From Mycobacterium cookii (lineage in GTDB: Bacteria > Actinomycetota > Actinomycetes > Mycobacteriales > Mycobacteriaceae): 64,000 bases of DNA. This document shows, piece after piece, positions 1 to 64,000 of the stretch (positions are counted from its first letter, which is position 1; every line of letters begins with the position of its first letter). Both the position numbers and the translations under genes were made by a program. Location of the stretch: positions 4,960,001-5,024,000 of the forward strand of contig NZ_AP022569.1 of assembly GCF_010727945.1 (NCBI RefSeq), read 5' to 3'. The notes below the pieces were generated by a model. That model saw nothing but the letters and a program-made list of their open reading frames with translations. It did not search any database and was not told the DNA's origin.

Positions 1-72
1 AACGATCAGGAGGAGGTCATCACGCACTGGGTATCGGGCACGGTCGCATGGGACGCGGCGGACCCGGTCTGA
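1..72 (+). CDS. C-terminal end of an unidentified protein (truncated by window start)
   Basis: Frame 1 is open from the first base and reads 23 residues, including the run ITHWVSGTVAWDAADPV, before a TGA at 70-72. The next gene starts three bases later, so the two are probably co-transcribed. Too little is present to name a family. The tight spacing suggests a job in the same catabolic set as the amidohydrolase that follows. Confidence 0.55.
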   Translation, partial: NDQEEVITHWVSGTVAWDAADPV

Positions 73-75
73 ATC

Positions 76-1395
76 GTGAGTCGCCTTCTGCTGCGCGGAG
101 CCACGGTGATTACCATGTCGCCGAATCGGCCCGACGCAGAACGTGTTGACATTCTGGTGGAGGACGATCGGCTCGCCGGCATCGGCGAGTCCCCCGATCG
201 ACGCGACGCCGACGTCGTGGAGTTACCAGGGCGCATTGTCATTCCTGGTCTGATCAACGCTCATCTGCACACCTGGCAGAGCGCGCTCCGCCTCAAGGGC
301 GCTGACTGGACGCTGCCGCAGTACCTGCACAACGTGCATGGCGACGTAGCGCCGCGATACACCCCCGACGATATTCACATCGGCAATCTGGCCGGTGCGT
401 TGAACCAAATAAATTGCGGAACAACGACACTGGGCGACTGGTGCCACAACTGCATCACCCGTGAGCACACTGACGCGGCAGTGGAAGCTCTTCGGCAGTC
501 TGGAATCCGTGCCGTTTTCCTGCACGGCACACCACAACGCGACCCTCCCGATGCCGCGCATCCGCTGGACGACATCGATCGGCTGCTCGACGGTCCGGGC
601 GGCGCAGGGGAGTTGCTGACCGTTGGATTGGCCGTCCGGGGTCCGCAATATTCGACACCCGATGTGGCGGTTGCCGATCTGCGTGCGGCCGACGAACGGG
701 GTCTGATCGCCTCGATGCACCAGAGTGGTGGGAGCCCGACGGGCGCATGGGAAGCGGTACGCACCGCGGTATTGTTAGGTCCTCGCACAAACGTCGTGCA
801 CGGCGCCGGCCTCACCGACGAGTGGCTCGCAACGCTGGTCGACTTAGGCGTCAGTTTCACCACGACGCCGGAAAATGAACTCGGTCAAGGCCACTGCGTA
901 CCGATGACCGGACGACTATTGGCGCTCGGTACCGCGCCGTCCCTTGGCACCGACACGGACACCGCGGTGTCCGGGGAGGTTCTGACCGCGGCACGCATCG
1001 CGTTGGCCCATCAGCGTGGCCTTGACCACGAGGAGCATCGCTGCGAGACCGGGATGATGTCGACGAGGGCGTCCATCAGTAGCAAGCAGGCGCTGTCGTG
1101 GGCGACCGTCGAAGGAGCACGAGCACTTGGTCTCACCGATCGGGTTGGCCGACTCGAGCAAGGCATGCAGGCAGATTTGGTCGTCATCGACCCTCGGTCG
1201 CTGAACCTCTGGCCGGCCCACGACCCGATTGCCGCCGCGCTGCACGCGGGTGTCGCCGATATCGAGGCGGTGATGATCGCGGGACGATGGCGCAAGCGCG
1301 ACCACTCTCTGATGGATATCAATTCCGACGAAGTCAGAAACAGGCTGCGCGAGTCCGGCGAGCGGTTGCTTATGAGGCACTCGTCAGCCTGGTGA
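76..1395 (+). CDS. Metal-dependent amidohydrolase (TrzA/AtzA/cytosine deaminase-like)
   Basis: This 439-residue protein starts at a GTG three bases after the preceding stop. It has the shape of the cyclic-amidohydrolase group that hydrolyses amino or chloro substituents on ring compounds. The HxH metal motif lies in NAHLHT (H63, H65). A downstream metal/catalytic stretch VVHGAG is followed by the Asp motif GTDTD near residue 292. The N-terminal strands and the C-terminal VGRLEQGMQADLVVID segment form the composite beta-sandwich typical of the family. The 3' end overlaps the convergent amidohydrolase by 26 bp. The substrate cannot be read from sequence; an aromatic or heterocyclic amine is plausible given the neighbouring ring-cleavage genes. 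Confidence 0.8.
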   Translation: MSRLLLRGATVITMSPNRPDAERVDILVEDDRLAGIGESPDRRDADVVELPGRIVIPGLINAHLHTWQSALRLKGADWTLPQYLHNVHGDVAPRYTPDDIHIGNLAGALNQINCGTTTLGDWCHNCITREHTDAAVEALRQSGIRAVFLHGTPQRDPPDAAHPLDDIDRLLDGPGGAGELLTVGLAVRGPQYSTPDVAVADLRAADERGLIASMHQSGGSPTGAWEAVRTAVLLGPRTNVVHGAGLTDEWLATLVDLGVSFTTTPENELGQGHCVPMTGRLLALGTAPSLGTDTDTAVSGEVLTAARIALAHQRGLDHEEHRCETGMMSTRASISSKQALSWATVEGARALGLTDRVGRLEQGMQADLVVIDPRSLNLWPAHDPIAAALHAGVADIEAVMIAGRWRKRDHSLMDINSDEVRNRLRESGERLLMRHSSAW

Positions 1396-2401
1396 CACCA
1401 CGCAGGACGGATCGGCTGACCGTGTTGCGGATCCTCTGGCCTGGCGACTGCGAAATCGGTTGCGGCGCAGCTCCGAGGCGTGGAAACAGCCGCAAGGCGT
1501 TGGTGCGCTCGATGGCAGCGCGGCTGTCGGCGCCCAACCCCGGGTAGGTCTCCAGACCGGCCGCGAAGATCTTCCCGGCGACCGTCGGGGCGAACGGAAA
1601 GTCGGAGCCGAACGTGATGTGACCCGGTTTGGCGAACGCCAGCAGGGTCGGCAACGCAGCCGCACTGGAAGACAGGGCGGTGTCGAAGTAGAAGGTGGCG
1701 AAGTCGTCGAGCACATCGGCCGGGCTGCGACCGGTGTCGGCGGTGATCGCGACAGCCATCCGGTGACTGGCGTAGGGGACGAATCCGCCGGCGTGGCTGA
1801 GGATGAACCGGATATCGGGATAGCGGCTCCGAATCCCGTTGCGCACCAACAAGTATGCGGCTCGCGTCGTGTCGAGCAGAAAATCGGTCGCGAACGGCGG
1901 GACGCCGGGCACCGACGGCCCGGGCAGTTCGGCGGGGTGAATGAACACCACCGCGGACCGATCGTTCAGTGCGGCGAACAGCGGATCCTGACCTTCTTCA
2001 CCCAGATACGTGCCGGCGTTGTTGGCCAACAGCACAATGCCGTCGGCGTGAAGTTCGTCGAGGGCGCGAGCGATCTCGTCGACCGATTCGTCGATGTGTG
2101 GAAGCGGCGCGGTGGCGAAGAAACCGAACCGGTCGGGATGTGCTTTCGCCAGAGCGGCGGCGTAGTCGTTGATGTCACGCGCGAGCGCGGCCGCGTCAGC
2201 CGGGTTGGGCAGAAACGCCGTACCGGGTGTCGACACCGAGAGGATCGCGGTACCGACTCCGAGTTCGGCCATCGCCTGCAGCGACCATTCCGGGCTCCAC
2301 TCGGGCAGTTCTCGCCCGCCCGCGGCGCCGAGCCCAGCCTTCTGCAACGCTTTTCGATAATCGGGCGGGATCAGGTGGTGATGAGTATCGATGCGCAGCA
2401 T
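1370..2401 (-). CDS. Amidohydrolase-2 family protein, possible aromatic acid decarboxylase
   Basis: This is a 343-residue TIM-barrel protein of the ACMSD / 6-methylsalicylate decarboxylase type. The ATG at 2401 is chosen because the family signature starts there (LRIDTHHH, metal ligands H7 and H9). An open frame upstream is out of character. Further signatures are ILSHAGGFVPY with its ligand His and FGSDFPF with the metal Asp. It is the last gene of a minus-strand operon behind hydroxylase, C-C hydrolase and extradiol dioxygenase. A role in removing a carboxylate from, or hydrolysing, a ring-derived acid is inferred. Its 3' end overlaps the plus-strand amidohydrolase. Confidence 0.75.
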   Translation of the reverse strand: MLRIDTHHHLIPPDYRKALQKAGLGAAGGRELPEWSPEWSLQAMAELGVGTAILSVSTPGTAFLPNPADAAALARDINDYAAALAKAHPDRFGFFATAPLPHIDESVDEIARALDELHADGIVLLANNAGTYLGEEGQDPLFAALNDRSAVVFIHPAELPGPSVPGVPPFATDFLLDTTRAAYLLVRNGIRSRYPDIRFILSHAGGFVPYASHRMAVAITADTGRSPADVLDDFATFYFDTALSSSAAALPTLLAFAKPGHITFGSDFPFAPTVAGKIFAAGLETYPGLGADSRAAIERTNALRLFPRLGAAPQPISQSPGQRIRNTVSRSVLRGVTRLTSAS

Positions 2402-2420
2402 CCCGGGCTCCTCGGAAGTA

Positions 2421-3416
2421 TCAGTCTGGTATGCCGGCGCCGGCCAGCGCGGGCACGGTGTCTTCGCGGTGCAGCAGCGAATGGGCCGCGGTCTTGAACT
2501 GGCCGAGTTTGTCGATGATCGTCTGGCCCTGCCGAGTGTGCCCCCAGATACTGATGCCCTGATATGTGGTTGGCTCCCAGGTCTTCTCGTCGACGACAAT
2601 GGGATTCCAGCCGACTTCCCATTCGAAGCCGGACGGCGTGACCGCGTAGTAGGACAGCTCCCGGTCGTTGGTGTGCTGCCCGACGGCCAGCGCCATACGG
2701 AACCCCTGATCTGTCACGCGCTGGTACGACGCGGTCATGTCGTCGAGATCGGCGACCTGGACGTTGACGTGCTGGACACGGGTGCGGATCGGGTTGATCG
2801 GCAGCCGGTTGACCGCCGCGATCGCGATGGAGTGGTGGCGTTGATTGACCCGCAGGAAGCGGATTTTGAACTTCAGGCCGCTGATCGTCTCGTCGATGTA
2901 GTCGCTCAGGCGGGCATCGAACACGGTGTCGTAGTAGCCGCGCATCCGATGCGGCTTGGTGGAGGTGACGGCGACATGGCCGATGCCGGCTTCGCCCGTG
3001 ACGAAGCCGCCGCGCACCGCCATGTCCAGCGGCCCAACGCCGTTGCGGGCCCGGGTGAACAGTTCTTGCGTCAAGCCGTTCGGGCCGGGGAAGCGGACCA
3101 GACGTTCGACGCCCCGCAGCCCGGCCTGCTCCGCGGTCCCCTCGGTGACCGGCACACCGTGGCCGGTGACGCGGGCGAGTATTTCGTCGAATACGCCGTG
3201 GCTGTCGACCTGCCAGCCGAGAGCGGTGACATCCTCGGCGGGCCCGCGTTGCAGCAGAAACCGGCACGGGTTGTCGTCGAGGCGGAATCGCATCACGTCG
3301 GGCAGCGCGTCGTCGAGATGCATGCCGATGGCGTCGCGCCCGAAGCGCCGCCAGTCGGCGAACCTTTCGGTCTCGACGACGACGTAGCCGAGGTGAACCC
3401 GTCCAAACACGTTCAT
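2421..3416 (-). CDS. Type I extradiol ring-cleavage dioxygenase (BphC/HsaC-like)
   Basis: A two-domain vicinal-oxygen-chelate protein of 331 residues that should open a catechol ring next to the hydroxyls using Fe(II). The three metal ligands of BphC are visible as H147 (GIGHVAV), H216 (VQHVNV) and E267 (PSGFEWEVGW). The catalytic His of BphC appears in RHHSIA (H194/H195). The ATG at 3416 shares an ATGA with the stop of the upstream hydrolase gene, which implies translational coupling. It sits between a flavin hydroxylase/C-C hydrolase pair and an amidohydrolase, so it should act on the catechol made by the hydroxylase. Relationship to BphC is clear; the exact substrate is not. Confidence 0.88.
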   Translation of the reverse strand: MNVFGRVHLGYVVVETERFADWRRFGRDAIGMHLDDALPDVMRFRLDDNPCRFLLQRGPAEDVTALGWQVDSHGVFDEILARVTGHGVPVTEGTAEQAGLRGVERLVRFPGPNGLTQELFTRARNGVGPLDMAVRGGFVTGEAGIGHVAVTSTKPHRMRGYYDTVFDARLSDYIDETISGLKFKIRFLRVNQRHHSIAIAAVNRLPINPIRTRVQHVNVQVADLDDMTASYQRVTDQGFRMALAVGQHTNDRELSYYAVTPSGFEWEVGWNPIVVDEKTWEPTTYQGISIWGHTRQGQTIIDKLGQFKTAAHSLLHREDTVPALAGAGIPD

Positions 3417-4285
3417 CGGTCGAAAACCGAAGGTGTGCTGAGGAAGTCGACCGCAATTCGGTTGAAAAGCTCGGCCCGTTCCCACTGCATCCAATGGCCG
3501 GTGCGCGACGTGATGACCAGGTCGGCGTTGGGCATCAGGCCGGCGAGCATCGGGCCGCCGCTCGGTCGGTTGACCTTGTCGTCGCGGCCCCACAGCACCA
3601 ACGTCGATGTCTGAAGCTTTTTCAGGCGCTTGTCGCGAGTCAGGTCCATCCGCCACAGGGTGCGCAGCGCTGTCGGTCCGGACGGGCGGCGCAGCGGTGG
3701 GTCGGCGACCACCTCGGGGTCGACGGAGGCGGCGTAGCGGGTGTCGATCAGGCTGTCCGGCACGCAGGCACCCTCGTAGACAAGGTAATTGCGGATGAAC
3801 GCCGCCAGCTTGTCGCGGCTGGGCCCGTCGCCGCCGTAATACGACAACAAGGCCTTGAGTCCTGCGGTCGGGGCGCCGCGGGTGGTGCCGATGCCGCCCG
3901 GACCCATCAACACGAGTTTGTCGACGCGCTGCGGTGCTTCCAGTGTCAATCGCAACGCCGCGGCGCCACCGTAGGAGTTGCCGACCAGATGTGCTGTCCC
4001 GATGGCGAGTTGGTCGAGCAGGCCGCGGATCATGTCGGCGAGATAGCCGAACGGGTCGGAGTGGTCGACGCCTTTGGCCGAGCGGCCGTAGCCAGGCATA
4101 TCCGGCACGATCACCCGGAAATGCTCTGCGAGAGCGTCGATGTTGCGCGAGTAGTTGGACACCCCCGAGGCCCCGGGCCCACCGCCGTGCAGCATGACGA
4201 CGGGTGCTCCGCTGCCGGTCTCCGCGACGAAGATCGGCTTGCCGGCGACGGTGACGGTGTGTTCGCGTAAGGCGGTGGTGGTCAT
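3413..4285 (-). CDS. Meta-cleavage-product C-C hydrolase (BphD/HsaD/MhpC-like)
   Basis: A 290-residue alpha/beta-hydrolase that should split the ring-opened product into a 2-hydroxypenta-2,4-dienoate and an acid. The oxyanion segment HGGGPGASG (33-41) is diagnostic of the C-C hydrolases. The nucleophile is S104 in GNSYGG, the acid is D235/D236 in LWGRDDKVN and the base is H264 in RTGHWMQ. The ATG overlaps the stop of the flavin hydroxylase gene by four bases and its own stop overlaps the dioxygenase start, so three steps of one pathway are translationally coupled. The hydroxydienoate product matches the substrate of the hydratase encoded on the other arm of the divergon. Confidence 0.9.
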   Translation of the reverse strand: MTTTALREHTVTVAGKPIFVAETGSGAPVVMLHGGGPGASGVSNYSRNIDALAEHFRVIVPDMPGYGRSAKGVDHSDPFGYLADMIRGLLDQLAIGTAHLVGNSYGGAAALRLTLEAPQRVDKLVLMGPGGIGTTRGAPTAGLKALLSYYGGDGPSRDKLAAFIRNYLVYEGACVPDSLIDTRYAASVDPEVVADPPLRRPSGPTALRTLWRMDLTRDKRLKKLQTSTLVLWGRDDKVNRPSGGPMLAGLMPNADLVITSRTGHWMQWERAELFNRIAVDFLSTPSVFDR

Positions 4286-5820
4286 GCGTTGGCCTCAGTT
4301 CTGGTGATCGCGGAACAGTTGTATCCGACCGGCGGCGGCGGAAGTGGCCGTCCGGCTTGGGCTGCGGCATAGATGAATCCGTCAGGACGCAGTACCACGG
4401 CGGCCGCCTTCTTGCGCCGCAACCAACCGACGAGCGTGGGTTCGGTGATGCGAAGCGTCGGAACTCCTGCTGCGGTCCAGGTGTGGGCGGCGGCCGGTGA
4501 TGCACTGGTGTGCAGGACCGTCCATTGGCCGCCAAGCAGCTCGTCGAGGCGAACGCGTGCACCGTCGGCATCCGTGATCCATGGTTGCGGGATCTGCCAG
4601 CCAACGGCTCGGTGGCCGTCCGCGGTGAAGAAACCGTCGGCGTATCGGGCGTCGGGAATCCAGGTTATTTTCTGCAGCCGGGCATCCAGACCCGGCAGCC
4701 GCGTGAGCGCCCGAAACACGTGATTGCGCGCGGTGGCGACGATGCGGTTGCGTTCGGTGATGATCCGCCCCGTGCGACAGGCCCGCCGCGTCACCTCGGT
4801 GACATGTGGTTTGCGCTCGGCTTGATAGGTATCGAGCAGCGACTCCGGAGCTTGCCCTTTCAATACCGCGGCGAGCTTCCAGCACAGGTTGGCGACGTCG
4901 CGAACACCGGCCGACATACCCTGGCCGATCCACGGCGGCATCGCGTGCGCGGCATCCCCGGCCAAAAAGACCCGCCCTACCCGCCACCGGTCGGCGACGC
5001 GGACGTGGTGGCTGTAAATCACTGCTCGCAAGATCTCGACGTTCTCCTCGGTGATGCCCTGATCGTTCAGCACCTTCCAAATCGCCTCGTGGCGGAGTAA
5101 GTCCTGCTCGAGTTCGCCTGCCCGCGCGGGGTATTCCCATCGGTGGTGGTCCAAGGGGGTTGGACAGTCGACGGTCGGCCGGTCCGGATTGCAGTGAAAT
5201 CGCAACCGGTCGTGGCCTTCCCACGGCCGCAGCACCTTGGTGTCGATGACGACCCAGCGCTCGCTGTAGGTCCGTCCGGTGTAACCGACGCCGAGTTGGC
5301 ACCGGGTCGGCGACGACCCGCCGTCGGCGGCGATGACGTAGCCGGCATGCACCCGCTTCAGCGTGTCGGTTCGAAGGTCAGCCAGCATCAGCTCGACGCG
5401 GTCATCGTCGGAATGCACGCGCAGGCATTCGTGTTCCAGCAGCACCTCGACGTCGGCGAATCGCTCGACGCCGTCGCGCAGCACGTGATCAACGGCCGGC
5501 TGATACAGGAACTGTTGCGCCGGATGGCCCGAGCCCCGTGCAGTGATTTTCAAATCGATGAACGGCACACCGTTGGCGTCGACGAAGTTCAGCGGACGGT
5601 CGGGGAGCATGTCTCGCTGCAGCCGCTGGTCCAAGCCGACGGACTGCCAGATCCGCATGACCTCTTCATCGGTCGAGATCGCTCTGGCCCGGCCGTAGAC
5701 ATCCGGGTCACGCTCAATCACAAGCACTTTCAGGCCGAGGCGGCCCAATAGGTTGGCTGCGGTTGCGCCGGTCGGGCCGTAGCCAATCACCGCCACGTCG
5801 TACGTATCTGGAGTGGTCAC
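4282..5820 (-). CDS. FAD-dependent aromatic hydroxylase (MhpA-like)
   Basis: A 512-residue class A flavoprotein monooxygenase. It has an N-terminal Rossmann motif GYGPTG (13-18), a DG motif near residue 166 and the second FAD motif GDAAH (288-292) followed by MPPWIGQGMSAGVRDVANL, the pattern of 3-(3-hydroxyphenyl)propionate hydroxylase relatives. The C-terminal thioredoxin-like part is present. It should add an ortho hydroxyl to a phenolic substrate with NAD(P)H and O2, preparing it for the extradiol dioxygenase downstream. It is the first gene of the minus-strand operon. The 96-bp gap to the divergent TetR gene holds a 36-bp palindromic operator. A second, distinct family member lies at 12.2-13.8 kb. 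Confidence 0.88.
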   Translation of the reverse strand: MTTPDTYDVAVIGYGPTGATAANLLGRLGLKVLVIERDPDVYGRARAISTDEEVMRIWQSVGLDQRLQRDMLPDRPLNFVDANGVPFIDLKITARGSGHPAQQFLYQPAVDHVLRDGVERFADVEVLLEHECLRVHSDDDRVELMLADLRTDTLKRVHAGYVIAADGGSSPTRCQLGVGYTGRTYSERWVVIDTKVLRPWEGHDRLRFHCNPDRPTVDCPTPLDHHRWEYPARAGELEQDLLRHEAIWKVLNDQGITEENVEILRAVIYSHHVRVADRWRVGRVFLAGDAAHAMPPWIGQGMSAGVRDVANLCWKLAAVLKGQAPESLLDTYQAERKPHVTEVTRRACRTGRIITERNRIVATARNHVFRALTRLPGLDARLQKITWIPDARYADGFFTADGHRAVGWQIPQPWITDADGARVRLDELLGGQWTVLHTSASPAAAHTWTAAGVPTLRITEPTLVGWLRRKKAAAVVLRPDGFIYAAAQAGRPLPPPPVGYNCSAITRTEANA

Positions 5821-5849
5821 GTTTTTCTCTCGTCGTCGAGGGATTGTTC

Positions 5850-5885
5850 TGTAGTGATCGATACGGTAGTGTAGCGATCACTACA
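5850..5885. promoter_or_regulatory. Palindromic operator between hydroxylase operon and TetR gene
   Basis: Two 11-bp arms, TGTAGTGATCG (5850-5860) and CGATCACTACA (5875-5885), are perfect reverse complements separated by 14 bp. The site lies 30 bp before the minus-strand hydroxylase start and 31 bp before the TetR ATG, so one bound repressor could block both promoters. Binding by the adjacent TetR protein is inferred from position. Confidence 0.75.
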
Positions 5886-5916
5886 GAGTCAAGACCCGAA
5901 GAAAGGGAGACCCGCG

Positions 5917-6549
5917 ATGACGGGAAGGGGCCAGCCGAAACGGCGCATGCGCGCCGACGGTGAGTTGTCGCGTGAACGCATCCTCGACGCCGCCACCCAG
6001 ATTGCCGCTGAGCGTGGATACGAGGGGACCAGCATCGCTCTGGTCAGCGCGAAATGCGGGCTGCCGGCCAGTTCCATCTACTGGCACTTCAAAAACAAGG
6101 ACGACTTGATCGCGGCTGTGATCGAGCGCAGCTTCGCCGCCTGGCTCAAGGCTTGGCAGGTGCCCGACGACGGCGGGCCAGTTGACCGCTTGGCGAGGTT
6201 CGCGATGCAGGTCGCGAAGGCCTTGCTGGACTCACCCGACTTCATTCGACTGGGCCTGATGCTGGCGCTGGAACGTCGCCCGGTCGAGCCGCGGGCGCGG
6301 GCGATGTTCCTCGAGGCCCGGGCGCAGACCTACGACGGCCTGGTCGAGACCATCCGTGGTTTCGTCCCAGAGCTCACCGCTGACCAAAGACACCAGTTAG
6401 CCACCTATGCGATCGCGGGTGCTGACGGATTGTTCATCGCCAAAGAGCTCGGCGGCGAGGCGGTGGATCTGCTTGCGCAGTTGGAGTTGCACGCCTGGGC
6501 GCTGCGCAACACCGCGCTAAGCATGCTATCCGGGGATGCCGGCCAATGA
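5917..6549 (+). CDS. TetR-family transcriptional regulator of the meta-cleavage divergon
   Basis: This 210-residue protein has the TetR helix-turn-helix at about residues 38-58, with the recognition-helix signature LPASSIYWHFKNKDDL. A divergent alpha-helical ligand domain follows. An Arg/Lys-rich start (GQPKRRMR) precedes the HTH. It is transcribed divergently from the hydroxylase operon across the 5850-5885 palindrome and shares an ATGA overlap with the hydratase gene. It would therefore be co-expressed with, and probably regulates, both arms. Ring-cleavage intermediates are the likely inducers, by analogy with other catabolic TetR repressors. Confidence 0.88.
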   Translation: MTGRGQPKRRMRADGELSRERILDAATQIAAERGYEGTSIALVSAKCGLPASSIYWHFKNKDDLIAAVIERSFAAWLKAWQVPDDGGPVDRLARFAMQVAKALLDSPDFIRLGLMLALERRPVEPRARAMFLEARAQTYDGLVETIRGFVPELTADQRHQLATYAIAGADGLFIAKELGGEAVDLLAQLELHAWALRNTALSMLSGDAGQ

Positions 6550-7334
6550 CGTTGACGCGCAATGTGGTCCACGAAGCTGCCGAATTGCTGTATGGGGCGC
6601 AGGCCGGGCGGTCACCGATCGGCCCGCTGACCGAGCGCTTCCCAGGCCTCGACGTCGCGGATGCCTACGCGATACAGCGGGTCAACCTGTCCCGGCGGCT
6701 AAGCGATGGACGCACCGTGGTCGCGCACAAGATCGGCCTCACCTCGGAGCCGATGCAAACCCTGCTCGGCGTTGACGAACCCGACTTCGGCTACATCCTC
6801 GACGACATGGTGTTGACGAACGGCGCGGCGGTGCCGGCAGACCGGTTCTGCGCGCCGCGGGTCGAGCCGGAAGTGGCTTTCCTCCTCCGCACGCCGCTGC
6901 ACGGTCCCGGTGTCGTCGTCGACGACGTGTACGCCGCCACTGAGGCGGTGGCTCCCGCGCTGGAGATCGTCGACAGCCGCATCGCCGACTGGGAGCTGAC
7001 CTTGCCGGATACCATCGCCGACAACGCCAGCTCCGGCGCCGTCGTCCTGGGTGACTGGGTGCCCCTAACCGGCGAGATCGACCTGTCCGGTGTGCGGGCG
7101 TCGTTGTGGCGCAACGGGACCGAGATCGACTCCGGTCTGGGCTCAGCGGTGATGGGCGACCCGGCCGCGGCGGTGGCCTGGCTGGCAAACACGCTGGCGT
7201 CTTTGGGCACCGAGATCCTGCCCGGCCAGTTCGTCATGTCGGGGTCCTTCACCACCGCCGCTTTCGTGCACCACGGCGATGTCGCGGCCACAACCATCAG
7301 CGGCCTGGGCGCAGTCTCGCTGAGCTTCACCTAG
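6546..7334 (+). CDS. mhpD: 2-keto-4-pentenoate hydratase (MhpD-like)
   Basis: This 262-residue member of the fumarylacetoacetase/hydratase fold should add water to 2-hydroxypenta-2,4-dienoate to give 4-hydroxy-2-oxovalerate. The metal-ligand carboxylates are visible as E107 and E109 in RVEPEVAF and E140 in APALEIVDS. The conserved HKIGLTS segment (61-67) is also present. Length is normal for the family. Translation is coupled to the TetR gene by an ATGA overlap, and the aldehyde dehydrogenase gene follows after six bases. Its substrate is the product of the C-C hydrolase encoded on the opposite strand. Confidence 0.9.
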   Translation: MTLTRNVVHEAAELLYGAQAGRSPIGPLTERFPGLDVADAYAIQRVNLSRRLSDGRTVVAHKIGLTSEPMQTLLGVDEPDFGYILDDMVLTNGAAVPADRFCAPRVEPEVAFLLRTPLHGPGVVVDDVYAATEAVAPALEIVDSRIADWELTLPDTIADNASSGAVVLGDWVPLTGEIDLSGVRASLWRNGTEIDSGLGSAVMGDPAAAVAWLANTLASLGTEILPGQFVMSGSFTTAAFVHHGDVAATTISGLGAVSLSFT

Positions 7335-7340
7335 GAAAAG

Positions 7341-8297
7341 ATGCCGACACAGAGCACATGGCCGGTGGCTATCCTCGGGTCGGGCAACATCGGCACCGAC
7401 TTGATGATCAAAATCCTGGTCGGCGACGGGCCTCTGACCGTGGCGGCCATGGTCGGCATCGACCCTGACTCCGACGGGTTGGCTTACGCCGCCCGGATGG
7501 GCGTGCCGACCGCCGATTGCGGCGTCGACGGACTGCTTGCCATGCCGCACTTCGGCGACATCAGAATGGTTTTCGACGCGACCTCTGCTAGCGCGCACAG
7601 TGCAAACTGGTCCAAGCTGCGCGATACCGGGGTGCGGATGATTGATCTCACCTCCGCGGCGATCGGCCCGTGCTGTGTACCGACCGTCAACCTCGACGAC
7701 CACCTAGATGCGCCGAACCTGAACATGGTCGCCGGCGCTGGGCAGGCTACCGTCCCGATAGTCGCCGCAGTGGCGCAGAGCGGGATCGTGTCGTACGCCG
7801 AGATCGTCTCGTCGGTCGCGGCGAAGTCGGCCGGTCCGGGCACTCGCGCCAACATCGATGATGTCATCGAAACCACTGCCGCTGCATTGCAAGCCATCGG
7901 CGGTGCGCAGCGCGGCAAGGCGGTGATGATCCTGAACCCCGCGGATCCACCCGTTCTGATGCGCAACACTGTCTATTGTCTGCTCGACGATCCGGCCGAT
8001 CCTGGTCGGATCGAGACCGATGTGTTGGCCATGGTCGACAAGGTAAGCACCTACATGCCGGGCTATCGGCTCAAGCAACGAGTTCAATTCGAAACCTTCT
8101 CCGCGACAGACCCGCTGTATATCCCTGAGACCGGCAAGTTCACCGGCACCCGCGTCACGGTCCTCCTCGAGGTGGCTGGCGCCGGAGATTATCTACCCGC
8201 CTACGCCGGCAACGTCGACATCATGACGTCGGCGGCCAAGGCCACAGCCGAGCGCGTCGCCGCTCATGACGCCGAAACAGCAAGAGCAACAACATGA
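7341..8297 (+). CDS. mhpF: Acetaldehyde dehydrogenase, acylating (MhpF/HsaG/BphJ-like)
   Basis: This 318-residue enzyme should oxidise acetaldehyde or propionaldehyde to the acyl-CoA with NAD+ and CoA. It shows the Rossmann motif [10 protein letters not shown] near the N-terminus and the catalytic Cys in GPCCVPTVN (C111/C112, with C112 at the expected place). In this family it forms a channelling complex with the aldolase, and here the two genes overlap by four bases. The ATG at 7341 is preceded by a purine-rich AGGAAAAG stretch that serves as ribosome-binding site. Confidence 0.92.
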
Positions 8298-9307
8298 TTT
8301 ACATCAGTGACGTCACCCTGCGCGACGGCATGCACGCCGTGCGTCACCAGTACTCCGTCGAACAGGCGGTGGCGATCGCCACGGTGCTCGACGCCGCCGG
8401 TGTGGACTCCATCGAGGTTGCTCATGGCGACGGGCTGGGCGGATCCAGTTGCGTCTATGGTTTCGGCGCCCACACCGACCTGGAGTGGATCGAAGCCGTC
8501 GCGGGCGCGGTGCGTCGCGCCAAGGTCGCCACGCTGGTGCTGCCCGGTATTGGCAGCGTGCGAAACCTGAAGGACGCCCATCGTGCTGGTGCCACCGTCG
8601 TGCGGGTGGGCACACACTGCACCGAAGCCGACATCTCGGCCCACCACATTGCCGTGGCCCGCGACCTGGGCATGGACACCGTCGGCTTCCTGATGATGAG
8701 TCACCTGACCACACCGCGCGTACTGGCCGAGCAGGCGAAGCTGATGGAAGGGTACGGCGCCGGTTGCGTCTACGTCGTCGACTCCGGCGGCGCCATGACG
8801 ATGCGGGATGTAGCCGAACGGGTCGATGCGCTACGTCAGACACTTTGGCCGACAACGGAGGTCGGCATTCACGCCCATCACAACCTGGCCCTTGGTGTTG
8901 CCAATTCGATCGTGGCGGTCGAACACGGGGCCCACCGCGTCGACGCCTCGCTGACGGGCATGGGCGCCGGCGCAGGCAATGCACCGCTGGAGGTCTTCAT
9001 CGCCGCCGCCGACCGGCTGGGCTGGAACCACCGCTGCGATCTGCATGCCCTCCAAGACGCCGCCGACGACATCGTCCGCCCGTTGCAACAACGGCCCGTG
9101 CGCGTCGACCGGGAAACGCTGACCCTCGGCTATGCGGGGGTGTACTCCAGCTTTTTGCGGCACGCTGAGATCGCTGCCGAACGCTATGGCATTGATGCGC
9201 GAACCCTTCTCGAGGAAGCCGGGCGCCGCGGCATGGTCGGCGGGCAAGAAGACATGCTCGTCGATGTCGCGCTCGAGCTCACGGCCGACAGCGAATCAGC
9301 GCGATAG
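8294..9307 (+). CDS. mhpE: 4-hydroxy-2-oxovalerate aldolase (MhpE/HsaF/BphI-like)
   Basis: This 337-residue class II pyruvate aldolase should cleave 4-hydroxy-2-oxovalerate to pyruvate and an aldehyde, which is handed to the partner dehydrogenase. The DmpG-type active site is visible as R10, D11 and H14 in TLRDGMHAV. The metal-binding histidines H193 and H195 lie in [11 protein letters not shown]. The C-terminal communication domain is present. It overlaps the upstream dehydrogenase gene (ATGA) and its 3' end overlaps the convergent TetR gene by 12 bp, closing the first divergon. Confidence 0.93.
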
Positions 9308-9976
9308 CCAATCCTGTTCTGAACCAAGGTGATCAAGGTCGGGGAGGGGCCGTTGGCAGATCTCGTGGGCCTCGTCGGCGTCCATGCCGAACAGGCGCAG
9401 CACGTCTTCGGTGACGCGGTCCGCCGCCGCAGCGTCGTCGCGATCGGGTTCGTCGGCCAGCAATTGACCCAACCCCATCAATGCACCTCCGGCGACGGCC
9501 AGGGCCAGGGCGGGATCGTCGACGCGGAACCTGCCCGCCTGGACGGCCGCGACGATGTCGCGCAGCGCCCTCGGGGCGAGGCCCCGATCTGACGACATCA
9601 GCAACACCCCGTTGGAGAGCAGGACCCGGCTCTCCTGGGGACGCCGTCGGAACAGTCGACCCGTGAGCCGGAAGCTGCACGCGAAAGTCTCGGCGGGATC
9701 CTCGAGCGATTCGGTGATCTGGTCGAGCAGCGCGCCGTGCACGTCGAGAGCCTCGTTGAGGGCAGCGGCGAACAGTTCTTCCTTGCTGTCGAAGTGGTTG
9801 TAGAACGACCCCATTCCGACGTCGGCCGCCTGGGTGATCTCCAAGACCGGTGCGTTCAGCTTGCCGGCGCCGATGAAAACCTGCGCCGCTTGGATCAGCG
9901 CGGCGCGAGTGCGCTGCTTGCGTCGCTCCAGGCGATTCGGTAATTCCGAGCGCTGGTCGGCGGGGTCTGCTGCCAC
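9296..9976 (-). CDS. TetR-family regulator of the second catabolic operon
   Basis: This 226-residue protein has an N-terminal HTH (about residues 44-63, signature [16 protein letters not shown]) and a ligand-binding domain rich in Ala and Leu. It is divergent from the extradiol dioxygenase gene at 10099. The 122-bp gap holds two copies of a TGACGA-TT-TCGTCA palindrome, the expected arrangement for autoregulation plus control of the operon. The 3' end runs 12 bp into the aldolase gene. Confidence 0.88.
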
Positions 9977-10022
9977 CTCGGTCTCCTTCCTGTGCGGATA
10001 TCTTAGCCGATTCGATCACTTC

Positions 10023-10080
10023 TGATGATTTCGTCAGAAAATCTTGACTGAGCGCGCCGTCGTATGTGACGATTTCGTCA
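10023..10080. promoter_or_regulatory. Tandem TetR operators upstream of second dioxygenase operon
   Basis: TGATGATTTCGTCA (10023-10036) and TGACGATTTCGTCA (10067-10080) are near-identical. The second is a perfect TGACGA/TCGTCA palindrome around TT, and the first has one arm mismatch. They are offset by 44 bp, about four helical turns, so two dimers could sit on the same DNA face. The downstream copy ends 18 bp before the dioxygenase ATG. Confidence 0.78.
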
Positions 10081-10098
10081 GTCAACGGAGGAGTCACG

Positions 10099-11229
10099 AT
10101 GAGCAGCACGGTCGGCACCCATACTGGACTGCACAGCGAGCTGGGCCGCCGACGCGGAGAGCACGCCGGACGGTCGGCGAACCCGGTGATCAAAGTGCAC
10201 GATCTCGCCTGGCTGGAGTTCCACAAGCCGGACCTGGCGCGGGCGGAAGCGTTCGCCTGGGCCTTCGGTTTCTCGACGGTGTCACGCACCCCCGACGAGC
10301 TGCAGTTGCGTGGCAGCGATGCCGGCGCCGCATGTGTGCTGATCCGGCGTGGACCCGCGTCGCGGCTCACCGGGATGGCATTGCAGGCTGCCGACGAGGC
10401 CGACCTCTCGCGACTTGCCGAAGCGACCGGCGCCCGAACCCGGGCTCTGCCGGAATCGATCGGCGGCATCGCGGTCGACCTCACCGACCCGAGCGGCCTC
10501 CCAGTGCGGGTGGTCGCGGGCACCCACCAACATCAGGCGCTCTCGCCTCAGCGACCGCACACCTTCAACTTCGGGCACGAGTTGCAGCGTGCCAACGCCA
10601 CCCAACGGCCCGCTCGCGAGCCCGCGCGGGTGCAACGGCTCGGCCACGCGGTGTTGCAGACGACGAAGTACCTCGAGGTGCTGAACTGGTACCTCGATCA
10701 CTTCGGGATGATCGTCAGCGACTTCCTATTCTTCCCCGGTCAGCGTGAGCGGGGTCCGACGATGAGTTTCATCCGCTGCGACCGCGGCCGTACGCCGGCC
10801 GATCATCACACCCTCGCAATTGCGTTGGGGCCGAACAACCGTTACCTGCACTCGGCCTACCAGGTGTGCGATCTCGACGCGTTGGCGGCAGGCGGTGAAC
10901 ACCTGAAAGACCATGGCTATCAACGCTCGTGGGGCATCGGCCGACATATCCAGGGCAGTCAGATCTTCGACTACTGGCGCGACCCAGACGGGCTGATGGT
11001 CGAGCACTTCAGCGACGGCGACATGTTCGACTCCACTCTGGAGCCGGGCTGGGCGCCGTTCGCGGCATCTGGGCTGGCGCAGTGGGGGCCGCCAGCGACC
11101 AAGGATTTCCTCGGCGTCAACCCCAAAGCCCTTCCGTACGAGGCGCGCTCGATGATCGGCGCGCTGCGCGAACACAATGAATTCGATATCCGCCGCCTGG
11201 TCGGCATGATGAAAGTAGCCAACTCATGA
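10099..11229 (+). CDS. Second extradiol dioxygenase (VOC superfamily)
   Basis: This 376-residue, two-domain vicinal-oxygen-chelate protein is probably an Fe(II)/Mn(II) catecholic dioxygenase. Candidate ligands are His in RLGHAVLQT, His in YLHSAYQV and Glu in LMVEHFSDGD, in the order and spacing expected of type I enzymes. The ATG at 10099 is chosen because GGAGGAG precedes it by six bases; an upstream in-frame GTG lies inside the operator. Its sequence is quite different from the 2.4-3.4 kb dioxygenase, so the two should differ in substrate. It heads a four-gene operon with an FAH-family enzyme, a flavin hydroxylase and a P450. Confidence 0.82.
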   Translation: MSSTVGTHTGLHSELGRRRGEHAGRSANPVIKVHDLAWLEFHKPDLARAEAFAWAFGFSTVSRTPDELQLRGSDAGAACVLIRRGPASRLTGMALQAADEADLSRLAEATGARTRALPESIGGIAVDLTDPSGLPVRVVAGTHQHQALSPQRPHTFNFGHELQRANATQRPAREPARVQRLGHAVLQTTKYLEVLNWYLDHFGMIVSDFLFFPGQRERGPTMSFIRCDRGRTPADHHTLAIALGPNNRYLHSAYQVCDLDALAAGGEHLKDHGYQRSWGIGRHIQGSQIFDYWRDPDGLMVEHFSDGDMFDSTLEPGWAPFAASGLAQWGPPATKDFLGVNPKALPYEARSMIGALREHNEFDIRRLVGMMKVANS

Positions 11230-12167
11230 CAATCTCGATCCTGCGCACCGACGACGTCTGGTGGGTGGCCGGCGAATCAGGTGCGGTCAAGATCGGAAGC
11301 GACGCCGCCACCACTCGCGAACTGCTCGCCGATCGTGGGGCGATCGAGGCGGCTGCGACGTCAGGCTCGGGCAGCGTGCCGCTGGACAGCCTCACGCTCG
11401 TCTCGCCGGTCACGGCGCCGTGCCGGGTGGTCGCGCAGATGACCAACTTCGCCTCGCACGTCAAAGACGCGGGCATGGATCCCGCGTCGATCCCGCTGAC
11501 CTTCTTCCGTAAGGCGTCGGGGTCGATCACCGGCCCATTCGACGACATCGTCAAGCCCAGCCATGTCCGCTTTCTGGACTACGAGGTCGAGATCGGATTG
11601 GTGATCGGCCGCGACATGCCCGTGGGCACCGCGATCTCCGAGGCGAACCTTGCGGACTACATCGCCGGCTTGGTGGTGACCAACGACGTCTCCGCGCGTG
11701 ACGTCCAGCTGCCGAAAACGCAGTTCTACGAGTCGAAGTCGTATCCGACCTTCACCCCGGTGGGGCCGATGCTGGTGCTGCTGAGCGCTGACGAGCTCAA
11801 GCGGTTCGGCGATCTGCGGCTTCGGCTTCGAGTCAACGGAGACGTGCGTCAAGACATGGTTGTCGCCGGGGACATGATCTATCCACCGGTGCAGGCGTTG
11901 CAGGCGTTGAGTCGTTTCCAACGACTCGATGCCGGCGATCTGGTGTTGACCGGCACCCCGGTCGGCACGGCGCTCAGCGCTCCACCCAAACCGGTCGAGA
12001 TCATCGGATCGCTATTACCACCGGCGGTGAAGTGGAAGGCATTCTTCAACCGCCAGGCCAAGAACCCGAAGTACCTGCACGACGGCGATCATGTCGAGGC
12101 CACCGTCGCCACCGACGATGGCGCTATCGACCTTGGCGGGCAACGCAACTCGGTTAAATACCTTTGA
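11226..12167 (+). CDS. Fumarylacetoacetate hydrolase family protein
   Basis: This 313-residue protein has the C-terminal FAH catalytic domain. The metal ligands are E120 and E122 in LDYEVEIGLVIG and D154 in VTNDVSARDVQ. The conserved YPTFTPVGPMLV and LTGTPVGT segments follow. FAH-fold enzymes hydrolyse, isomerise or decarboxylate beta-diketo and ring-opened acids. Directly behind an extradiol dioxygenase (ATGA overlap), processing of the ring-cleavage product is the simplest reading, and it may replace a C-C hydrolase in this second branch. Confidence 0.85.
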   Translation: MTISILRTDDVWWVAGESGAVKIGSDAATTRELLADRGAIEAAATSGSGSVPLDSLTLVSPVTAPCRVVAQMTNFASHVKDAGMDPASIPLTFFRKASGSITGPFDDIVKPSHVRFLDYEVEIGLVIGRDMPVGTAISEANLADYIAGLVVTNDVSARDVQLPKTQFYESKSYPTFTPVGPMLVLLSADELKRFGDLRLRLRVNGDVRQDMVVAGDMIYPPVQALQALSRFQRLDAGDLVLTGTPVGTALSAPPKPVEIIGSLLPPAVKWKAFFNRQAKNPKYLHDGDHVEATVATDDGAIDLGGQRNSVKYL

Positions 12168-12187
12168 TCAGCGCGTCGAGAAATCGA

Positions 12188-13759
12188 ATGACTTCCAGCA
12201 CTCCGAGAGCAGTCCCGGTAGTCGTGGTCGGTGCCGGCCCCACCGGGATCACGGCAGCGACCCTGTTGGCGCAGTACGGGATTGGCTGCCTGGTCCTGGA
12301 CCGGTATGCGACCGCATATCCGCAGCCTCGGGCCGTGCATCTCGACGACGAAGTCCATCGCATTATCGCCAGGTTGGGTGTCGGCGCGGAATTCGCCGCG
12401 ATCTCCCGACCGGCGATGGGACTGCGGCTCCTCGACCGAGACTTCCGACTGTTGGCCCAGTTTCAGCGTGATGCCGGCGCGAGCATCCACGGCTACCCCC
12501 AGGCCAACATGTTCGATCAGCCCGAACTGGAGGCGCTGTTGCGAGCGAACCTCGCGAATTACCCCAACGCGCAACTACGTGGCGACGTCGACGTCACGAA
12601 TGTCAGCCAGAGTGATCCGGGCTGCGTCACGGTGGAATTTACCGACCGGTCGACCGGAGAGCAGCATCTGGTCGAAGCGCGCTACGTCCTGGGTTGCGAT
12701 GGTGCCAACAGTATTACCCGCGCATCGATCGGATCGGCGATGAAAGACCTGGGATTCGAGCAACGTTGGCTGGTGGCCGACGTCGCGACAGAGGCCGAGC
12801 TGAATCAGTGGGACGGCGTGCACCAAGTCTGCAATCCGGTACGCGCCGCCACCTACATGAGAATCGGGCCGACGCGCTATCGGTGGGAGTTCCGACTGCT
12901 GTCCGGGGAAAGCGCCGACGACTACCGGACGTTGACGGCGCTCCGGCAGCTGATCGAACCGTGGGTCGAGGGTATCGATGACCGGCGACTGCAGGTCTTG
13001 CGCATCGCCGAGTACACCTTCCGCGCCCAGCTGGCCGATCGGTGGCGCGACCGCAACGTGCTACTCCTCGGCGACGCGGTGCACTTGACGCCGCCGTTCA
13101 TCGGACAGGGCATGGGCAGCGGACTGCGGGACGCCATGAACCTGGCCTGGAAACTGGCCGCGGTAATCGGCGACGACCTGCCTGCCGGCAGCCTCGATAC
13201 CTACGAGGCAGAGCGAAAGCCGCACGTACGCATGATGATCCGGTTGGCCTTGGGCATGGGCTGGGCGATGACCGCCGGCGGGCGTCTCGGCAACCTGATC
13301 CGTCGCCTGTTGGTGCCCCGGCTGTATCTGATTCCCGGGGTGCGCACGCGGCTGCTCAACAGCAACACACCACCGTTGCGCAGCTCTGCCCTGATCCTCA
13401 AGCCACGGCGACCACACGGGCTGTCCGGCAGCCTGTGTCCGAATCCCGTCGTCAGCGATGCAGTACGGCTGGACACGTTGTTGGGCAACGGATTCGGGCT
13501 CATCACCGCCAAGCCGCTGGACCAGCCGAGAAGGGAGGAGCTACGTCTGCGGGGCACCACCGTCGTCATCGCGCAACCTGGCAGCGAGTTGGCGCGCTGG
13601 CTGCGCAGCGGCCGGGCTCTCGCCGCCGTGGTCCGGCCGGACCGAACCGTCATGCAGAGCGGCCGACGTCTGCGGCCTCTCTGCAATGCGATACCGCGGT
13701 TGACCGCAGCCGTCGAGCCGGCTCGACCGGCGCCACTCGCCGTGACCGAGAAGATCTGA
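12188..13759 (+). CDS. Second FAD-dependent aromatic hydroxylase (MhpA-like)
   Basis: This 523-residue class A flavin monooxygenase has the Rossmann motif GAGPTG (15-20), a CDGAN segment and the second FAD motif GDAVH (295-299) followed by LTPPFIGQGMGSGLRDAMNLAWKL. The ATG at 12188 is preferred over an in-frame TTG at 12164 that overlaps the previous stop, because the flavoprotein fold begins just after it. It resembles the hydroxylase at 4.3-5.8 kb in overall plan but not closely in sequence. Together with the adjacent P450 it could supply successive ring hydroxylations before the operon's own dioxygenase. Confidence 0.85.
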   Translation: MTSSTPRAVPVVVVGAGPTGITAATLLAQYGIGCLVLDRYATAYPQPRAVHLDDEVHRIIARLGVGAEFAAISRPAMGLRLLDRDFRLLAQFQRDAGASIHGYPQANMFDQPELEALLRANLANYPNAQLRGDVDVTNVSQSDPGCVTVEFTDRSTGEQHLVEARYVLGCDGANSITRASIGSAMKDLGFEQRWLVADVATEAELNQWDGVHQVCNPVRAATYMRIGPTRYRWEFRLLSGESADDYRTLTALRQLIEPWVEGIDDRRLQVLRIAEYTFRAQLADRWRDRNVLLLGDAVHLTPPFIGQGMGSGLRDAMNLAWKLAAVIGDDLPAGSLDTYEAERKPHVRMMIRLALGMGWAMTAGGRLGNLIRRLLVPRLYLIPGVRTRLLNSNTPPLRSSALILKPRRPHGLSGSLCPNPVVSDAVRLDTLLGNGFGLITAKPLDQPRREELRLRGTTVVIAQPGSELARWLRSGRALAAVVRPDRTVMQSGRRLRPLCNAIPRLTAAVEPARPAPLAVTEKI

Positions 13760-13767
13760 GATCACAG

Positions 13768-14964
13768 ATGCCAATGCCGAAGCTGCCCAACGGAACTCCG
13801 GTCTATCGGCCCGACATCTACAGCGCCGACGCCATCGTCGACCCGTATCCGCACTATGCGCGGCTGCGCGAGCTGGGTCCGGTGGTGTGGCTGTCCAAGC
13901 AGCGGGTCTATGCGCTGCCGCGATTCGCCGAATGCAAAGCGGTGTTGCGCGACGATGCGACATTCGTCTCCGGCGACGGGGTGGCGCTCAACGCAATCGC
14001 CAACCGGCTCTCCCGCGGCACCACGTTGAACAGCGATGGTGCCGAACACGATCAGCGGCGCAAGCTGCTCGCCCACCGCATGTTGCCACGGGCATTGCGC
14101 AAGATCAGCGACAGGGTGGACGAGCAGGCGGACCAGGTCGTCGAGGCCGCTCTGGGCAGGGGTGAGGTCGACGGCGTGACCGATCTTGCGTCCGCACTGC
14201 CGCTGGCCGTGGTGCCCGACCTGGTCGGCTGGCCACGCGGCCAGCGAGATGATCTGCTGGCCTGGGGCGGAGCGACATTCGACATCCTCGGCCCGCTCAA
14301 CGGGCAGTGGGTCAAGTCATTGCCGTCCAGCGTGCAGATGCTTCGGTTCGCGCGCGGGGTCGTGCGCCGACGCAGCGTGCTCGAAGGCAGCTTGGGTCAC
14401 GACGTGCTGGTCGCGGCCGACCAAGGGCATCTGCGGCGCCGCGACTGCTCGCCACTGATGGTCGATTACGTCGCACCGTCGCTGGACACGACCATCAGCG
14501 CGATCTCCAGTGCCCTGTACCTGTTCGCCGCTTACCCCGAGCAGTGGGAGATCGTGAAGGGCAACCACGAGCTGATCCCGAACGCCGTCAACGAAGTTGT
14601 TCGCCACGAAGCGCCGCTGCGGGCGTTCTCGCGAAAAGTCGCTTGCGGGACCAGGATCGGTGACACTGACATTCCAGCCGGCTCACGGGTGTTGGTCATC
14701 TACGCCTCGGCCAATCGCGACGAGCGCGAGTGGGACGACCCCGACCGCTTCGACATCCGCCGCGACGCCACCCGGCAACTCGGCTTCGGTCACGGCAGCC
14801 ATGCCTGCGCAGGACAGGCGTTGGCGCGCATGGAAACTCAGGCGATGCTGCGGGCACTGGTCGAGCGCGTCGACCGGATCGAGCTGACCGCGCCGCCGAC
14901 GTGGGCGGTCAACAACATCATCCGCAGACACGAGCGCCTGCCGCTCAAGCTGATCGCCGCCTGA
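13768..14964 (+). CDS. Cytochrome P450
   Basis: This 398-residue soluble bacterial P450 has the heme-thiolate loop FGHGSHACAG (340-349, proximal ligand C347) and the ExxR pair in NEVVRHEAP. The I-helix region reads APSLDTTIS, so the usual AGxDT has Pro-Ser before Leu-Asp. The ATG at 13768 lies eight bases after the hydroxylase stop. No ferredoxin or reductase gene is adjacent, so electrons must come from elsewhere; fprA at 21 kb is one candidate reductase. The gene converges with fadE23 with only six bases between them. Its substrate is unknown. Confidence 0.92.
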   Translation: MPMPKLPNGTPVYRPDIYSADAIVDPYPHYARLRELGPVVWLSKQRVYALPRFAECKAVLRDDATFVSGDGVALNAIANRLSRGTTLNSDGAEHDQRRKLLAHRMLPRALRKISDRVDEQADQVVEAALGRGEVDGVTDLASALPLAVVPDLVGWPRGQRDDLLAWGGATFDILGPLNGQWVKSLPSSVQMLRFARGVVRRRSVLEGSLGHDVLVAADQGHLRRRDCSPLMVDYVAPSLDTTISAISSALYLFAAYPEQWEIVKGNHELIPNAVNEVVRHEAPLRAFSRKVACGTRIGDTDIPAGSRVLVIYASANRDEREWDDPDRFDIRRDATRQLGFGHGSHACAGQALARMETQAMLRALVERVDRIELTAPPTWAVNNIIRRHERLPLKLIAA

Positions 14965-14970
14965 TCGCGC

Positions 14971-16179
14971 CTATTTCAACTCCGACGACGACAGGCCGAG
15001 CAGCCGGCGCGCGACCACGAGCTGCTGAATCTGCTGGGTGCCCTCGAAGATGTCCATGATCTTCGAGTCGCGAGCCCACTTCTCCAGCAGCGTCTCCTCC
15101 GAATAGCCAATGGTGCCAACCATTTCGACGGCCTTGAGGGTGATGTCGCTGCCCACCCGGCCGGCCTTGGCCTTGGACATCGAGGCCTCTTTGGAGTTGG
15201 GAATGTTGTTGTCGGCCTGCCACGCCGCACGCAGGGTGAGCTGGTAGGCGGATTCCCATTCGGCTTCCATCCGGAGGAATTCGGCCGCGGCGGCACTTTG
15301 CGCCAGTGCCGGTTTGTCGTAGGAGATTTCGACACCGGCGTTGGTCAGGATCTTGCGCAGTTCCTCCAACGTGGCGCGGGCGATCCCGACCGCCATGGCG
15401 GCCACCACCGGCCGGGTGTTGTCGAAGGTCTCCATGACCCCGGCGAATCCCTTGCCCGGCTCGATGTCAGGGTTGCCCAGCAGATTTTCCTTGGGAATGC
15501 GGGCGTTCTCGAAGCGGATGGCGGCGGTGTCAGAGCCTTTGATGCCGAGCTTGTTCTCCAGTCGCTCGACGGTGACGCCGGGATGCTCGCGCGGCACGAT
15601 GAATGACTTGATCGCCGGGCGGCCCTTCGACTTGTCCAAGGTCGCCCACACCACGATGTGGGTGGCCCGCGAGCCGGCGGTGACGTAGATCTTCTCGCCG
15701 TTGATGACGTACTCGTCGCCGTCCAGCTTGGCGGTGGTGGATACCGCCGCCGAGTCGGAGCCGAATCCCGGTTCGGTGATCGCCATCGCCGCCCAGACCC
15801 GGCCGAGCCGCTCGAGTTGCTCGTCGGTGGCGACGGCGGACACCGCCGCGTTGCCGAGGCCCTGGAAGGGGATCGACAGCAGCATGGCGGCGTCGCCCCA
15901 GCTGGCCTCCAGCGCCTGCAACGCCGCCGCCATGTTGGCCGCGTTGCGGTTCTCGCCGTTGCTCTCGCTGCTGCGAAGACCGTTGGCGCCGGCCATATCC
16001 AACGTGTTGGATTCGGAGGCGCCGGCGAACAGTTCAGCCAGCGTGTCGAGCTCGACGGGGTAGGCGTGCTCTTTGAGGTCGTACTTGCGGGCGATCGGCC
16101 GCATCATCTCCGCGGCGCCCTGGTGGGCCTTCTCGACCACCGCGCGCATCTTGCCGGGCAGTTCCAAATTGATTGCCAT
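14971..16179 (-). CDS. fadE23: Acyl-CoA dehydrogenase FadE23-like
   Basis: This 402-residue acyl-CoA dehydrogenase oxidises acyl-CoA to enoyl-CoA with FAD. The ATG at 16179 opens the family fold (MAINLELPGKMRAVVEKA). Typical signatures are AITEPGFGSDSAAV (FAD/substrate loop), NGEKIYVTAGSRA and the C-terminal IMDIFEGTQQIQQLVVAR helix. It lies 32 bp downstream of a second, longer dehydrogenase gene. Lengths, order and linkage to hisN match M. tuberculosis fadE24-fadE23 (Rv3139-Rv3140) as I remember them. Such paired mycobacterial FadEs often form mixed tetramers; here that is inference. Confidence 0.8.
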   Translation of the reverse strand: MAINLELPGKMRAVVEKAHQGAAEMMRPIARKYDLKEHAYPVELDTLAELFAGASESNTLDMAGANGLRSSESNGENRNAANMAAALQALEASWGDAAMLLSIPFQGLGNAAVSAVATDEQLERLGRVWAAMAITEPGFGSDSAAVSTTAKLDGDEYVINGEKIYVTAGSRATHIVVWATLDKSKGRPAIKSFIVPREHPGVTVERLENKLGIKGSDTAAIRFENARIPKENLLGNPDIEPGKGFAGVMETFDNTRPVVAAMAVGIARATLEELRKILTNAGVEISYDKPALAQSAAAAEFLRMEAEWESAYQLTLRAAWQADNNIPNSKEASMSKAKAGRVGSDITLKAVEMVGTIGYSEETLLEKWARDSKIMDIFEGTQQIQQLVVARRLLGLSSSELK

Positions 16180-16211
16180 GATTGGTCTTTCGTTGGCAGT
16201 GAAGTGAAGGA

Positions 16212-17621
16212 CTAGATAACGACAACGCCCTCGGCGACGCCGAGGACTCTCAGGTCGCGGTACCAGCGCTCGACGGGGTGCTCCTTGGTGAAGCCGTGGC
16301 CACCGAGCAGTTGCACACCGTCCAGACCGATCTGCATGCCTTTGTCGGCGCCGAGGCGCTTCGCCAACGCGGCTTCGCGGGAGAACGACAGGCCCTGTTC
16401 GGCCCGGGCCGCCCCACGCCAGGTGACCAGACGCAGCCCGTCGAGTTCGATCGCGATGTTGGCGCACATGAATGCGACGGATTGCCGATGGGCGATCGGC
16501 TCGCCGAAGGCTTCCCGTTCCTTCACATAGGGCACGACGTAGTCGAGCACCGCGTGCGACGTGCCCACCGCCAGCGCGGCCCAGCCCAGCCGGGACAGTG
16601 CGATGGCTTCGGAGTAGTCAGCATCGGTCGCGTCGTCCTCGCCGAGGCGCGCGCTCAGCGGCACCGAGACATGGTCGAGTTCGACGCGGCCCAGCGCGGC
16701 AGCGCGGATACCCATGCTCGGGTCGGCTTTGACGGTCAGGCCGTCGCTCGACGACTCGACGATGAACAGCGCCGGCTTGCCGTTGAGTTGGGCGGCGACG
16801 ATGAACAACTCGGCATCGGCCGCGGCCGGGACCAGCGATTTGACGCCGTCGAGCCGGTAGCCGCTGGGGGTGCGGACCGCGGTGGTCTTCAGCGCGGTCG
16901 GGTCGAACAGCGGATGCGGTTCGGCGATGGCCACGCAGGCCTGTGGGACGTTGTCGCCGGCGAATTCTTTGAGGTAGGTCGCCTGCTGGCCGGCGCTGCC
17001 CCAGTGGGTCAGAGCAGCGGCGACGCCCGCCGGCGCCAGGATCGGCAGCGCCAGTCCCATGTCGCCGTAGGCCAGCGCTTCGGCCACCAGGACATTGGTG
17101 ACGCTGGAGCGCTCGGCGGCGATGCCGTCGAAGTCCTCGGGGATGTTGATTGCGGTGATCCCCAGCTCCGCGGCCTTCTTGACCAGGTCGGCGGGATAGG
17201 TGGTGGCCGCGTCGGCGTCATGGGCGGCCGGGCGCAGGATCTCCGCGGCGAACTCCTCGACGGTCTCGACGATGAGCTTCTGGTCGTCGTCGGGCGTCAG
17301 GTCGTAGTAGTCCTTGCCGCTGGTCTTCAGCCTGGTCGCACCGCCGCGCAGGTTTTCGACCCTCTTGAACTGACGGTTGGCCACTCCGGCAACGGAGAAG
17401 ATCTGCTTGGTGCCGAAGCGCAGCGTGCGGTTCAGCGGGTCGCGCAGGCCGTATTTGTCCAGGAACTCCTGACCGACGAGCGGTGTGAGCAGACCTATCG
17501 CCACGTCGATGCCGGTGCGTTTGTGGGTTTGCTCGCCGATCGCGGACTTGTTGCCGCTGCGCCTGGGGCGCGGCTTGGAGCCGTTTCCCGAGCCGTTCGT
17601 GGGGGTGACAGTGTTTGTCAT
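16212..17621 (-). CDS. fadE24: Acyl-CoA dehydrogenase FadE24-like
   Basis: This 469-residue protein has a basic, low-complexity N-terminal tail (NGSGNGSKPRPRRSGNK) ahead of the acyl-CoA dehydrogenase fold. The core shows LAEALAYGDMGLALP and a C-terminal LDGVQLLGGHGFTKEHPVERWYRDLR helix. The end reads AEGVVVI where most family members have EGT-x-x-I, a substitution at the conserved turn that often goes with a partner-dependent subunit. It is first in the pair with fadE23. A perfect 22-bp palindrome lies 38 bp upstream of its start. Confidence 0.8.
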   Translation of the reverse strand: MTNTVTPTNGSGNGSKPRPRRSGNKSAIGEQTHKRTGIDVAIGLLTPLVGQEFLDKYGLRDPLNRTLRFGTKQIFSVAGVANRQFKRVENLRGGATRLKTSGKDYYDLTPDDDQKLIVETVEEFAAEILRPAAHDADAATTYPADLVKKAAELGITAINIPEDFDGIAAERSSVTNVLVAEALAYGDMGLALPILAPAGVAAALTHWGSAGQQATYLKEFAGDNVPQACVAIAEPHPLFDPTALKTTAVRTPSGYRLDGVKSLVPAAADAELFIVAAQLNGKPALFIVESSSDGLTVKADPSMGIRAAALGRVELDHVSVPLSARLGEDDATDADYSEAIALSRLGWAALAVGTSHAVLDYVVPYVKEREAFGEPIAHRQSVAFMCANIAIELDGLRLVTWRGAARAEQGLSFSREAALAKRLGADKGMQIGLDGVQLLGGHGFTKEHPVERWYRDLRVLGVAEGVVVI

Positions 17622-17658
17622 GAATGCAGCCTCGGTCGTTGGGGCAGTGCGATGACTG

Positions 17659-17680
17659 TATCTTACTCCGGAGTAAGATA
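17659..17680. promoter_or_regulatory. Perfect 22-bp palindrome upstream of fadE24
   Basis: The arms TATCTTACTCC and GGAGTAAGATA abut without spacer and are exact reverse complements. The site lies 38 bp before the fadE24 start and 35 bp after the hisN stop. It looks like an operator for a TetR-type regulator, but no regulator gene is adjacent, so the protein would be encoded elsewhere. Confidence 0.75.
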
Positions 17681-17714
17681 GAAGACGTGTGTTAACTAGT
17701 TCACACGTTCGAAC

Positions 17715-18497
17715 CTATGCGGGGGACAGCCTCGTCACGACCGAATCGTGCAGCAAGCCGTTTGTCGCGACCGCGCTGCCGCCGTGCGGCCCGGCACGGC
17801 CGTCGAGGCTGGTGAACGTCCCGCCCGCCTCGCGCACCAGGATGTCCAGCGGCGCCAGATCCCACACCGACACCTCCGGCTCGGCGGCGATGTCGACCGC
17901 TCCCTCGGCCACCAGGCAGTAGGACAGGAAGTCGCCGAAAGCACGCACCCGCCACACCGCGTCGGTCAGATCGAGAAAGCGGTCCCGCAGACCGAGTTGC
18001 GCCCATCCGGACAGGCTGGAGAACGACAGGCTGGCCGAATCAAGCTGCGCCACCGAGGAAACCGAGATGCGACGGGCCGGCGCATCGCCGAACGTCGCGA
18101 ACGCGCCCGCTCCGCCGGCAGCCCACCAACGCCGTTGCAGCGCAGGCGCACTGACCACCCCGATCTGAGGCACCCCGTCGTCGAGCAACGCGATCAGGCT
18201 GGCCCACACCGGCACGCCGCGGACGAAGTTCTTGGTTCCGTCGATCGGGTCGATGATCCACTGGCGTCCGGTGAAAGTGGTTGACCCGCCGAACTCTTCA
18301 CCGAGAATGCTGTCGTCCGGTCGGACCCGGCCGAGCGTGTCGCGCAAGGCCGCCTCGACCGCGTGATCCGCGTCGCTCACCGGCGTCAGATCGGGTTTGG
18401 TGTCGACCTTCAGGTCGACCGCGCCGAAGCGGGCCAGTGTCACCGCGTCGGCCTGGTCGGCCAGGTGCAGTGCCACCGAGAGATCGTCGTCACGCAT
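17715..18497 (-). CDS. hisN: Inositol-monophosphatase-family phosphatase, probable histidinol-phosphatase
   Basis: This 260-residue Mg2+-dependent phosphatase carries the family motifs GEEFG (66-70) and [12 protein letters not shown] (80-91), plus a C-terminal [15 protein letters not shown] that supplies the third metal Asp. The ATG at 18497 is taken; a GTG just before it is also possible. The gene upstream of fadE24-fadE23 in M. tuberculosis (Rv3137) belongs to this family and is assigned as HisN. Synteny here (hisN, fadE24, fadE23 on one strand) supports the name, though inositol or other sugar phosphates cannot be excluded. Confidence 0.78.
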
Positions 18498-18579
18498 CAC
18501 GACAGTAAAGCTTTAGTCGTCGCCGATGACCAAATGCTTAACGGCGTCGGATTCGCATGAGTCGACTCGCCACCGTCCG

Positions 18580-18585
18580 TACCAT
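18580..18585 (+). promoter_or_regulatory. Putative -10 box (TACCAT) of a leaderless malic enzyme mRNA
   Basis: TACCAT fits the mycobacterial TANNNT -10 consensus and ends six bases before the ATG at 18592. That places transcription start at or next to the start codon. Confidence 0.5.
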
Positions 18586-18591
18586 CGACCC

Positions 18592-20247
18592 ATGGCTGAC
18601 GAAAAGCGAGGGCAGGCGGCCCTTTTCGACGCGCTGACGACCAAGGGCACCGCGTTCACCGAGGCCGAGCGTCGCCGGTTGGGTCTGCTGGGGTTGCTGC
18701 CGACGAGGGTGAAGTCCCTCGACGAGCAGGCCCGGCACTGTTGGCACGAGTTCTCCACTCGCCACGACGATCTCGACAAACACATCTATCTGCGGGCGTT
18801 GCAGGATCGCAACGAGACGCTGTTCTATCGGGTGCTGAGCGATCACATCTCGGAGACGCTGCCGATCGTCTACACCCCGACGGTGGGGGAGGCCTGCCAG
18901 CGTTTCGGCGAGATCTACCGTCGCCCGCGCGGGTTGTTCGTGTCGTATCCCGACCGCGACCAACTCGACGAGGTGTTGGACAACCGGCCGCAGCGCGACG
19001 TCGACGTGATCGTGGTGACCGACGGGCAGCGCATCCTCGGCTTGGGGGACCAGGGCATCGGCGGGATGGGCATTCCGATCGGCAAGCTGTCGCTCTACAC
19101 CCTGATCGGCGGTATCGATCCCGCTCGCACCCTGCCGATCGTCCTCGACGTCGGCACCGACAACGTCGAACTCCTCGACGACCCGCTCTACCTCGGTTGG
19201 CGGCACCGGCGCATCCACGACGACGAGTACTACGCGTTCATCGACCGGTTCGTGGCCGCGGTGCAGCGGCATCTGCCGAATGTGTTGCTGCAGTGGGAAG
19301 ACTTCGCCACCGCGCACGCCCAGCCCATCCTGACGCGCTACCGCGACCAGCTGCTGACCTTCAATGACGACATCCAGGGCACCGCCGCGGTCACCCTCGG
19401 TGCGCTGCGCGGCGCGGCGAACGTGGCCGGCCGCCCGCTGTCCCAGCAGCAGGTCGTCATGCTCGGCGCCGGCTCAGCCGGGATCGGCGTGCTGGACATG
19501 ATCCGCCGCGAGATGGTCAATGAAGGGCTGCCCGATCAGGCTGCGGCCGAACGGATCTGGGTGGTCGACGTGGTCGGTCTGCTCACCGACGATCGCAACG
19601 ACCTGTCCGCTGAACAGCGTGCGTTCGCCCAACCGGCGGGCCGGGTGGCCGGCTGGGGCGTGTCCGGGCCGGCCCAGCTCGCCGACGTCATCCATCATGT
19701 CGACGTCGGCGTGCTGCTCGGATTATCCACCGCCGCAGGGGCTTTCACCGAGCCGATCGTCCGTGAGCTGGCCGGCAAAACCGAGCGGCCGATCATCTTC
19801 CCGCTGTCCAATCCGACCAGCCGCGCCGAGGCGCATCCGGCCGAATTGGACCATTGGACCGACGGGCGCGCACTGATCGCCACGGGTTCGCCGTTCGCGC
19901 CGCTGGTCCGCGATGGCGTCGAATACACTGTGGCCCAATGCAATAACGTCTACATCTTCCCGGCCATGGGACTCGCCGTGACCGCCGCGCAGGCGACGCG
20001 GGTGACCGACGAGATGATGCGGGTCGCCGCGACCACCCTGGGCGACGCCTCGCCCGCACTCGCCGACCCCGGTCAGCCGCTGCTGCCGCCTTGGCCGGAT
20101 GTGCCCGGGGTGGCGGTGCGCATCGCCCGGGCCGCGGCGGCGCAGGCTGTCGCCGACGGCGTGGCACCCAAACGCAGCGACGACGAGCTCGCCGAGCGGA
20201 TCGCGCAGGTGCGCTGGACCCCCGCCTATCGCTCAACCACAACCTGA
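18592..20247 (+). CDS. mez: NAD(P)-dependent malic enzyme
   Basis: This 551-residue enzyme converts malate to pyruvate and CO2, linking the TCA cycle to gluconeogenesis and lipid synthesis. Motifs in order are YTPTVGEACQ with the catalytic Tyr (Y94), GLGDQGIGGMGIPIGK with the catalytic Lys (K165), the metal-binding FNDDIQGTAAV, the Rossmann motif LGAGSAGIGVLD and FPLSNPTSRAEAHP. The length is that of large-subunit malic enzymes. The ATG at 18592 is chosen because the family N-terminus follows and a -10 box sits seven bases before it; an upstream in-frame ATG at 18526 gives an unsupported extension. Confidence 0.92.
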   Translation: MADEKRGQAALFDALTTKGTAFTEAERRRLGLLGLLPTRVKSLDEQARHCWHEFSTRHDDLDKHIYLRALQDRNETLFYRVLSDHISETLPIVYTPTVGEACQRFGEIYRRPRGLFVSYPDRDQLDEVLDNRPQRDVDVIVVTDGQRILGLGDQGIGGMGIPIGKLSLYTLIGGIDPARTLPIVLDVGTDNVELLDDPLYLGWRHRRIHDDEYYAFIDRFVAAVQRHLPNVLLQWEDFATAHAQPILTRYRDQLLTFNDDIQGTAAVTLGALRGAANVAGRPLSQQQVVMLGAGSAGIGVLDMIRREMVNEGLPDQAAAERIWVVDVVGLLTDDRNDLSAEQRAFAQPAGRVAGWGVSGPAQLADVIHHVDVGVLLGLSTAAGAFTEPIVRELAGKTERPIIFPLSNPTSRAEAHPAELDHWTDGRALIATGSPFAPLVRDGVEYTVAQCNNVYIFPAMGLAVTAAQATRVTDEMMRVAATTLGDASPALADPGQPLLPPWPDVPGVAVRIARAAAAQAVADGVAPKRSDDELAERIAQVRWTPAYRSTTT

Positions 20248-20263
20248 GCGGCGCGGGCGGTCC

Positions 20264-20269
20264 TACGAT
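20264..20269 (+). promoter_or_regulatory. Putative -10 box (TACGAT) of a leaderless small membrane-protein mRNA
   Basis: TACGAT ends six bases before the GTG at 20276, the spacing seen at the malic enzyme gene, and supports GTG as the start. Confidence 0.45.
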
Positions 20270-20275
20270 GGCGTC

Positions 20276-20593
20276 GTGTGGGAAATGCTTACGGTGGTGT
20301 TCCTCGTCGCGGTCGCGGCGGGCATCGTGGCACCCCGGCTGTTCCGGCAGGGCCCGCGCGCGGATTGGTTGAGTGGCACGCTGCTGATCACCGGAGTCAG
20401 CCCGCGGCCCGACGCCACCGGTGAGCAGATCGTCACGATCAGCGGCGTCATCGACGGGCCGACGGTGAAGGAGTACGCCGTGTATCAGCGGACGACCGCC
20501 GACGTCGAGAAGTGGCCGACCATAGGCGAACTCAAGCCGGTGATGTACTCCCCGCGCAATCCCGACAAGTGGGCCTACGCGCCGCCCGGCTAG
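20276..20593 (+). CDS. Small membrane-anchored conserved protein
   Basis: From GTG 20276 this gives 105 residues. An ATG nine bases later is an alternative, but the TACGAT box fits the GTG as a leaderless start. The N-terminus is one hydrophobic segment (LTVVFLVAVAAGIVAP), followed by a basic RLFRQGPR stretch. A roughly 75-residue extracytoplasmic or cytoplasmic beta-rich part follows (WLSGTLLITGVSP, EQIVTISGVIDG, YAVYQRTTADVEKWPTIG). No catalytic motif is seen and I do not recognise the family. It is convergent with fprA, ending six bases from it. Confidence 0.7.
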   Translation: MWEMLTVVFLVAVAAGIVAPRLFRQGPRADWLSGTLLITGVSPRPDATGEQIVTISGVIDGPTVKEYAVYQRTTADVEKWPTIGELKPVMYSPRNPDKWAYAPPG

Positions 20594-20599
20594 CCGGGA

Positions 20600-21958
20600 T
20601 CAGCCGTGGCTGATGTGCAGCAACTTGGCAAGGTTCGGCAGCTTCACCCGCGGCCGTCCGTGCGGCTCACCGCTCGACCGCTCATGCTCGTCGATCAGCT
20701 TCCAATGCGCGTCGGTGACCAGCTTGGGCTGGCGGTCGGCGAGCCAGGCGGCGAGTTTATCGGCGTGATCGGCACCGAAGTCGGGCAATTCGGCACCGGC
20801 CAGGTCGGCGAGCAAGGTGTCGATGGTGTCCTGCGAGTCCTTCTTGTTCGTGCCGATCACCCCGCTCGGCCCGCGCTTGATCCAGCCGACGACATATTCG
20901 TTGCGACTGCCGTCGACCCGGCCGTCGGTGTTGGGGATGGTGCCGCTCTTCTCATCGAACGGCAGTCCGGGTGTCGGTACGCCGCGGTAGCCGACTGAAC
21001 GGACCACCAGCTGCACGGGCAGCTCCTCACGGGTGCCGGTGTCTTTGGCCACCACCCGCCCGTTGTCATCGCTGACCAGCTCATTGGTCCCGAGCACGAT
21101 CGTCTCGACGCGCTCTGCGCCGCCGATCTCGATCGGAGAGGTCAGGAAGCGGAACACGATCCGGCGATGGCCTGGCCGCAGCTCGCGGCCCACGTAGCCC
21201 TTGAGGACCTTGATGTTCTGCTTGCAGACCTTGCCGACCGCTGCCGCGTCGTCCTCGCTGATGTTCTCGAAATCCGCCGGATCGACCACCACGTCGACGT
21301 TCTCCAGATCCGCCAACTCGCGCAGCTCCAGGGTGGTGAACGCGGCCTGCAGTGGGCCACGGCGACCGATCACGATCACTTCCTGCACGCCGCGGGGCCG
21401 CAACGACTCCAGCGCGTGGTCGGCGATGTCGGTGCGGGCGAGCTCGTCGGGCTCGGTCACCAGGATGCGCGCGACATCGAGTGCGACGTTGCCGTTGCCG
21501 ACGACGACCGCGCGGGCGCCGGACAGGTCGGGCGTCGCATCCTCGAAGTGTGGGTGCGCGTTGTACCAGCCGACGAAGTCGACCGCGGCGACGCTGCCCG
21601 GCAACTCTTCGCCGGGGATGTTCAGCGGTCGGTCCGACTGGGTGCCGATCGCGTAGACCACCGCGTCGTACTGCTCGGCCAATTCCGACGCGCTGACGTG
21701 CTCGCCGATCGCGACGTTGCCGAAGAACCGGAATCGCGGGTCGTCGGCGGTCTTCTCGAACTGCTTGCTGATCGACTTGATCTTCGGGTGGTCCGGCGCG
21801 ACGCCGGAGCGCACCAAGCCCCACGGCGTAGGCAGCATCTCCAGCATGTCCACCGCGATGTCGAGGTTGTCGTCCGCATCGGCGGCCTTGAACAGCGACG
21901 CCGCGGCGAAGAATCCAGAAGGGCCCGAGCCGACGATCGCGACGTGAAGTGGACGCAT
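20600..21958 (-). CDS. fprA: Ferredoxin/adrenodoxin-type NADP+ reductase FprA
   Basis: This 452-residue flavoprotein transfers electrons from NADPH to ferredoxins and thus to P450s or other acceptors. The FAD motif VGSGPSGFFAAASL and the stretch MLPTPWGLVRSGVAPDHPKI are those of M. tuberculosis FprA. GNGNVALDVARIL forms the NADP-binding motif and VVGWIKRGPSGVIGTNK closes the fold. The ATG at 21958 is used because the Rossmann strand begins at residue 5 and a TAGCAT box lies eight bases upstream. It is divergent from prfB, as in M. tuberculosis (Rv3106/Rv3105c). Two P450 genes in this window could be clients. Confidence 0.95.
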   Translation of the reverse strand: MRPLHVAIVGSGPSGFFAAASLFKAADADDNLDIAVDMLEMLPTPWGLVRSGVAPDHPKIKSISKQFEKTADDPRFRFFGNVAIGEHVSASELAEQYDAVVYAIGTQSDRPLNIPGEELPGSVAAVDFVGWYNAHPHFEDATPDLSGARAVVVGNGNVALDVARILVTEPDELARTDIADHALESLRPRGVQEVIVIGRRGPLQAAFTTLELRELADLENVDVVVDPADFENISEDDAAAVGKVCKQNIKVLKGYVGRELRPGHRRIVFRFLTSPIEIGGAERVETIVLGTNELVSDDNGRVVAKDTGTREELPVQLVVRSVGYRGVPTPGLPFDEKSGTIPNTDGRVDGSRNEYVVGWIKRGPSGVIGTNKKDSQDTIDTLLADLAGAELPDFGADHADKLAAWLADRQPKLVTDAHWKLIDEHERSSGEPHGRPRVKLPNLAKLLHISHG

Positions 21959-21966
21959 AAGCCTTG

Positions 21967-21972
21967 ATGCTA
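21967..21972 (-). promoter_or_regulatory. Putative -10 box (TAGCAT) of leaderless fprA
   Basis: On the minus strand TAGCAT is followed by eight bases and then the fprA ATG, which predicts a leaderless or near-leaderless transcript and favours this start over the in-frame one 30 bases upstream. Confidence 0.5.
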
Positions 21973-22030
21973 AACGTCTGGCCAGCATGCCTGTAGCCGG
22001 TCGCGCGGTCCGTACAAAGTGTCCGGCCGG

Positions 22031-22036
22031 TAACGT
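22031..22036 (+). promoter_or_regulatory. Putative -10 box (TAACGT) of leaderless prfB
   Basis: TAACGT is followed by eight bases and the prfB GTG at 22045. It fits TANNNT and the position expected for a leaderless mRNA. Confidence 0.5.
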
Positions 22037-22044
22037 GATGACCT

Positions 22045-23151
22045 GTGCATCCCGACCGACAGGCTGACATCGCGGCTCTCGACTCCACCCTGACCACGGT
22101 GGAGCGGGTGCTGGACGTCGACGGTCTGCGCGGCCGGATCGAGAAGCTGGAGCACGAGGCGTCCGATCCCAACTTGTGGGACGACCAGGCCCGTGCGCAG
22201 CGGGTGACCAGCGAGCTGTCGCACACCCAGGGCGAATTGCGACGTGTCGAAGAGCTGCGCCAGCGACTCGACGATCTACCGGTGATGTACGAGCTTGCCG
22301 ACGAAGAGAACTCCGAAGACGCCAAAGGCGAGGCCGACGCGGAGTTCAAGGCCTTGCACGCCGACATCGAGGCGATGGAAGTGCGGACACTGCTCTCGGG
22401 CGAGTACGACGAGCGCGAGGCGCTGGTCAACATCCGCTCGGGCGCCGGTGGCGTGGACGCCGCGGACTGGGCCGAGATGCTGATGCGGATGTACATCCGT
22501 TGGGCTGAACAGCACAAGTACCCGGTCGAGGTGTTCGACACCTCCTACGCCGAAGAGGCCGGCATCAAGAGCGCGACGTTCGTGGTGCATGCGCCGTATG
22601 GATACGGGACGCTGTCCGTCGAACAGGGCACGCACCGCCTGGTGCGGATCAGCCCGTTCGACAACCAGAACCGACGGCAGACGTCGTTCGCGGAAGTCGA
22701 GGTGCTGCCGGTGGTGGAGACCACCGATCACATCGAAATCCCCGAGGGCGATCTCCGCGTTGACGTGTACCGATCCAGTGGCCCCGGTGGGCAATCGGTC
22801 AACACCACCGACTCGGCGGTTCGACTCACGCACATCCCGACGGGTATCGTCGTCACCTGTCAGAACGAGAAGTCGCAGCTGCAGAACAAAGTGGCCGCGA
22901 TGCGTGTTCTTCAAGCAAAGCTGTTGGAACGCAAGCGTTTAGAAGAGCGCGCGGAACTCGACGCACTTAAGGGGGACGGCGGCAGCTCCTGGGGTAACCA
23001 GATGAGGTCCTACGTTTTGCACCCGTATCAGATGGTCAAAGACCTGCGTACGGAATACGAAGTAGGAAACCCGGCAGCCGTCCTCGACGGAGACATCGAT
23101 GGATTCCTGGAAGCAGGGATCAGATGGCGCAATCGAAAAGATGACGACTAA
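22045..23151 (+). CDS. prfB: Peptide chain release factor 2
   Basis: This 368-residue RF2 terminates translation at UGA and UAA. The stop-codon-reading tripeptide SPF is at 203-205 and the peptidyl-tRNA hydrolysis motif GGQ at 248-250 ([10 protein letters not shown]). The frame is continuous from GTG 22045. There is no internal UGA near codon 26, so the autoregulatory +1 frameshift known from E. coli prfB is absent. The next gene begins inside the last codons (11-bp overlap). Position beside fprA matches other mycobacteria. Confidence 0.96.
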
Positions 23152-24121
23152 AACGACGTATTCGGCAATCAGCACGGCGCAGCGCTGGCACGACTTCTGG
23201 CACGGCGAGATCGGGCTATGGATCATCACTCGCGGTCTGCGGGTGATCATGCTGGTGATCGTCGCGATCCTGGCGGTTCGGGCCGTCACCTGGGTCACTG
23301 ATCAGATCACCCAGCAGCTCGACGAGAAGTTCACGGAGAGCGACGCCTTGGTGCGCTCGGAGGCGACCAAACACCGCCAGGCGGTGGCGTCGGTGATCCA
23401 GTGGGTGTCCATCGTCCTGATCGCGATCTGGGGCATCGTGCAGATCGCCGACGTCCTCAGCTTTTCCGTGAGGGGTTTGGTTGCGCCGGCCACCGTGATC
23501 GGTGCCGCACTGGGCTTCGGTGCGCAGCAGGTGGTCAGAGACATCCTTTCGGGGTTCTTCATCATCGTCGAAAAGCAGTACGGCTTCGGTGATCTCGTCA
23601 CTCTGACCATCGTGTCGACAGCCGAGGCCAGCGGCACCGTCGAGAACGTGACGCTGCGAGTGACCAGGCTGCGCTCGCCCAACGGTGAGGTGCTGACCAT
23701 CCCGAACGGCCAGATCATCAAGGCCGTCAACCAGTCCAAGGACTGGGCTCGCGCCGTGGTGGACATCCCCGTCTCGACGTCGGCCGACCTCAACCGGGTC
23801 GGCGAAGTGTTGCGCGAGGAGTGCGAGCGCGCTCTGGACAACCCGGTCCTTGGCGAGCTGTTGCTGGACGCGCCCACTGTGATGGGTGTGGAGAGCATTC
23901 AAGTCGACACCGTGACGCTGCGGATGGTGGCCCGCACGCTGCCCGGCAAGCAGTTCGAAGCCGGCCGTCAGCTCCGCGTCCTGGTCGTCCGTGCGCTGGC
24001 CCACTCGGGGATCGGGACGACGGCCGACGCGAAGGTCAACGTCGTCGGCGGGCTGGGAGTCGAGGCAGCCACGGCCGAGCAGGAAGAGTACGAAAAGACC
24101 CACGAGCCGGTGCAGCGCTGA
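23141..24121 (+). CDS. Mechanosensitive-channel (MscS-type) membrane protein
   Basis: This 326-residue protein has transmembrane segments near residues 30-50 ([18 protein letters not shown]) and 85-110 ([22 protein letters not shown]). A pore-lining third helix, [33 protein letters not shown], is the MscS signature. A cytoplasmic beta domain ([21 protein letters not shown]) follows. It should release solutes on osmotic downshock. The ATG at 23141 overlaps prfB by 11 bp, and an upstream in-frame start would lie deep inside prfB. The M. tuberculosis neighbour of prfB (Rv3104c) is a membrane protein at the same place. Confidence 0.85.
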
Positions 24122-24588
24122 TGAAGGTCACCCTCAACGTTCTGGAAAACCGTGGCCGCGCTGCGAATCGGCACTGGCCGAATTACATGTTCGGCGGACG
24201 GGTCCGGACGTCGACGCTGGTGTTGATCGTCGCGTTCTTCGCCGTGTGGTGGACCTACGACACCTACCGGCCCGCCCCGACCCCGCCGGCAGTACCGCAG
24301 GTGGTACCGCCGGGCTTCGTTCCCGACCCCGCTTACACCTGGGTCCCGCGCAGCCGGGTGCAGCCGCCGCCCAGCTACGACACGCCGACAACCGAGCCGA
24401 CGCCGACTACGACGCCGCCGCCACCGACGACCACCACACCCCCGACGACCACGCCGCCTCCGCTGTTCCAGCTTCCGGTGCTGCCGCCGCCGTTCGGACC
24501 GGGTACGACGACGCCCGCGCCGAGCCCGACTCCGCCGCCGCCGGCACCCGGCCCCGCACTGCCGGGGTTGCCGGGCCTGCCCGGATGA
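24121..24588 (+). CDS. Proline-rich single-pass membrane protein
   Basis: This 155-residue protein starts at an ATG sharing one base with the previous stop. A cytoplasmic basic stretch precedes one membrane helix ([17 protein letters not shown], about residues 30-46). A periplasmic tail follows, dominated by Pro and Thr ([20 protein letters not shown]) and ending LPGLPGLPG. It has no enzymatic motif. It corresponds in place and composition to Rv3103c, which precedes ftsE in M. tuberculosis. A cell-wall-spanning or scaffold role near FtsEX is conjecture. Confidence 0.85.
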
Positions 24589-24641
24589 GGCGCTGTCGCT
24601 CGTCAGCGCGTCGCGTCGTCCGGACCACTCAAACGCACGGT

Positions 24642-24647
24642 TACACT
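24642..24647 (+). promoter_or_regulatory. Putative -10 box (TACACT) before ftsE
   Basis: TACACT is followed by eight bases to a GTG (24656) and eleven to the ATG (24659). It suggests a promoter for ftsEX-smpB with a very short or absent leader. Confidence 0.45.
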
Positions 24648-24658
24648 GGCGACCCGTG

Positions 24659-25348
24659 ATGATCACCCTCGACCACGTCACCAAGCAATACAAATCGTCG
24701 GCGCGCCCGGCGCTGGACAACGTGAACCTCAAGATCGACAAGGGTGAGTTCGTCTTCCTGATCGGCCCGTCCGGATCCGGCAAGTCGACGTTCATGCGGT
24801 TGCTGCTAGGGGCCGAGACGCCGACCAAGGGCGATGTGCGGGTGTCGAAGTTCCACGTCAACACGCTGCCCGGACGGCATGTCCCCAAGCTGCGCCAGGT
24901 CATCGGCTGCGTGTTCCAGGACTTCCGGTTGCTGCAGCAGAAGACCGTGTTCGAGAACGTCGCGTTCGCGCTCGAGGTGATCGGCAAGCGCCCCGAAGTG
25001 ATCAACCGGGTGGTGCCCGACGTGCTCGAGATGGTCGGTCTGTCCGGCAAGGCCACCCGGCTGCCGCACGAGCTGTCCGGTGGCGAGCAGCAGCGGGTGG
25101 CCATCGCGCGCGCGTTTGTCAACCGACCGCTGGTCTTGCTGGCCGACGAGCCCACCGGAAACCTCGACCCGGAGACCAGCAACGACATCATGGATCTACT
25201 CGAGCGCATCAACCGCACCGGAACCACGGTGCTGATGGCCACCCACGACCACCACATCGTCGACTCGATGCGGCAGCGGGTGGTGGAGTTGTCGCTGGGC
25301 AGGCTGGTCCGCGACGAGCAGCGCGGTGTCTACGGGATGGACCGCTAA
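24659..25348 (+). CDS. ftsE: Cell-division ABC-type ATPase FtsE
   Basis: This 229-residue ATPase partners FtsX to activate peptidoglycan hydrolases at the septum. Walker A is GPSGSGKST (36-44), the ABC signature is LSGGEQQR, Walker B is [13 protein letters not shown] and the switch His is in ATHDHHIVD. The ATG at 24659 gives the N-terminus [20 protein letters not shown] known from mycobacterial FtsE; a GTG one codon earlier is possible. The ftsX start follows the stop directly. Confidence 0.97.
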
Positions 25349-26242
25349 GTGCGCTTCAGCTTCCTATTCAACGAGGTTGTGACCGGTTTTCGGCGCAACA
25401 TCACGATGACCGTCGCGATGATCCTGACCACCGCGATCTCGATCGGCTTGTTCGGCGGCGGCTTGCTGGTAGTCCGGTTGGCCGACCATTCGCGCAACAT
25501 CTACCTCGATCGGGTCGAAACGCAGGTCTTCCTCACCCCCGAGATCTCGGCCAGCGACGCGACATGTGAGAGCCCGGCGTGTAAAGCGTTGCGGGAGAAG
25601 ATCGAGAAGCGCACCGACGTCAAGTCGGTTCGGTTCCTCAACCGCCAAGACGCCTACAACGACGCCATCCGCAAGATCCCTCAGTTCAAAGATCTGGCGA
25701 GCAAAGACGCGTTCCCGGCGTCGTTCATCGTCAAGCTGGAGCATCCCGAACAGCACGCCGAGTTCGACGCGGCGATGCAAGGCCAGCCCGGGGTCGATCA
25801 CGTGCTCAACCAGAAGGAACTGATCGACCGGCTGTTCGCCGTGCTGGACGGCTTGAGTAACGCCGCGTTCGCGGTCGCGCTGGTGCAGGCGATCGGCGCG
25901 ATCTTGTTGATTGCCAACATGGTTCAAGTCGCCGCCTACACCCGCCGCACCGAGATCGGGATCATGCGGCTGGTTGGCGCCACCCGCTGGTACACCCAAC
26001 TGCCGTTCCTGGTCGAGGCCATGGTCGCGGCCACCCTTGGCGTCGTCATCGCGATCGTCGGTCTGATCGTGGTGCGCGCGCTCTTCTTGGACAGTGCGCT
26101 CAGCCAGTTCTACCAAGCCCACTTGATCGCTCCGATCGACTACGCCGACATCCTCTACATCGCACCGCTGTTGCTGTTGGTCGGTGTCGCGATGTCCGCG
26201 GTCACGGCGTACGCGACATTGCGCCTGTACGTACGGCGATAG
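25349..26242 (+). CDS. ftsX: Cell-division membrane protein FtsX
   Basis: This 297-residue type VII ABC permease has an N-terminal helix ([24 protein letters not shown]), a periplasmic domain at about residues 45-165 (including the two-Cys segment [11 protein letters not shown]) and three C-terminal helices. It should transmit FtsE ATP hydrolysis to a periplasmic hydrolase such as RipC. It starts at GTG immediately after the ftsE stop. The paired cysteines, about five residues apart, could form a disulfide. Confidence 0.96.
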
Positions 26243-26244
26243 CG

Positions 26245-26739
26245 GTGGCCAAGAAGCCGTCCGGCAAAGCTGCGCCAGGAAGGCAGATCGTGGCCTCCAA
26301 TCGCAAAGCCCGGCACAACTACTCGATTCTGGACGTGTTCGAGGCCGGTGTGGTTTTGCTCGGCACTGAAGTTAAAAGCCTGCGCGAAGGCAAAGCGTCG
26401 CTGGTGGATGCGTACGCCACCGTCGACGACGGCGAAGTTTGGCTGCGTAACCTGCACATTCCGGAATATCACCACGGCTCCTGGACCAACCACGAGCCGC
26501 GGCGCAACCGGAAGCTGCTTCTCCACAAGAGCCAAATCGACGCACTCATCGGCAAAATCAAGGATGGTAACCTCGCGCTCGTCCCGTTGTCGCTGTACTT
26601 CTTCGAAGGAAAAGTCAAGGTGGAGCTTGCATTAGCGCGTGGTAAGCAAGCCCACGACAAACGTCAGGACATGGCGAAGCGCGACGCGCAGCGCGAGGTC
26701 ATTCGCGAATTGGGTCGGCGCGCCAAGGGCATGAGCTGA
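26245..26739 (+). CDS. smpB: tmRNA-binding protein SmpB
   Basis: This 164-residue protein brings tmRNA to stalled ribosomes. The OB-fold core begins [18 protein letters not shown] and includes [21 protein letters not shown]. The basic C-terminal tail ([22 protein letters not shown]) would enter the mRNA channel. It starts at GTG two bases after ftsX. Its RNA partner ssrA lies 1 kb downstream, separated by a transporter gene. Confidence 0.97.
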
Positions 26740-26801
26740 TCGGCGCCGCGTACGCCCAGCTGTCCGCGGTCAGCTACGGCGTCAGTGATTTCGTCGGGGG
26801 T

Positions 26802-27584
26802 GTGGCTTCCCGGCGAGCGGCTGCACTCCGCGTCATGCTGGTGACCTATCCGGTCGCCACCGTCATGCTCGGCGTCGTCGCGGTGACGGCCGGCGGACCG
26901 GTCCACCCGGGCGCGGTGCTCTGGGGTGCGCTCTACGGAATCAGTCAGGCGATCGGCGTGTACTGGTTCTACGCGGCCGTTAGCGCCGGCCCGATCTCGG
27001 TGGTCTCGCCGCTGGCCGCGGTGCTCAACGCGGCCGTGCCCGTCGCCGTCGGAGTGGCGTTGGGCGAACGACCCGGCGAGATGGCATCGATGGGCGTGGT
27101 GCTGGCCATGGTCGCAGTGGTTCTGGTCAGCCGGGAATCTCCGGACGACGAGGACGTCCGCACCCATCGATTCACCAGCAAAGTCGCGTGGCTGACGGTC
27201 GGCTCGGGAGTGGCCTTCGGGCTGGATTTCGTTCTGCTGCACCAGGCTCCGGTGGAGTGCCGGCTGTGGCCGCTGTTCTTCGCGCGTGCCGCGGCCACCG
27301 TACTGGTGTTCGCCGTATGCGCGGGGAGCAAGAACTTTGCGCTGCCGTCCCGCACGCCGCTGCGGCTGGCGGTCGCCGCGGCGATACTCGATACCTGCGC
27401 CAACATCACCATGCTGCTGGCGATCCAGAAATGGATGCTGTCGCTGGCGAGCATTCTGATCTCGCTGTACCCGGCGACCACCGTCATCCTGGCGATCGTC
27501 GTGCTGCGCGAGCGGCTCACGCGCTGGCAGGCGGTCGGGATGTTGTTGACGGCCACGTCGGTGTCGCTGATTGCCGCTGGCTGA
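26802..27584 (+). CDS. EamA/DMT-type transporter
   Basis: At least 260 residues with ten short hydrophobic segments, the layout of the drug/metabolite exporter superfamily; the repeat halves are visible as AAVSAGPISVVSPLAAVLNAAVPVAVGVAL and SLASILISLYPATTVILAIVVLRERL. From GTG 26802 the first helix is cut. The frame is open and hydrophobic back to a CTG at 26736 that overlaps the smpB stop ([22 protein letters not shown]), so the true start may be non-standard and upstream. The substrate is unknown. It separates smpB from ssrA. Confidence 0.8.
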   Translation: MASRRAAALRVMLVTYPVATVMLGVVAVTAGGPVHPGAVLWGALYGISQAIGVYWFYAAVSAGPISVVSPLAAVLNAAVPVAVGVALGERPGEMASMGVVLAMVAVVLVSRESPDDEDVRTHRFTSKVAWLTVGSGVAFGLDFVLLHQAPVECRLWPLFFARAAATVLVFAVCAGSKNFALPSRTPLRLAVAAAILDTCANITMLLAIQKWMLSLASILISLYPATTVILAIVVLRERLTRWQAVGMLLTATSVSLIAAG

Positions 27585-27713
27585 CCCCGGTCCAGCATTA
27601 GGCCGCATGGGCAGCCCGTCGCGGCCGGTGTCGAGCTCAGCGGCGACACCGTAGGTCGGCTCGCGCATCGTCGAGCGTGTGAACTTCGTGATCTGATCCG
27701 GGATGGATGGTCG

Positions 27714-27742
27714 CTGACCTGGCGTTGAAAAGCGCGTATCAT
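27714..27742 (+). promoter_or_regulatory. Probable ssrA promoter
   Basis: CTGACC (27714-27719) and TATCAT (27737-27742), separated by 17 bp, resemble a sigma-A promoter. They lie 34 bp before the mature tmRNA 5' end, leaving a short leader for RNase P to remove. Confidence 0.5.
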
Positions 27743-27775
27743 GAATTGTCCTGCCGAAGTTCGGCGGGGATGCGA

Positions 27776-28142
27776 GGGGCTGAACGGTTTCGACTTCGCG
27801 CATCGAATCAAGGGAAGCGTGCCGGTGCAGGCAAGAGACCACCGTAAGCGTCGTTGCAACCATATAAGCGCCGTTTCAACACAGCGCGACTACGCACTCG
27901 CTGCCTAAGCGACTGCGTGTCTGTCAGACCGGGAGCGCCCTCGGCCCGGACCCTGGCATCAGCTAGAGGGACCCACCCACGGGTTCGGTCGCGGGACCCA
28001 TGGGGACATCAAACAGCGACTGGGATCGTCATCTCGAACTTGTTCGCGTGATCGAGAGATCCGAGTAGAGGCATAGCGAACTGCGCACGGAGAAGTCTTG
28101 AGGGAATGCCGTAGGACCCGGGTTCGATTCCCGGCAGCTCCA
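27776..28142 (+). ncRNA. ssrA: tmRNA (SsrA)
   Basis: The RNA begins GGGGCTGAACGGTTTCGACT and its first seven bases pair with CAGCTCC at 28135-28141, forming the acceptor stem. The T-arm GGGTTCGATTCCC precedes the 3' end. The tag frame reads AVSTQRDYALAA followed by a stop; the M. tuberculosis tag as I recall it is ADSHQRDYALAA, so positions 2 and 4 differ and the degron end YALAA is kept. After the discriminator A the DNA reads CAG, so CCA is not encoded and must be added. The gene is the integration site of the island that follows. Confidence 0.96.
28123..28141 (+). repeat. attL: ssrA 3'-end copy of the island att core
   Basis: TTCGATTCCCGGCAGCTCC, the T-arm and acceptor strand of tmRNA, recurs exactly at 47948-47966 and 49671-49689. 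Tyrosine integrases commonly use tmRNA 3' ends as attB and rebuild the gene on insertion. Confidence 0.88.
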
Positions 28143-28176
28143 CAGTTTGACCAGCGAGAATAGAACGAGTATCGGC

Positions 28177-28207
28177 CACGTCAGCACCACGTCAGCGCAC
28201 CTGACGT
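28177..28207. repeat. Arm-type repeats next to attL
   Basis: ACGTCAG occurs at 28178-28184 and 28189-28195 in direct orientation, 11 bp apart within CCACGTCAGC, and inverted at 28201-28207 (CTGACGT). The cluster lies between the att core and the integrase start, where integrase arm sites are found in temperate mycobacteriophages. Confidence 0.55.
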
Positions 28208-28220
28208 TAAGGTGCGCGGC

Positions 28221-28304
28221 GTGGCCTTTATTCGTGAGCGCACTCACAAGGACGGCACGCCGTATTTCTTGGTGACTTACCGAGTCGGTGGCCGGGGGAG
28301 TCGC
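28221..28304 (+). pseudogene. int: N-terminal stub of a phage-type tyrosine integrase
   Basis: The first 28 codons read VAFIRERTHKDGTPYFLVTYRVGG followed by RGSR, the arm-binding N-terminus common to mycobacterial phage and island integrases. After that the integrase-like character stops and unrelated codons lead to a stop at 28430. The core-binding and catalytic domains (Arg-His-Arg-Tyr) are missing. The stub sits 80 bp from attL, the normal place for int. Confidence 0.72.
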
Positions 28305-28449
28305 TCGAACCCGCTGCTTAGCTGCCTGTTTCATGTACTCGGGTACACGTCGGATTGCCAGAGAGAGAAGGGTCGCTGGCCGTTCGAGGCGGTGGCGCGC
28401 CTAGTAAAGGGGCACCCCTCAACCCCCTGAAGAAGGCGCGCCGTCGTCG

Positions 28450-28850
28450 CTACACAGGCGACACGACTTCGGTTCGCAGGCTTCGGAGTTCGCTTGCAAC
28501 GAACTTAGCGAGCAGCCCGTCGCGACCGGGGGCGTCGCCGCGCATGGTTGTCAACAGCGCGTAGAGCCCGAGCAGGAAGAATACGGCGCTGTGGAAAGCG
28601 TCGACATCTGAGAACACTTCGCCGCGATTACGGGCGCGCATGATCTCAGCGGCCAACAGCACGATGGTGGGGTGGTCTGTCCACTCATCCTCTTCTGGCC
28701 GCGTCGGTGAGAAGTACAGTCCGATCACGTCGCGGAAAAGGGCGCTCCCCCAATGATCTTCGAGGTCTACGACGAGTCTGACGATCTCGTCGAATACGGC
28801 TTGGAGATCGTGCGGAGAGTCCAAGAAGGTGCCGAGTTCTGCCGCAACGC
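28450..28850 (-). pseudogene. C-terminal part of a TetR-type regulator
   Basis: About 130 codons ending at 28450 read like a TetR ligand-binding domain: AELGTFLDSPHDLQAVFDEIVRLV, then DHWGSALFRDVIGLYFSP and FHSAVFFLLGLYALLTTM. The frame stays open further upstream on the minus strand to 29337, but that part has Arg/Pro/Gly-rich shadow composition. The DNA-binding N-terminus is therefore gone. The break falls near 28850, where the other strand begins to look coding. Confidence 0.55.
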
Positions 28851-29094
28851 GGGCGCCGTTTACGGCCGCGGCTTCCTCACCATCCGCGCCGCCAAGCTGT
28901 CCACCTCGGTGGCCTGCCCATGGCCATTCCCCGAATCCAAGGTGTACGACCCTCAGGGCTTCTACGAGAAGGCGGGTCACTCCGGCCCGTTCTTCGAGGG
29001 CAAATGGAGCACCTGGCTGTCGGGGCAGCCCGACGGACGCCCCTTCATCCAAGGACCAGTGCCACCCAGACGCTGCGGTCCCGGCCATAGCTAA
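28851..29094 (+). pseudogene. Unidentified gene fragment
   Basis: From about 28851 the plus strand reads GAVYGRGFLTIRAAKLSTS, then WPFPESKVYDPQGFYEKAGH and FFEGKWSTWLSGQPDGRPFI, before stopping at 29094. The composition (balanced hydrophobics, aromatic-rich) looks like real coding sequence rather than an antisense shadow. I do not recognise the family. The frame continues upstream only into the antisense of the TetR remnant. I read it as an internal fragment joined to that remnant. The 255 bp beyond it hold no convincing gene. Confidence 0.35.
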
Positions 29095-29349
29095 CGGCGG
29101 CGGGGGCACCAACGCTGCAACCCGACGGACGAGGGAGCGTGGTCGCTGACGACTCAACCCGAGGAGCACTGCCCGCCCTTCGCATCGCTTAGGCGCGAAT
29201 CGCTGTAATCCACGCAGTGACAGAGTGCTCCCTTTGCCGGTCTCAGTGATCCAAGGTGGTGACCGCAGGTGCGGCAGACCCGCTTGAGCGCGGCCGCTGT
29301 CGACGGGGCTCCCCAAGTCCCGCCGACAGAGCGGCAATCACAGGTGCGC

Positions 29350-29793
29350 TTATGGGAGAAGCGACGGCTCGGCTGATGGGCCCTCAATGCCGGTGACCGT
29401 CCACGCGGAGACATCGGACAAACGGATGCGCAACGAGTCATGCTCGACCATGGTGCCCGCGACATAACACCGGGCCTTGCGGAGATGAAGAAAGGTCCTG
29501 GCCTGCTCTGCTTCGAGCGCTCCGATACGGCCGGCGACATCCTCGGCGTCGTTTCTGGCGAAGAATTTGGTGACGTAGTGGCCGAAGTATGCACTGGGCA
29601 CTGTTATTCCCGTCGCCACACCCCAGGGCAGGTACAGCGTCACTTCGATGCTGACGGAATCGGCTTCCGCATCGATGTGTCGCAGGATCGCATCCACCCC
29701 GCTGCCGCCAGAGTCAGGTAAGGCCATTTCGGGATCGTAGAACACTTCCTGCCATCGGCACCACCGAAAATCTCTAGTGTTGAGGGTAGACAT
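29350..29793 (-). CDS. Hypothetical protein, 147 residues
   Basis: The ORF starts at ATG 29793 and has ordinary amino acid balance, with beta-strand-like stretches (SVSIEVTLYLPWGVATGITVP) and a helical segment (EDVAGRIGALEAEQARTFLH). It has no signal peptide, membrane segment or recognisable motif. The neighbours are remnants, so this is probably leftover island cargo. I cannot assign a function. Confidence 0.55.
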   Translation of the reverse strand: MSTLNTRDFRWCRWQEVFYDPEMALPDSGGSGVDAILRHIDAEADSVSIEVTLYLPWGVATGITVPSAYFGHYVTKFFARNDAEDVAGRIGALEAEQARTFLHLRKARCYVAGTMVEHDSLRIRLSDVSAWTVTGIEGPSAEPSLLP

Positions 29794-30239
29794 TCACCAT
29801 CCGTGCGGTTAGAGTCTTCCATGCAACAGAGCAAAGGGGTGCTGGCACGGGAGATGACGAACTACCCGTGATGCGTCGCAATCAGCGCGGTCAGTCACGA
29901 GGGCCGGAGAGTAGGACAGCAGTCCTCAGACCGTCGCGTAAGAGGAGAAGTACCGGCAAGTGCAGTACCTGCACGAGGGAGAGAAAGGAAGGAGTTACCG
30001 TCGGATCGCCCGTGATGTTAAGTGTCGGGCGGATACCGCAGTTCACAGCAGTGTCATTAGATGGTAGTGATCTCCTGAAGGGCCGGCGCCCCGGTGCGAT
30101 GGTGTGCACCGGGGGTCCGGCCCTTCTCCATGAGCACAGTGTGGTTTACCGCGGCGCCGGACCCCGGCTATGTAAGTGCAATCTAGGGAGAGGCCGGTAA
30201 TGGCCCGGTAGCCCTATCTCTAGTGCTTTGAAAGGTGTT
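29794..30239. other. Gene-free stretch with one strong hairpin
   Basis: No ORF here has convincing protein character. The stretch contains purine-rich plus-strand sequence (AGAGGAGAAG, GAGAGAAAGGAAGGAG) and the hairpin at 30078-30125. It precedes a MerR-type gene, so part may be its leader or the tail of a lost gene. Confidence 0.5.
30078..30125 (+). terminator. Long GC-rich hairpin
   Basis: AAGGGCCGGCGCCCCGGTGC (30078-30097) pairs with GCACCGGGGGTCCGGCCCTT (30106-30125): 18 of 20 positions match around an eight-base loop. No T-tract follows. It could be an intrinsic-type terminator without U-tail or part of a structured RNA. Confidence 0.55.
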
Positions 30240-30611
30240 GTGGTACAAGCCAAAAACGGTCCTGCCGACAATAAACCGAATGACAAGTTCGATGACGAGG
30301 ACTATCCCGCCTACAGCATGGGCAGCGCCGCCCAAATTTTGGGAACCACCCCAGCGTTCCTGCGGAGCCTCGACGAGGCGAAACTCCTCACCCCACAACG
30401 CTCCGAGGGCGGACATCGCCGCTACTCCCGTTATCAACTGCGGATCGCGGCGAGGGCTCGTGGTCTGGTTGATCACGGCACCGCGCTAGAGGCGGCGTGC
30501 CGCATCATCATCCTCGAAGACCAACTCGCTGAGGCCCAGGCAATGAACGCCGAACTTCACCGCAGCCTCGGCGACCGGCACGCCCCATCCGGCGACGACC
30601 CTAAGCCCTGA
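30240..30611 (+). CDS. MerR-type HTH regulator
   Basis: About 123 residues. The DNA-binding part begins YSMGSAAQILGTTPAFLRSLDEAKLLTP and has the wing RSEGGHRRYSRYQL, typical of MerR. A helical dimerisation segment (EAACRIIILEDQLAEAQAMNAEL) follows, with no Cys ligands for a metal. GTG 30240 is preferred because AAAGG lies just upstream; a TTG at 30228 is the alternative. Similar short MerR proteins occur next to cold-shock genes in actinobacteria, but none is found here, so this looks like an orphan island gene. Confidence 0.72.
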   Translation: MVQAKNGPADNKPNDKFDDEDYPAYSMGSAAQILGTTPAFLRSLDEAKLLTPQRSEGGHRRYSRYQLRIAARARGLVDHGTALEAACRIIILEDQLAEAQAMNAELHRSLGDRHAPSGDDPKP

Positions 30612-30929
30612 ACTTCGCCGATCCTGCGTCATTTCATCTGAGCCACGCATCTGTCACCCCGTTCTTCGAACCAGACAGCGCGCCGAGAGGGATCTGGTTG
30701 TCGCAATTAGACCGGAGTGTTACTGGTGTGGCGATGGGCGAAGCGGGTACACGGCGTGCTAGGTGCGCGGCGGGCCCGGGGTTGCCGCATTGCCTAGCCC
30801 TCGGTAGTCATGAAGCGGCTGGCGGGACGTCTTCCGGGGGAGGTGATCATGGCGCTCCCACTCGTAGACCGGGTATGTGCTATGCAGAGGGACGCAACTG
30901 TGATCAGTGGGTCTATGGCAAGTCGGTGA
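30612..30929. other. Gene-free stretch inside the island
   Basis: Short open frames exist but have no family features or balanced composition. No repeat, terminator or RNA gene stands out. It is probably decayed sequence between the MerR gene and the GAF remnant. Confidence 0.45.
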
Positions 30930-31107
30930 GACCTGCGGCTTGAGTCTTTGCGCGACGTGTTCGCGGCCGAGGAGCCCCTCGACGAAGTGTTGACCCGCAT
31001 CGCACGCACCGCCCTCGACGCAACAGCGGATACCGATGCCTTGTCCATCACCGTGCTAGCCGGCGGCGACGGTGGGAGCAACGCCCCACGAACTGTGGCC
31101 TATACCG
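30930..31107 (+). pseudogene. GAF-domain fragment
   Basis: The frame after the TGA at 30927-30929 reads DLRLESLRDVFAAEEPLDEV, then LTRIARTALDATADTDALSI and RTVAYTDAH, the start of a GAF domain as found in GAF-ANTAR signalling proteins. No good start codon precedes it, and similarity ends at about 31110 where the XRE gene begins. Most of the GAF domain and any ANTAR output domain are missing. Confidence 0.5.
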
Positions 31108-31374
31108 ATGCACACTGCTGCGACTGGACCACGAACAGTACAGTTCCGGGCGCGGACGTTTGGGGAACGTGTCCGCAATCGTCGCACTGAGCTTGGGCTA
31201 AGTCAGGAGGCCGCGGCAGTCTGTTGTGGCATTCACTGGACGCAACTCGGCAAGGTCGAGCGCGGCCAACGCAGCCTTCGGCTAGAGAACATCATCAAGA
31301 TCGCCGACGGGCTCGATATCGATGCCGGAGAACTCGTGAGCGGTTTGCCCAGGCCTCCGGAGGAATCGGCGTAG
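31108..31374 (+). CDS. XRE-family helix-turn-helix protein
   Basis: From ATG 31108 this gives 88 residues. The HTH spans roughly residues 20-75: FGERVRNRRTELGLSQEAAA, then GIHWTQLGKVERGQRSLRLE and IIKIADGLDIDAGELV, a complete Cro/C1-type domain. There is no effector domain. The start lies exactly where the GAF remnant stops, so the present 5' end may be a recombination product and its first 12 residues foreign to the family. No paired toxin gene is seen next to it. Confidence 0.7.
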   Translation: MHTAATGPRTVQFRARTFGERVRNRRTELGLSQEAAAVCCGIHWTQLGKVERGQRSLRLENIIKIADGLDIDAGELVSGLPRPPEESA

Positions 31375-31537
31375 AAGCTTCGCTGGGCGGCTCAAGACCG
31401 TCCCCCAAGGGGTAGCTGGGGTCCAAGTGCAAGATTTCATTCCTGCCCGACATGTACGCGGCCATTGCCCGCCTTGTGCTACCTCGCGTCGACGTGTGCT
31501 CGGGAGCGGGGTGGTTATCCGCTGTCACGATCACCGC

Positions 31538-32233
31538 TCAGCCTGGCGTGCGTTCCAGGATCGGCTTGTTCAGCTCCGCCCGCACATGCCGAGTCATCTC
31601 GTCGGCGAGGACCTCAGCGGCACCTGCCTCGATCCCGTCGAGAATCTGCCGCACCACGTCGGCAGGATCCGACTTGGGACTGTCGGAGAACGACGCCATG
31701 TCGGTGTCGACGAGACCCACATAGGCGCCCACGACCTGGACGCCGCGAGGGGCGAGTTCGAGACGCATGGAGTCCGTGGCGCTCCACATCGCAGCCTTCG
31801 ATACTCCGTAGCTCGCTCCGACGGGCAACCAGGCCAGTACCGACGCGACGTTCACGATCGCCCCCCTCTTCGCAACGATCTGGTCGGCGAAGGTGGAGGC
31901 CATCGCGAGCGGTCCGAAGAGGTTGGTCTCCAACTCATCTCGCAGCCCCGAGGTGTCTCGACCCAGGACCGACGCTCCGCGCACGATGCCGGCGTTGTTG
32001 ATCAGCACGCTGACGTCCGGTGCCGCCTCCGCTGCGGCCGCCACCGACTGTGCGTCTGTGACGTCGAGTGTCAGTGCGACGACCCGCGGGTCCGTCGTAT
32101 CGATCTGCCCCGCGTCGCGGGCGGCGGCGTAGACCTTGGCCACCCCGCGATCAAGCAACTGGGTCACGTAGTGGCGTCCCATGCCGCGATTGGCTCCGGT
32201 AACGAGGACGGTTTGGTTAAGCAGTGTGGTCAT
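31538..32233 (-). CDS. Short-chain dehydrogenase/reductase
   Basis: This 231-residue classical SDR has the cofactor motif TGANRGMG (12-19), the NNAG motif (79-82), S131 and the catalytic pair Y142/K146 in SYGVSKAA. It should interconvert an alcohol and a ketone with NAD(P)H. It is the last gene of a minus-strand operon with an alpha/beta-hydrolase and a small membrane protein, preceded by the GTAWACC-type operator at 33501. A different SDR ends the mirror-image operon at 38.1-38.9 kb. Confidence 0.88.
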   Translation of the reverse strand: MTTLLNQTVLVTGANRGMGRHYVTQLLDRGVAKVYAAARDAGQIDTTDPRVVALTLDVTDAQSVAAAAEAAPDVSVLINNAGIVRGASVLGRDTSGLRDELETNLFGPLAMASTFADQIVAKRGAIVNVASVLAWLPVGASYGVSKAAMWSATDSMRLELAPRGVQVVGAYVGLVDTDMASFSDSPKSDPADVVRQILDGIEAGAAEVLADEMTRHVRAELNKPILERTPG

Positions 32234-32263
32234 GACGTTCTCCTACTTGATGTTTGGGGACAT

Positions 32264-32650
32264 TCAGTGGTCGGCGATGCTTCGTTGCCAGGCCAGGATG
32301 ATGGGTATCCCGATGAGCTCGAGCGCGGTCGCGGCCACGATGACCGGATGTGGGCGCCCGGCCTGCCGCCACGACCACAGCCGGGCGAGACCACCGACGC
32401 CGATGGTGGCTTCGGCTAATGTCGCGGTGGGTGACTGCTCGATGCGTGACAATTGCGACCAGATGATTGGCGCTACTGCGAGTTTGAAGACGTTGGCGTA
32501 TCTGAGGGCGCTGTCGACGGTTGGCGCTACGGCGGGTGAACCGCCGGGAACTGCTTGAGGGCCCCTCAGGATTTCTAGGGCCGCACTTCCCGCGGGCAAT
32601 CCGGCCAGCAGCCCCAGCGTCCACTGCAACCTTCGTCTGCTGCGGCTCAT
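32264..32650 (-). CDS. Small membrane protein, probably DUF4345-like
   Basis: This 128-residue protein has several hydrophobic stretches ([51 protein letters not shown]) and the loop [24 protein letters not shown], a layout I associate with the DUF4345 membrane family. Its ATG overlaps the stop of the upstream hydrolase gene by four bases. No catalytic function is known for such proteins. It could anchor or assist the hydrolase/SDR pair, which is conjecture. Confidence 0.68.
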
Positions 32651-33483
32651 TGCAGGAACTCGCTCGCTTGGGCGACGAACTCGTCGTGGAACTGGAAGAT
32701 GCCGCCATGTCCGGCGTCGGGGTAGATCTTCAACTGCGCGTTCGGGAACCGACGGGCCATGTCGTGTGAGTTGCTGGTGGGCACCATACGATCATCGTCG
32801 CCATTGACGACGAAGACGGGCTGGCGGACCGTCGACAGGTCTGCGGGCTGCTGGACACCCCAGGCGTGAATGGCCTTCAGCTGCATGCGGAAAGCGCTGA
32901 TGGAGATCGACTTGTCGCGATCGGTTGAGCGCTCCTTGAGCCGGTTGACGAAGCGCTTGGCTTCCGCCTTTCCGTTCGCCGTTTTGGTGAAGAAGAGATT
33001 CTCCTTCGGATCCTTGCCCGTCAGCAGGGCTTTTGTACTGTCGCTGATCGTTACTCGGGTCACCTTGTCGATGCCCACGCCTCCCGCCGGTCCGGTTCCG
33101 GCCAAGATGAGCTTGCGCACCAGCTGCGGCTGTTGCTTGACGATTTCTTGAGAAACCATGCCGCCCAACGAGAAACCGAGAAGGTCGACCTGCTCGAAGC
33201 CCAACCCACTGATGAAGGCGATGGCGTCGCGTGCCATCGCGGCAATCGTGTCCGGCGCCTTCCCGCCAGACGCGCCGACGCCGCGGTTGTCGAAGGCGAC
33301 GACGTGACGGTGGGCGGCGATGCCGTCAACGACCCGCGGGTCCCAGTTGTCCAGCACGGCCGCGAGGTGGTTGAGGAAAATCACCGGCACGCCGGTGGCG
33401 GTACCGAGTTCGCGGTACGCAAAGGTGGTGCCACCGATGTCGATGGTCTTGGTCGGCGTGTCCCGGTAGGTCGTCGTGCTCAT
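32647..33483 (-). CDS. Alpha/beta-hydrolase, first of two island paralogs
   Basis: This 278-residue hydrolase has the nucleophile S105 in GFSLGG, the acid D230/D231 in NGDDDRMVP and H259 in DAGHGG. The oxyanion strand reads FLNHL, and [10 protein letters not shown] is shared with the paralog at 36 kb. Start ATG 33483 lies 17 bp from the operator at 33501-33518. It heads the hydrolase / DUF4345-like / SDR operon and is divergent from a TetR gene. The family includes haloalkane dehalogenase- and haloperoxidase-like enzymes; the substrate is unknown. Confidence 0.88.
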
Positions 33484-33500
33484 GTGGTTGCCACTCCTTG

Positions 33501-33518
33501 GTATACCGATTGGTTTAC
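33501..33518. promoter_or_regulatory. Island operator 1 (GTAWACC-N4-GGTWTAC)
   Basis: GTATACCGATTGGTTTAC, an imperfect palindrome with seven-base arms. It lies directly upstream of the minus-strand hydrolase start. Confidence 0.75.
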
Positions 33519-33552
33519 TTCGTTGCGAACGCTACACGGCTTCCCTGACGAT

Positions 33553-33570
33553 GTAAACCAAGCGGTATAC
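33553..33570. promoter_or_regulatory. Island operator 2 (GTAWACC-N4-GGTWTAC)
   Basis: GTAAACCAAGCGGTATAC ends seven bases before the TetR ATG at 33578. Together with operator 1 (52 bp apart, five helical turns) it fits a repressor that controls both divergent transcripts. Confidence 0.75.
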
Positions 33571-33577
33571 TTTCGTC

Positions 33578-34183
33578 ATGGACACGAACGCGCAGACGCA
33601 ACCGGCGTCCGGACGTGGCGGTCGGGGTGCGCGGCAACGAATCCTCGACGCCGCCATCCGGCTCTTCTATCAGGAGGGCATCAATGCCACCGGGGTGGAA
33701 CGCCTGGCTACTGAGGCGTCGGTCTCCAAACGCACTCTCTATCAGCACTTTCCGAGCAAGGCGGCCGTGGTGGAGGAGTATCTCCGCTACATTCGGCAGG
33801 GCGTCGGCGATCCGATCCGACCCGATCCCGCCGTCGACAAGCGCAGCCCCAGGGTTCGCATCTTGGCTCTCTTCGAGACTCCTCCTGCGGGCGGACTTAT
33901 GCGCGGTTGCCCGTTCCACAACGCGGCCGTCGAGGCCGCTGACGGCATGCCCGAAGTTCACGACATCGTCGAAGCGCACAAACGGAACTACATCGACGGA
34001 CTCGTCACGCTGGCTCGAGCGGCGGGCGCAGCCAACCCCAGAATGCTCGGCAATCAACTCGCCGTGCTCTTCGAGGGCGCGGCCGCGCTGTCAACCTCCC
34101 TGAACGAGCCCGAGCCCTGGACGCACGCCCGCAAGGCTGCCCAGACCCTCGTCGACGAGGCGGTCAGCCAAGGTTCGGCTTGA
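33578..34183 (+). CDS. TetR-family regulator, first of two with shared operators
   Basis: This 201-residue protein has the HTH at about residues 39-59 (recognition helix SVSKRTLYQHFPSKAA). The ligand domain includes the motif GGLMRGCPFHNAAVEA, the pattern of TetR proteins that respond to reactive or small organic compounds, with one Cys that could act as sensor. It is divergent from the hydrolase operon with two operators between. Its last 20 bp overlap the convergent quinone-reductase gene. Confidence 0.88.
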   Translation: MDTNAQTQPASGRGGRGARQRILDAAIRLFYQEGINATGVERLATEASVSKRTLYQHFPSKAAVVEEYLRYIRQGVGDPIRPDPAVDKRSPRVRILALFETPPAGGLMRGCPFHNAAVEAADGMPEVHDIVEAHKRNYIDGLVTLARAAGAANPRMLGNQLAVLFEGAAALSTSLNEPEPWTHARKAAQTLVDEAVSQGSA

Positions 34184-35177
34184 CCGTGACGACGACCTTC
34201 CCCTTGGCCCGTCCCGACTCGACGTAGGCCATCGCGGCATTGGTCTCCGCGAACGGGAACACCTTGTCCATGACCGGGCGAATGACGCCGGAGTCGATCA
34301 GTGCGGTGATGTCCTGGAGTTGTTCGCCATTGGCGCGCATGAAGAGGAAGAAGAAGCGGACGCCGAGCCGGCGGGCCTTTCTCCGCGTCCCAAAACTCAG
34401 AAGTCGGAGCGCCAGTCGTACGTACCATGCAGCTCCGATCTCCCCACCGAATACGTGATCGGGCGGTCCGGAAATTGAGATCAGCGTGCCGCCGGGCTTC
34501 AAGACTCGCAGTGACTTCTGCAGTGCCGGAGCGTCCTGACTGTGCAGCACCACGTCGTAGTCATGCAGAATCGTCTCGAAGTCCTGAGTCTTGTAGTCGA
34601 TCACGACGTCGGCACCGAGACTCTTCACCATGTCGAAACTGGTTGAACTGCACGTCGTGGCCACGGTTGCACCCAGATGCTTCGCCAACTGGATCGCGAT
34701 CGTGCCAACCCCACCGGTCCCCGCCTGAATGAATACTTTCTGCCCTGGCTTCACGTCGGCCTGTTCGACGAGCGCCTGCCAGGCGGTCAGGCCAACGAGG
34801 GGAACGGAGGCGCCCTCAGCCATGGTGAGGGCCGTCGGCTTGAACGCCACGTCGCGTTGATTCATCGCGATGAACTCCGCGAACGTGCCGATTCGGTCCT
34901 TGTCCGGGCGCGCGTACACCTCGTCACCGGGCCTGAATTTCTGCACTCGGGGGCCGACCCGCGTCACAACTCCGGCCACGTCGTTGCCCATGATCAGCGG
35001 AAGGCGATAGGGGAGAACCAGTTTGAACTCGCCGTCTCGGATCTTGGCGTCGAGCACGTTCACTCCGGCCGCGTGCACCTCGACGAGCACGTCGTCATCA
35101 CCGACGAGCGGTTCGGGCATCTCGGCCGCCCGAAGGCTGCTCTTCTTCGCATACTTGTCGAGCGTGAATGACTTCAT
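34164..35177 (-). CDS. Zinc-free MDR oxidoreductase (NADPH:quinone reductase-like)
   Basis: From ATG 35177 this gives 337 residues, preferred because AAGG sits nine bases upstream; ATG 35186 is the alternative. GroES-like N-terminal half with HAAGVNVLDAKIRDG and NDVAGVV; the Rossmann motif is AGTGGVGTIAIQLAKHLGA. No Zn-binding Cys cluster is present. It should reduce quinones or enones with NADPH, possibly protecting against reactive intermediates. Operator 3 (35194-35211) lies 16 bp upstream of the start. The gene converges and overlaps with the TetR gene by 20 bp. Confidence 0.87.
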   Translation of the reverse strand: MKSFTLDKYAKKSSLRAAEMPEPLVGDDDVLVEVHAAGVNVLDAKIRDGEFKLVLPYRLPLIMGNDVAGVVTRVGPRVQKFRPGDEVYARPDKDRIGTFAEFIAMNQRDVAFKPTALTMAEGASVPLVGLTAWQALVEQADVKPGQKVFIQAGTGGVGTIAIQLAKHLGATVATTCSSTSFDMVKSLGADVVIDYKTQDFETILHDYDVVLHSQDAPALQKSLRVLKPGGTLISISGPPDHVFGGEIGAAWYVRLALRLLSFGTRRKARRLGVRFFFLFMRANGEQLQDITALIDSGVIRPVMDKVFPFAETNAAMAYVESGRAKGKVVVTVKPNLG

Positions 35178-35193
35178 CAGGCGCATCCTTGGA

Positions 35194-35211
35194 GTAAACC
35201 GTTTGGTGTAC
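35194..35211. promoter_or_regulatory. Island operator 3
   Basis: GTAAACCGTTTGGTGTAC matches the GTAWACC-N4-GGTWTAC pattern except for one base in the right arm. It lies just upstream of the quinone-reductase gene. Confidence 0.7.
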
Positions 35212-35256
35212 TTGAGGACCGTACACTGTGCTCCACGACCTGTAAATCGATCGGTG

Positions 35257-35838
35257 TCACTTTGCCGTGGGCCGCTTACCTCGCGCGGTAGGCCGATTCG
35301 CGGCGATGAGCTCCTCCAAGTGATGGGAGACCTGTTCGAGCGGCTTGGTCGATCGCGCCGCGCGCGAGAGGATGACAGCCCCTTCGACCGCGGCGACTAT
35401 CGTCGTCGAAAGCGACTGTGCCACCGAACGTTCGATTTTCTCGCCGATCAATCGGTCGGTCAATAACTCCTCCCAGGTGGCGAATGCCTTAGCGGCGGCG
35501 GCGGCCGCCTCCGGGGCCTCGTCCCGAGCGCACGCCGCCGCCACGATTGGGCAGCCACCCTCGAAGTTAGAGCTCACCAGGACCTCGCTCCACATCCGGG
35601 CGAATGCGGCGACCGGATCAGGCTCGTCCACGTAGTCGCGCAAGATGGCGGCCATCTCGTCACCTGCGGAACGCGTTGCGGCGGCAACGAGTTCGGCCTT
35701 TCCGCCGGGGAAATTCAGGTAGATCGAACGCCGGGTCACCCCGCTGGTGTCGAGAATCTGCGCGATGCCCGTGCCGGCCACGCCGTGGCGCTGCATCAGG
35801 GTCGCGGTGGCTGAGGTGAGTCGATCGTGTACCCGCAT
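35257..35838 (-). CDS. TetR-family regulator, second of two with shared operators
   Basis: From ATG 35838 this gives 193 residues; a TTG at 35847 lies inside operator 4 and is less likely. The HTH is at about residues 24-44 (GVTRRSIYLNFPGGKAEL). The ligand domain carries NFEGGCPIVAAA, a Cys-containing motif in the same place as in the other island TetR. It is divergent from the second hydrolase operon across operators 4 and 5. Recognition helices of the two TetRs share the RxSIYxNF/RTLYxHF frame, compatible with near-identical operators. Confidence 0.87.
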   Translation of the reverse strand: MRVHDRLTSATATLMQRHGVAGTGIAQILDTSGVTRRSIYLNFPGGKAELVAAATRSAGDEMAAILRDYVDEPDPVAAFARMWSEVLVSSNFEGGCPIVAAACARDEAPEAAAAAAKAFATWEELLTDRLIGEKIERSVAQSLSTTIVAAVEGAVILSRAARSTKPLEQVSHHLEELIAANRPTARGKRPTAK

Positions 35839-35846
35839 GGTTTGCA

Positions 35847-35864
35847 ATATACCAATCGGTTTAC
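35847..35864. promoter_or_regulatory. Island operator 4
   Basis: ATATACCAATCGGTTTAC, nine bases upstream of the second TetR gene's ATG. Same arm pattern as operators 1-3 with one deviating first base. Confidence 0.7.
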
Positions 35865-35881
35865 TATGGTGGCGAATGTCG

Positions 35882-35899
35882 GTACACCAATCGGTATAC
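35882..35899. promoter_or_regulatory. Island operator 5
   Basis: GTACACCAATCGGTATAC lies 35 bp downstream of operator 4 and 55 bp before the second hydrolase ATG. It shares the AATC spacer with operator 4. Confidence 0.72.
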
Positions 35900-35954
35900 C
35901 CAAAACCTCGTCCGCCGCTGGCGCAGCCTGACCCAGTAGCCCGAAAGGCAACAG

Positions 35955-36803
35955 ATGACCACGAAGACGACGACGTGGAAAGACGCTCCGACCCGGACGA
36001 TCAACGTCGACGGCACTCCATTCGCCTACCGCGAACTCGGCACCGGCTCCGGGGTTCCGGTGGTGTTCCTGCACCACCTGATGGCAGTGCTCGACGACTG
36101 GGACCCACGAGTCATCGACGGCTTCGCGGCCCACCATCGCGTGATCGCCTTCGACAACCGCGGTGTCGGTGCAACCGGCTCCAGCGTGCCGCCGACCATC
36201 GAGCAGATGGGTACCGATGCAATAGCCTTCATCCGCGCCATGGGCCTCGACAAAGTCGACCTGCTCGGATTCTCTCTTGGCGGCGGCGTCGCCCAGATGG
36301 TCGCCCTCCAAGCGCCGGAACTGGTGCGGCGCATGATCCTGGCCGGCACCGGTCCCCGCGGCGGCGGCGGCATCGACAAGATGGGCACGATCGTCGGGGG
36401 TGCCTACATCAAAGCTCTGCTCACCCGAAGCGACGCCAGGAACTTCCTGTTCTTCCCGCGCGACGCCGAGGGCAAGCGCGCCGCCGCGGCTTACTTCTCC
36501 CGCCTCAAGGAACGCACCCACGACCGCGACAAGGGCATCTCGATACAGGCCCGAATCGCACAGATCAAGGCCATCCGGCACGCCGGGCTCAGTGAACCCG
36601 ACGACCTGTCGGTCCTCACCATGCCCGCCTTCGTCGCCAACGGCGACCACGACCTCATGGTCGACAGCGCCCACTCAGCCGACATGGCGCGGCGCCTGCC
36701 CAACGCGACGTTGAAGATCTACCCCAACTCCGGACACGGCGGAATCTTCCAGCACCACCAGACCTTCGTGCCCGACGCCCTGCAATTCCTCGCCGCCGAA
36801 TAA
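35955..36803 (+). CDS. Alpha/beta-hydrolase, second island paralog
   Basis: This 282-residue protein is clearly paralogous to the hydrolase at 32.6-33.5 kb. They share [22 protein letters not shown], the nucleophile elbow DLLGFSLGG (S107), ILAGTGP, RLKER, NGDHDLMV with the acid, and H261 in SGHGG. The conserved middle lid (NFLFF, RLKERTHDRDK) suggests the same type of substrate. It heads a plus-strand operon with an old-yellow-enzyme and an SDR, controlled by operators 4 and 5. The acceptor for hydrolysis is not known. Confidence 0.88.
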   Translation: MTTKTTTWKDAPTRTINVDGTPFAYRELGTGSGVPVVFLHHLMAVLDDWDPRVIDGFAAHHRVIAFDNRGVGATGSSVPPTIEQMGTDAIAFIRAMGLDKVDLLGFSLGGGVAQMVALQAPELVRRMILAGTGPRGGGGIDKMGTIVGGAYIKALLTRSDARNFLFFPRDAEGKRAAAAYFSRLKERTHDRDKGISIQARIAQIKAIRHAGLSEPDDLSVLTMPAFVANGDHDLMVDSAHSADMARRLPNATLKIYPNSGHGGIFQHHQTFVPDALQFLAAE

Positions 36804-36817
36804 GAAGGAAGACCACC

Positions 36818-38062
36818 ATGACCTCGCTGCACGAACCGCTGACCCTGCCCTGCGGCCAGGTGTTGCCCAACCGGATCATGAAAGCCGCGCTGAGCGAAGC
36901 GCTGGCCGACAAGACGAACGCCCCCGACGAACGTCTCGAGCGGCTGTACACCAGCTGGAGCGAGGGTGGCTACGGGTTGGTCATCACTGGCAACGTGATG
37001 GTCGATCGCACGCAACTCGGCGAGCCGGGCAACGTGGTGATCGAGGACGAGCGCGACCTCGACGCGCTGTCGCGCTGGGCTAAGGCCACCAAGGACGGTG
37101 GCATCCCGATCTGGGTCCAGCTGAATCATCCTGGGCGCCAATCCAACCCGCTGGCGCTCGGGCACAAGCCGGTGGCCCCGAGTGCGATCCCGTTGAACCT
37201 GCCGGGTTCGCCGACGCCTCGCGAGCTGACGTCGGTCGAGATCGAAGACATCATCGAGCGGTTCGCGACGGCTGCCGCGGTATGCGAGGCGGCGGGTTTC
37301 GACGGCGTGCAGATTCACGGCGCGCACGGCTACCTGGTCGCGCAGTTCCTGTCACCGCTGTCTAATCAGCGCCACGACGAGTGGGGCGGTGACCCCGAGC
37401 GGCGGATGCGGTTCCTGATCGAGGTGGTGCGCCGCATCCGGTCCCGTGTCTCGCCCGCATTCGCGTTGGGGCTCAAGCTAAATTCGGCAGACTTCCAGCG
37501 CGGCGGCTTCACCGAGGACGAGTCCCGCGGCGTGCTCGCGGCGCTCGCCGGGGAATGTCTCGACCTGATCGAGGTGAGCGGCGGAAGCTACGAGGCGCCC
37601 GCCATGATGGGTAAGGCGGCTGACAGCACCAGGGCCCGCGAGGCGTACTTCCTCGAATACGCCCGCACGGTGCGCGGCGTCGTCGGTGACGTCCCGCTCG
37701 CGGTCACCGGAGGCTTCCGGTCCCGCGCCGGCATGGAGGACGCAGTGAGCAACGGCGAGTGCGACGTCATCGGGCTCGGTCGACCCACGGCGACGACCAC
37801 CGATGCGGCTACGGCAATTCTGACCGGACGAACGGACACGCTCAAGGTTCACCAGATTCGGGCGGGTATGCGTCGTGTCCTCGGCAGATTCGTTGACCTC
37901 AAATCACTCGACGGGATCCTCGAACTCAGCTGGCACGCCGATCAATTGCACCGCGTCGGCGCCGGGCTCGCCCCAGACCTCAACAGAGGCCGGATCGCCA
38001 CCACGGTGGCGATGGTGCGCCGCAACGGCGCCACCTCCTTCGGCCGCAAGCGCGGGCTGTAG
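36818..38062 (+). CDS. Old-yellow-enzyme family NADH:flavin oxidoreductase
   Basis: This 414-residue FMN-dependent TIM barrel has the substrate/flavin signature FDGVQIHGAHGYLVAQFLSP with the paired His. Also present are QLNHPGRQSNP, QRHDEWGG and AVTGGFRS near the phosphate-binding site. It should reduce activated C=C bonds or related electrophiles with NAD(P)H. It lies 14 bp after the hydrolase gene and two bases before the SDR gene. The set hydrolase + ene-reductase + SDR could process an unsaturated ester or lactone in sequence (inference). Confidence 0.9.
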   Translation: MTSLHEPLTLPCGQVLPNRIMKAALSEALADKTNAPDERLERLYTSWSEGGYGLVITGNVMVDRTQLGEPGNVVIEDERDLDALSRWAKATKDGGIPIWVQLNHPGRQSNPLALGHKPVAPSAIPLNLPGSPTPRELTSVEIEDIIERFATAAAVCEAAGFDGVQIHGAHGYLVAQFLSPLSNQRHDEWGGDPERRMRFLIEVVRRIRSRVSPAFALGLKLNSADFQRGGFTEDESRGVLAALAGECLDLIEVSGGSYEAPAMMGKAADSTRAREAYFLEYARTVRGVVGDVPLAVTGGFRSRAGMEDAVSNGECDVIGLGRPTATTTDAATAILTGRTDTLKVHQIRAGMRRVLGRFVDLKSLDGILELSWHADQLHRVGAGLAPDLNRGRIATTVAMVRRNGATSFGRKRGL

Positions 38063-38064
38063 CG

Positions 38065-38940
38065 ATGACACCGAAGCTGCCTCGTTCCAAGCGATACCCG
38101 TTGTCGGGCAAGGTCGTTCTGATTACTGGTGCCGGCCGCGGGCTGGGAGCGGCCACCGCGTCGACACTTGCCGACCGCGGTGCGAAGGTGGTGATCGCCG
38201 ACATCGATCTCGCCTCGGCACAGCAGGTCGCCGAGACATTGCCGGGCGGCCGCGGCCTTGCGGTCGAGTGCGACGTCACGCGGCTCGAGTCGGTCCAGGA
38301 AGCCGTCCGGAAGACGCACGACGTATTCGGCGGAATCGACGTCGTGATCGCCAACGCCGGAATCCTCGGACGCGGTGGCACCATGCGAACGCTGCCGCCC
38401 GCCGAGGTGAACCAGGTGATGTCCGTCAACGTCGCCGGGGTCGTCAACACGGTGTCGGCGACGCTCGAGTCCATCATCAGCAGTCGGGGTCAGGTCGTCC
38501 TGGTGAGCTCGGTCTTCGCCTTCATCAACGGCGCAGGCGCGATTCCCTACGCGATGAGCAAGGCCGCCGTCGAGCAACTCGGACGCGGTCTAGGCGTCGA
38601 GCTGGCGCGGCACGGCGCATCGTCGATGACGGCCTACTTCTCCCTCATCGAGACCGACATGATCCACCAGGGCATCGACGCCAATCCCCATGTGCAGGCG
38701 CTGCTCTCGGCCATGCCGAAGTTCATCCTCAAGCGCATTGCACCGCATACCGCCGCAGCCGCGATCGCCGACGGGATCGAGAGTAGGAAGCGCGCGGTCC
38801 TGGTCCCAGGCCGCTGGCGGCCAGTGGCGGCGTTGCGCGGGATCGCCGGACCTGCCACGGATGCCACACTCACCCGCAACGAGAACGTGCGACATGCGCT
38901 GGCGCAACTTGAAGACGCTGGCCGCCTCGATGTGAACTAG
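38065..38940 (+). CDS. Short-chain dehydrogenase/reductase
   Basis: This 291-residue classical SDR has TGAGRGLG (21-28), NAG at 97-99, S148/S149 and Y162/K166 in PYAMSKAAV. The C-terminal 40 residues (KRAVLVPGRWRPVAALRGIAG) form a basic, partly hydrophobic extension seen in SDRs that act on lipid-like substrates. It is the third gene of the operon behind the second hydrolase. It converges with a TetR gene three bases beyond. Confidence 0.88.
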   Translation: MTPKLPRSKRYPLSGKVVLITGAGRGLGAATASTLADRGAKVVIADIDLASAQQVAETLPGGRGLAVECDVTRLESVQEAVRKTHDVFGGIDVVIANAGILGRGGTMRTLPPAEVNQVMSVNVAGVVNTVSATLESIISSRGQVVLVSSVFAFINGAGAIPYAMSKAAVEQLGRGLGVELARHGASSMTAYFSLIETDMIHQGIDANPHVQALLSAMPKFILKRIAPHTAAAAIADGIESRKRAVLVPGRWRPVAALRGIAGPATDATLTRNENVRHALAQLEDAGRLDVN

Positions 38941-38943
38941 CGG

Positions 38944-39651
38944 TTATGAAGCGGCCTGGACGGCCGCCGCATGAGAAGCGGCGGCCGACCGTGCATCGTC
39001 ACCCAACCCGACGACGAGGTTGATCATCATCGGTTGCAGGACCTGCCGAACGGGATCGTCGAACTGCGCCAGGTGATCTCCGAGTTCCAGCGTGACGAAG
39101 CCATGGACGGTGCTCCACAACTGGGCAGCGATCACCTCGGGGTCCTCGCCGGCGCGAATGCGACCACTGTCCACCAGCCGGGTGCAGGCTTGTATCAGGT
39201 GGGCGTAGGCCTTTTGGAAATTGTCGGCGCGGCTGCGACCGGCGGACTCGGCGGTTTGCAGCGGTCGATAGCTGCCGCGGGTGGACAGTCCGAACATCAG
39301 ATCGTAGAGGTGTGGATTGGCCTGAGCGAACCGGCGAGACGCCAACGCCATCGCGAAGAGCGCGGTGACGGGATCTTCTCCGGCGGGTGCATCGAGGAAG
39401 GCCTCACCCAGGTCCCGAAATCCCCGGTCGACGACGGCGTTGATCAATTCGGGCAGCCCGCCGAGGTGGTGGTACACCGCGATCGTGGATAGGCCGGCGG
39501 CCTCGGCGACCGACCGCGCCTTGATCTCGCCGGGGCCCTTTTCGGCCAGCAGCGCGATCGCTGCTGCCACAAGCTGAGTGACTGCTTGATCACGATCCAG
39601 CCGTGCGCCCGACTCCTTCTTCACGGGTTTGGGCTTCACGGGTTTGGGCAT
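38944..39651 (-). CDS. TetR-family regulator with Lys/Pro-rich N-terminus
   Basis: From ATG 39651 this gives 235 residues. It begins MPKPVKPKPVKKESG, an unusual basic tail, then the HTH at about residues 45-65 (GLSTIAVYHHLGGLPEL). The ligand domain is of the TetR C-13 type (LASRRFAQANPHLYDLMFG). It is the last gene of a minus-strand run behind a GMC oxidase, acyl-CoA ligase, hydrolase and crotonase, 34 bp after the oxidase stop, and so is probably co-transcribed with the genes it regulates. Confidence 0.85.
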   Translation of the reverse strand: MPKPVKPKPVKKESGARLDRDQAVTQLVAAAIALLAEKGPGEIKARSVAEAAGLSTIAVYHHLGGLPELINAVVDRGFRDLGEAFLDAPAGEDPVTALFAMALASRRFAQANPHLYDLMFGLSTRGSYRPLQTAESAGRSRADNFQKAYAHLIQACTRLVDSGRIRAGEDPEVIAAQLWSTVHGFVTLELGDHLAQFDDPVRQVLQPMMINLVVGLGDDARSAAASHAAAVQAAS

Positions 39652-39685
39652 TGCAGCCACACACCTCCTGTTCGGGGGGCCTCGA

Positions 39686-41305
39686 TCAACGACGCGCGTC
39701 GGCGTTACCAGCATCTGCCGTTGCAGGGATCTGAGCCATCGCGTACTCGGCGAGGGCGGTGATGGTCAGTGCTGGGTTGACGCCGGGATTGGCCGGTATC
39801 GCCGAGCCGTCACAGACGAGCATGTTGTGGTAGCCGAAGACGTGCAGATTCTTGTCGATAACACCGCTGACGGGGTCGCCGCCGATGACGGCACCGCCGA
39901 GCAGGTGCGCGGTGGAGGGAATGTTGCCAAGCGCCTCCAGCACGTTGCTCTGGGCGATGCCCCCGGTGCGATCGGCCAGCCAGCGGGCCGCCTGATTGCC
40001 CATGTCGATGTAGGTGGGATTCGGGTTGTCAGCGTTCTGTTGGGTGGACAGTTTATAGCCGTGTCCCCACCGGCGCTTGCGGGCGCGGAAGGTGATCGCG
40101 TTGTCGCGCGACTGCATCACCAGCAGCATCACCATGCGTCGGCTCCAGCCCACCGGCCATAGTGTCTTGAGCCAGCGCAGCGGGTGCCGCACGATCTCGG
40201 CGATCCACTTCAGCGGCCGCGTCACTCGGGTGCCGTCGCCGACCAGCACGGTGTAAAGCAGGCTCAGCATGTCGGCGTTGGGTCCGTAGGTGAGCATTTC
40301 GACGTGGGTGTCGGGGTCGACGTGCACGCTGCTGCTGGCGGTGACGTCGCGCCAGCTGCCGCGGTCTTCGGGCAGCAGAACGGTCAACACGGATTCGCTG
40401 TTGGTGCGCACCAATTCACCCAGCCGATCACTGATCCGCGGCAGCGAACCACCGTGTTTGCAGCTGGCCAGCAGTTCATTGGTGCCGAGTGCTCCGGCCG
40501 CGAAGATCACCCCGCGGGTCGTGTAGCTCTGCAGCTCGCGTCGTCGTCTGGGCCCGGGGTGTTCGGTGGTAACGCGATAGCCGTCGCTGCCGTCGGGATT
40601 GCCCAGCGGGACGACGTCGATCACCTGGTGTTCTGGCAGGATCTGCACGCCGCGCTTCTCGGCAAACCACAGGTAGTTCTTGGTCAGTGAGTTCACCGCC
40701 CCGACGCGGCAACCCACCATGCAGGCACCGCAGCGAGTACAGCCGGTGCGGTCGGGGCCTTCGCCGCCGAAGTAGGGGTCGGGCACGGTTTTGCCAGGTT
40801 CGCCGAAGAACACACCGGTGGGTGCGCGGCTGACGGTGTCCTGTGTGCCGAAGTGCTCACCCATCTCCCGGATCCATTGCTGGTGAACGGAATCGAACGG
40901 GACCGGGGCCGCGCCGAGCATCTGCTCGGCGGTGTCGTAGTGCGGCGCCAACAGTTGCTCCCACGGTCCAAGACCGCTCCATTGGGCGCCTTCGAAGAAT
41001 TCTTTTTTGGCGCGATAGAGCACACCGCCGTAGACCAGGCTGCCGCCGCCGACGCCGCTCTGTGAGGGAAAGAAGACGTGCCGAAACGCCGACGTGCGCA
41101 TGATCCCCAGCTTGCCCAGTCGGGGCGCCCAGGTGTACTTGTCGGATTGCCAGGCCGAGGTGGGGAGGTCCGTGGGCTCGTAGCGGCGGCCGCGTTCGAG
41201 GACTCCAACGCGAAAGCCCTTCTCCGAGAGACGTAATGCGGAGACACTTCCCCCAAAGCCCGATCCGATGATCAACCAGTCGTAGTCGAAATCGGTGGTG
41301 CTCAC
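39686..41305 (-). CDS. GMC-type FAD oxidoreductase, cholesterol-oxidase-like
   Basis: This 539-residue flavoprotein starts at GTG 41305, which overlaps the ligase stop (GTGA). FAD motif is GSGFGG (14-19). SQSGVGGGSLVYGGVL and the C-terminal HLLGGAVIGGDP plus NPGVNPALTITALAE are the GMC/ChoD signatures. A four-Cys run C189-x2-C192-x2-C195-x3-C199 (GCTRCGACMVGC) is present, as in ChoD relatives. It should oxidise a sterol-like or other secondary alcohol. Linked ligase, hydrolase and crotonase suggest a lipid side-chain or steroid-type pathway, which is inference. Confidence 0.85.
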   Translation of the reverse strand: MSTTDFDYDWLIIGSGFGGSVSALRLSEKGFRVGVLERGRRYEPTDLPTSAWQSDKYTWAPRLGKLGIMRTSAFRHVFFPSQSGVGGGSLVYGGVLYRAKKEFFEGAQWSGLGPWEQLLAPHYDTAEQMLGAAPVPFDSVHQQWIREMGEHFGTQDTVSRAPTGVFFGEPGKTVPDPYFGGEGPDRTGCTRCGACMVGCRVGAVNSLTKNYLWFAEKRGVQILPEHQVIDVVPLGNPDGSDGYRVTTEHPGPRRRRELQSYTTRGVIFAAGALGTNELLASCKHGGSLPRISDRLGELVRTNSESVLTVLLPEDRGSWRDVTASSSVHVDPDTHVEMLTYGPNADMLSLLYTVLVGDGTRVTRPLKWIAEIVRHPLRWLKTLWPVGWSRRMVMLLVMQSRDNAITFRARKRRWGHGYKLSTQQNADNPNPTYIDMGNQAARWLADRTGGIAQSNVLEALGNIPSTAHLLGGAVIGGDPVSGVIDKNLHVFGYHNMLVCDGSAIPANPGVNPALTITALAEYAMAQIPATADAGNADARR

Positions 41306-42765
41306 GTCGGCTCGCTGGAGTGGGCTGCGCGCAACGGGCCCTTGTCGGTCTTGCCGACGGGGTTCTTGGGGATGGCGTCGACCACGATGATCGACGTGGG
41401 CCGCTTGTAGCCGGCAAGCTTGCGGACGCAGAGTGCTTGCAAGGCTTGGGAATCGATGGCGGCTCCCGGTCGCGGGGCGACGTAGGCCACCACGATCTCG
41501 CCCCACTTCTCGTCGGGCGCTCCGATGACCGCGGCCTCGAGCACCGTCGGGTCGGCGGCCAGGACGTCCTCGATCTCGCGGGGGTAGATGTTCTCCCCGC
41601 CGCGGATGATCATGTCCTTGGAGCGGCCGGCCAGACTCAGATAGCCGTCGGCATCACGGTGACCGATGTCGCCGGTGTGCAGCCAGCCGTCGACGATGGT
41701 GCGGGCGGTATCTTGCGGGCGGCCCAGATAGCCGCGCATGAGGTTGGGCCCGGCGATGAGCACCTCACCATCGACGCCGATGGGCACCTCGGCGCCGGAC
41801 TCGTCGACGATCCGGATCCGCTGACCGGGGAAGGGCTTGCCCACCGTTCCGGCGCGTGGATCCTCGATGGGGTTGATGGTGGAGGCGCAGGTGCCTTCGG
41901 AGAGTCCGTAGCCCTCGATGAGCGGAAACCCGTAGCGGGTTTCGAAGCGGCTCAACAACTCTGAGGACGCGGGTGCGGCGCCGCAGATCGCAAACCGCAG
42001 CGACGAGGTGTCGGGGGTGACGTTGACCGGCAAGGCGGCGAGCATGGTGTAAATAGTCGGCACCGCGCTGAAATAGGTGGGCCGCTCGCGTTCGACGACA
42101 TCGAAAAAGGTGCGGGGGTCGAAACGGTCGGCGATGACGACGCTGGCGCCGGCCAGTAGCGGCGTGACGATGCTGACCACGATGCCGTTGACGTGAAACA
42201 GTGGCAGAATCAGCAGGCACCGGTCGGCCGGTCCGATCTGCAGAGCCTGGCGGCCCATGTCGGCCATCGCGTCCAGGTTGGCGTGGTCGAGCATGACGCC
42301 CTTGGGTGTGCCGGTGGTACCGCTGGTGTAGATCAGCAGCGCCAGCGCCGAGGGATCATCGTGTGGTGGTTGAACGGGGCCCACCGGGTGGCTGGCCAGC
42401 TGCGCGACGGTCAGGGTGAGTACATCGTTGGTGGCCGTGGCGTCTTCGTCGTCGGTCACGAGTAGGCGTGCCCCGGAGTCGGCGAGTTGTCGGGTGACCT
42501 CCTCGCCGGTGAGGCTCGGGTTGACCGGTGTGACCGCGGCACCCAGGCGCCAGGCCGCGAACAGCAGGACCACGAACTCGACGCGATTGCGCAGCTTGAC
42601 CGCCACCACGTCACTGACGCCGATCCCGTTGTCGTGCAACAGCTGTGCAGCCGTATCCACCCGTTCGAGGAGTTGTCCGTTGCTCAGTGCTTGACGAGCA
42701 TCGGCGACGGCCGGGCCGTGGGGATCGTCCTCGGCGCGACGATCGGCCAGCGACGAGAGCTTCAC
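41302..42765 (-). CDS. Acyl-CoA synthetase / AMP-dependent ligase (FadD-type)
   Basis: This 487-residue adenylating enzyme has the P-loop YTSGTTGTPKG (146-156), the GYGLSEG motif, DGWLHTGDIG and RGGENIYPREIE. The catalytic Lys lies in KNPVGKTDKG near the C-terminus. It should activate a carboxylic acid as the acyl-CoA. The ATG overlaps the stop of the hydrolase gene by one base and its stop overlaps the oxidase start, so the genes are tightly coupled. The length is short-to-medium for FadD proteins, which fits aromatic or medium acids as well as fatty acids. Confidence 0.9.
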   Translation of the reverse strand: MKLSSLADRRAEDDPHGPAVADARQALSNGQLLERVDTAAQLLHDNGIGVSDVVAVKLRNRVEFVVLLFAAWRLGAAVTPVNPSLTGEEVTRQLADSGARLLVTDDEDATATNDVLTLTVAQLASHPVGPVQPPHDDPSALALLIYTSGTTGTPKGVMLDHANLDAMADMGRQALQIGPADRCLLILPLFHVNGIVVSIVTPLLAGASVVIADRFDPRTFFDVVERERPTYFSAVPTIYTMLAALPVNVTPDTSSLRFAICGAAPASSELLSRFETRYGFPLIEGYGLSEGTCASTINPIEDPRAGTVGKPFPGQRIRIVDESGAEVPIGVDGEVLIAGPNLMRGYLGRPQDTARTIVDGWLHTGDIGHRDADGYLSLAGRSKDMIIRGGENIYPREIEDVLAADPTVLEAAVIGAPDEKWGEIVVAYVAPRPGAAIDSQALQALCVRKLAGYKRPTSIIVVDAIPKNPVGKTDKGPLRAAHSSEPT

Positions 42766-43679
42766 TACGCCGCTCCTGCGGGGTTCAGGTGTCGGGTCAA
42801 GAACTCGACTTGATCACTGACCAGCGCCTCGAACGGCTCGCCGAGGTAGAACTCGAAGTGCCCGGCGTCGTAGTGCTTGATCTCGCCGCGGGGCGCGGAG
42901 CGTGCATACCGTTCGGTCTCCGTGGGAGGAGTGACGGTATCGGTATTGCTGATGCAGAACAGGATGGGGAAGGTGATCTTCTTTGCCGCGCGTCCGGGCC
43001 GGTATGCCATGATCGTCGGCGCCACGCGGGCGGCGACTTCGTTGCGGAACGTCGTATCGGGCGGCAGCAGCGCCTGGTAGCCGGGCAGGGCGTCGGGGGC
43101 GTTCATCAGGGACAGTGACCCAGGGGGACCGGCCAGCGTGATCATCGCAGGTGTCCTGCGACGGGCGATCGAGACGTAGTCCCTGGCGACCAACGGCAGC
43201 ACCTTCAGTGAGGCGACCGGCCCCAGCGCGAGTGCCGAAGCGAGCCCATCGGTGAACGGGCATTGGGCGACAGCGGCTTTCATTTCGGGGTGACGCGACG
43301 CGACGGTGATGGAATGCCCCCCGCCAAATGAACTGCCCCACACCGCGACCCGCGTACCGTCGACGTCGCGTCGACCCTTCACGTACGCGATGGCGGCATC
43401 CCAGTCCGCGAGTTGACGTTTGATCGACAGCAATTGGCGGGGCTGGCCGGTGCTGTCGCCGAAATGCCGGTAGGTGAACGCCAGCGCGGCGATGCCCGCT
43501 TGGGCGAACCGCTCGGCGAAGGCGTCCAGGCGCATCTCGCGGGTGGCACCGAGGCCGTGCCCGAGGATGACCACCGGCGGTGACGGCACTCCTTCGGGCA
43601 AGTAGAGCCACGCGGCGCAGGTGTCCTTGCCGGAGGTGAACGATACGTCGAGACGGGTGAAGGATGGCGTCGAACTCAT
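42765..43679 (-). CDS. Alpha/beta-hydrolase with acyl-peptidase/dienelactone-hydrolase features
   Basis: This 304-residue hydrolase has the oxyanion strand ILGHGLGATRE, nucleophile S117 in WGSSFGGGHS and a C-terminal base in YDAGHFEFY. NTDTVTPP supplies the acid. The hydrolase core resembles dienelactone hydrolase/acetyl-xylan esterase relatives. Start and stop each share one base with the neighbouring genes, so it is embedded between the crotonase and the ligase. It may release a free acid that the ligase then activates. Confidence 0.85.
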   Translation of the reverse strand: MSSTPSFTRLDVSFTSGKDTCAAWLYLPEGVPSPPVVILGHGLGATREMRLDAFAERFAQAGIAALAFTYRHFGDSTGQPRQLLSIKRQLADWDAAIAYVKGRRDVDGTRVAVWGSSFGGGHSITVASRHPEMKAAVAQCPFTDGLASALALGPVASLKVLPLVARDYVSIARRRTPAMITLAGPPGSLSLMNAPDALPGYQALLPPDTTFRNEVAARVAPTIMAYRPGRAAKKITFPILFCISNTDTVTPPTETERYARSAPRGEIKHYDAGHFEFYLGEPFEALVSDQVEFLTRHLNPAGAA

Positions 43680-44656
43680 CAGCGGGTCTCCGCCGAGGCC
43701 GTGGCGCTCAGGGCGGGCACCCGGCCCGTTTGCAATGCCTGGGCGTACGTGTCGTCGTGGTAGAGCGGGAGCTCGCCGACGGAGTCGATGTCCGCGAGGT
43801 ATTGCAGCATCAGGTGCTGACCCTCCTTGGACTGATCGGTGCCCAGGAACTCGGTCCGCTCGAAGTGCAGACCTTCCGACAGCGACATCGACCCCCCGAA
43901 GTAGACCGAGCGCTTGATCGCCTCGACGGAACCTCTGGTCCGCTTGCCGAAGTACTCGGCCACCTCGACCGCGCGCGCCACGACGTCTCCGGGCTCGACG
44001 ACTTCGTCCACGGCTCCGTTGGCCAGCGCCTGCGCGGGGGTGAATGGCTTGCCCTCCAAAATGGCGACGAGCGACTTGTGGGTGCCGATCAGTCGAGTCA
44101 ACCGCTGGCTGCCGCCACCGCCGGGCATGATGCCCAGGAGCACTTCAGGCTGGCCGATGAAGTAGTCCCCGTCGGCCATGATCCGGAGGTCACACGCCCA
44201 GGCGAATTCCGCGCCAAGGCCCAGGGCCGAACCGTTGAGGGCGGCGACGAAGATGACGCCGCTGGCGTTCATCCGCAGAAACGTCGCGTGCAGTCGGTCG
44301 AGCTGGGCGACTCCGCGTAGCGGGGTCTTTTGCACCACCGGATCCAGGACGCGGGCCCGGTCCATGCCGCGGGCCAGGCGCAGCGCGGCCGACGCGCTGC
44401 GCCGGCTCAACTCCGGTACGGCGGCGCCCTCAGCTTGCAGCCAACGCACGTCGGCGTGGCTGACGAACCGGCCCTCACGAGCGCCGGTGAACACCACGGC
44501 GTGCACGCCGGGATCGCTGTCAGCCCGGTCCACCAGCGCTTCGAGTTGATCGGCGATCTGGATGCCGAACAGGCTGTGCGGCCCGCCGTCGACGCGCACG
44601 ACCAGGACCGTTCCGCGGTCCTCGATCACGAGCTTGCCCTCCACCTGCTGTGTCAT
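43679..44656 (-). CDS. Enoyl-CoA hydratase/isomerase (crotonase) family protein
   Basis: This 325-residue crotonase has the oxyanion-hole segment NGSALGLGAEFAWACD and GQPEVLLGIMPGGGGSQRL, in which E171 matches the first catalytic Glu of enoyl-CoA hydratase. At the place of the second catalytic Glu the alignment gives Ile (KSLVAIL), so a plain hydratase reaction is uncertain. It is 40-60 residues longer than the usual family member. It heads the minus-strand operon ending in the TetR gene at 38.9 kb. Repeats at 44678-44719 lie just upstream. Confidence 0.82.
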   Translation of the reverse strand: MTQQVEGKLVIEDRGTVLVVRVDGGPHSLFGIQIADQLEALVDRADSDPGVHAVVFTGAREGRFVSHADVRWLQAEGAAVPELSRRSASAALRLARGMDRARVLDPVVQKTPLRGVAQLDRLHATFLRMNASGVIFVAALNGSALGLGAEFAWACDLRIMADGDYFIGQPEVLLGIMPGGGGSQRLTRLIGTHKSLVAILEGKPFTPAQALANGAVDEVVEPGDVVARAVEVAEYFGKRTRGSVEAIKRSVYFGGSMSLSEGLHFERTEFLGTDQSKEGQHLMLQYLADIDSVGELPLYHDDTYAQALQTGRVPALSATASAETR

Positions 44657-44677
44657 CGGTACCCTCTCGATTGGTTT

Positions 44678-44719
44678 CTAGAACGAAGTTATCACATACT
44701 AGAACGAAGTTATAGTATG
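44678..44719. repeat. Direct and inverted repeats upstream of the crotonase operon
   Basis: CTAGAACGAAGTTAT occurs at 44678-44692 and again at 44699-44713, a 21-bp period (two helical turns). The second copy is also framed by CATACTA (44695-44701) and TAGTATG (44713-44719), which are perfect inverted arms. The cluster begins 21 bp before the crotonase start and is a likely operator/promoter region. Confidence 0.65.
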
Positions 44720-44947
44720 TGCAAGGGGGCCATCCTTACTGATTACGCCGGATAATTCGAATCCCCTTGCCTCCGCCCGTATATGTAGTTCAGAGGCATG
44801 AAACGACGTTGCGCATCGATGGGATACGTGCCATACGGGTCCCGCCGAAATCGCCCCGGTGAGTCCGGAGTTTCCGGACATCCAGGCCGATTCACGGTGC
44901 CTAGTTACCTATGTGCGGACTTTGCCTATTCCGGTTTCAAGTACTGC

Positions 44948-45559
44948 TCAGGTTGATTGAGGATCGTCGACGATGGCGATGGCGGCGGCAAGCCCTGCCT
45001 CGAGCGCTTGTTGCTGAGAATGGCTGCCGGGAACCATTGCACGCGAGACCGTGACCGCACCGACCATCAATGCGACGAGGCTCCATGCACGTTGCTGCGC
45101 CCGCTGGGGATCGCCGCCGAGAGCGTTGGCAATTCGGGTGGCAAAGACCGTCGCCTGACGATCGTAGATTTCTCGCACGGCTGGATGTCTGGCCACATCT
45201 GCACTCAATGCAGGCATGACGCAACCCGTTTCGACGTCTGCAGCGTGCGTGTCGCCGATGTAGTAGGCCAGAAAGTCTTTCAGTCCATCGATGTCGTCAT
45301 TCGGCGAATCGGGACGGGCGGAGAACTGTCCGAGATACGTCTCGATGATCGCCGCGAGCAGCCCGGCTTTGTTGGTGAAGTTCGAGTAGACGGCGCCGGA
45401 GGTGACGCCAGCAGCGCTGGCGATGCCGTCAACACCGATTCCGTTGAAGCCGTTGACCTTCATCTGTTCAACCGCGGCTTGTAGCAGCGCACCGCGAAGC
45501 TTCTTTGTGTGGTCCGGCGGATACCTCACGCCTGGCACCTTCCCGTCGATTGACAACAT
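44948..45559 (-). CDS. TetR-family regulator
   Basis: From ATG 45559 this gives 203 residues; the frame is open upstream but that part overlaps the divergent SDR gene. The HTH is at about residues 42-62 (GVTSGAVYSNFTNKAGLL), and the ligand domain includes ETGCVMPALSADVARHP. It is divergent from an SDR gene across an operator-like palindrome at 45565-45592. It may control that SDR and, from its position, possibly the crotonase operon 0.3 kb away. Confidence 0.86.
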   Translation of the reverse strand: MLSIDGKVPGVRYPPDHTKKLRGALLQAAVEQMKVNGFNGIGVDGIASAAGVTSGAVYSNFTNKAGLLAAIIETYLGQFSARPDSPNDDIDGLKDFLAYYIGDTHAADVETGCVMPALSADVARHPAVREIYDRQATVFATRIANALGGDPQRAQQRAWSLVALMVGAVTVSRAMVPGSHSQQQALEAGLAAAIAIVDDPQST

Positions 45560-45564
45560 GTCTT

Positions 45565-45592
45565 CGTTATCGTAGCGTACGTTACCATAACG
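45565..45592. promoter_or_regulatory. Nested palindrome between TetR and SDR genes
   Basis: Outer arms CGTTAT (45565-45570) and ATAACG (45587-45592) enclose GTAGCGTACGTTAC (45572-45585), itself a palindrome with one mismatched pair. The site lies five bases from the TetR start and 83 bp from the SDR start, typical of an autoregulatory operator. Confidence 0.65.
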
Positions 45593-45674
45593 ATCGTAAT
45601 TAATGTGAATCCGGGCGGATCTTCTTGCATTCCGCTTCCTGACCTGTCGATGTATCGACGAGAGAAGAGATGAA

Positions 45675-46499
45675 ATGCCTTCTGTTTTGGTTACCGGCGC
45701 CGGTAGGGGCATCGGTTTGGCGATCACTGAGCACATGAGCGCGCGGGGCTGGGATGTCTATGCCACTGCTCGCTCTGAAGCCGCGCTGCATAGCCTGAGT
45801 CGGATGCCCAATGTGCATCCGATCCCGCTGGACATCACCAACCGCTCCGATATCGCAGCGCTGCCGGCCCGATTGCCCGCAGGTCTCAACGGCCTGGTGA
45901 ACAGCGCCGGGATCATCGTCAACGGCCCGGTGGAGGGACTGTCGCTGGATGACCTGACCGGCCAGCTCGACGTCAACGTGATCGCCCAGATCGCGGTGAC
46001 CCAAGCGGTCCTGCCGATGATCCGCGAAGCCGGTGGCCGGCTGGTGTTCATGTCCTCGGTCAGCGGGTTCATCACGACCCCGGGCACCGGCGCCTACAGC
46101 GCCTCGAAGTATGCGATCGAATCATTGGGTGATGCGCTGCGAATCGAGCTGCGGCCGTGGAAGATCCCGGTCTCGCTTATCGAGCCCGGCCCGATCCGTA
46201 CCGATATGTGGGGCAGCGCCCTTGACGAGTACGACCGCATGACCAAACAACTGTCCGAGGCGCATCGCCAGCTGTACGCATCGCATCTGGCCGGCACCCG
46301 CAAGTTGTTGGGGCGGATGCAAAAACTGGCCGCCGATCCCAAGAAGGTCACCAAAGCGGTCAACCACGCGCTGACATCGCGGCGCCCGAAACGCCGCTAC
46401 CTGCTCGACACCCTCAGCCGCGGCCAGAAGCTCACCTTCGCCGCCACCCCCACCGCGGTCACTGACGCAATCCTGGCGGCCGCCACCACCTCAAAATGA
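45675..46499 (+). CDS. Short-chain dehydrogenase/reductase
   Basis: This 274-residue SDR has TGAGRGIG (7-14), the NSAG motif in place of NNAG, S128 and Y141/K145 in AYSASKYAIES. The EPGPIRTDMWG stretch after the active site resembles the 17-beta-hydroxysteroid/retinol-dehydrogenase-like group. The Arg/Lys-rich C-terminus (RRPKRRYLLDTLSRGQKL) would suit a membrane- or lipid-associated protein. It is transcribed alone, divergent from the TetR gene. Confidence 0.88.
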   Translation: MPSVLVTGAGRGIGLAITEHMSARGWDVYATARSEAALHSLSRMPNVHPIPLDITNRSDIAALPARLPAGLNGLVNSAGIIVNGPVEGLSLDDLTGQLDVNVIAQIAVTQAVLPMIREAGGRLVFMSSVSGFITTPGTGAYSASKYAIESLGDALRIELRPWKIPVSLIEPGPIRTDMWGSALDEYDRMTKQLSEAHRQLYASHLAGTRKLLGRMQKLAADPKKVTKAVNHALTSRRPKRRYLLDTLSRGQKLTFAATPTAVTDAILAAATTSK

Positions 46500-46635
46500 G
46501 AACCCGCCCGTGCTCGTCATCGAGCCCTGTCCGCACGCTGGTGCGCGCGGGTTCGAGCACGTTGTCGGCGTATCACCCAGTGCAACAGCATGTTTCATAA
46601 CCCTTAGATGCGGTCGTAATGGCTAGGAGCCAAAA

Positions 46636-47840
46636 ATGAATGCCACAGCGTCGGTGAAGGAAGAGATCGGTTTTCGCGCCCATGACGGGGTGATGCTGCG
46701 GGGGTGGGTGGTGACGCCGGACTCCGAGGGTCCGCATCCCACCATCGTGATGAGCCCGGGCTTCACGGGATCGATCACCCGGCTGGGAGATGTCGCTGAT
46801 GCATTTGTCAGCCATGGGTTCGCCGTTCTGATGTACGACCAGAGAACGTGCGGCCGACCGAAGGGCATCCGCCGGCCAATGAGCGCAACGAGCAGCGCCG
46901 GCGTGACGAGCACCTGAGCCCCGCCCCGACCTATCACACGGCACCGGCGATGTGGTCGATGTGCGCTCAGGCGATCGGCGCGACCACCGTGATGATGGAA
47001 CGTTTCGACGCGCAACAGGCGCTCGATGCCATACAACGGTACGGAGTGACGCACGCACAGTTCGTTCCCACGATGTTCGTGCGCATGTTGCGGTTGCCCG
47101 ACTCGACGCGGATGGGTTTCGACCTGTCCACATTGCGGCGGGTGGTCCACGCGGCAGCGCCGTGTCCGCCAGACATCAAACGGCAGATGATCGACTGGTG
47201 GGGCCCGATCGTCGACGAGTATTACGGCTCGTCTGAGGGCGCAGGTATTTCGTTCATTCGCGCTGAGGATTGGCTGAAGCGGCCGGGCTCGGTGGGCAAG
47301 CCGATGTTAGGCACCCCGCACATCCTCGACGAACACGGCAACGAACTCGGGCCAGGCGAGGTCGGCGAGATTTACTACGAAGGTGGTTACCCGTTCGAAT
47401 ATCTCAACGACAAGGCAAAGACCTCGTCAGCGACCAGCGCCGAAGGCTGGGTGACCGTGGGGGACGTCGGCTACGTCGATGACGACGGTTATCTGTTTCT
47501 GACCGACCGCCGCCACAACATGATCATCTCGGGCGGGGTGAACATTTACCCGCAAGAGGCCGAACACGTTCTTATTAGCCACCCACTCGTCGTGGATGCG
47601 GCGGTGTTCGGCATACCCGACGACGAGTTGGGGCAGTCGGTGAAGGCCGTGGTCGAACTTGTCGATCCTTCTAACGCCGGTGACGAGGTGGCGTCGACCT
47701 TGATGTTCTGGGTACAGGGGCGCCTTGCCAAGTACAAGTGCCCGCGTTCGATCTCGTTCGAGGAACGGCTGCCGCGCACCGACGCAGGCAAGCTCTACAA
47801 GCAGGTCCTCATCGAGAAGTATTCGGTCAAGGCATGTTGA
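46636..47840 (+). pseudogene. Chimeric remnant: alpha/beta-hydrolase N-terminus fused to a frameshifted FadD ligase
   Basis: An ATG at 46636 opens an alpha/beta-hydrolase start (GFRAHDGVMLRGWVVTPDSE, then VMSPGFTGSITRLGDVADAF) that ends at about 46845 in LMYDQR. The same frame then runs into CGRPKGIRRP, the tail of a ligase P-loop (normally TSGTTGRPKG). The ligase continues in the next frame as PANERNEQRRRDEHL, SPAPTYHTAPAMW, EYYGSSEG, GWVTVGDVGYVDDDGY and IISGGVNIYPQE, with the Lys in RTDAGKLYKQ, to 47840. So a deletion joined two genes, and a frameshift follows. The ligase lacks its first roughly 150 residues. Confidence 0.78.
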
Positions 47841-47947
47841 TGCCATCAACACCTTCCGTGTATCCGCAGGTCGTTTTGCGTACTTTCGCGTCGTTTCCCG
47901 TCGCGGAATCCAGTGTTTCCGCAGCTCAAGGCTATTTATGCGCCTGC

Positions 47948-47966
47948 TTCGATTCCCGGCAGCTCC
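47948..47966 (+). repeat. attR1: second copy of the ssrA 3' end
   Basis: Exact 19-bp copy of the tmRNA 3' end, followed here by ACCA, so this copy encodes the CCA terminus that the present ssrA lacks. That is what the displaced original attB end would look like after insertion. It marks the right end of the 19.8-kb island. Confidence 0.85.
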
Positions 47967-48017
47967 ACCACAGAATAAGCAGTTTGGTAGATCGGGATGC
48001 TTTGATTCGTCTGTCGT

Positions 48018-49499
48018 TTACGGCGGCAGTACGATCCCGGCGGCCTGGCCCAGGATGATCTGCTGGCCGCCGGGGGGCTCGTAGACGCCCATGGGCCCGT
48101 AGACGCCGTACACCGGGTCGGTCGGACCCGCCCCCACGTAAATGTCGTTGATCCAGCCCGTGGACAGGGTGTACACGGCCGCGGTGTTGCCTGGCGGGGA
48201 GAACTTTGTCACCACCTGGGAGACGAAGTCGATGAGGGGCTTTCCGCCCAGCATCGAGTCGACATGCGAGCCGTTGACAAGCTCAACCCCGACGAACTGA
48301 TCTGGGTACAGACTCACCAGTTCGTTCGTGGTGGCACCGAAAGCGTTCCACGCCTGGGGCGGCGCGGACACCACATAGTCGGGGATATCCAACGTCTTCA
48401 GCTCGGCTATGGAAGCCGCGAAGCCCGAGGGACTGGTTGAGACCCCGTCGAACATCACCACACCGAGAAGGTGATTGTCGGTGGGGTTCGGCCCGAGGTC
48501 TGCCACGTAATCGCCGCCGGCGGCCGTGGCGAGGCCGCCGCCGGCGGAGTGTCCGGTCATCATGAAATCTACCGGCAGCGTGCCCAGGTAACCGGCTTGG
48601 TTCGCGCTGATGTTCAGCGACGTCTCGCTGCCCAGGAACAACGAGGCCACGGCCTGCTGCATCGGCTCGCCGTTCAGCCAGGCGCCGAACGGCAAAGGAA
48701 TCGACGACAGGGTGGGAACGACGACGATGCTGTCGGTGTGCTGCGCCAGCTGGGTGGCCAGGTCGTTGTAGAACCAACCTATTGCCCCGAAGCCGTGCTG
48801 GAGGTAAATGACACCGTCGGCCTGTACCGAACCGTTCGCCTCGGTCGGGAAGTACCAGTGCGTGGGGGCGTCGTAGCCAAAGGGACCAACGGGAATTTTC
48901 AGGAGCGAGAACCCGTCCTTGACCCCGGTGACCCCGTTGGTGGCCGCGGCGGTGGCACCATTGCCGCCGTTATCGAACAGCAGCCCCCCAGTTTGACCGT
49001 CGGTCGGCGCCATCGTGGCGCCTCCGACGCCATCAGCGCCGTTACAAATCAGCCCGCACGCACCGGCGGTCGGATCGTCAGCCGGATCGACCTGGGCAAA
49101 CCACGCATTAAGCGAGCTGTCGACCTGCTGACCCAACGCGCTGTTCATCCAGTCCTGCTCGAGCCCCTGCAGCCACGTGTCAGCAGGACTGGCCGCCGCC
49201 CCCAGGCCCAGGTTGGCGGCATCAGCGGCATGCGAGCCGGCAGCGCCCAGATCCAGCGCGGCGGTGGCGTCGATACCGGACACGGCATCGGTCACCCCGG
49301 TCAGCGCCTGCTGCAGCGGCTGGATGATCGGATCGAGGATCGCGTCAAAAACATCGGCCTTGGCCGGCGGCGCGGTCGCCAGCGGGCTCAAGCCGAACGC
49401 CAAAAACGCTGCAGCACTTGACGATAGGCCCAGCACCCGCCAGCGACGCGCCTTGGCGCTTGGTGACAGACGACTCGGCTTCGTGTGCCGACCAGCCAT
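48018..49499 (-). CDS. Secreted serine hydrolase with PGRS-type linker
   Basis: From ATG 49499 this gives 493 residues. A basic start and a hydrophobic segment (about residues 21-47, ending ATAPPAKA) form a Sec-type signal. Residues 48-140 form a helical module (ADVFDAILDPIIQPLQ). Next is a GRPLI/PGRS-like turn (LICNGADG, GGLLFDNGGNG, 150-181) and then an alpha/beta-hydrolase: oxyanion QHGFG (234-238), nucleophile S318 in MTGHSAGGG and H412 in GSHVDS. The N-terminal module is shared with the PGRS protein at 53.3 kb. The plan parallels PE-PGRS/LipY-type enzymes but with no PE domain. It should be an exported lipase/esterase. Confidence 0.82.
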   Translation of the reverse strand: MAGRHTKPSRLSPSAKARRWRVLGLSSSAAAFLAFGLSPLATAPPAKADVFDAILDPIIQPLQQALTGVTDAVSGIDATAALDLGAAGSHAADAANLGLGAAASPADTWLQGLEQDWMNSALGQQVDSSLNAWFAQVDPADDPTAGACGLICNGADGVGGATMAPTDGQTGGLLFDNGGNGATAAATNGVTGVKDGFSLLKIPVGPFGYDAPTHWYFPTEANGSVQADGVIYLQHGFGAIGWFYNDLATQLAQHTDSIVVVPTLSSIPLPFGAWLNGEPMQQAVASLFLGSETSLNISANQAGYLGTLPVDFMMTGHSAGGGLATAAGGDYVADLGPNPTDNHLLGVVMFDGVSTSPSGFAASIAELKTLDIPDYVVSAPPQAWNAFGATTNELVSLYPDQFVGVELVNGSHVDSMLGGKPLIDFVSQVVTKFSPPGNTAAVYTLSTGWINDIYVGAGPTDPVYGVYGPMGVYEPPGGQQIILGQAAGIVLPP

Positions 49500-49670
49500 A
49501 GTTCCACCCTCGCTTCTTGGGCGTCCTGCAGGTGCTTCAAAGGCCTGGCATTTCTCAGGTCCTGTTAAGCTAATCCTCACGTGTTAAATAAAGAAGCTGA
49601 ATCGAGGAATTTTCCAGAAGATTTCCGGCCGATGTCCTCACCACGGCAAAAGCCCTGGGAGGGCGTCAGG

Positions 49671-49689
49671 TTCGATTCCCGGCAGCTCC
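49671..49689 (+). repeat. attR2: third copy of the ssrA 3' end
   Basis: The same 19 bp preceded by GG, as in ssrA, and followed by GCAG. Upstream bases (CACGG, then AAG, GGGAGGG) also loosely resemble the tmRNA 3' domain, as if an older, longer copy had decayed. It encloses the secreted hydrolase gene with attR1 as a 1.7-kb unit. Confidence 0.75.
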
Positions 49690-49791
49690 GCAGAGAAGAT
49701 GCTATTCAGAGCCTTTGAGCTCTGGCCAGTTTTCTTTTCCCGTCAGTTCTCATGAACATATGCGGGATAAGGCAACCCACAACGGCCGCCG

Positions 49792-50688
49792 TCAGGGCTC
49801 ACGCGCCACGATCACAGGGATCCTGGCCCTGTTGACCACCGCCGACCCGACCGAGCCCAGCAACATGCCAGCTAACTCGCCACGACCGTGACTGCCGACC
49901 ACAATCAGTTGCGACCTTTTGGATGCCTCGATCAGCGGATTCTCCTCATCACCAGTTTCGATTTTGCGAACGATCCCCACATCGGGATAGCGTTCGTGCC
50001 AGCCTGCTAGCCGTTCAGCAAGCGTCTCCTCCTCCTCGGACAGCCGCGCGTCCCAGTTAACGTGTCGGAACCCGTTGAAGCCGGAACCCCGCGGACCAGT
50101 CCAGGCGTACAGGGCCACTAAACCGACACCTCGTCGTGACGCTTCGTCGAATGCAATCGCGGTCGCGGCTTCCGACGCCGGCGAGCCGTCGATGCACAAC
50201 AGCACCGGCGCCCGTGCGACATTGGCGACCAGCGGTTTTCCGTCGTGGATCACGGCGACTGGGCAGTGCGCCTGGTAGACCAATCCCGAACTCACCGAGC
50301 CCAGGAAGTTGCGGACTAACACCCCGCCATGCCCCCGATAGCCCACCACGACCATCTCCACCTCTTTGGAAAGGCCGACGAGCGTCGGGACGGTGGCTGA
50401 ATAAATCACCTTGCTATCGATTTGTAGTGGACCGCGCTCACCGGTGCTCTCTTCGGCGACCTTGATCGCCGACTTGATGAATTCGCGTGCCCGCTTCTCC
50501 TGCGTTTGCCTTATCCCGGTCGGCACGCGGACCTGGGACCACCCCAGTATGCGGGCGTTGACGACATGAACCAGGGTCAGCGGCACATTCCGCAGGGCGG
50601 CAGCATGGGCCGCCCACCGTACAGCACTCAGTGTCGCTGCTGAGCCGTCGACGCCGACCAAGATCGCGCGACATGGCTTTGGCGTCAT
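49792..50688 (-). CDS. Tandem-domain universal stress protein
   Basis: This 298-residue protein consists of two Usp domains. Each has the ATP-binding motif G-x2-G-x9-GS: GYRGHGGVLVRNFLGSVSS in the first half and GSHGRGELAGMLLGSVGS in the second. The Asp of GVDGS and CIDGSP near each domain start completes the nucleotide site. It resembles in size and plan the dormancy-regulon Usp proteins of M. tuberculosis (e.g. Rv2623, Rv2005c). Two DosR-box-like sequences lie 65-100 bp upstream, so hypoxia/NO control is plausible. Confidence 0.92.
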   Translation of the reverse strand: MTPKPCRAILVGVDGSAATLSAVRWAAHAAALRNVPLTLVHVVNARILGWSQVRVPTGIRQTQEKRAREFIKSAIKVAEESTGERGPLQIDSKVIYSATVPTLVGLSKEVEMVVVGYRGHGGVLVRNFLGSVSSGLVYQAHCPVAVIHDGKPLVANVARAPVLLCIDGSPASEAATAIAFDEASRRGVGLVALYAWTGPRGSGFNGFRHVNWDARLSEEEETLAERLAGWHERYPDVGIVRKIETGDEENPLIEASKRSQLIVVGSHGRGELAGMLLGSVGSAVVNRARIPVIVAREP

Positions 50689-50752
50689 TTCAGTTCGCTC
50701 CTGGTCGGCTATGTAACCACCGCCAGCATCAATCAGGGGGCCCGTGATTGTT

Positions 50753-50789
50753 AGGGCTGAAGTGATGGAAGCCGAAGGACCAAAGGCAC
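50753..50789 (-). promoter_or_regulatory. Two DosR-box-like sites upstream of the Usp gene
   Basis: Read on the minus strand, GTGCCTTTGGTCCT (50776-50789) matches the DosR core GGGACTTTAGTCCC at 10 of 14 positions. ATCACTTCAGCCCT (50753-50766) matches at 8 of 14. They are 23 bp apart. Usp genes are typical DosR targets; the matches are partial. Confidence 0.4.
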
Positions 50790-50896
50790 CGATGCGCCCA
50801 ACCTGATGTCGTCAGGTTCGTTCATGGCCACCCGTTGTTCGATCGCCTGCTGCGCAGCAAGCCCGAGATTCTGATGTACCCGTGCGGCTGGGCCGG

Positions 50897-51586
50897 TCAA
50901 TCGCCCGGCTCGTTGCCTACTGCTGCGCCGAGACTTCTCAAGAGGAAGTCAACGAGCGGGTCCTCGAGTTCACCGAGCCGGTCAATGCGACCGGTCATGA
51001 CACGGCGGTAGATGAGTTCTTGGCAACCGCCGATCAGGGCAACGTAATAGTCGAAGGATCGGGGCGTCGACGTCGAGGAACGAGATTCATGGGTCTCAAC
51101 TACGGAACAGATCATCGATGCCAACTCATCGAGGAGCCGGTTTCGGAGTTCGACTGTGTTGGGCCCGGCAGTGGCCAACTCCAGGCCCCATGCCCGGGTG
51201 AACTCGGGCTCGGACATGCAGATCGCGAGGTGTTGGCGAACGATCGCGCGCAACGCGGCGGGCAGATCACCCGTCGATTCGCGGTCTGCGGCGGCCGCCA
51301 GGAGCGGGTGGACGATGTCGCGTCCCATCTCTACGGCGGCGATGAGGCACTCGAGCTTGCCGGCGAACTGTCGATAGAACGCGGCGCGCGAAATGCGGGC
51401 ACGACTGACAATGTCGCCCACCGTGACCGCGTGGTAGCCGAGTTCCGCGGTCGCCGACATCATCGCTCGGAGGATGCGCTCTCGTTGACCCAGGGCCACG
51501 TCCACGGAGGGCAGACGTCCGCGACCGCGTGGCAACCCGGCCGCGTCGGGGGGATGCGATCCAGCAAGTCGGCTCATCGCGGGCAT
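50897..51586 (-). CDS. TetR-family regulator divergent from a P450
   Basis: This 229-residue protein begins with a loose Gly/Pro/Arg-rich leader (PPDAAGLPRGRGRLPS). The HTH is at about residues 55-74 (RARISRAAFYRQFAGKLECL), and the ligand domain contains GGCQELIYRRVMTG. A second ATG three codons in is possible. The gene is divergent from the P450 at 51665, with an inverted repeat between them, so it is the obvious regulator of that P450. Confidence 0.85.
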   Translation of the reverse strand: MPAMSRLAGSHPPDAAGLPRGRGRLPSVDVALGQRERILRAMMSATAELGYHAVTVGDIVSRARISRAAFYRQFAGKLECLIAAVEMGRDIVHPLLAAAADRESTGDLPAALRAIVRQHLAICMSEPEFTRAWGLELATAGPNTVELRNRLLDELASMICSVVETHESRSSTSTPRSFDYYVALIGGCQELIYRRVMTGRIDRLGELEDPLVDFLLRSLGAAVGNEPGD

Positions 51587-51624
51587 CGTACGCCTGTTGT
51601 GCAGGCGCCATCTGCGGAGTTATC

Positions 51625-51652
51625 TTCAAAAGAACCAGGGTGTTTTTTTGAA
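51625..51652. promoter_or_regulatory. Inverted repeat between TetR and P450 genes
   Basis: TTCAAAAGAAC (51625-51635) and GTTTTTTTGAA (51642-51652) are reverse complements at 10 of 11 positions with a six-base spacer. The AT-rich site ends 12 bp before the P450 GTG and would overlap its promoter or ribosome-binding region. Confidence 0.68.
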
Positions 51653-51664
51653 TGGAGGATTGGT

Positions 51665-53044
51665 GTGGGTGCTCATGCGGTCGACAACGCCCTCGGTGGC
51701 GTAGAACCAGAAAAATTGACGACGCTCGACTCCCTGCCACGGCCGCCCATCCACTCTCTTTTTGGCTGGGGGGTGTTCTGGACCATGCCGGAGGTCGCGC
51801 GTCGACACATGGCGAAGCTCGGAGAACGCGTAGTCGTCGATATCCCATTCATGCCGACCATGGTCTTCACCACGTCGGTCCAAGATGCGCGCGCGATCTT
51901 CTTGGAGCGAGGCGGTGCTCTGGAGTTCAACGACGCCCTGCGACGACTCTCCCCGCACGAACGAGTTCTCGGCAAGGATCTGATCGACGCATTCGGCGGC
52001 GGTCAGCATGACCAGGTCCGCCGTCTCGTCATGCCGGCATTCAAGGGCAGAGCCCTTCGAGGCTATGAGCGCGCAATGGTCGAGGCCACCCGCATGCGAC
52101 TCGAGACGTGGGAGCTTGACAAGCCTGTCAGCTTCTACCGATTGATGAAGGACTTGGCGCGTGACGTGATCATGTCGGTCGTCTTCGGTGTGACTGAACC
52201 CGAGCGCCGAGCTGCCCTGGAGGACGCGTTGATCGAGTTGGACACTGCTATCGGCTCGGCCGGGATGATGGGGCGTTATTTCGCATCGATGGTGATGAAG
52301 GGCAAGTGGCTGCCGTTTAAGGCGCTCGACGCGGCTATCGCCAAGGTCGACGAAGTCGTTGCTCGTGAGGTCGAGTTCCGGCGCGCGACGCCGGCCGAGG
52401 ACAAGGGCGAGGACTGCCTGTCGATGTTCCTAATGTTCCAGCAGCAAGACGGCGAGGACGGATTCTTCGATGACCAAATACTCAAGGCCTTCATGCGGAT
52501 GCTGTTACTTGCCGGCTACGAGACCACCGCCACAACCCTGGGGTGGGTCGCGGAACGGCTGGTGCGGCATCCAAAGGTGATGGAGAAGCTGGACGAGACC
52601 CTTGCCGTAGGCGACGAGACCTATCTCGAAGCTGTCATCGCGGAGGCCATGCGTGTCCGGCCGGCGCTCCCCATCACCATTCGAGCGGTCGAGAAAGATT
52701 GCCGTATCAACGACCTGGCGTTGCCCGCGGGCACGATCATTGTGGTCTACGTCAACGCCATTCAGAAGGCCGCACATGCCCACGCCGATCCGGAGCGATT
52801 CGACCCCGAGCGATTCGCCGAACGACGTCCTGACCCTATGCATTGGATGCCTTTCGGCGGTGGTGCCCACTTCTGTCTCGGGGCGCAATTGTCACTGATG
52901 GAGTCACGTGTACTTCTGCGAACCATCCTGGAACGGCGCCGTTTCGCACCGGACAACTCACCGGACGAGCGGCAAGTCCAGCACCGAAGCCTAATGACGC
53001 TGCCCGGGAAGGGGGCACGCGTCACATTGCTGAAGCGCGACTGA
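51665..53044 (+). CDS. Cytochrome P450
   Basis: From GTG 51665 (GGAGG five bases upstream) this gives 459 residues; an open frame further upstream is antisense to the TetR gene. The I-helix reads AGYETTATT, the ExxR is in EAMRVRPALP, PERFDPERF follows, and the heme loop is FGGGAHFCLG (397-406, ligand C404). Proline-rich start (LDSLPRPPIHSLFGWG) resembles longer, membrane-associated or fatty-acid-type P450s and differs from the 398-residue P450 at 13.8 kb. Substrate unknown; TetR control suggests an inducible one. Confidence 0.92.
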   Translation: MGAHAVDNALGGVEPEKLTTLDSLPRPPIHSLFGWGVFWTMPEVARRHMAKLGERVVVDIPFMPTMVFTTSVQDARAIFLERGGALEFNDALRRLSPHERVLGKDLIDAFGGGQHDQVRRLVMPAFKGRALRGYERAMVEATRMRLETWELDKPVSFYRLMKDLARDVIMSVVFGVTEPERRAALEDALIELDTAIGSAGMMGRYFASMVMKGKWLPFKALDAAIAKVDEVVAREVEFRRATPAEDKGEDCLSMFLMFQQQDGEDGFFDDQILKAFMRMLLLAGYETTATTLGWVAERLVRHPKVMEKLDETLAVGDETYLEAVIAEAMRVRPALPITIRAVEKDCRINDLALPAGTIIVVYVNAIQKAAHAHADPERFDPERFAERRPDPMHWMPFGGGAHFCLGAQLSLMESRVLLRTILERRRFAPDNSPDERQVQHRSLMTLPGKGARVTLLKRD

Positions 53045-53283
53045 CAAGAGAGCGTTCTGTGATGAACTGCCGCCGCGTGACGTCCATCGTTGTGCAGTGT
53101 GCCGTGTCGGACCTTTCCCGATAATTCAACGGCCCTTCTCTCCTGTGCTGCTAAGTAGTCCACGGCTAAGCCGTACGGGATTGCAGTGGCACCGTACTGG
53201 CTTGGTCGCGTCCGCTGTCGGCGACGATTCCGGCGTCGAGAAAAAGTGATCCAGTTTCGTCGCGTGCAGGGAAGGGACAGATC

Positions 53284-54588
53284 ATGGCGGGTCATCGGAG
53301 TCGCACGTCGGATACCAACGTCAGCGCACGTCGTCGTCGCGTTGCCGGTTTGGGGGCGGTCGTGGCGGCGGTGACGAGCCCGTTGGCCGCCGCGCCGCCA
53401 ACCAAGGCCGACGTGGTGGATTCGATCGTCGATCCGATCATTCAACCGTTGCAGGCGGCGATGTCAGGGGTGGTCGATGCCCTGGCAGGCGTGGATCCCA
53501 CCACGGGCCTGGATGTCGCCGCGGCGGTGGATCCGTCGGCCGGGTTGGACTTCAGCAGTGTGTTCGACCCGGGAAGTCTTGGTTTGGGGGCCGCGGCGGT
53601 GTCTCCGTCGGATGCGGCGGCGTCGGCGTGGTTTGAGCAGTTCGTCTACCTGCCGCTGCACAACAACATGGAGAACTGGATCAACAGTCCCTTCGGCGAG
53701 CAGGTCGACGGCTTGATCAACCACGCCTCGGGGCAATACCTCATCGGCAACGGCGTCGACGGAACGTGGGCCAACCCGGAGGGTGGTCCTGGTGGGCTGT
53801 TGTTCGGCGACGGCGGTGCCGGTTTCCACGATCCCACCGGCCACTTCGGCGCTCCCGGGGGCAACGCCGGAATGATCGGCAACGGCGGCGCGGGCGCCGC
53901 AGGCGGCTCAAGCGGTGGTACCGGCGGGCATGGGGGATGGCTGATGGGCATCGGCGGCCCCGGCGGTGCCGGCGGTGCCGGCGGGGACAACGGGATGGGC
54001 ATCACCGGCGGGATCGGCGGGACCGGTGGCTTCGGACCGGGCCTCGTGTTCGGCGAAGGCGGGGCGGGCGGAGCTGGCGGGTCTGGTGAGAACGGCGCTG
54101 ACGCCGGCACGGTCGGTGACGGCGGGACCGGCGGTTATGGCGGGGCCGGCGGCGACGGCGGCGACCACGCGCACGGGCTCTTCGGGATGTCCGGCCACGG
54201 CGGGGCCGGTGGCAAAGGCGGTGACGGCGGTGCGGGCGGCACCACATCGGGTAACGGCGGCGATGGCGGCCCCGGCGGCCCCGGCGGCTGGGGCACCAGG
54301 TGGTTGGAGCCCACCCCGTCCGACAACATCGGCGACGGCGGTATCGGTGGCCTCGGCGGCGACGGTGGTGCCGGCAACGGTATGGGTTACGCCGCCGGCC
54401 ATGGCGGTCAGGGCGGCTGGGGCGGGGGTGGTGCCGTCGGCGGTGATGGCGGCCCCGGTGGCGGCGGCGGTGATGGCGGCGGCGGTGCCAGTGGGGGGAT
54501 CGGCGGTGCCGGCGGCCGCGGCGGGGAGGGCCTGCTGGCCAGCGGCATCGACGGCACCCCCGGCACCCCCGGCCACAACAATGGGTGA
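53284..54588 (+). CDS. Secreted PGRS-type glycine-rich protein without a PE domain
   Basis: This 434-residue protein has a Sec-type signal (basic RRRRVAGLG, hydrophobic core, ending AAAPPTKA at about residue 42) and then the module ADVVDSIVDPIIQPLQ and SLGLGAAAVSPSD that it shares with the hydrolase at 48-49.5 kb. A GRPLI-like turn (QYLIGNGVDG, 151-160) leads into about 270 residues of GG-x repeats (GGAGG, GGDGG, GGxGG), as in PE_PGRS proteins. No PE domain is present. It is probably displayed on or released from the cell envelope. Function is unknown; the repeats may bind Ca2+ or host factors. Confidence 0.82.
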   Translation: MAGHRSRTSDTNVSARRRRVAGLGAVVAAVTSPLAAAPPTKADVVDSIVDPIIQPLQAAMSGVVDALAGVDPTTGLDVAAAVDPSAGLDFSSVFDPGSLGLGAAAVSPSDAAASAWFEQFVYLPLHNNMENWINSPFGEQVDGLINHASGQYLIGNGVDGTWANPEGGPGGLLFGDGGAGFHDPTGHFGAPGGNAGMIGNGGAGAAGGSSGGTGGHGGWLMGIGGPGGAGGAGGDNGMGITGGIGGTGGFGPGLVFGEGGAGGAGGSGENGADAGTVGDGGTGGYGGAGGDGGDHAHGLFGMSGHGGAGGKGGDGGAGGTTSGNGGDGGPGGPGGWGTRWLEPTPSDNIGDGGIGGLGGDGGAGNGMGYAAGHGGQGGWGGGGAVGGDGGPGGGGGDGGGGASGGIGGAGGRGGEGLLASGIDGTPGTPGHNNG

Positions 54589-54658
54589 AAGCTGCGGAAG
54601 CAGCGGGGTATTACGGGACGATTGTCAACAGAAGGCGCACCAGTTCTGCGTGCCGTTG

Positions 54659-56185
54659 TTAACGAGTCGCTGCGATTCCTTCGTCGCTCACGGCCGGGCC
54701 GGAGGTCGCGGTTTCGAGGAGCGACCAGTAGCTACGTTCACGCTCGGTCAGCTCGTTTGACGTGATAGCACCGAATGCGGCGGCGTCGCGCTCGAATCGG
54801 GCTGGCGCATCGGGCAGCGCGTCCGGGCCCTCGAGCCGAAAACAGCTCGGTGCCAGCGGACCGAACAGCAGGGCGCGGCGCAGGTGCGGCCAGTTGTTTA
54901 ACTGCGGCTCGACCCCGGCGGCGCGAGCGAAGGTGAGAGCCACCAGGTTCATCCGAGTTTTCTGGGACCTCCCTCGTTGCGAGCGGTAAGCGTTGATCGA
55001 CCGCCGCTGGTCGCTTTCAGATGGTGGCGGGATCGTGCCGCCCCACGTGTATGCGATCCACCTGGCCTGAAGTTCCAGTGGCACAAAGTATCCGCCCGAC
55101 TGATCCCACATGCCCATGAACGCCAGCCCGGGGAGGTCAGGGTGGAATGTGTAGCGGTCGGCGTCGAGGTGTGCAGCGCCGAGGTTGACGGCTTCCCGGA
55201 TGCTGTCACTCAGAAACGGCAGGCGCAGATTAAACCCTGTGCCGAGTACGATCCCGTCGAATTCCTCGGTATGCCCGTCGGCGAATGTCACGGTCGCATC
55301 CGCGATGGATTTCATCCAGGGACACACCGTAATTCGTCCCTCTGCCACGAGCGGCAGGTACTGCTGGTTGAGGGTGATCCCGGCGGCAAACAGTGACGGG
55401 TCGGGCGCCGGTGCGCCGTACTGCTCCGGACTTCCGCCAGCCTCGACCACGATCTCCTTCAGCTGCCGGTCGATTTCGGCCTCGGGGAGAGTCTCGCTCG
55501 CGAGGGTTCCGTATCGCGTGAAGATCCGGTGATCGGACGGGACTCCGCGGGCGAACTTCGGGAGGACGTACCTCTGTCGTCGCTGAGTTACCACAACGCG
55601 TGCTGCGCCGCTTTGGGCGAGTTCGGCGGCGATCTCGAGGGCGCTGACAGCGCATCCGGCCACGAGAACCCGCTTGCCCCGATACGGGGCGGGCCCTCTG
55701 TAGTCGTAGGTGGAGATCGCACCGGCCGAGCCTGCGAACGCGTCGAGCCCCGGCACACAAGGGATGGCGGGGGCATGAAATCTGCCATTTGCCACGACTA
55801 CTCGTTCGAAGCTCTCCTTGCAGTCGCTGTGACCGACGAGCCAGCCGGCGCCGTCGCGCTCGAGGAGGTCGACACGACTGCCGAATCGGATGCGCGACGG
55901 AAGGCCGAAGGTGTCGGCATAGCGATGCAAGTAGTCGAGAATCTCGTGGTTCGATGGATAGACGTTGTCGCTGTCGTTCTCCAGGTCGCTGAAGGCGGTC
56001 AGGATGCGACTTGTGTTGGTGTGCATGGCCGGCCAAACGCCGCTGCGCCCGACGATTCCCGTCCACTGGCCGCCCAGCGTCGGTGCTTGCTCGAAGATCG
56101 TCGGTTCGAATCCTTGCGAGAGCAGCCAGCGCGCCGCGACGAGCCCGCCGGGTCCAGCCCCGATCACGGCGACCGTTCGCGTCAT
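54659..56185 (-). CDS. Flavin-containing monooxygenase (FMO/BVMO-like)
   Basis: This 508-residue protein has the FAD motif GAGPGG (9-14) and a second dinucleotide site reading VAGCAVSALEIAAEL, in which the usual GxGxSA has Ala for the middle Gly. LGTGFN lies in the ATG-containing C-terminal motif region. QWTGIVGRSGVWPAMHTNTS places it with the FMO group that oxygenates N, S or carbonyl carbon. The canonical FxGxxxH fingerprint is not clear. It is a single gene, convergent with the PGRS gene and divergent from the deacetylase. Confidence 0.82.
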   Translation of the reverse strand: MTRTVAVIGAGPGGLVAARWLLSQGFEPTIFEQAPTLGGQWTGIVGRSGVWPAMHTNTSRILTAFSDLENDSDNVYPSNHEILDYLHRYADTFGLPSRIRFGSRVDLLERDGAGWLVGHSDCKESFERVVVANGRFHAPAIPCVPGLDAFAGSAGAISTYDYRGPAPYRGKRVLVAGCAVSALEIAAELAQSGAARVVVTQRRQRYVLPKFARGVPSDHRIFTRYGTLASETLPEAEIDRQLKEIVVEAGGSPEQYGAPAPDPSLFAAGITLNQQYLPLVAEGRITVCPWMKSIADATVTFADGHTEEFDGIVLGTGFNLRLPFLSDSIREAVNLGAAHLDADRYTFHPDLPGLAFMGMWDQSGGYFVPLELQARWIAYTWGGTIPPPSESDQRRSINAYRSQRGRSQKTRMNLVALTFARAAGVEPQLNNWPHLRRALLFGPLAPSCFRLEGPDALPDAPARFERDAAAFGAITSNELTERERSYWSLLETATSGPAVSDEGIAATR

Positions 56186-56439
56186 TGGGGAACTTTCGCA
56201 TAGCTCGGATCCACGTGCGATCTCATTTTCGGTTACATCTGCGAACGGCGCGCAGGGAGGTTCACGGTTGCGCGGTTTTCTGATGGCATGATTTACGCAT
56301 GTGTCTCAGAACGGTCGGGGATCATCTGACGTGGTGCCCATTCTTCTGACGGGTTGGCGAGAACAACGACGCCGTCGCGAGGCAGGCCTCGGGCCGCGCG
56401 TAGTGCCAACGACCCCTTTCCTCCATACGGCGTCGCGTT

Positions 56440-57288
56440 GTGTCTGAGCTGAACCGGCGCCGGTTTCTCGGGGCGCTGTCCGCCACAGTTCTTGGCGGTA
56501 TCGGCGGTATCGGCGGTATCGGCGGTATGGGCGCGCCGCGCGACGTCCTCGGTGGACCACCGCAACCTCCGACGGCCGCCGCCGCTGCCGTCACGTCACC
56601 GCCCGCAGGGGGCGGCGAGGTCGTTGCCGGCGCGAAATTGCCGCCGCCCGCGCCTATCGTGCGAGTGGCGCTGCCCGGTGGCGGCGTGCTCAGCAAGCTA
56701 CCCGGGAACGGCAATCTGTTGGCGCTGACCGTTGACGACGGCGTGAACACCGACGTAGTGCGCCTTTACACCGAATTCGCCAAAGAAACCGGCGTCCGGC
56801 TGACCTACTTCGTCAACGGCATCTACCGTTCGTGGACCGACAACCTCGCATTGCTGCGGCCTTTGGTCGAGTGCGGCCAGATTCAGCTGGGCAACCACAC
56901 CTGGTCGCATCCGAACCTGACAACGGTGCCAGCAAGTCGCGTGGCGCACGAGATCGCCCGCAACGACGAATTTTTGAAAAACACCTTCGGCGTGGACGCG
57001 CGACCGTACTTTCGGCCTCCCTACGGGAAGCACAACTCGGCCGTTGATGCGGTGGCTGCCGGTCTCGGCTACACCGCGACCACGCTGTGGTCGGGTTCGC
57101 TGTCGGATTCCACGGTGATCACCGAGGACTACATCGTTCAGATGGCCCAGCGGGCCTTCACGCCGCAGGCGATTGTGATCGGACACCTCAACCACCCGCC
57201 GGTCACCCACGTCTATGGGCAACTCCGCGATCTCATCCGCGCCCGTAACTTACGCACCGTGACCTTTGACGATGTCTTCTTCCACTAG
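56440..57288 (+). CDS. Tat-exported polysaccharide deacetylase (NodB family)
   Basis: This 282-residue protein starts at GTG. NRRRFLGALSATVLGG is a twin-arginine signal followed by a Gly-Ile repeat encoded by four copies of a nine-base unit (56494-56529), then a Pro/Ala-rich linker. The NodB domain begins LLALTVDDGVNTDVV with the catalytic Asp and metal Asp. The His pair is in GNHTWSHPNL, and FRPPYGKHN and IGHLNHPPVT complete the site. It should remove acetyl groups from cell-wall glycans outside the cytoplasm. Confidence 0.88.
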   Translation: MSELNRRRFLGALSATVLGGIGGIGGIGGMGAPRDVLGGPPQPPTAAAAAVTSPPAGGGEVVAGAKLPPPAPIVRVALPGGGVLSKLPGNGNLLALTVDDGVNTDVVRLYTEFAKETGVRLTYFVNGIYRSWTDNLALLRPLVECGQIQLGNHTWSHPNLTTVPASRVAHEIARNDEFLKNTFGVDARPYFRPPYGKHNSAVDAVAAGLGYTATTLWSGSLSDSTVITEDYIVQMAQRAFTPQAIVIGHLNHPPVTHVYGQLRDLIRARNLRTVTFDDVFFH

Positions 57289-57506
57289 GCGAGGCGTCGC
57301 CCTCGTCGCCAACCGGGGCCATGTGGACCAAGGGCGGCACCACAGCTTGTTGAGCACCCGCAGGTATCGGCCACGGTGTCTCGCGAGCTAACCGGCGGTG
57401 ACCACGGCTTTGGCGACCAACCATCACCGGCGCGCCGTCGTTTGTTTTCGTGAATTGTTGCGTACATCACACTCGAATGCTTCCGAGGACGGATACTCGA
57501 CACCAC

Positions 57507-57519
57507 TGTGTAATACACA
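57507..57519. promoter_or_regulatory. Palindrome upstream of the yrbE-mce operon
   Basis: TGTGTAATACACA has five-base arms TGTGT/ACACA around AAT and lies 58 bp before the yrbE start. FadR-type GntR regulators control some mce operons through short palindromes of this shape; no regulator gene is adjacent. Confidence 0.4.
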
Positions 57520-57576
57520 CGACAAATAAGCTGCATCTTCGCTGGGGGCCGTCACTTCGATTAGGGAGGCCTGCCA

Positions 57577-58584
57577 TTGACCGCAGGTGTACACGACGGG
57601 ACAGCGGCTGAAGCAGCGACTCAGACAGAAGGCAACGCACTCTCCAGTGTCGATGTCGATGCGTGCACCACTGCCAACGCCGATCAGGTGTTCGCTGATG
57701 CGGTGTCGACGTCCGACAGGCGAGAAGATCGCCAAGCTGTCGTCGATGCGTCGATCGGCCGTCCGGTCGTCACGATTCTCGGTAGGCCGCTCCGGTACAC
57801 CCTGCTCCAGGTCGACTCCTCGTTACAGACATTAGGTCGATTCTTCGACCTGGCCGCTGAGGCCTTCGCCTTCCTGATAACGGATTTGATCCGATTGCGC
57901 CACCCGTGGCGGGACACCATCAACCAAGCCTGGTTCATCGTCAGCGTCACGGCGATACCGGCGTTACTGGTGTCGGTCCCATTCGGAGTCATCGTGGCGG
58001 TGCAAGTTGGCAGCTTCATCCAGCAAGTTGGCGCTTCGTCGGTATCGGGTGCGGCCGGCGGCCTCGGGGTGATCCGACAGGGTGCACCGGTCGTGGCCGC
58101 GTTGCTGCTGGGCGGCGCGGCCGGTTCGGCGGTGGCCACTGATCTCGGCGCCCGCACCATTCGCGAAGAGGTCGACGCGCTGCGCGTCATGGGCACCAAC
58201 CCGGTGCGGCGGCTGGTCACCCCTCGGCTGGCAGCGATCGTGATCGTGGCGCCGGTGTTGTGCTCCTTCATCATCTTTATGGGGCTGGCGGCGGGCTATG
58301 CAATCAATGTCGGCTTCCAGTCCGGCACTCCGGGTAGCTATATCGCGTCCTTCGCGTCCTTCGCCAGCGTCGGCGATGTCGGGGTCGCCGTCCTCAAGAC
58401 CTGGCTTTTCGGCGTGATCGTCATACTCGTGGCTTGCCAGCGGGGCCTTGAGGCCAAGGGCGGCGCGCGCGGCGTGGCCGATGCGGTCAACGCCTCCGTC
58501 GTCATCGGAGTGGTCGCCGTCTTCGTTCTCAACCTGGTGATAACGCAGGGACTGTCGATGTCCATGCCGCTGAGAGTGGGCTGA
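57577..58584 (+). CDS. yrbEA: YrbEA / MlaE-type permease of an Mce transporter, with N-terminal extension
   Basis: This 335-residue membrane protein begins at TTG 57577 with GGGAGG nine bases upstream. The MlaE-type core shows TINQAWFIVSVTAIPALLVSVPFG, then GAAGSAVATDLGARTIREEVDALRVMG and four to five further helices. About 65-70 polar residues precede the usual YrbE start, longer than the roughly 255-290-residue family norm. With YrbEB it should form the inner-membrane channel of a lipid (fatty acid or sterol) importer. First gene of the operon. Confidence 0.9.
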   Translation: MTAGVHDGTAAEAATQTEGNALSSVDVDACTTANADQVFADAVSTSDRREDRQAVVDASIGRPVVTILGRPLRYTLLQVDSSLQTLGRFFDLAAEAFAFLITDLIRLRHPWRDTINQAWFIVSVTAIPALLVSVPFGVIVAVQVGSFIQQVGASSVSGAAGGLGVIRQGAPVVAALLLGGAAGSAVATDLGARTIREEVDALRVMGTNPVRRLVTPRLAAIVIVAPVLCSFIIFMGLAAGYAINVGFQSGTPGSYIASFASFASVGDVGVAVLKTWLFGVIVILVACQRGLEAKGGARGVADAVNASVVIGVVAVFVLNLVITQGLSMSMPLRVG

Positions 58585-59453
58585 TGGCCCGGGTATCAGC
58601 GCCGTCGCTGTACGTACCCATGGCTTTGCGGAGCCCATGGTGGCTCGCCGAGCGAAGTGACTCGCTTTTCCAGCGACTTGGTCACCAGGTCACCTTTCTG
58701 TCCCAGGTGCTTGGTGCGATTCCGCTGACGCTGAGGCGCTATCGGCACCAGACCGGGGTGCTGTTAGTGGACATGATGTGGGGAAACGGGTCGCTGATCG
58801 TGGGCGGCGGCACCATCGGCGTGCTGGTGTTCATGGGCGCGGCGGTCGGCGGTTCCGTAGGCGTCGAAGGGTATGGGGCCCTTGACATGGTCGGAATGGG
58901 TCCGCTGACCGGATTTGTCTCCGCGTATGCGAACACCCGGGAGATGGCGCCGATGATCGCGGGGATCGGCTTCGCGGCCCAGGCCGGGTGCCGCATGACC
59001 GCTGAGATCGGCGCCATGCGTATCTCAGAGGAAATCGACGCGTTGGAAGCCCTTGGTATTCAGTCGATCCCGTTCGTGGTCACGACCCGTGTGATCGCCG
59101 GGATGATCACCATCGTTCCGCTGTATGTAGTGACACTGGCGTTGAGCTATGTGTCGTGCGCGCTGGTCGTCAACGTGCTGCACGGGCAGTCTTCGGGCAC
59201 TTACTACCACTACTTCGACTCGTTCATCCACCCGTCCGATGTGGTGTTCTCGCTGCTCAAGGCCGTCATTTTCGTGACGTTGATCATTGCCATCCACTGC
59301 TATCAGGGCTACTACGCCGGCGGTGGTCCCGAAGGTGTTGGGCGGGCCTCGGGTCGAGCCATCCGGGCCAGCATCGTGACCGTGGTTGCCGCCGACATGG
59401 TGCTGACGCTGCTGTTCTGGGGCAACAGTCCCGGCATTCGGATATCGGGGTGA
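58584..59453 (+). CDS. yrbEB: YrbEB / MlaE-type permease
   Basis: This 289-residue second permease subunit shares one base with the end of yrbEA. It has the family EQ-loop region AGCRMTAEIGAMRISEEIDALEALGIQSIPF, which would contact an MlaF-like ATPase (MceG, encoded elsewhere in mycobacteria), and several long hydrophobic segments (VIAGMITIVPLYVVTLALSYV, VVFSLLKAVIFVTLIIAI). It pairs with YrbEA in the membrane. Confidence 0.93.
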   Translation: MARVSAPSLYVPMALRSPWWLAERSDSLFQRLGHQVTFLSQVLGAIPLTLRRYRHQTGVLLVDMMWGNGSLIVGGGTIGVLVFMGAAVGGSVGVEGYGALDMVGMGPLTGFVSAYANTREMAPMIAGIGFAAQAGCRMTAEIGAMRISEEIDALEALGIQSIPFVVTTRVIAGMITIVPLYVVTLALSYVSCALVVNVLHGQSSGTYYHYFDSFIHPSDVVFSLLKAVIFVTLIIAIHCYQGYYAGGGPEGVGRASGRAIRASIVTVVAADMVLTLLFWGNSPGIRISG

Positions 59454-59456
59454 AGC

Positions 59457-60506
59457 ATGCCAATACTGCCGGGGTCGGACCAAGGAGTGCGGGCGCCCAG
59501 TTCGCGCGCCCTGCGGATCCGTGGCCTGATTGCTGCAGTCGTGTTGGGTATCGCGGGCTTTGGGCTGTATCAGCTGGGCACCGGCCGGTATGACGACACG
59601 TTCAAGCTGACCGTAGTAGCCGATGTGATCGGTGAGGGTCTGACGCCGGGTGCGGAGGTGAAGTTCCGCGGCCTAACGATCGGATCGGTGAAGACGCTGC
59701 AGTCGGTCGGATACAACAAGCAGAAGATCACGGTGGAACTCGAGCCGCGCCAAGCCAAAGCGCTGGCGGCGGATACCACAGCCAATTTCGTGTCGTCAAA
59801 CACTTTCGGCCTCGCGGCCGTCGAGCTGGTCAGCACCGGCGCCGGCCCCCGGCTGAGATCGAACCAGACGTTGTTGATAGGTGACACCGTCCGATCTGCT
59901 TCCATTACCGGACTGCTGCGGAAGGGCCAAAAATTCGGCCGGCTGGTGGACTCGCCCGATGTCGACCACATCATCGAGACGGTGCGCCGGCACGCCGACC
60001 TAACCGAGCCGGTGACCCGCTCATACTTCGATCTGGTCAAGATGCTGGTTGACGCCCAGAAGGTGCCGTTCTCGCAGTCGCTCTCGGTGTTCGCCTCGGT
60101 GGTCAACGGCGCCAGCGACTCGATCCCGCTAATCGGGTTGGCATATGACCTGCTCAATGGAATGGATTTTCTAGCGCACCCCGACGGCGTCGCGCGCATG
60201 GATCTGATCCTCGACCAGACCTCGAAGCTCCTCTTCAGTGCCGACAAGATCGTCGCGAAGAACATCTCGTGGCTCGTCCCATTCGTCCGCGCGATGATGG
60301 ACGTGTTGCTGCCGGAAACCTTCACCATCGGCAGCTTTGCGCCGTACTACGACCGGCTCTCGGGTCTGATCGACCGCACCAGTGCTGCGTTTCCGGTCGT
60401 CAACGGCGAGGTCCGCATGCAGATCGAGGTCACCTTGGACGCCATGCCGGGCCTGGCCGCGGCGTTACCTGCGCCCGCGGCGGCACCACAGGCCGGTGGC
60501 CGATGA
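59457..60506 (+). CDS. mceA: Mce-family protein A
   Basis: This 349-residue protein has one N-terminal membrane anchor (RIRGLIAAVVLGIAGFGLYQL). The MCE/MlaD beta-barrel domain follows, DTFKLTVVADVIGEGLTPGAEVKFRG, then LTIGSVKTL to about residue 120. A long helical region after it would form part of the periplasmic needle. Three bases after yrbEB. A short Ala/Pro tail (LPAPAAAPQAGGR) closes it. The mce number of the cluster cannot be told from this window. Confidence 0.92.
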   Translation: MPILPGSDQGVRAPSSRALRIRGLIAAVVLGIAGFGLYQLGTGRYDDTFKLTVVADVIGEGLTPGAEVKFRGLTIGSVKTLQSVGYNKQKITVELEPRQAKALAADTTANFVSSNTFGLAAVELVSTGAGPRLRSNQTLLIGDTVRSASITGLLRKGQKFGRLVDSPDVDHIIETVRRHADLTEPVTRSYFDLVKMLVDAQKVPFSQSLSVFASVVNGASDSIPLIGLAYDLLNGMDFLAHPDGVARMDLILDQTSKLLFSADKIVAKNISWLVPFVRAMMDVLLPETFTIGSFAPYYDRLSGLIDRTSAAFPVVNGEVRMQIEVTLDAMPGLAAALPAPAAAPQAGGR

Positions 60507-61513
60507 GAAGTGTCGCCAAATCGTTGGTGTGGCTGACCGTGTTCACCGCGGTCGCGGTGGTGTGCATGCTCATCGTGCTCACCGCCTTACGTAGTCCGGT
60601 CACCGGGGCGGTTTCCCGTTACACCGCGGCATTTTCCGACGTGTCGGGCCTTTATGTCGGAGACGACGTTCGCATTTCCGGCGTGCAGGTCGGCAAGGTG
60701 GAAAGCATCCGACTCGACGGGCGGATCGCCAAGGTGGATTTCACCGCACAAGAAGATCACCCGGTATTCGCCAATACCGTTGCCGCGGTGCGCTATCAAA
60801 CCCTGGTCGGTCAACGCTATGTCGAACTCGTCCAGCCTGCCGACCCTGATCGACGGCTGCAGGCCGGCGGCAACATTCCGCTGGGACAGACGATACCGTC
60901 GTTCGATGTAGCCAAGCTGTTCAACGGGTTTCGGCCGATTTTCCAAACCCTTGACCCTGCCCAGTTCAACCTGTTGGGTGAGAACCTGCTGCGCCTGATT
61001 CAGGGTGATGAAAACGGCATTGGCCCGTTTCTGCATGACCTGGACGTCATTTCGAAGTTGGCGGTAAATCGCCAGGCGGTTATCACCGCCGTGATACGGA
61101 ATCTCAGTGCGATCTCCCAAGATCTGGGTGGCAAATCGCAGCAACTGTTTCATCTCATCGCCACGCTCAACAACGTGGTGACGAGCTTTGGCACCATGGC
61201 TGAGGAATTCCGTGCCGCACTGGACTCGGGACTGCCGGTCCTGAGAAACACCACCCACGTCTTGCAATATGCCGAGCGCATGTTTGACGGGACGACGGTT
61301 CCGCTCTACGACCTGAGCAGCCGGATGTGGCCGCAGACCGCAACGATCATCGCGGGTCTGTCGCTCGCGCCGTCGTTAATCCAAGGAGCACGGGACTGGC
61401 TGGTCGACGACAAGCCCGCCACACCAACGTTTTCCTGCTCACACGGCGAAGTCACGTTGCCCGGGATCGGGCAGGTGTCATTCGCGCAGCAGAACTTGGT
61501 GGTGTGTCGGTGA
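60503..61513 (+). CDS. mceB: Mce-family protein B
   Basis: From ATG 60503, overlapping the mceA stop (ATGA), this gives 336 residues. Anchor helix LVWLTVFTAVAVVCMLIVLTAL, MCE domain AAFSDVSGLYVGDDVRISG and QVGKVESIRLDG with LVGQRYVELVQP, then helical segments and a C-terminal Cys-containing part (FSCSHGEV, LVVC) that is common at MceB ends. Upstream in-frame codons lie inside mceA and are ignored. Confidence 0.92.
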   Translation: MRSVAKSLVWLTVFTAVAVVCMLIVLTALRSPVTGAVSRYTAAFSDVSGLYVGDDVRISGVQVGKVESIRLDGRIAKVDFTAQEDHPVFANTVAAVRYQTLVGQRYVELVQPADPDRRLQAGGNIPLGQTIPSFDVAKLFNGFRPIFQTLDPAQFNLLGENLLRLIQGDENGIGPFLHDLDVISKLAVNRQAVITAVIRNLSAISQDLGGKSQQLFHLIATLNNVVTSFGTMAEEFRAALDSGLPVLRNTTHVLQYAERMFDGTTVPLYDLSSRMWPQTATIIAGLSLAPSLIQGARDWLVDDKPATPTFSCSHGEVTLPGIGQVSFAQQNLVVCR

Positions 61514-62526
61514 TGGACAAGTGGCTGGGATGGGGCGGCGCTGCGCTTGACGAGCGCAGCGCCTCGATCCGCAATCGCCGGCACGGCATTGTCGGTGTCG
61601 TTGTCATCATCGCGGCGTTGGCCGTTACCGCAATGGCCTACCTCAATCCGACCAACCAGAACGGCTACACCGCGCACCTGGCTAACTCCGGCGGTGTGCG
61701 CGTCGGCGACCAGGTTCGGATCGCCGGTATCCCGGTCGGGAAGGTCACCACCGTCCGTCTTGAGGCCGCCGTCGTCGAGATCAAATTCGACGTCGAGCGT
61801 TCGGTGGTCGTGGGTTCGGAGTCCACACTCGACGTCAAGCTCCTGACTCCGCTTGGCGGCCACTATGTGGCGCTTGACCCGAAGGGCGGTATACCTCTGG
61901 GCCGCAACGTGATTCCACCGCAACGCGTCACGCTGCCATTCGAGGTCAACGACATAATTCAGGCGGCAACACCGCTGATCAAGGAAGTCAACGGCCAAGT
62001 CATCCACGATACTTTCACCGAGGTTGCCAACGCGGCTAACCGATATCCCGATGCGATCCGCGATTTGCTCCGGTCAGCTAATGCGTTGACAACGTCGATG
62101 AGTAAGTCCACCAACGATTTCCATCGTGGTCTTGACTTCGCCAACAACGGCCTGCGAGCCGTGGCCGCCGGACGTAAGCAGCTCATCACGTTATTCGAGC
62201 AACTCGACATCCTCGGCAAGATGTACACCGCGAAGGCAGTCGATATTATCGAATTCTTCGGTCTGCTTAACGAATTGGCTCGAGTGCTCGACCGCATCAC
62301 GGTGTTTTACGGTCGGGAGGTCGCGCCGATCGTCAACGGAATCGAGGACATCACCGACACACTGGTCGCCCATCCCGACCGTCTTGGTGAGGCGCTCGAC
62401 CAGCTGGGGCAGAGTCTCAACATCGTGGTGCCAATGCTCAGCGGGAACGGTGTCGTCTTCGATCAACACAAGCGACTGGTGCCCGGACAGGACCTGTGCC
62501 TGCCCAATATCATGAGGAACTGTTGA
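61513..62526 (+). CDS. mceC: Mce-family protein C
   Basis: From ATG 61513 this gives 337 residues; it shares one base with the mceB stop, and a GTG one codon earlier is possible. Anchor helix HGIVGVVVIIAALAVTAMAYL and MCE domain GYTAHLANSGGVRVGDQVRI with AGIPVGKVTTVRLE. The helical part is followed by a compact end CLPNIMRNC with two Cys. It belongs to the hexameric MceA-F assembly. Confidence 0.92.
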   Translation: MDKWLGWGGAALDERSASIRNRRHGIVGVVVIIAALAVTAMAYLNPTNQNGYTAHLANSGGVRVGDQVRIAGIPVGKVTTVRLEAAVVEIKFDVERSVVVGSESTLDVKLLTPLGGHYVALDPKGGIPLGRNVIPPQRVTLPFEVNDIIQAATPLIKEVNGQVIHDTFTEVANAANRYPDAIRDLLRSANALTTSMSKSTNDFHRGLDFANNGLRAVAAGRKQLITLFEQLDILGKMYTAKAVDIIEFFGLLNELARVLDRITVFYGREVAPIVNGIEDITDTLVAHPDRLGEALDQLGQSLNIVVPMLSGNGVVFDQHKRLVPGQDLCLPNIMRNC

Positions 62527-62527
62527 C

Positions 62528-63691
62528 ATGACCGGGCCGTCGCCTGTCGGCTCGCGGTTGCGGTCCCCATCGGGTATCGCTGCAGTGGTGGTCGTCGTCG
62601 TCGTCGCCGCGGTCGCGGCAGCGGTGATGATCGGCGCCAAGATCCTGATGCCCCAACACACCCGCGCGATGTGCGCCGAATTCGCTGACGCGGTCGGCCT
62701 TTATCCGGGCAACAAGGTAGCGCTGCTGGGCATCGAGGTCGGCTCGACGACCGCGATCATCAACAAGCCCGACCACGTCGAGGTTGACTTCACCGTACCC
62801 ACCGACCTCGACCTGCCGGCTGACGTCGGTGCGGTCACCTACTCGCAATCGATTGTCACAGACCGCCATATCGAACTGACCAAGCCTTACACCGGAGGCC
62901 CGAAATTCACCGGGCCGGAGTGCATCAAGCTGAAGTCGACCAAAACCCCGATCAGTGTCAGCGAAACTTTCGCTGCCATAGGCAAACTCGCCGACGCCAT
63001 ATTGGATCCGCAAAACGGCCAAGACCCGTCCGAGGCCCCGGGTGTGCACGCGATCAACGAGAGCTTACGTGCGGCCGGTCGCTCGCTGGACGGCACTGGA
63101 CCCGGCCTCAACCAGACCCTGCGCAATCTGGTCACCATGCTCGCCGACCCCTATAAGGCCGACGCCGACTACCGGCAGCTATTCGAAAACAGTGAGATCC
63201 TCAGCTCAGAATTTCTCAAGAACTGGGACAGCTTCGCCTCGGTGATCCGAACCCTGCCGACCACAACCCAATTGATCGAGGGCCTGTCAGACAACTTCGG
63301 AGCGGCCCTCATCCATTTGTCCCACCTGCTGCCGATTTTGGTCGAGGCGATGAACCGGTGGGGGCCACGGCTCTATCAAAAACTTGACAAGGCGATCACC
63401 TGGATACGGGACGTGCTGAACAGACACACCCCGGCGATTCTCGCCATGATCAACTCGTGGCCGCAGTTCAGTCACTGGCTGAGCGATATCTACGAGCCGG
63501 CGTGGGGGACACACAACGTCACCTATATCCCACCGCAGGTGGCGATTTCGCCATCGCAGGCCGGTGCGATCTGTGAGGGTTTGCGAAAGCGCAATGTCCC
63601 GGGCGCAGCCGCGGCGTGCGCGTCGGGCAGCGCTTCGGATCCGGTCACCCTCGGCCTGACCGATCTCATCTTGGGGGCCGCGCTGCCATGA
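62528..63691 (+). CDS. mceD: Mce-family protein D
   Basis: This 387-residue protein starts one base after mceC. Anchor helix IAAVVVVVVVAAVAAAVMIG and MCE domain CAEFADAVGLYPGNKVALLG with IEVGSTTAI. Helical domain to about residue 330, and a C-terminal piece with AICEGLRKRNVPGAAAACASG containing two Cys. Its stop overlaps the next start by four bases. Confidence 0.92.
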   Translation: MTGPSPVGSRLRSPSGIAAVVVVVVVAAVAAAVMIGAKILMPQHTRAMCAEFADAVGLYPGNKVALLGIEVGSTTAIINKPDHVEVDFTVPTDLDLPADVGAVTYSQSIVTDRHIELTKPYTGGPKFTGPECIKLKSTKTPISVSETFAAIGKLADAILDPQNGQDPSEAPGVHAINESLRAAGRSLDGTGPGLNQTLRNLVTMLADPYKADADYRQLFENSEILSSEFLKNWDSFASVIRTLPTTTQLIEGLSDNFGAALIHLSHLLPILVEAMNRWGPRLYQKLDKAITWIRDVLNRHTPAILAMINSWPQFSHWLSDIYEPAWGTHNVTYIPPQVAISPSQAGAICEGLRKRNVPGAAAACASGSASDPVTLGLTDLILGAALP

Positions 63692-64000
63692 CGCGACAGT
63701 CGATGCGCGCCGCGCGCGTACTGCTGGCCTGGCTGCTAGCCGCGGTGGCCATCATCCCGGCGGCTGCATGTTCGTTGGACCCGACCCGGCTCCCGGTCCC
63801 GGGCGCTTACACGCCCCACCACACCTACCGAATCAAGATCGAGTTCTCCAGCGTGCTCAACCTCCCGGCCCGGGCCAAAGTGGACTCCGGGGGAGTGCAG
63901 ATCGGTGTGCTCGACCACGTGCAGCTCGAGGGCGCCACGGCGGTCGCGTACGTCGATATGTCCGGCGACACCAAGCTCCCTGGCAACATCCGCGCTGAGC
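63688..64000 (+). CDS. mceE: Mce-family lipoprotein E (truncated by window end)
   Basis: The first 104 codons are present. A signal peptide VLLAWLLAAVAIIPAAAC ends in a lipobox with the lipidated Cys at residue 28, as expected for MceE (LprK-type) subunits. The MCE domain then begins TYRIKIEFSSVLNLPARAKV with DSGGVQIGVL. The reading frame is intact to the window edge. Confidence 0.9.
   Translation, partial: MTRQSMRAARVLLAWLLAAVAIIPAAACSLDPTRLPVPGAYTPHHTYRIKIEFSSVLNLPARAKVDSGGVQIGVLDHVQLEGATAVAYVDMSGDTKLPGNIRAE

Follow-up and report, generated by a model that had tools for sequence, protein, structure and literature searches.

The region downstream of the tmRNA gene (ssrA) in Mycobacterium cookii is very probably an accretion array, built up in that gene by repeated insertions by phage-type tyrosine integrases. 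The window, a stretch of 64,000 nucleotides from contig NZ_AP022569.1, holds three copies of the ssrA 3′ end, two segments between them, unlike arms at the junctions and an integrase remnant at the left end (Table 1); related genomes provide insertion-free arrangements. An initial annotation had proposed a metabolic island inserted at ssrA. A foreign island at this gene is supported, but its border moves outward, and three integrations are probably recorded.

The ssrA target and its flank

The 21 bp at the 3′ end of ssrA (core 1) recur exactly at 47948, where the initial annotation had seen a 19-bp repeat, and once more, with one mismatch, at 49671. None of 100 shuffled sequences matched this core, and a genome search at ≤1 mismatch found no copy beyond the three (28123, 47948 and 49671). 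A regenerated, complete tmRNA gene is thus accompanied by displaced ssrA fragments at 47948 and 49671. The inserted DNA comprises a 19.8-kb segment with a catabolic cluster, four TetR genes and a decayed integrase, and a 1.7-kb segment with a single putative secreted hydrolase gene.

Comparison with relatives places the outer flank after the third core. In G036 the terminator and usp directly follow ssrA, and in G030 the terminator alone does so; here both come after the third core, with the usp ORF at an offset of +101 (+95 in G036). The empty site is known from other species only. The right border was originally drawn at 47966, and ssrA was predicted to join the sequence right of 47970 in an empty site; the third copy (49671–49691) and the relatives, in which ssrA runs on into the sequence found here after 49691 (G036, G030), correct both points. 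The CCA at the right copy, once taken as a sign of the displaced original gene end, is not diagnostic, since ssrA itself is followed by CCA in six of 20 relatives. DNA from 47969–49691 matched none of 20 relatives' ssrA flanks apart from the core, and in the nearest genomes (G030, G071, G117, G094 and G083) the regions flanking ssrA matched the cargo at no more than about 30% identity.

The usp gene lies between two cores in G080, which weakens its ancestral status, and the supposed original flank on the usp side may itself be an older insertion. G284 carries a related cluster beside ssrA without a second core. In seven genomes (G117, G220, G085, G322, G338, G233 and G134), a full-length related integrase lies to the right of ssrA, no more than about 110 bp away. 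A search for RNA families in the conserved stretch 3′ of ssrA at seven loci returned tmRNA and two sub-threshold gene-end matches only.

Table 1. Features of the ssrA region, in window coordinates
Feature	Position	Strand	Basis
ssrA (tmRNA) gene, complete; insertion target	27776..28143	+	Full Rfam model match, 1-374 of 374
Core copy 1 (att1), ssrA 3′ end	28123..28143	+	Exact repeat
Segment 1 left arm; repeats at 28177-28196	28144..28208	+	Likeness to G319 island left end
Tyrosine integrase N-terminus remnant, about 30-36 aa	28209..28310 (about)	+	Similarity to island/phage integrases
MerR-family regulator	30228..30611	+	Pfam
HTH_3 DNA-binding protein	31072..31374	+	Pfam
Short-chain dehydrogenase	31538..32233	-	Pfam
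DUF4345 protein	32264..32650	-	Pfam
Alpha/beta hydrolase	32647..33483	-	Pfam
TetR regulator 1	33578..34183	+	Pfam
Zinc-binding dehydrogenase / quinone oxidoreductase-like	34164..35186	-	Pfam, further comparison
TetR regulator 2	35257..35847	-	Pfam
Alpha/beta hydrolase	35955..36803	+	Pfam
NADH:flavin oxidoreductase (OYE-like)	36818..38062	+	Pfam, further comparison
Short-chain dehydrogenase	38065..38940	+	Pfam
TetR regulator 3	38944..39714	-	Pfam
GMC oxidoreductase, cholesterol-oxidase-like	39686..41506	-	Pfam, further comparison
AMP-binding acyl-CoA ligase	41302..42765	-	Pfam
Alpha/beta hydrolase	42765..43679	-	Pfam
Enoyl-CoA hydratase/isomerase	43679..44656	-	Pfam
TetR regulator 4	44948..45736	-	Pfam
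Short-chain dehydrogenase	45675..46499	+	Pfam
Hydrolase, N-terminal piece	46636..46917	+	Pfam
AMP-binding ligase, C-terminal part	46848..47840	+	Pfam, profile 201-376 of 384
Right arm of segment 1, alpha type, like K1 phage Anaya attP arm	47886..47947	+	Motif 47911-47928
Core copy 2 (att2)	47948..47968	+	Exact repeat of core 1
Putative secreted hydrolase/lipase-like protein, 520 aa; sole segment 2 gene	48018..49580	-	Weak PGRS match only
Core 3 left flank, beta-type arm motif	49644..49670	+	5 mismatches of 17
Core copy 3 (att3), outer junction	49671..49691	+	1 mismatch
Flank with terminator-like hairpin, directly 3′ of ssrA in relatives	49692..49791	+	Comparison with relatives
Universal stress protein gene (usp), adjoins ssrA in G036	49792..50688	-	Pfam, comparison

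Ends and cargo of the segments

The left arm of the 19.8-kb segment, together with the next stretch, shares 78.75% identity over 160 bp with the left end of the G319 island. The arm repeats (CACGTCAGCACCACGTCAGC) and integrase N-terminus reported at this end are both present; the remnant matches the G338 island integrase (63% over 30 aa) and phage integrases, Spartacus and Fruitloop among them (55.6% over 36 aa, E 9e-6 to 4e-5). This N-terminal piece is all that was found of an integrase in the 19.8-kb island, and a search of the genome found no further close relative of it. The array therefore looks fixed.

The right arm is of another kind. Its alpha motif has two mismatches of 18 (control frequency 0.16% for ≤3) and is the only match in the window, where 0.06 would be expected. 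The G338/G319-type arm sequence stands at both island ends in G338 and G319 and at the left end only here; a search of the window for a right-arm remnant of this type, at ≤3 mismatches, found none. Measured against a K1 prophage, the right arm at att2 fits the K1 attP, whereas the left end fits the other type. At core 3, the beta motif match is modest, with five mismatches of 17 (control 0.34%), the motif being derived from the same data. The three junctions look like three attachment types: G319/G338-like at the left, K1 attP-like at 47948 and a third type at 49671. Because the two ends of the 19.8-kb segment carry unlike arms, this segment is probably a fusion of elements. The alpha motif scorer also gives an alpha call for the inner arm part in G338 and G285; it is therefore the outer arms that carry the case for a fusion.

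Genes were called mechanically, as open frames filtered by codon-position G+C, and Pfam was run on 30 ORFs from the 28–50.7 kb interval. At least four TetR regulators had been noted, and the scan finds four, plus one MerR and one HTH_3 gene. The start codon of the GMC oxidoreductase is probably further in than the ORF indicates, since the ORF overlaps the next gene. As this enzyme is cholesterol-oxidase-like, a lipid-like compound is plausible as the predicted cargo substrate. No phage structural gene and no recombinase family, including the serine module DsiB/DsiA, appeared among the 30 scanned ORFs; the remnant is of the tyrosine type. Segment 47969–49691 has attachment sites on both sides and lacks its own recombinase. 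An early assignment of its gene to LipY was dropped, because the gene gave just a weak PGRS hit and a PDB search at E 0.001 found nothing.

Copies of the ssrA end across the genus

In 111 of the 396 genomes searched across the genus (our own included), the ssrA end occurs at least twice, which makes it look like a site of recurrent gene capture. Two tRNA controls gave lower values than the ssrA-end pattern, although they matched just 58 and 70 of 118 genomes and some extra tRNA-Asn matches may be true duplicates. Among the matches listed, 50 of 108 spacings between neighbouring copies were ≤4 kb, counting first places per genome and setting aside six pairs >120 kb apart and copies on other contigs.

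That the extra copies reflect chance or misassembly is highly improbable. One genome with nine copies on a single contig, G334, is indeed a fragmented and partly contaminated assembly. However, the reversed pattern matched in only one of the 396 genomes, 24 of 27 extra copies are found 3′ of ssrA in the same orientation (counted over genomes with ssrA placed and the extra copy on its contig), and our own genome is one contig. We also consider unlikely a single insertion of one 19.8-kb island (28143–47968) with the original gene end at its right, the third copy stemming from an unrelated older event. The copies bounding the 19.8 kb are exact repeats, and attachment-type arms stand at both ends, as that account would have it; yet the left-end arm sequence is absent at the right end, which bears a K1-like arm instead, and the relatives' flank begins at 49692, not 47969. 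It was set aside on the third core copy and on the relatives' flank that follows it.

Under repeated insertion, elements with phage-type tyrosine integrases would have recombined time and again in the T-loop/acceptor part of ssrA, each supplying an ssrA end of its own, which kept the gene whole and displaced older ends downstream. The oldest visible junction would be 49691, and both the single hydrolase gene and the catabolic cluster would have arrived with later elements. Subsequent deletions would have left little of the integrase and, probably, brought together a left end and a right end from different elements.

The set of segments between cores comprised 65, picked partly for shortness (51 of them short, our own window aside). 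Three integrase queries, all of one kind and thus blind to other kinds, matched five of 52 short segments examined, and no integrase turned up when 20 selected ORFs from short segments were scanned with Pfam. We lean towards reading the short segments, 47969–49691 among them, as leftovers of tandem large islands shrunk by core-sparing deletions rather than as mobile units. Shared 10-mers link the two ends of a segment in 18 of 66 cases against 13.8% in mismatched pairs, a modest excess and a weak signal; both arm motifs are missing from 23 of 52 short segments, a short G236 segment keeps an integrase remnant at its left end, and no close relative of the integrase survives in our own genome. 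Such decay fits less well with the 43 of 51 short segments that contain one to three mechanical ORFs, which in many take up almost the whole segment, or with blocks that end exactly at cores (at both ends in G244/G257 and G260/G253, and in the G080 usp block compared with G036).

It is possible, though doubtful, that K1-type integrases move the short segments in trans, these being genuine non-autonomous units (cis-mobilizable or cassette-like). The left arms of downstream cores (n = 75) are alpha-type in 28 and beta-type in 15 cases, against control values of 0.7% and 0.3%, and a PIN-toxin pair is common to G209 and G288 (93.7% over 743 bp) in unlike surroundings; against this stand the weak matched-arm signal and the missing integrase partner in our own genome. 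Slightly more doubtful still, we conjecture that the mycobacterial tmRNA 3′ end may be a genus-wide, integron-like dock, at which integrase-less segments of 0.6–4 kb (in many cases a single gene or a VapBC-type pair) with tmRNA-end cores and attP-type arms would be added, lost and reordered in trans by K1-type phage and island integrases. Should short segments move in trans, a single phage integrase family would account for the recombinase-free spread of single genes, toxin–antitoxin pairs and catabolic clusters among mycobacteria. Such segments would escape island-finding methods that require every island to contain an integrase.

Relation to known systems

One close parallel is with the ssrA islands of Dehalococcoides, which are described as lying in tandem downstream of ssrA, with ssrA-end copies of about 20 bp and catabolic cargo, as here (PMC3146451). 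The recombinase there is the large serine DsiB, whereas remnants and relatives here are phage-type tyrosine integrases, and the genus-level set here differs from the islands so described in its many 0.6–4 kb segments. The same source reports 15 islands without an integration module and suggests that they are cis-mobilizable (PMC3146451). Our attachment-site-flanked segments likewise lack their own recombinase and stand in tandem with related elements; set against cis-mobilizable elements as a class, also described there, they differ in targeting tmRNA, and any mobilization of them is hypothetical. As in tmRNA-integrated islands of the Islander kind, a regenerated target gene and a displaced fragment mark the ends (PMC4383910), but here there is more than one displaced fragment and the integrase is broken.

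Cluster K1 mycobacteriophages are described as having a 24-bp attP core equal to the tmRNA 3′ end and a terminator right of the core (PMC3203893). The array shares this tmRNA-end core and the terminator right of the core, and its arm left of att2 resembles the K1 arm. It differs from K1 phages in having no structural gene in the 30 scanned ORFs and an integrase fragment nearer the G338 island type. K1-type integrases match the integrase beside ssrA in G117 at 57–59% over 85% of the latter.

The tandem array downstream of ssrA

The complete tmRNA gene (ssrA) of the window is followed by two further copies of its 3′ end, the core. The longest exact match between the ssrA end and the ∼47.9 kb region is 21 bp, confirming the recurrence at 47948 noted in the initial annotation, which had measured it as 19 bp. 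A search with mismatches allowed finds the third copy, which has one mismatch. Genome-wide (5.32 Mb, one contig), there are no further copies at ≤1 mismatch, and 100 shuffled windows contain no match to the core at ≤3 mismatches.

Features of the ssrA array and its surroundings in the window
Feature	Position	Remark
Complete tmRNA gene (ssrA)	27776–28143	ARAGORN and Rfam
Core copy, att1	28123–28143	ssrA 3′ end
Segment 1	28144–47968	19.8 kb, catabolic cluster
Arm repeats, segment 1 left end	28177–28196	
Catabolic cluster query	39000–44700	
Overlapping gene pieces	46636–47840	hydrolase and AMP-binding ligase
Core copy, att2	47948–47968	exact
Segment 2	47969–49691	1.7 kb, one gene
Core copy, att3	49671–49691	one mismatch
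720-aa ORF	50882–53044	

A single island with its right border at 47966 had been proposed, predicting an empty site in which ssrA joins the sequence right of 47970. Comparison with the ssrA flanks of 20 related genomes moves this border: the relatives’ post-ssrA flank begins beyond the third core. Downstream of ssrA, genome G036 has a terminator-like hairpin and, at +95, an ORF for a universal stress protein (usp); the window counterpart of this ORF starts 101 bp past the third core (71.5% protein identity), and the DNA alignment starts ∼30 bp past the core (81%). G030, the top match over the smpB-ssrA stretch (83%), has a hairpin immediately 3′ of ssrA, and in its stretch (15.4 kb past ssrA) the sole window protein matched is the gene upstream of ssrA. 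The DNA of segment 2 matches nothing in the 20 flanks except the core and its immediate arm. On the basis of these flanks, the insertion-free junction runs from ssrA directly to 49692, with segments 1 and 2 as the added DNA. The flank taken as original may itself be an older insertion, since usp lies between two cores in G080.

Between the G080 and G036 loci (L074 and L073), the usp block shares 96% identity over 1.36 kb; it ends exactly before a core in the former, and the latter has no core at that place. Many genomes share a conserved ∼0.4–0.65 kb stretch after ssrA or the last core (fetched loci L155, L136, L124, L125 and other flanks), which neither contains a consistent ORF nor matches an Rfam family. 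In the 720-aa ORF of the window, a P450 match is limited to residues 324–710, and Pfam matches nothing in the first half.

Ends and contents of the two segments

Near its left end, segment 1 carries the first ∼30 residues of a tyrosine integrase, followed by MerR and HTH_3 genes and then the catabolic cluster with four TetR regulators; the integrase N-terminus, the arm repeats and the minimum of four TetR genes were all anticipated correctly. Over its first 160 bp, the segment shares 78.75% identity with the left end of the G319 ssrA island. The GTCAGCAC arm stands at both island ends in G338 and G319, and in the window at the left end alone. The left flank of att2 is instead similar to the attP arm found in the K1 mycobacteriophage Anaya; the motif, alpha, differs at 2 of 18 positions (control frequency 0.16% for ≤3 mismatches) and is the sole such match in the window, where 0.06 are expected. 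Since the arms differ, segment 1 is probably the left end of one kind of element fused to the right end of another. A second motif, beta, fits the left flank of att3 at the usual distance, with mismatches at 5 of 17 positions (control 0.34%); its string was derived from the same data on which it was scored. Among 75 downstream copies in fetched loci, 28 have alpha, 15 beta and 32 neither, the alpha score including G338 and G285 though their outer arms differ.

The GMC enzyme of segment 1 is predicted to be cholesterol-oxidase-like, matching the corresponding NCBIfam model at 538 bits (under the cut-off of 850) and PDB 1coy with an E-value of 5.7e-22. The right end of the segment holds pieces of two genes; the hydrolase piece overlaps the ligase piece, as if left by a deletion. 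Segment 2 encodes a single putative secreted hydrolase. Among 396 genomes of the genus, own included, 134 contain related DNA, and the 20 kb fetched around the best match (G325) contain no core copy.

Core copies across the genus and their possible movement

In a hand tally allowing one mismatch, the core matched in 382 of the 396 genomes, 111 of which have at least two copies; the reversed pattern matched one genome. In a 118-genome draw, 30 of 114 matched genomes had at least two tmRNA copies, vs 3 of 58 for tRNA-Lys(TTT) (Fisher p 8e-4) and 6 of 70 for tRNA-Asn (p 4e-3). Of 27 extra copies that share a contig with ssrA, 24 are on its strand and no more than 77 kb downstream of it. Neighbouring copies (108 spacings, 81 genomes) are ≤4 kb apart in 50 cases and ≤2 kb in 30. 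Contig C635 of G334 (L118, L119), from an assembly of ∼1020 contigs with 6% contamination, has nine copies inside 22 kb at ≤2 mismatches, delimiting segments of 1–8 kb.

From this anatomy, itself directly observed, we infer integration events: an element recombining into the T-loop part of ssrA would swap the gene end for the copy it carries, each event moving the old end downstream. tmRNA is a known prophage site in mycobacteria (PMC10654092, PMC3203893), and K1 phages integrate there through a 24-bp core with a terminator on its right (PMC3203893). The nearest described case is the tandem ssrA islands of Dehalococcoides, with 20-bp repeats and catabolic cargo; 15 of these lack an integration module and may be cis-mobilizable (PMC3146451). 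They use a serine-type recombinase, whereas the M. cookii remnant is a tyrosine integrase. In the titles and abstract openings listed by literature searches, supplemented by passages of PMC8190616, no account of such arrays in mycobacteria appeared.

Of 52 segments no longer than 4 kb, from a set picked partly for short spacing, 5 match one of three integrase queries, and seven genomes have a full-length or long related integrase within ∼110 bp right of ssrA. Short segments may move in trans, as suggested by left arms conserved at many cores and by blocks ending at cores; however, the two ends of a segment match little, a common 10-mer occurring in 18 of 66 vs 13.8% of mismatched pairs. The M. 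cookii array now seems fixed, because beyond the fragment its genome has distant integrases alone (25–34% identity).

Chosen short-segment ORFs encode PIN-domain proteins after a small upstream ORF (G125, G172, G288), a kinase, an aldose epimerase, a GGDEF protein and others. The small ORF and PIN-domain ORF lie between ssrA-end copies in L123, L129, L142 and L131 (G125, G172, G288 and G209; three scanned); the G209 and G288 segments are 93.7% identical over 743 bp in unlike surroundings.

The catabolic cluster in other genomes

At E 1e-100 or better, the cluster query matches 58 of 396 genomes, own included, though in many the ligase gene alone is covered. We followed the placement of 19 strong cases. 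In two (G284, G188) the cluster shares a contig with ssrA and is no more than 15 kb from it; in two (G334, G118) a core copy lies no more than 4 kb away on a contig without visible ssrA; in four (G157, G187, G270, G223) the cluster is >200 kb from ssrA; in 11 it is on a different contig or its placement is unresolved. In this small sample, the cluster sits at ssrA more often than random placement predicts. G188 and G334 share part of the cluster with the window, not the whole, and in G284 (L101) a related cluster begins ∼1.7 kb from ssrA, with the second core absent. Related genes occur on Rhodococcus opacus plasmids, and a record titled Pseudomonas sp. GV085 (L115) has ECH, hydrolase, ligase and GMC genes in the same order at 55–76% identity. 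These relatives and the scattered placements indicate that the cluster travels.
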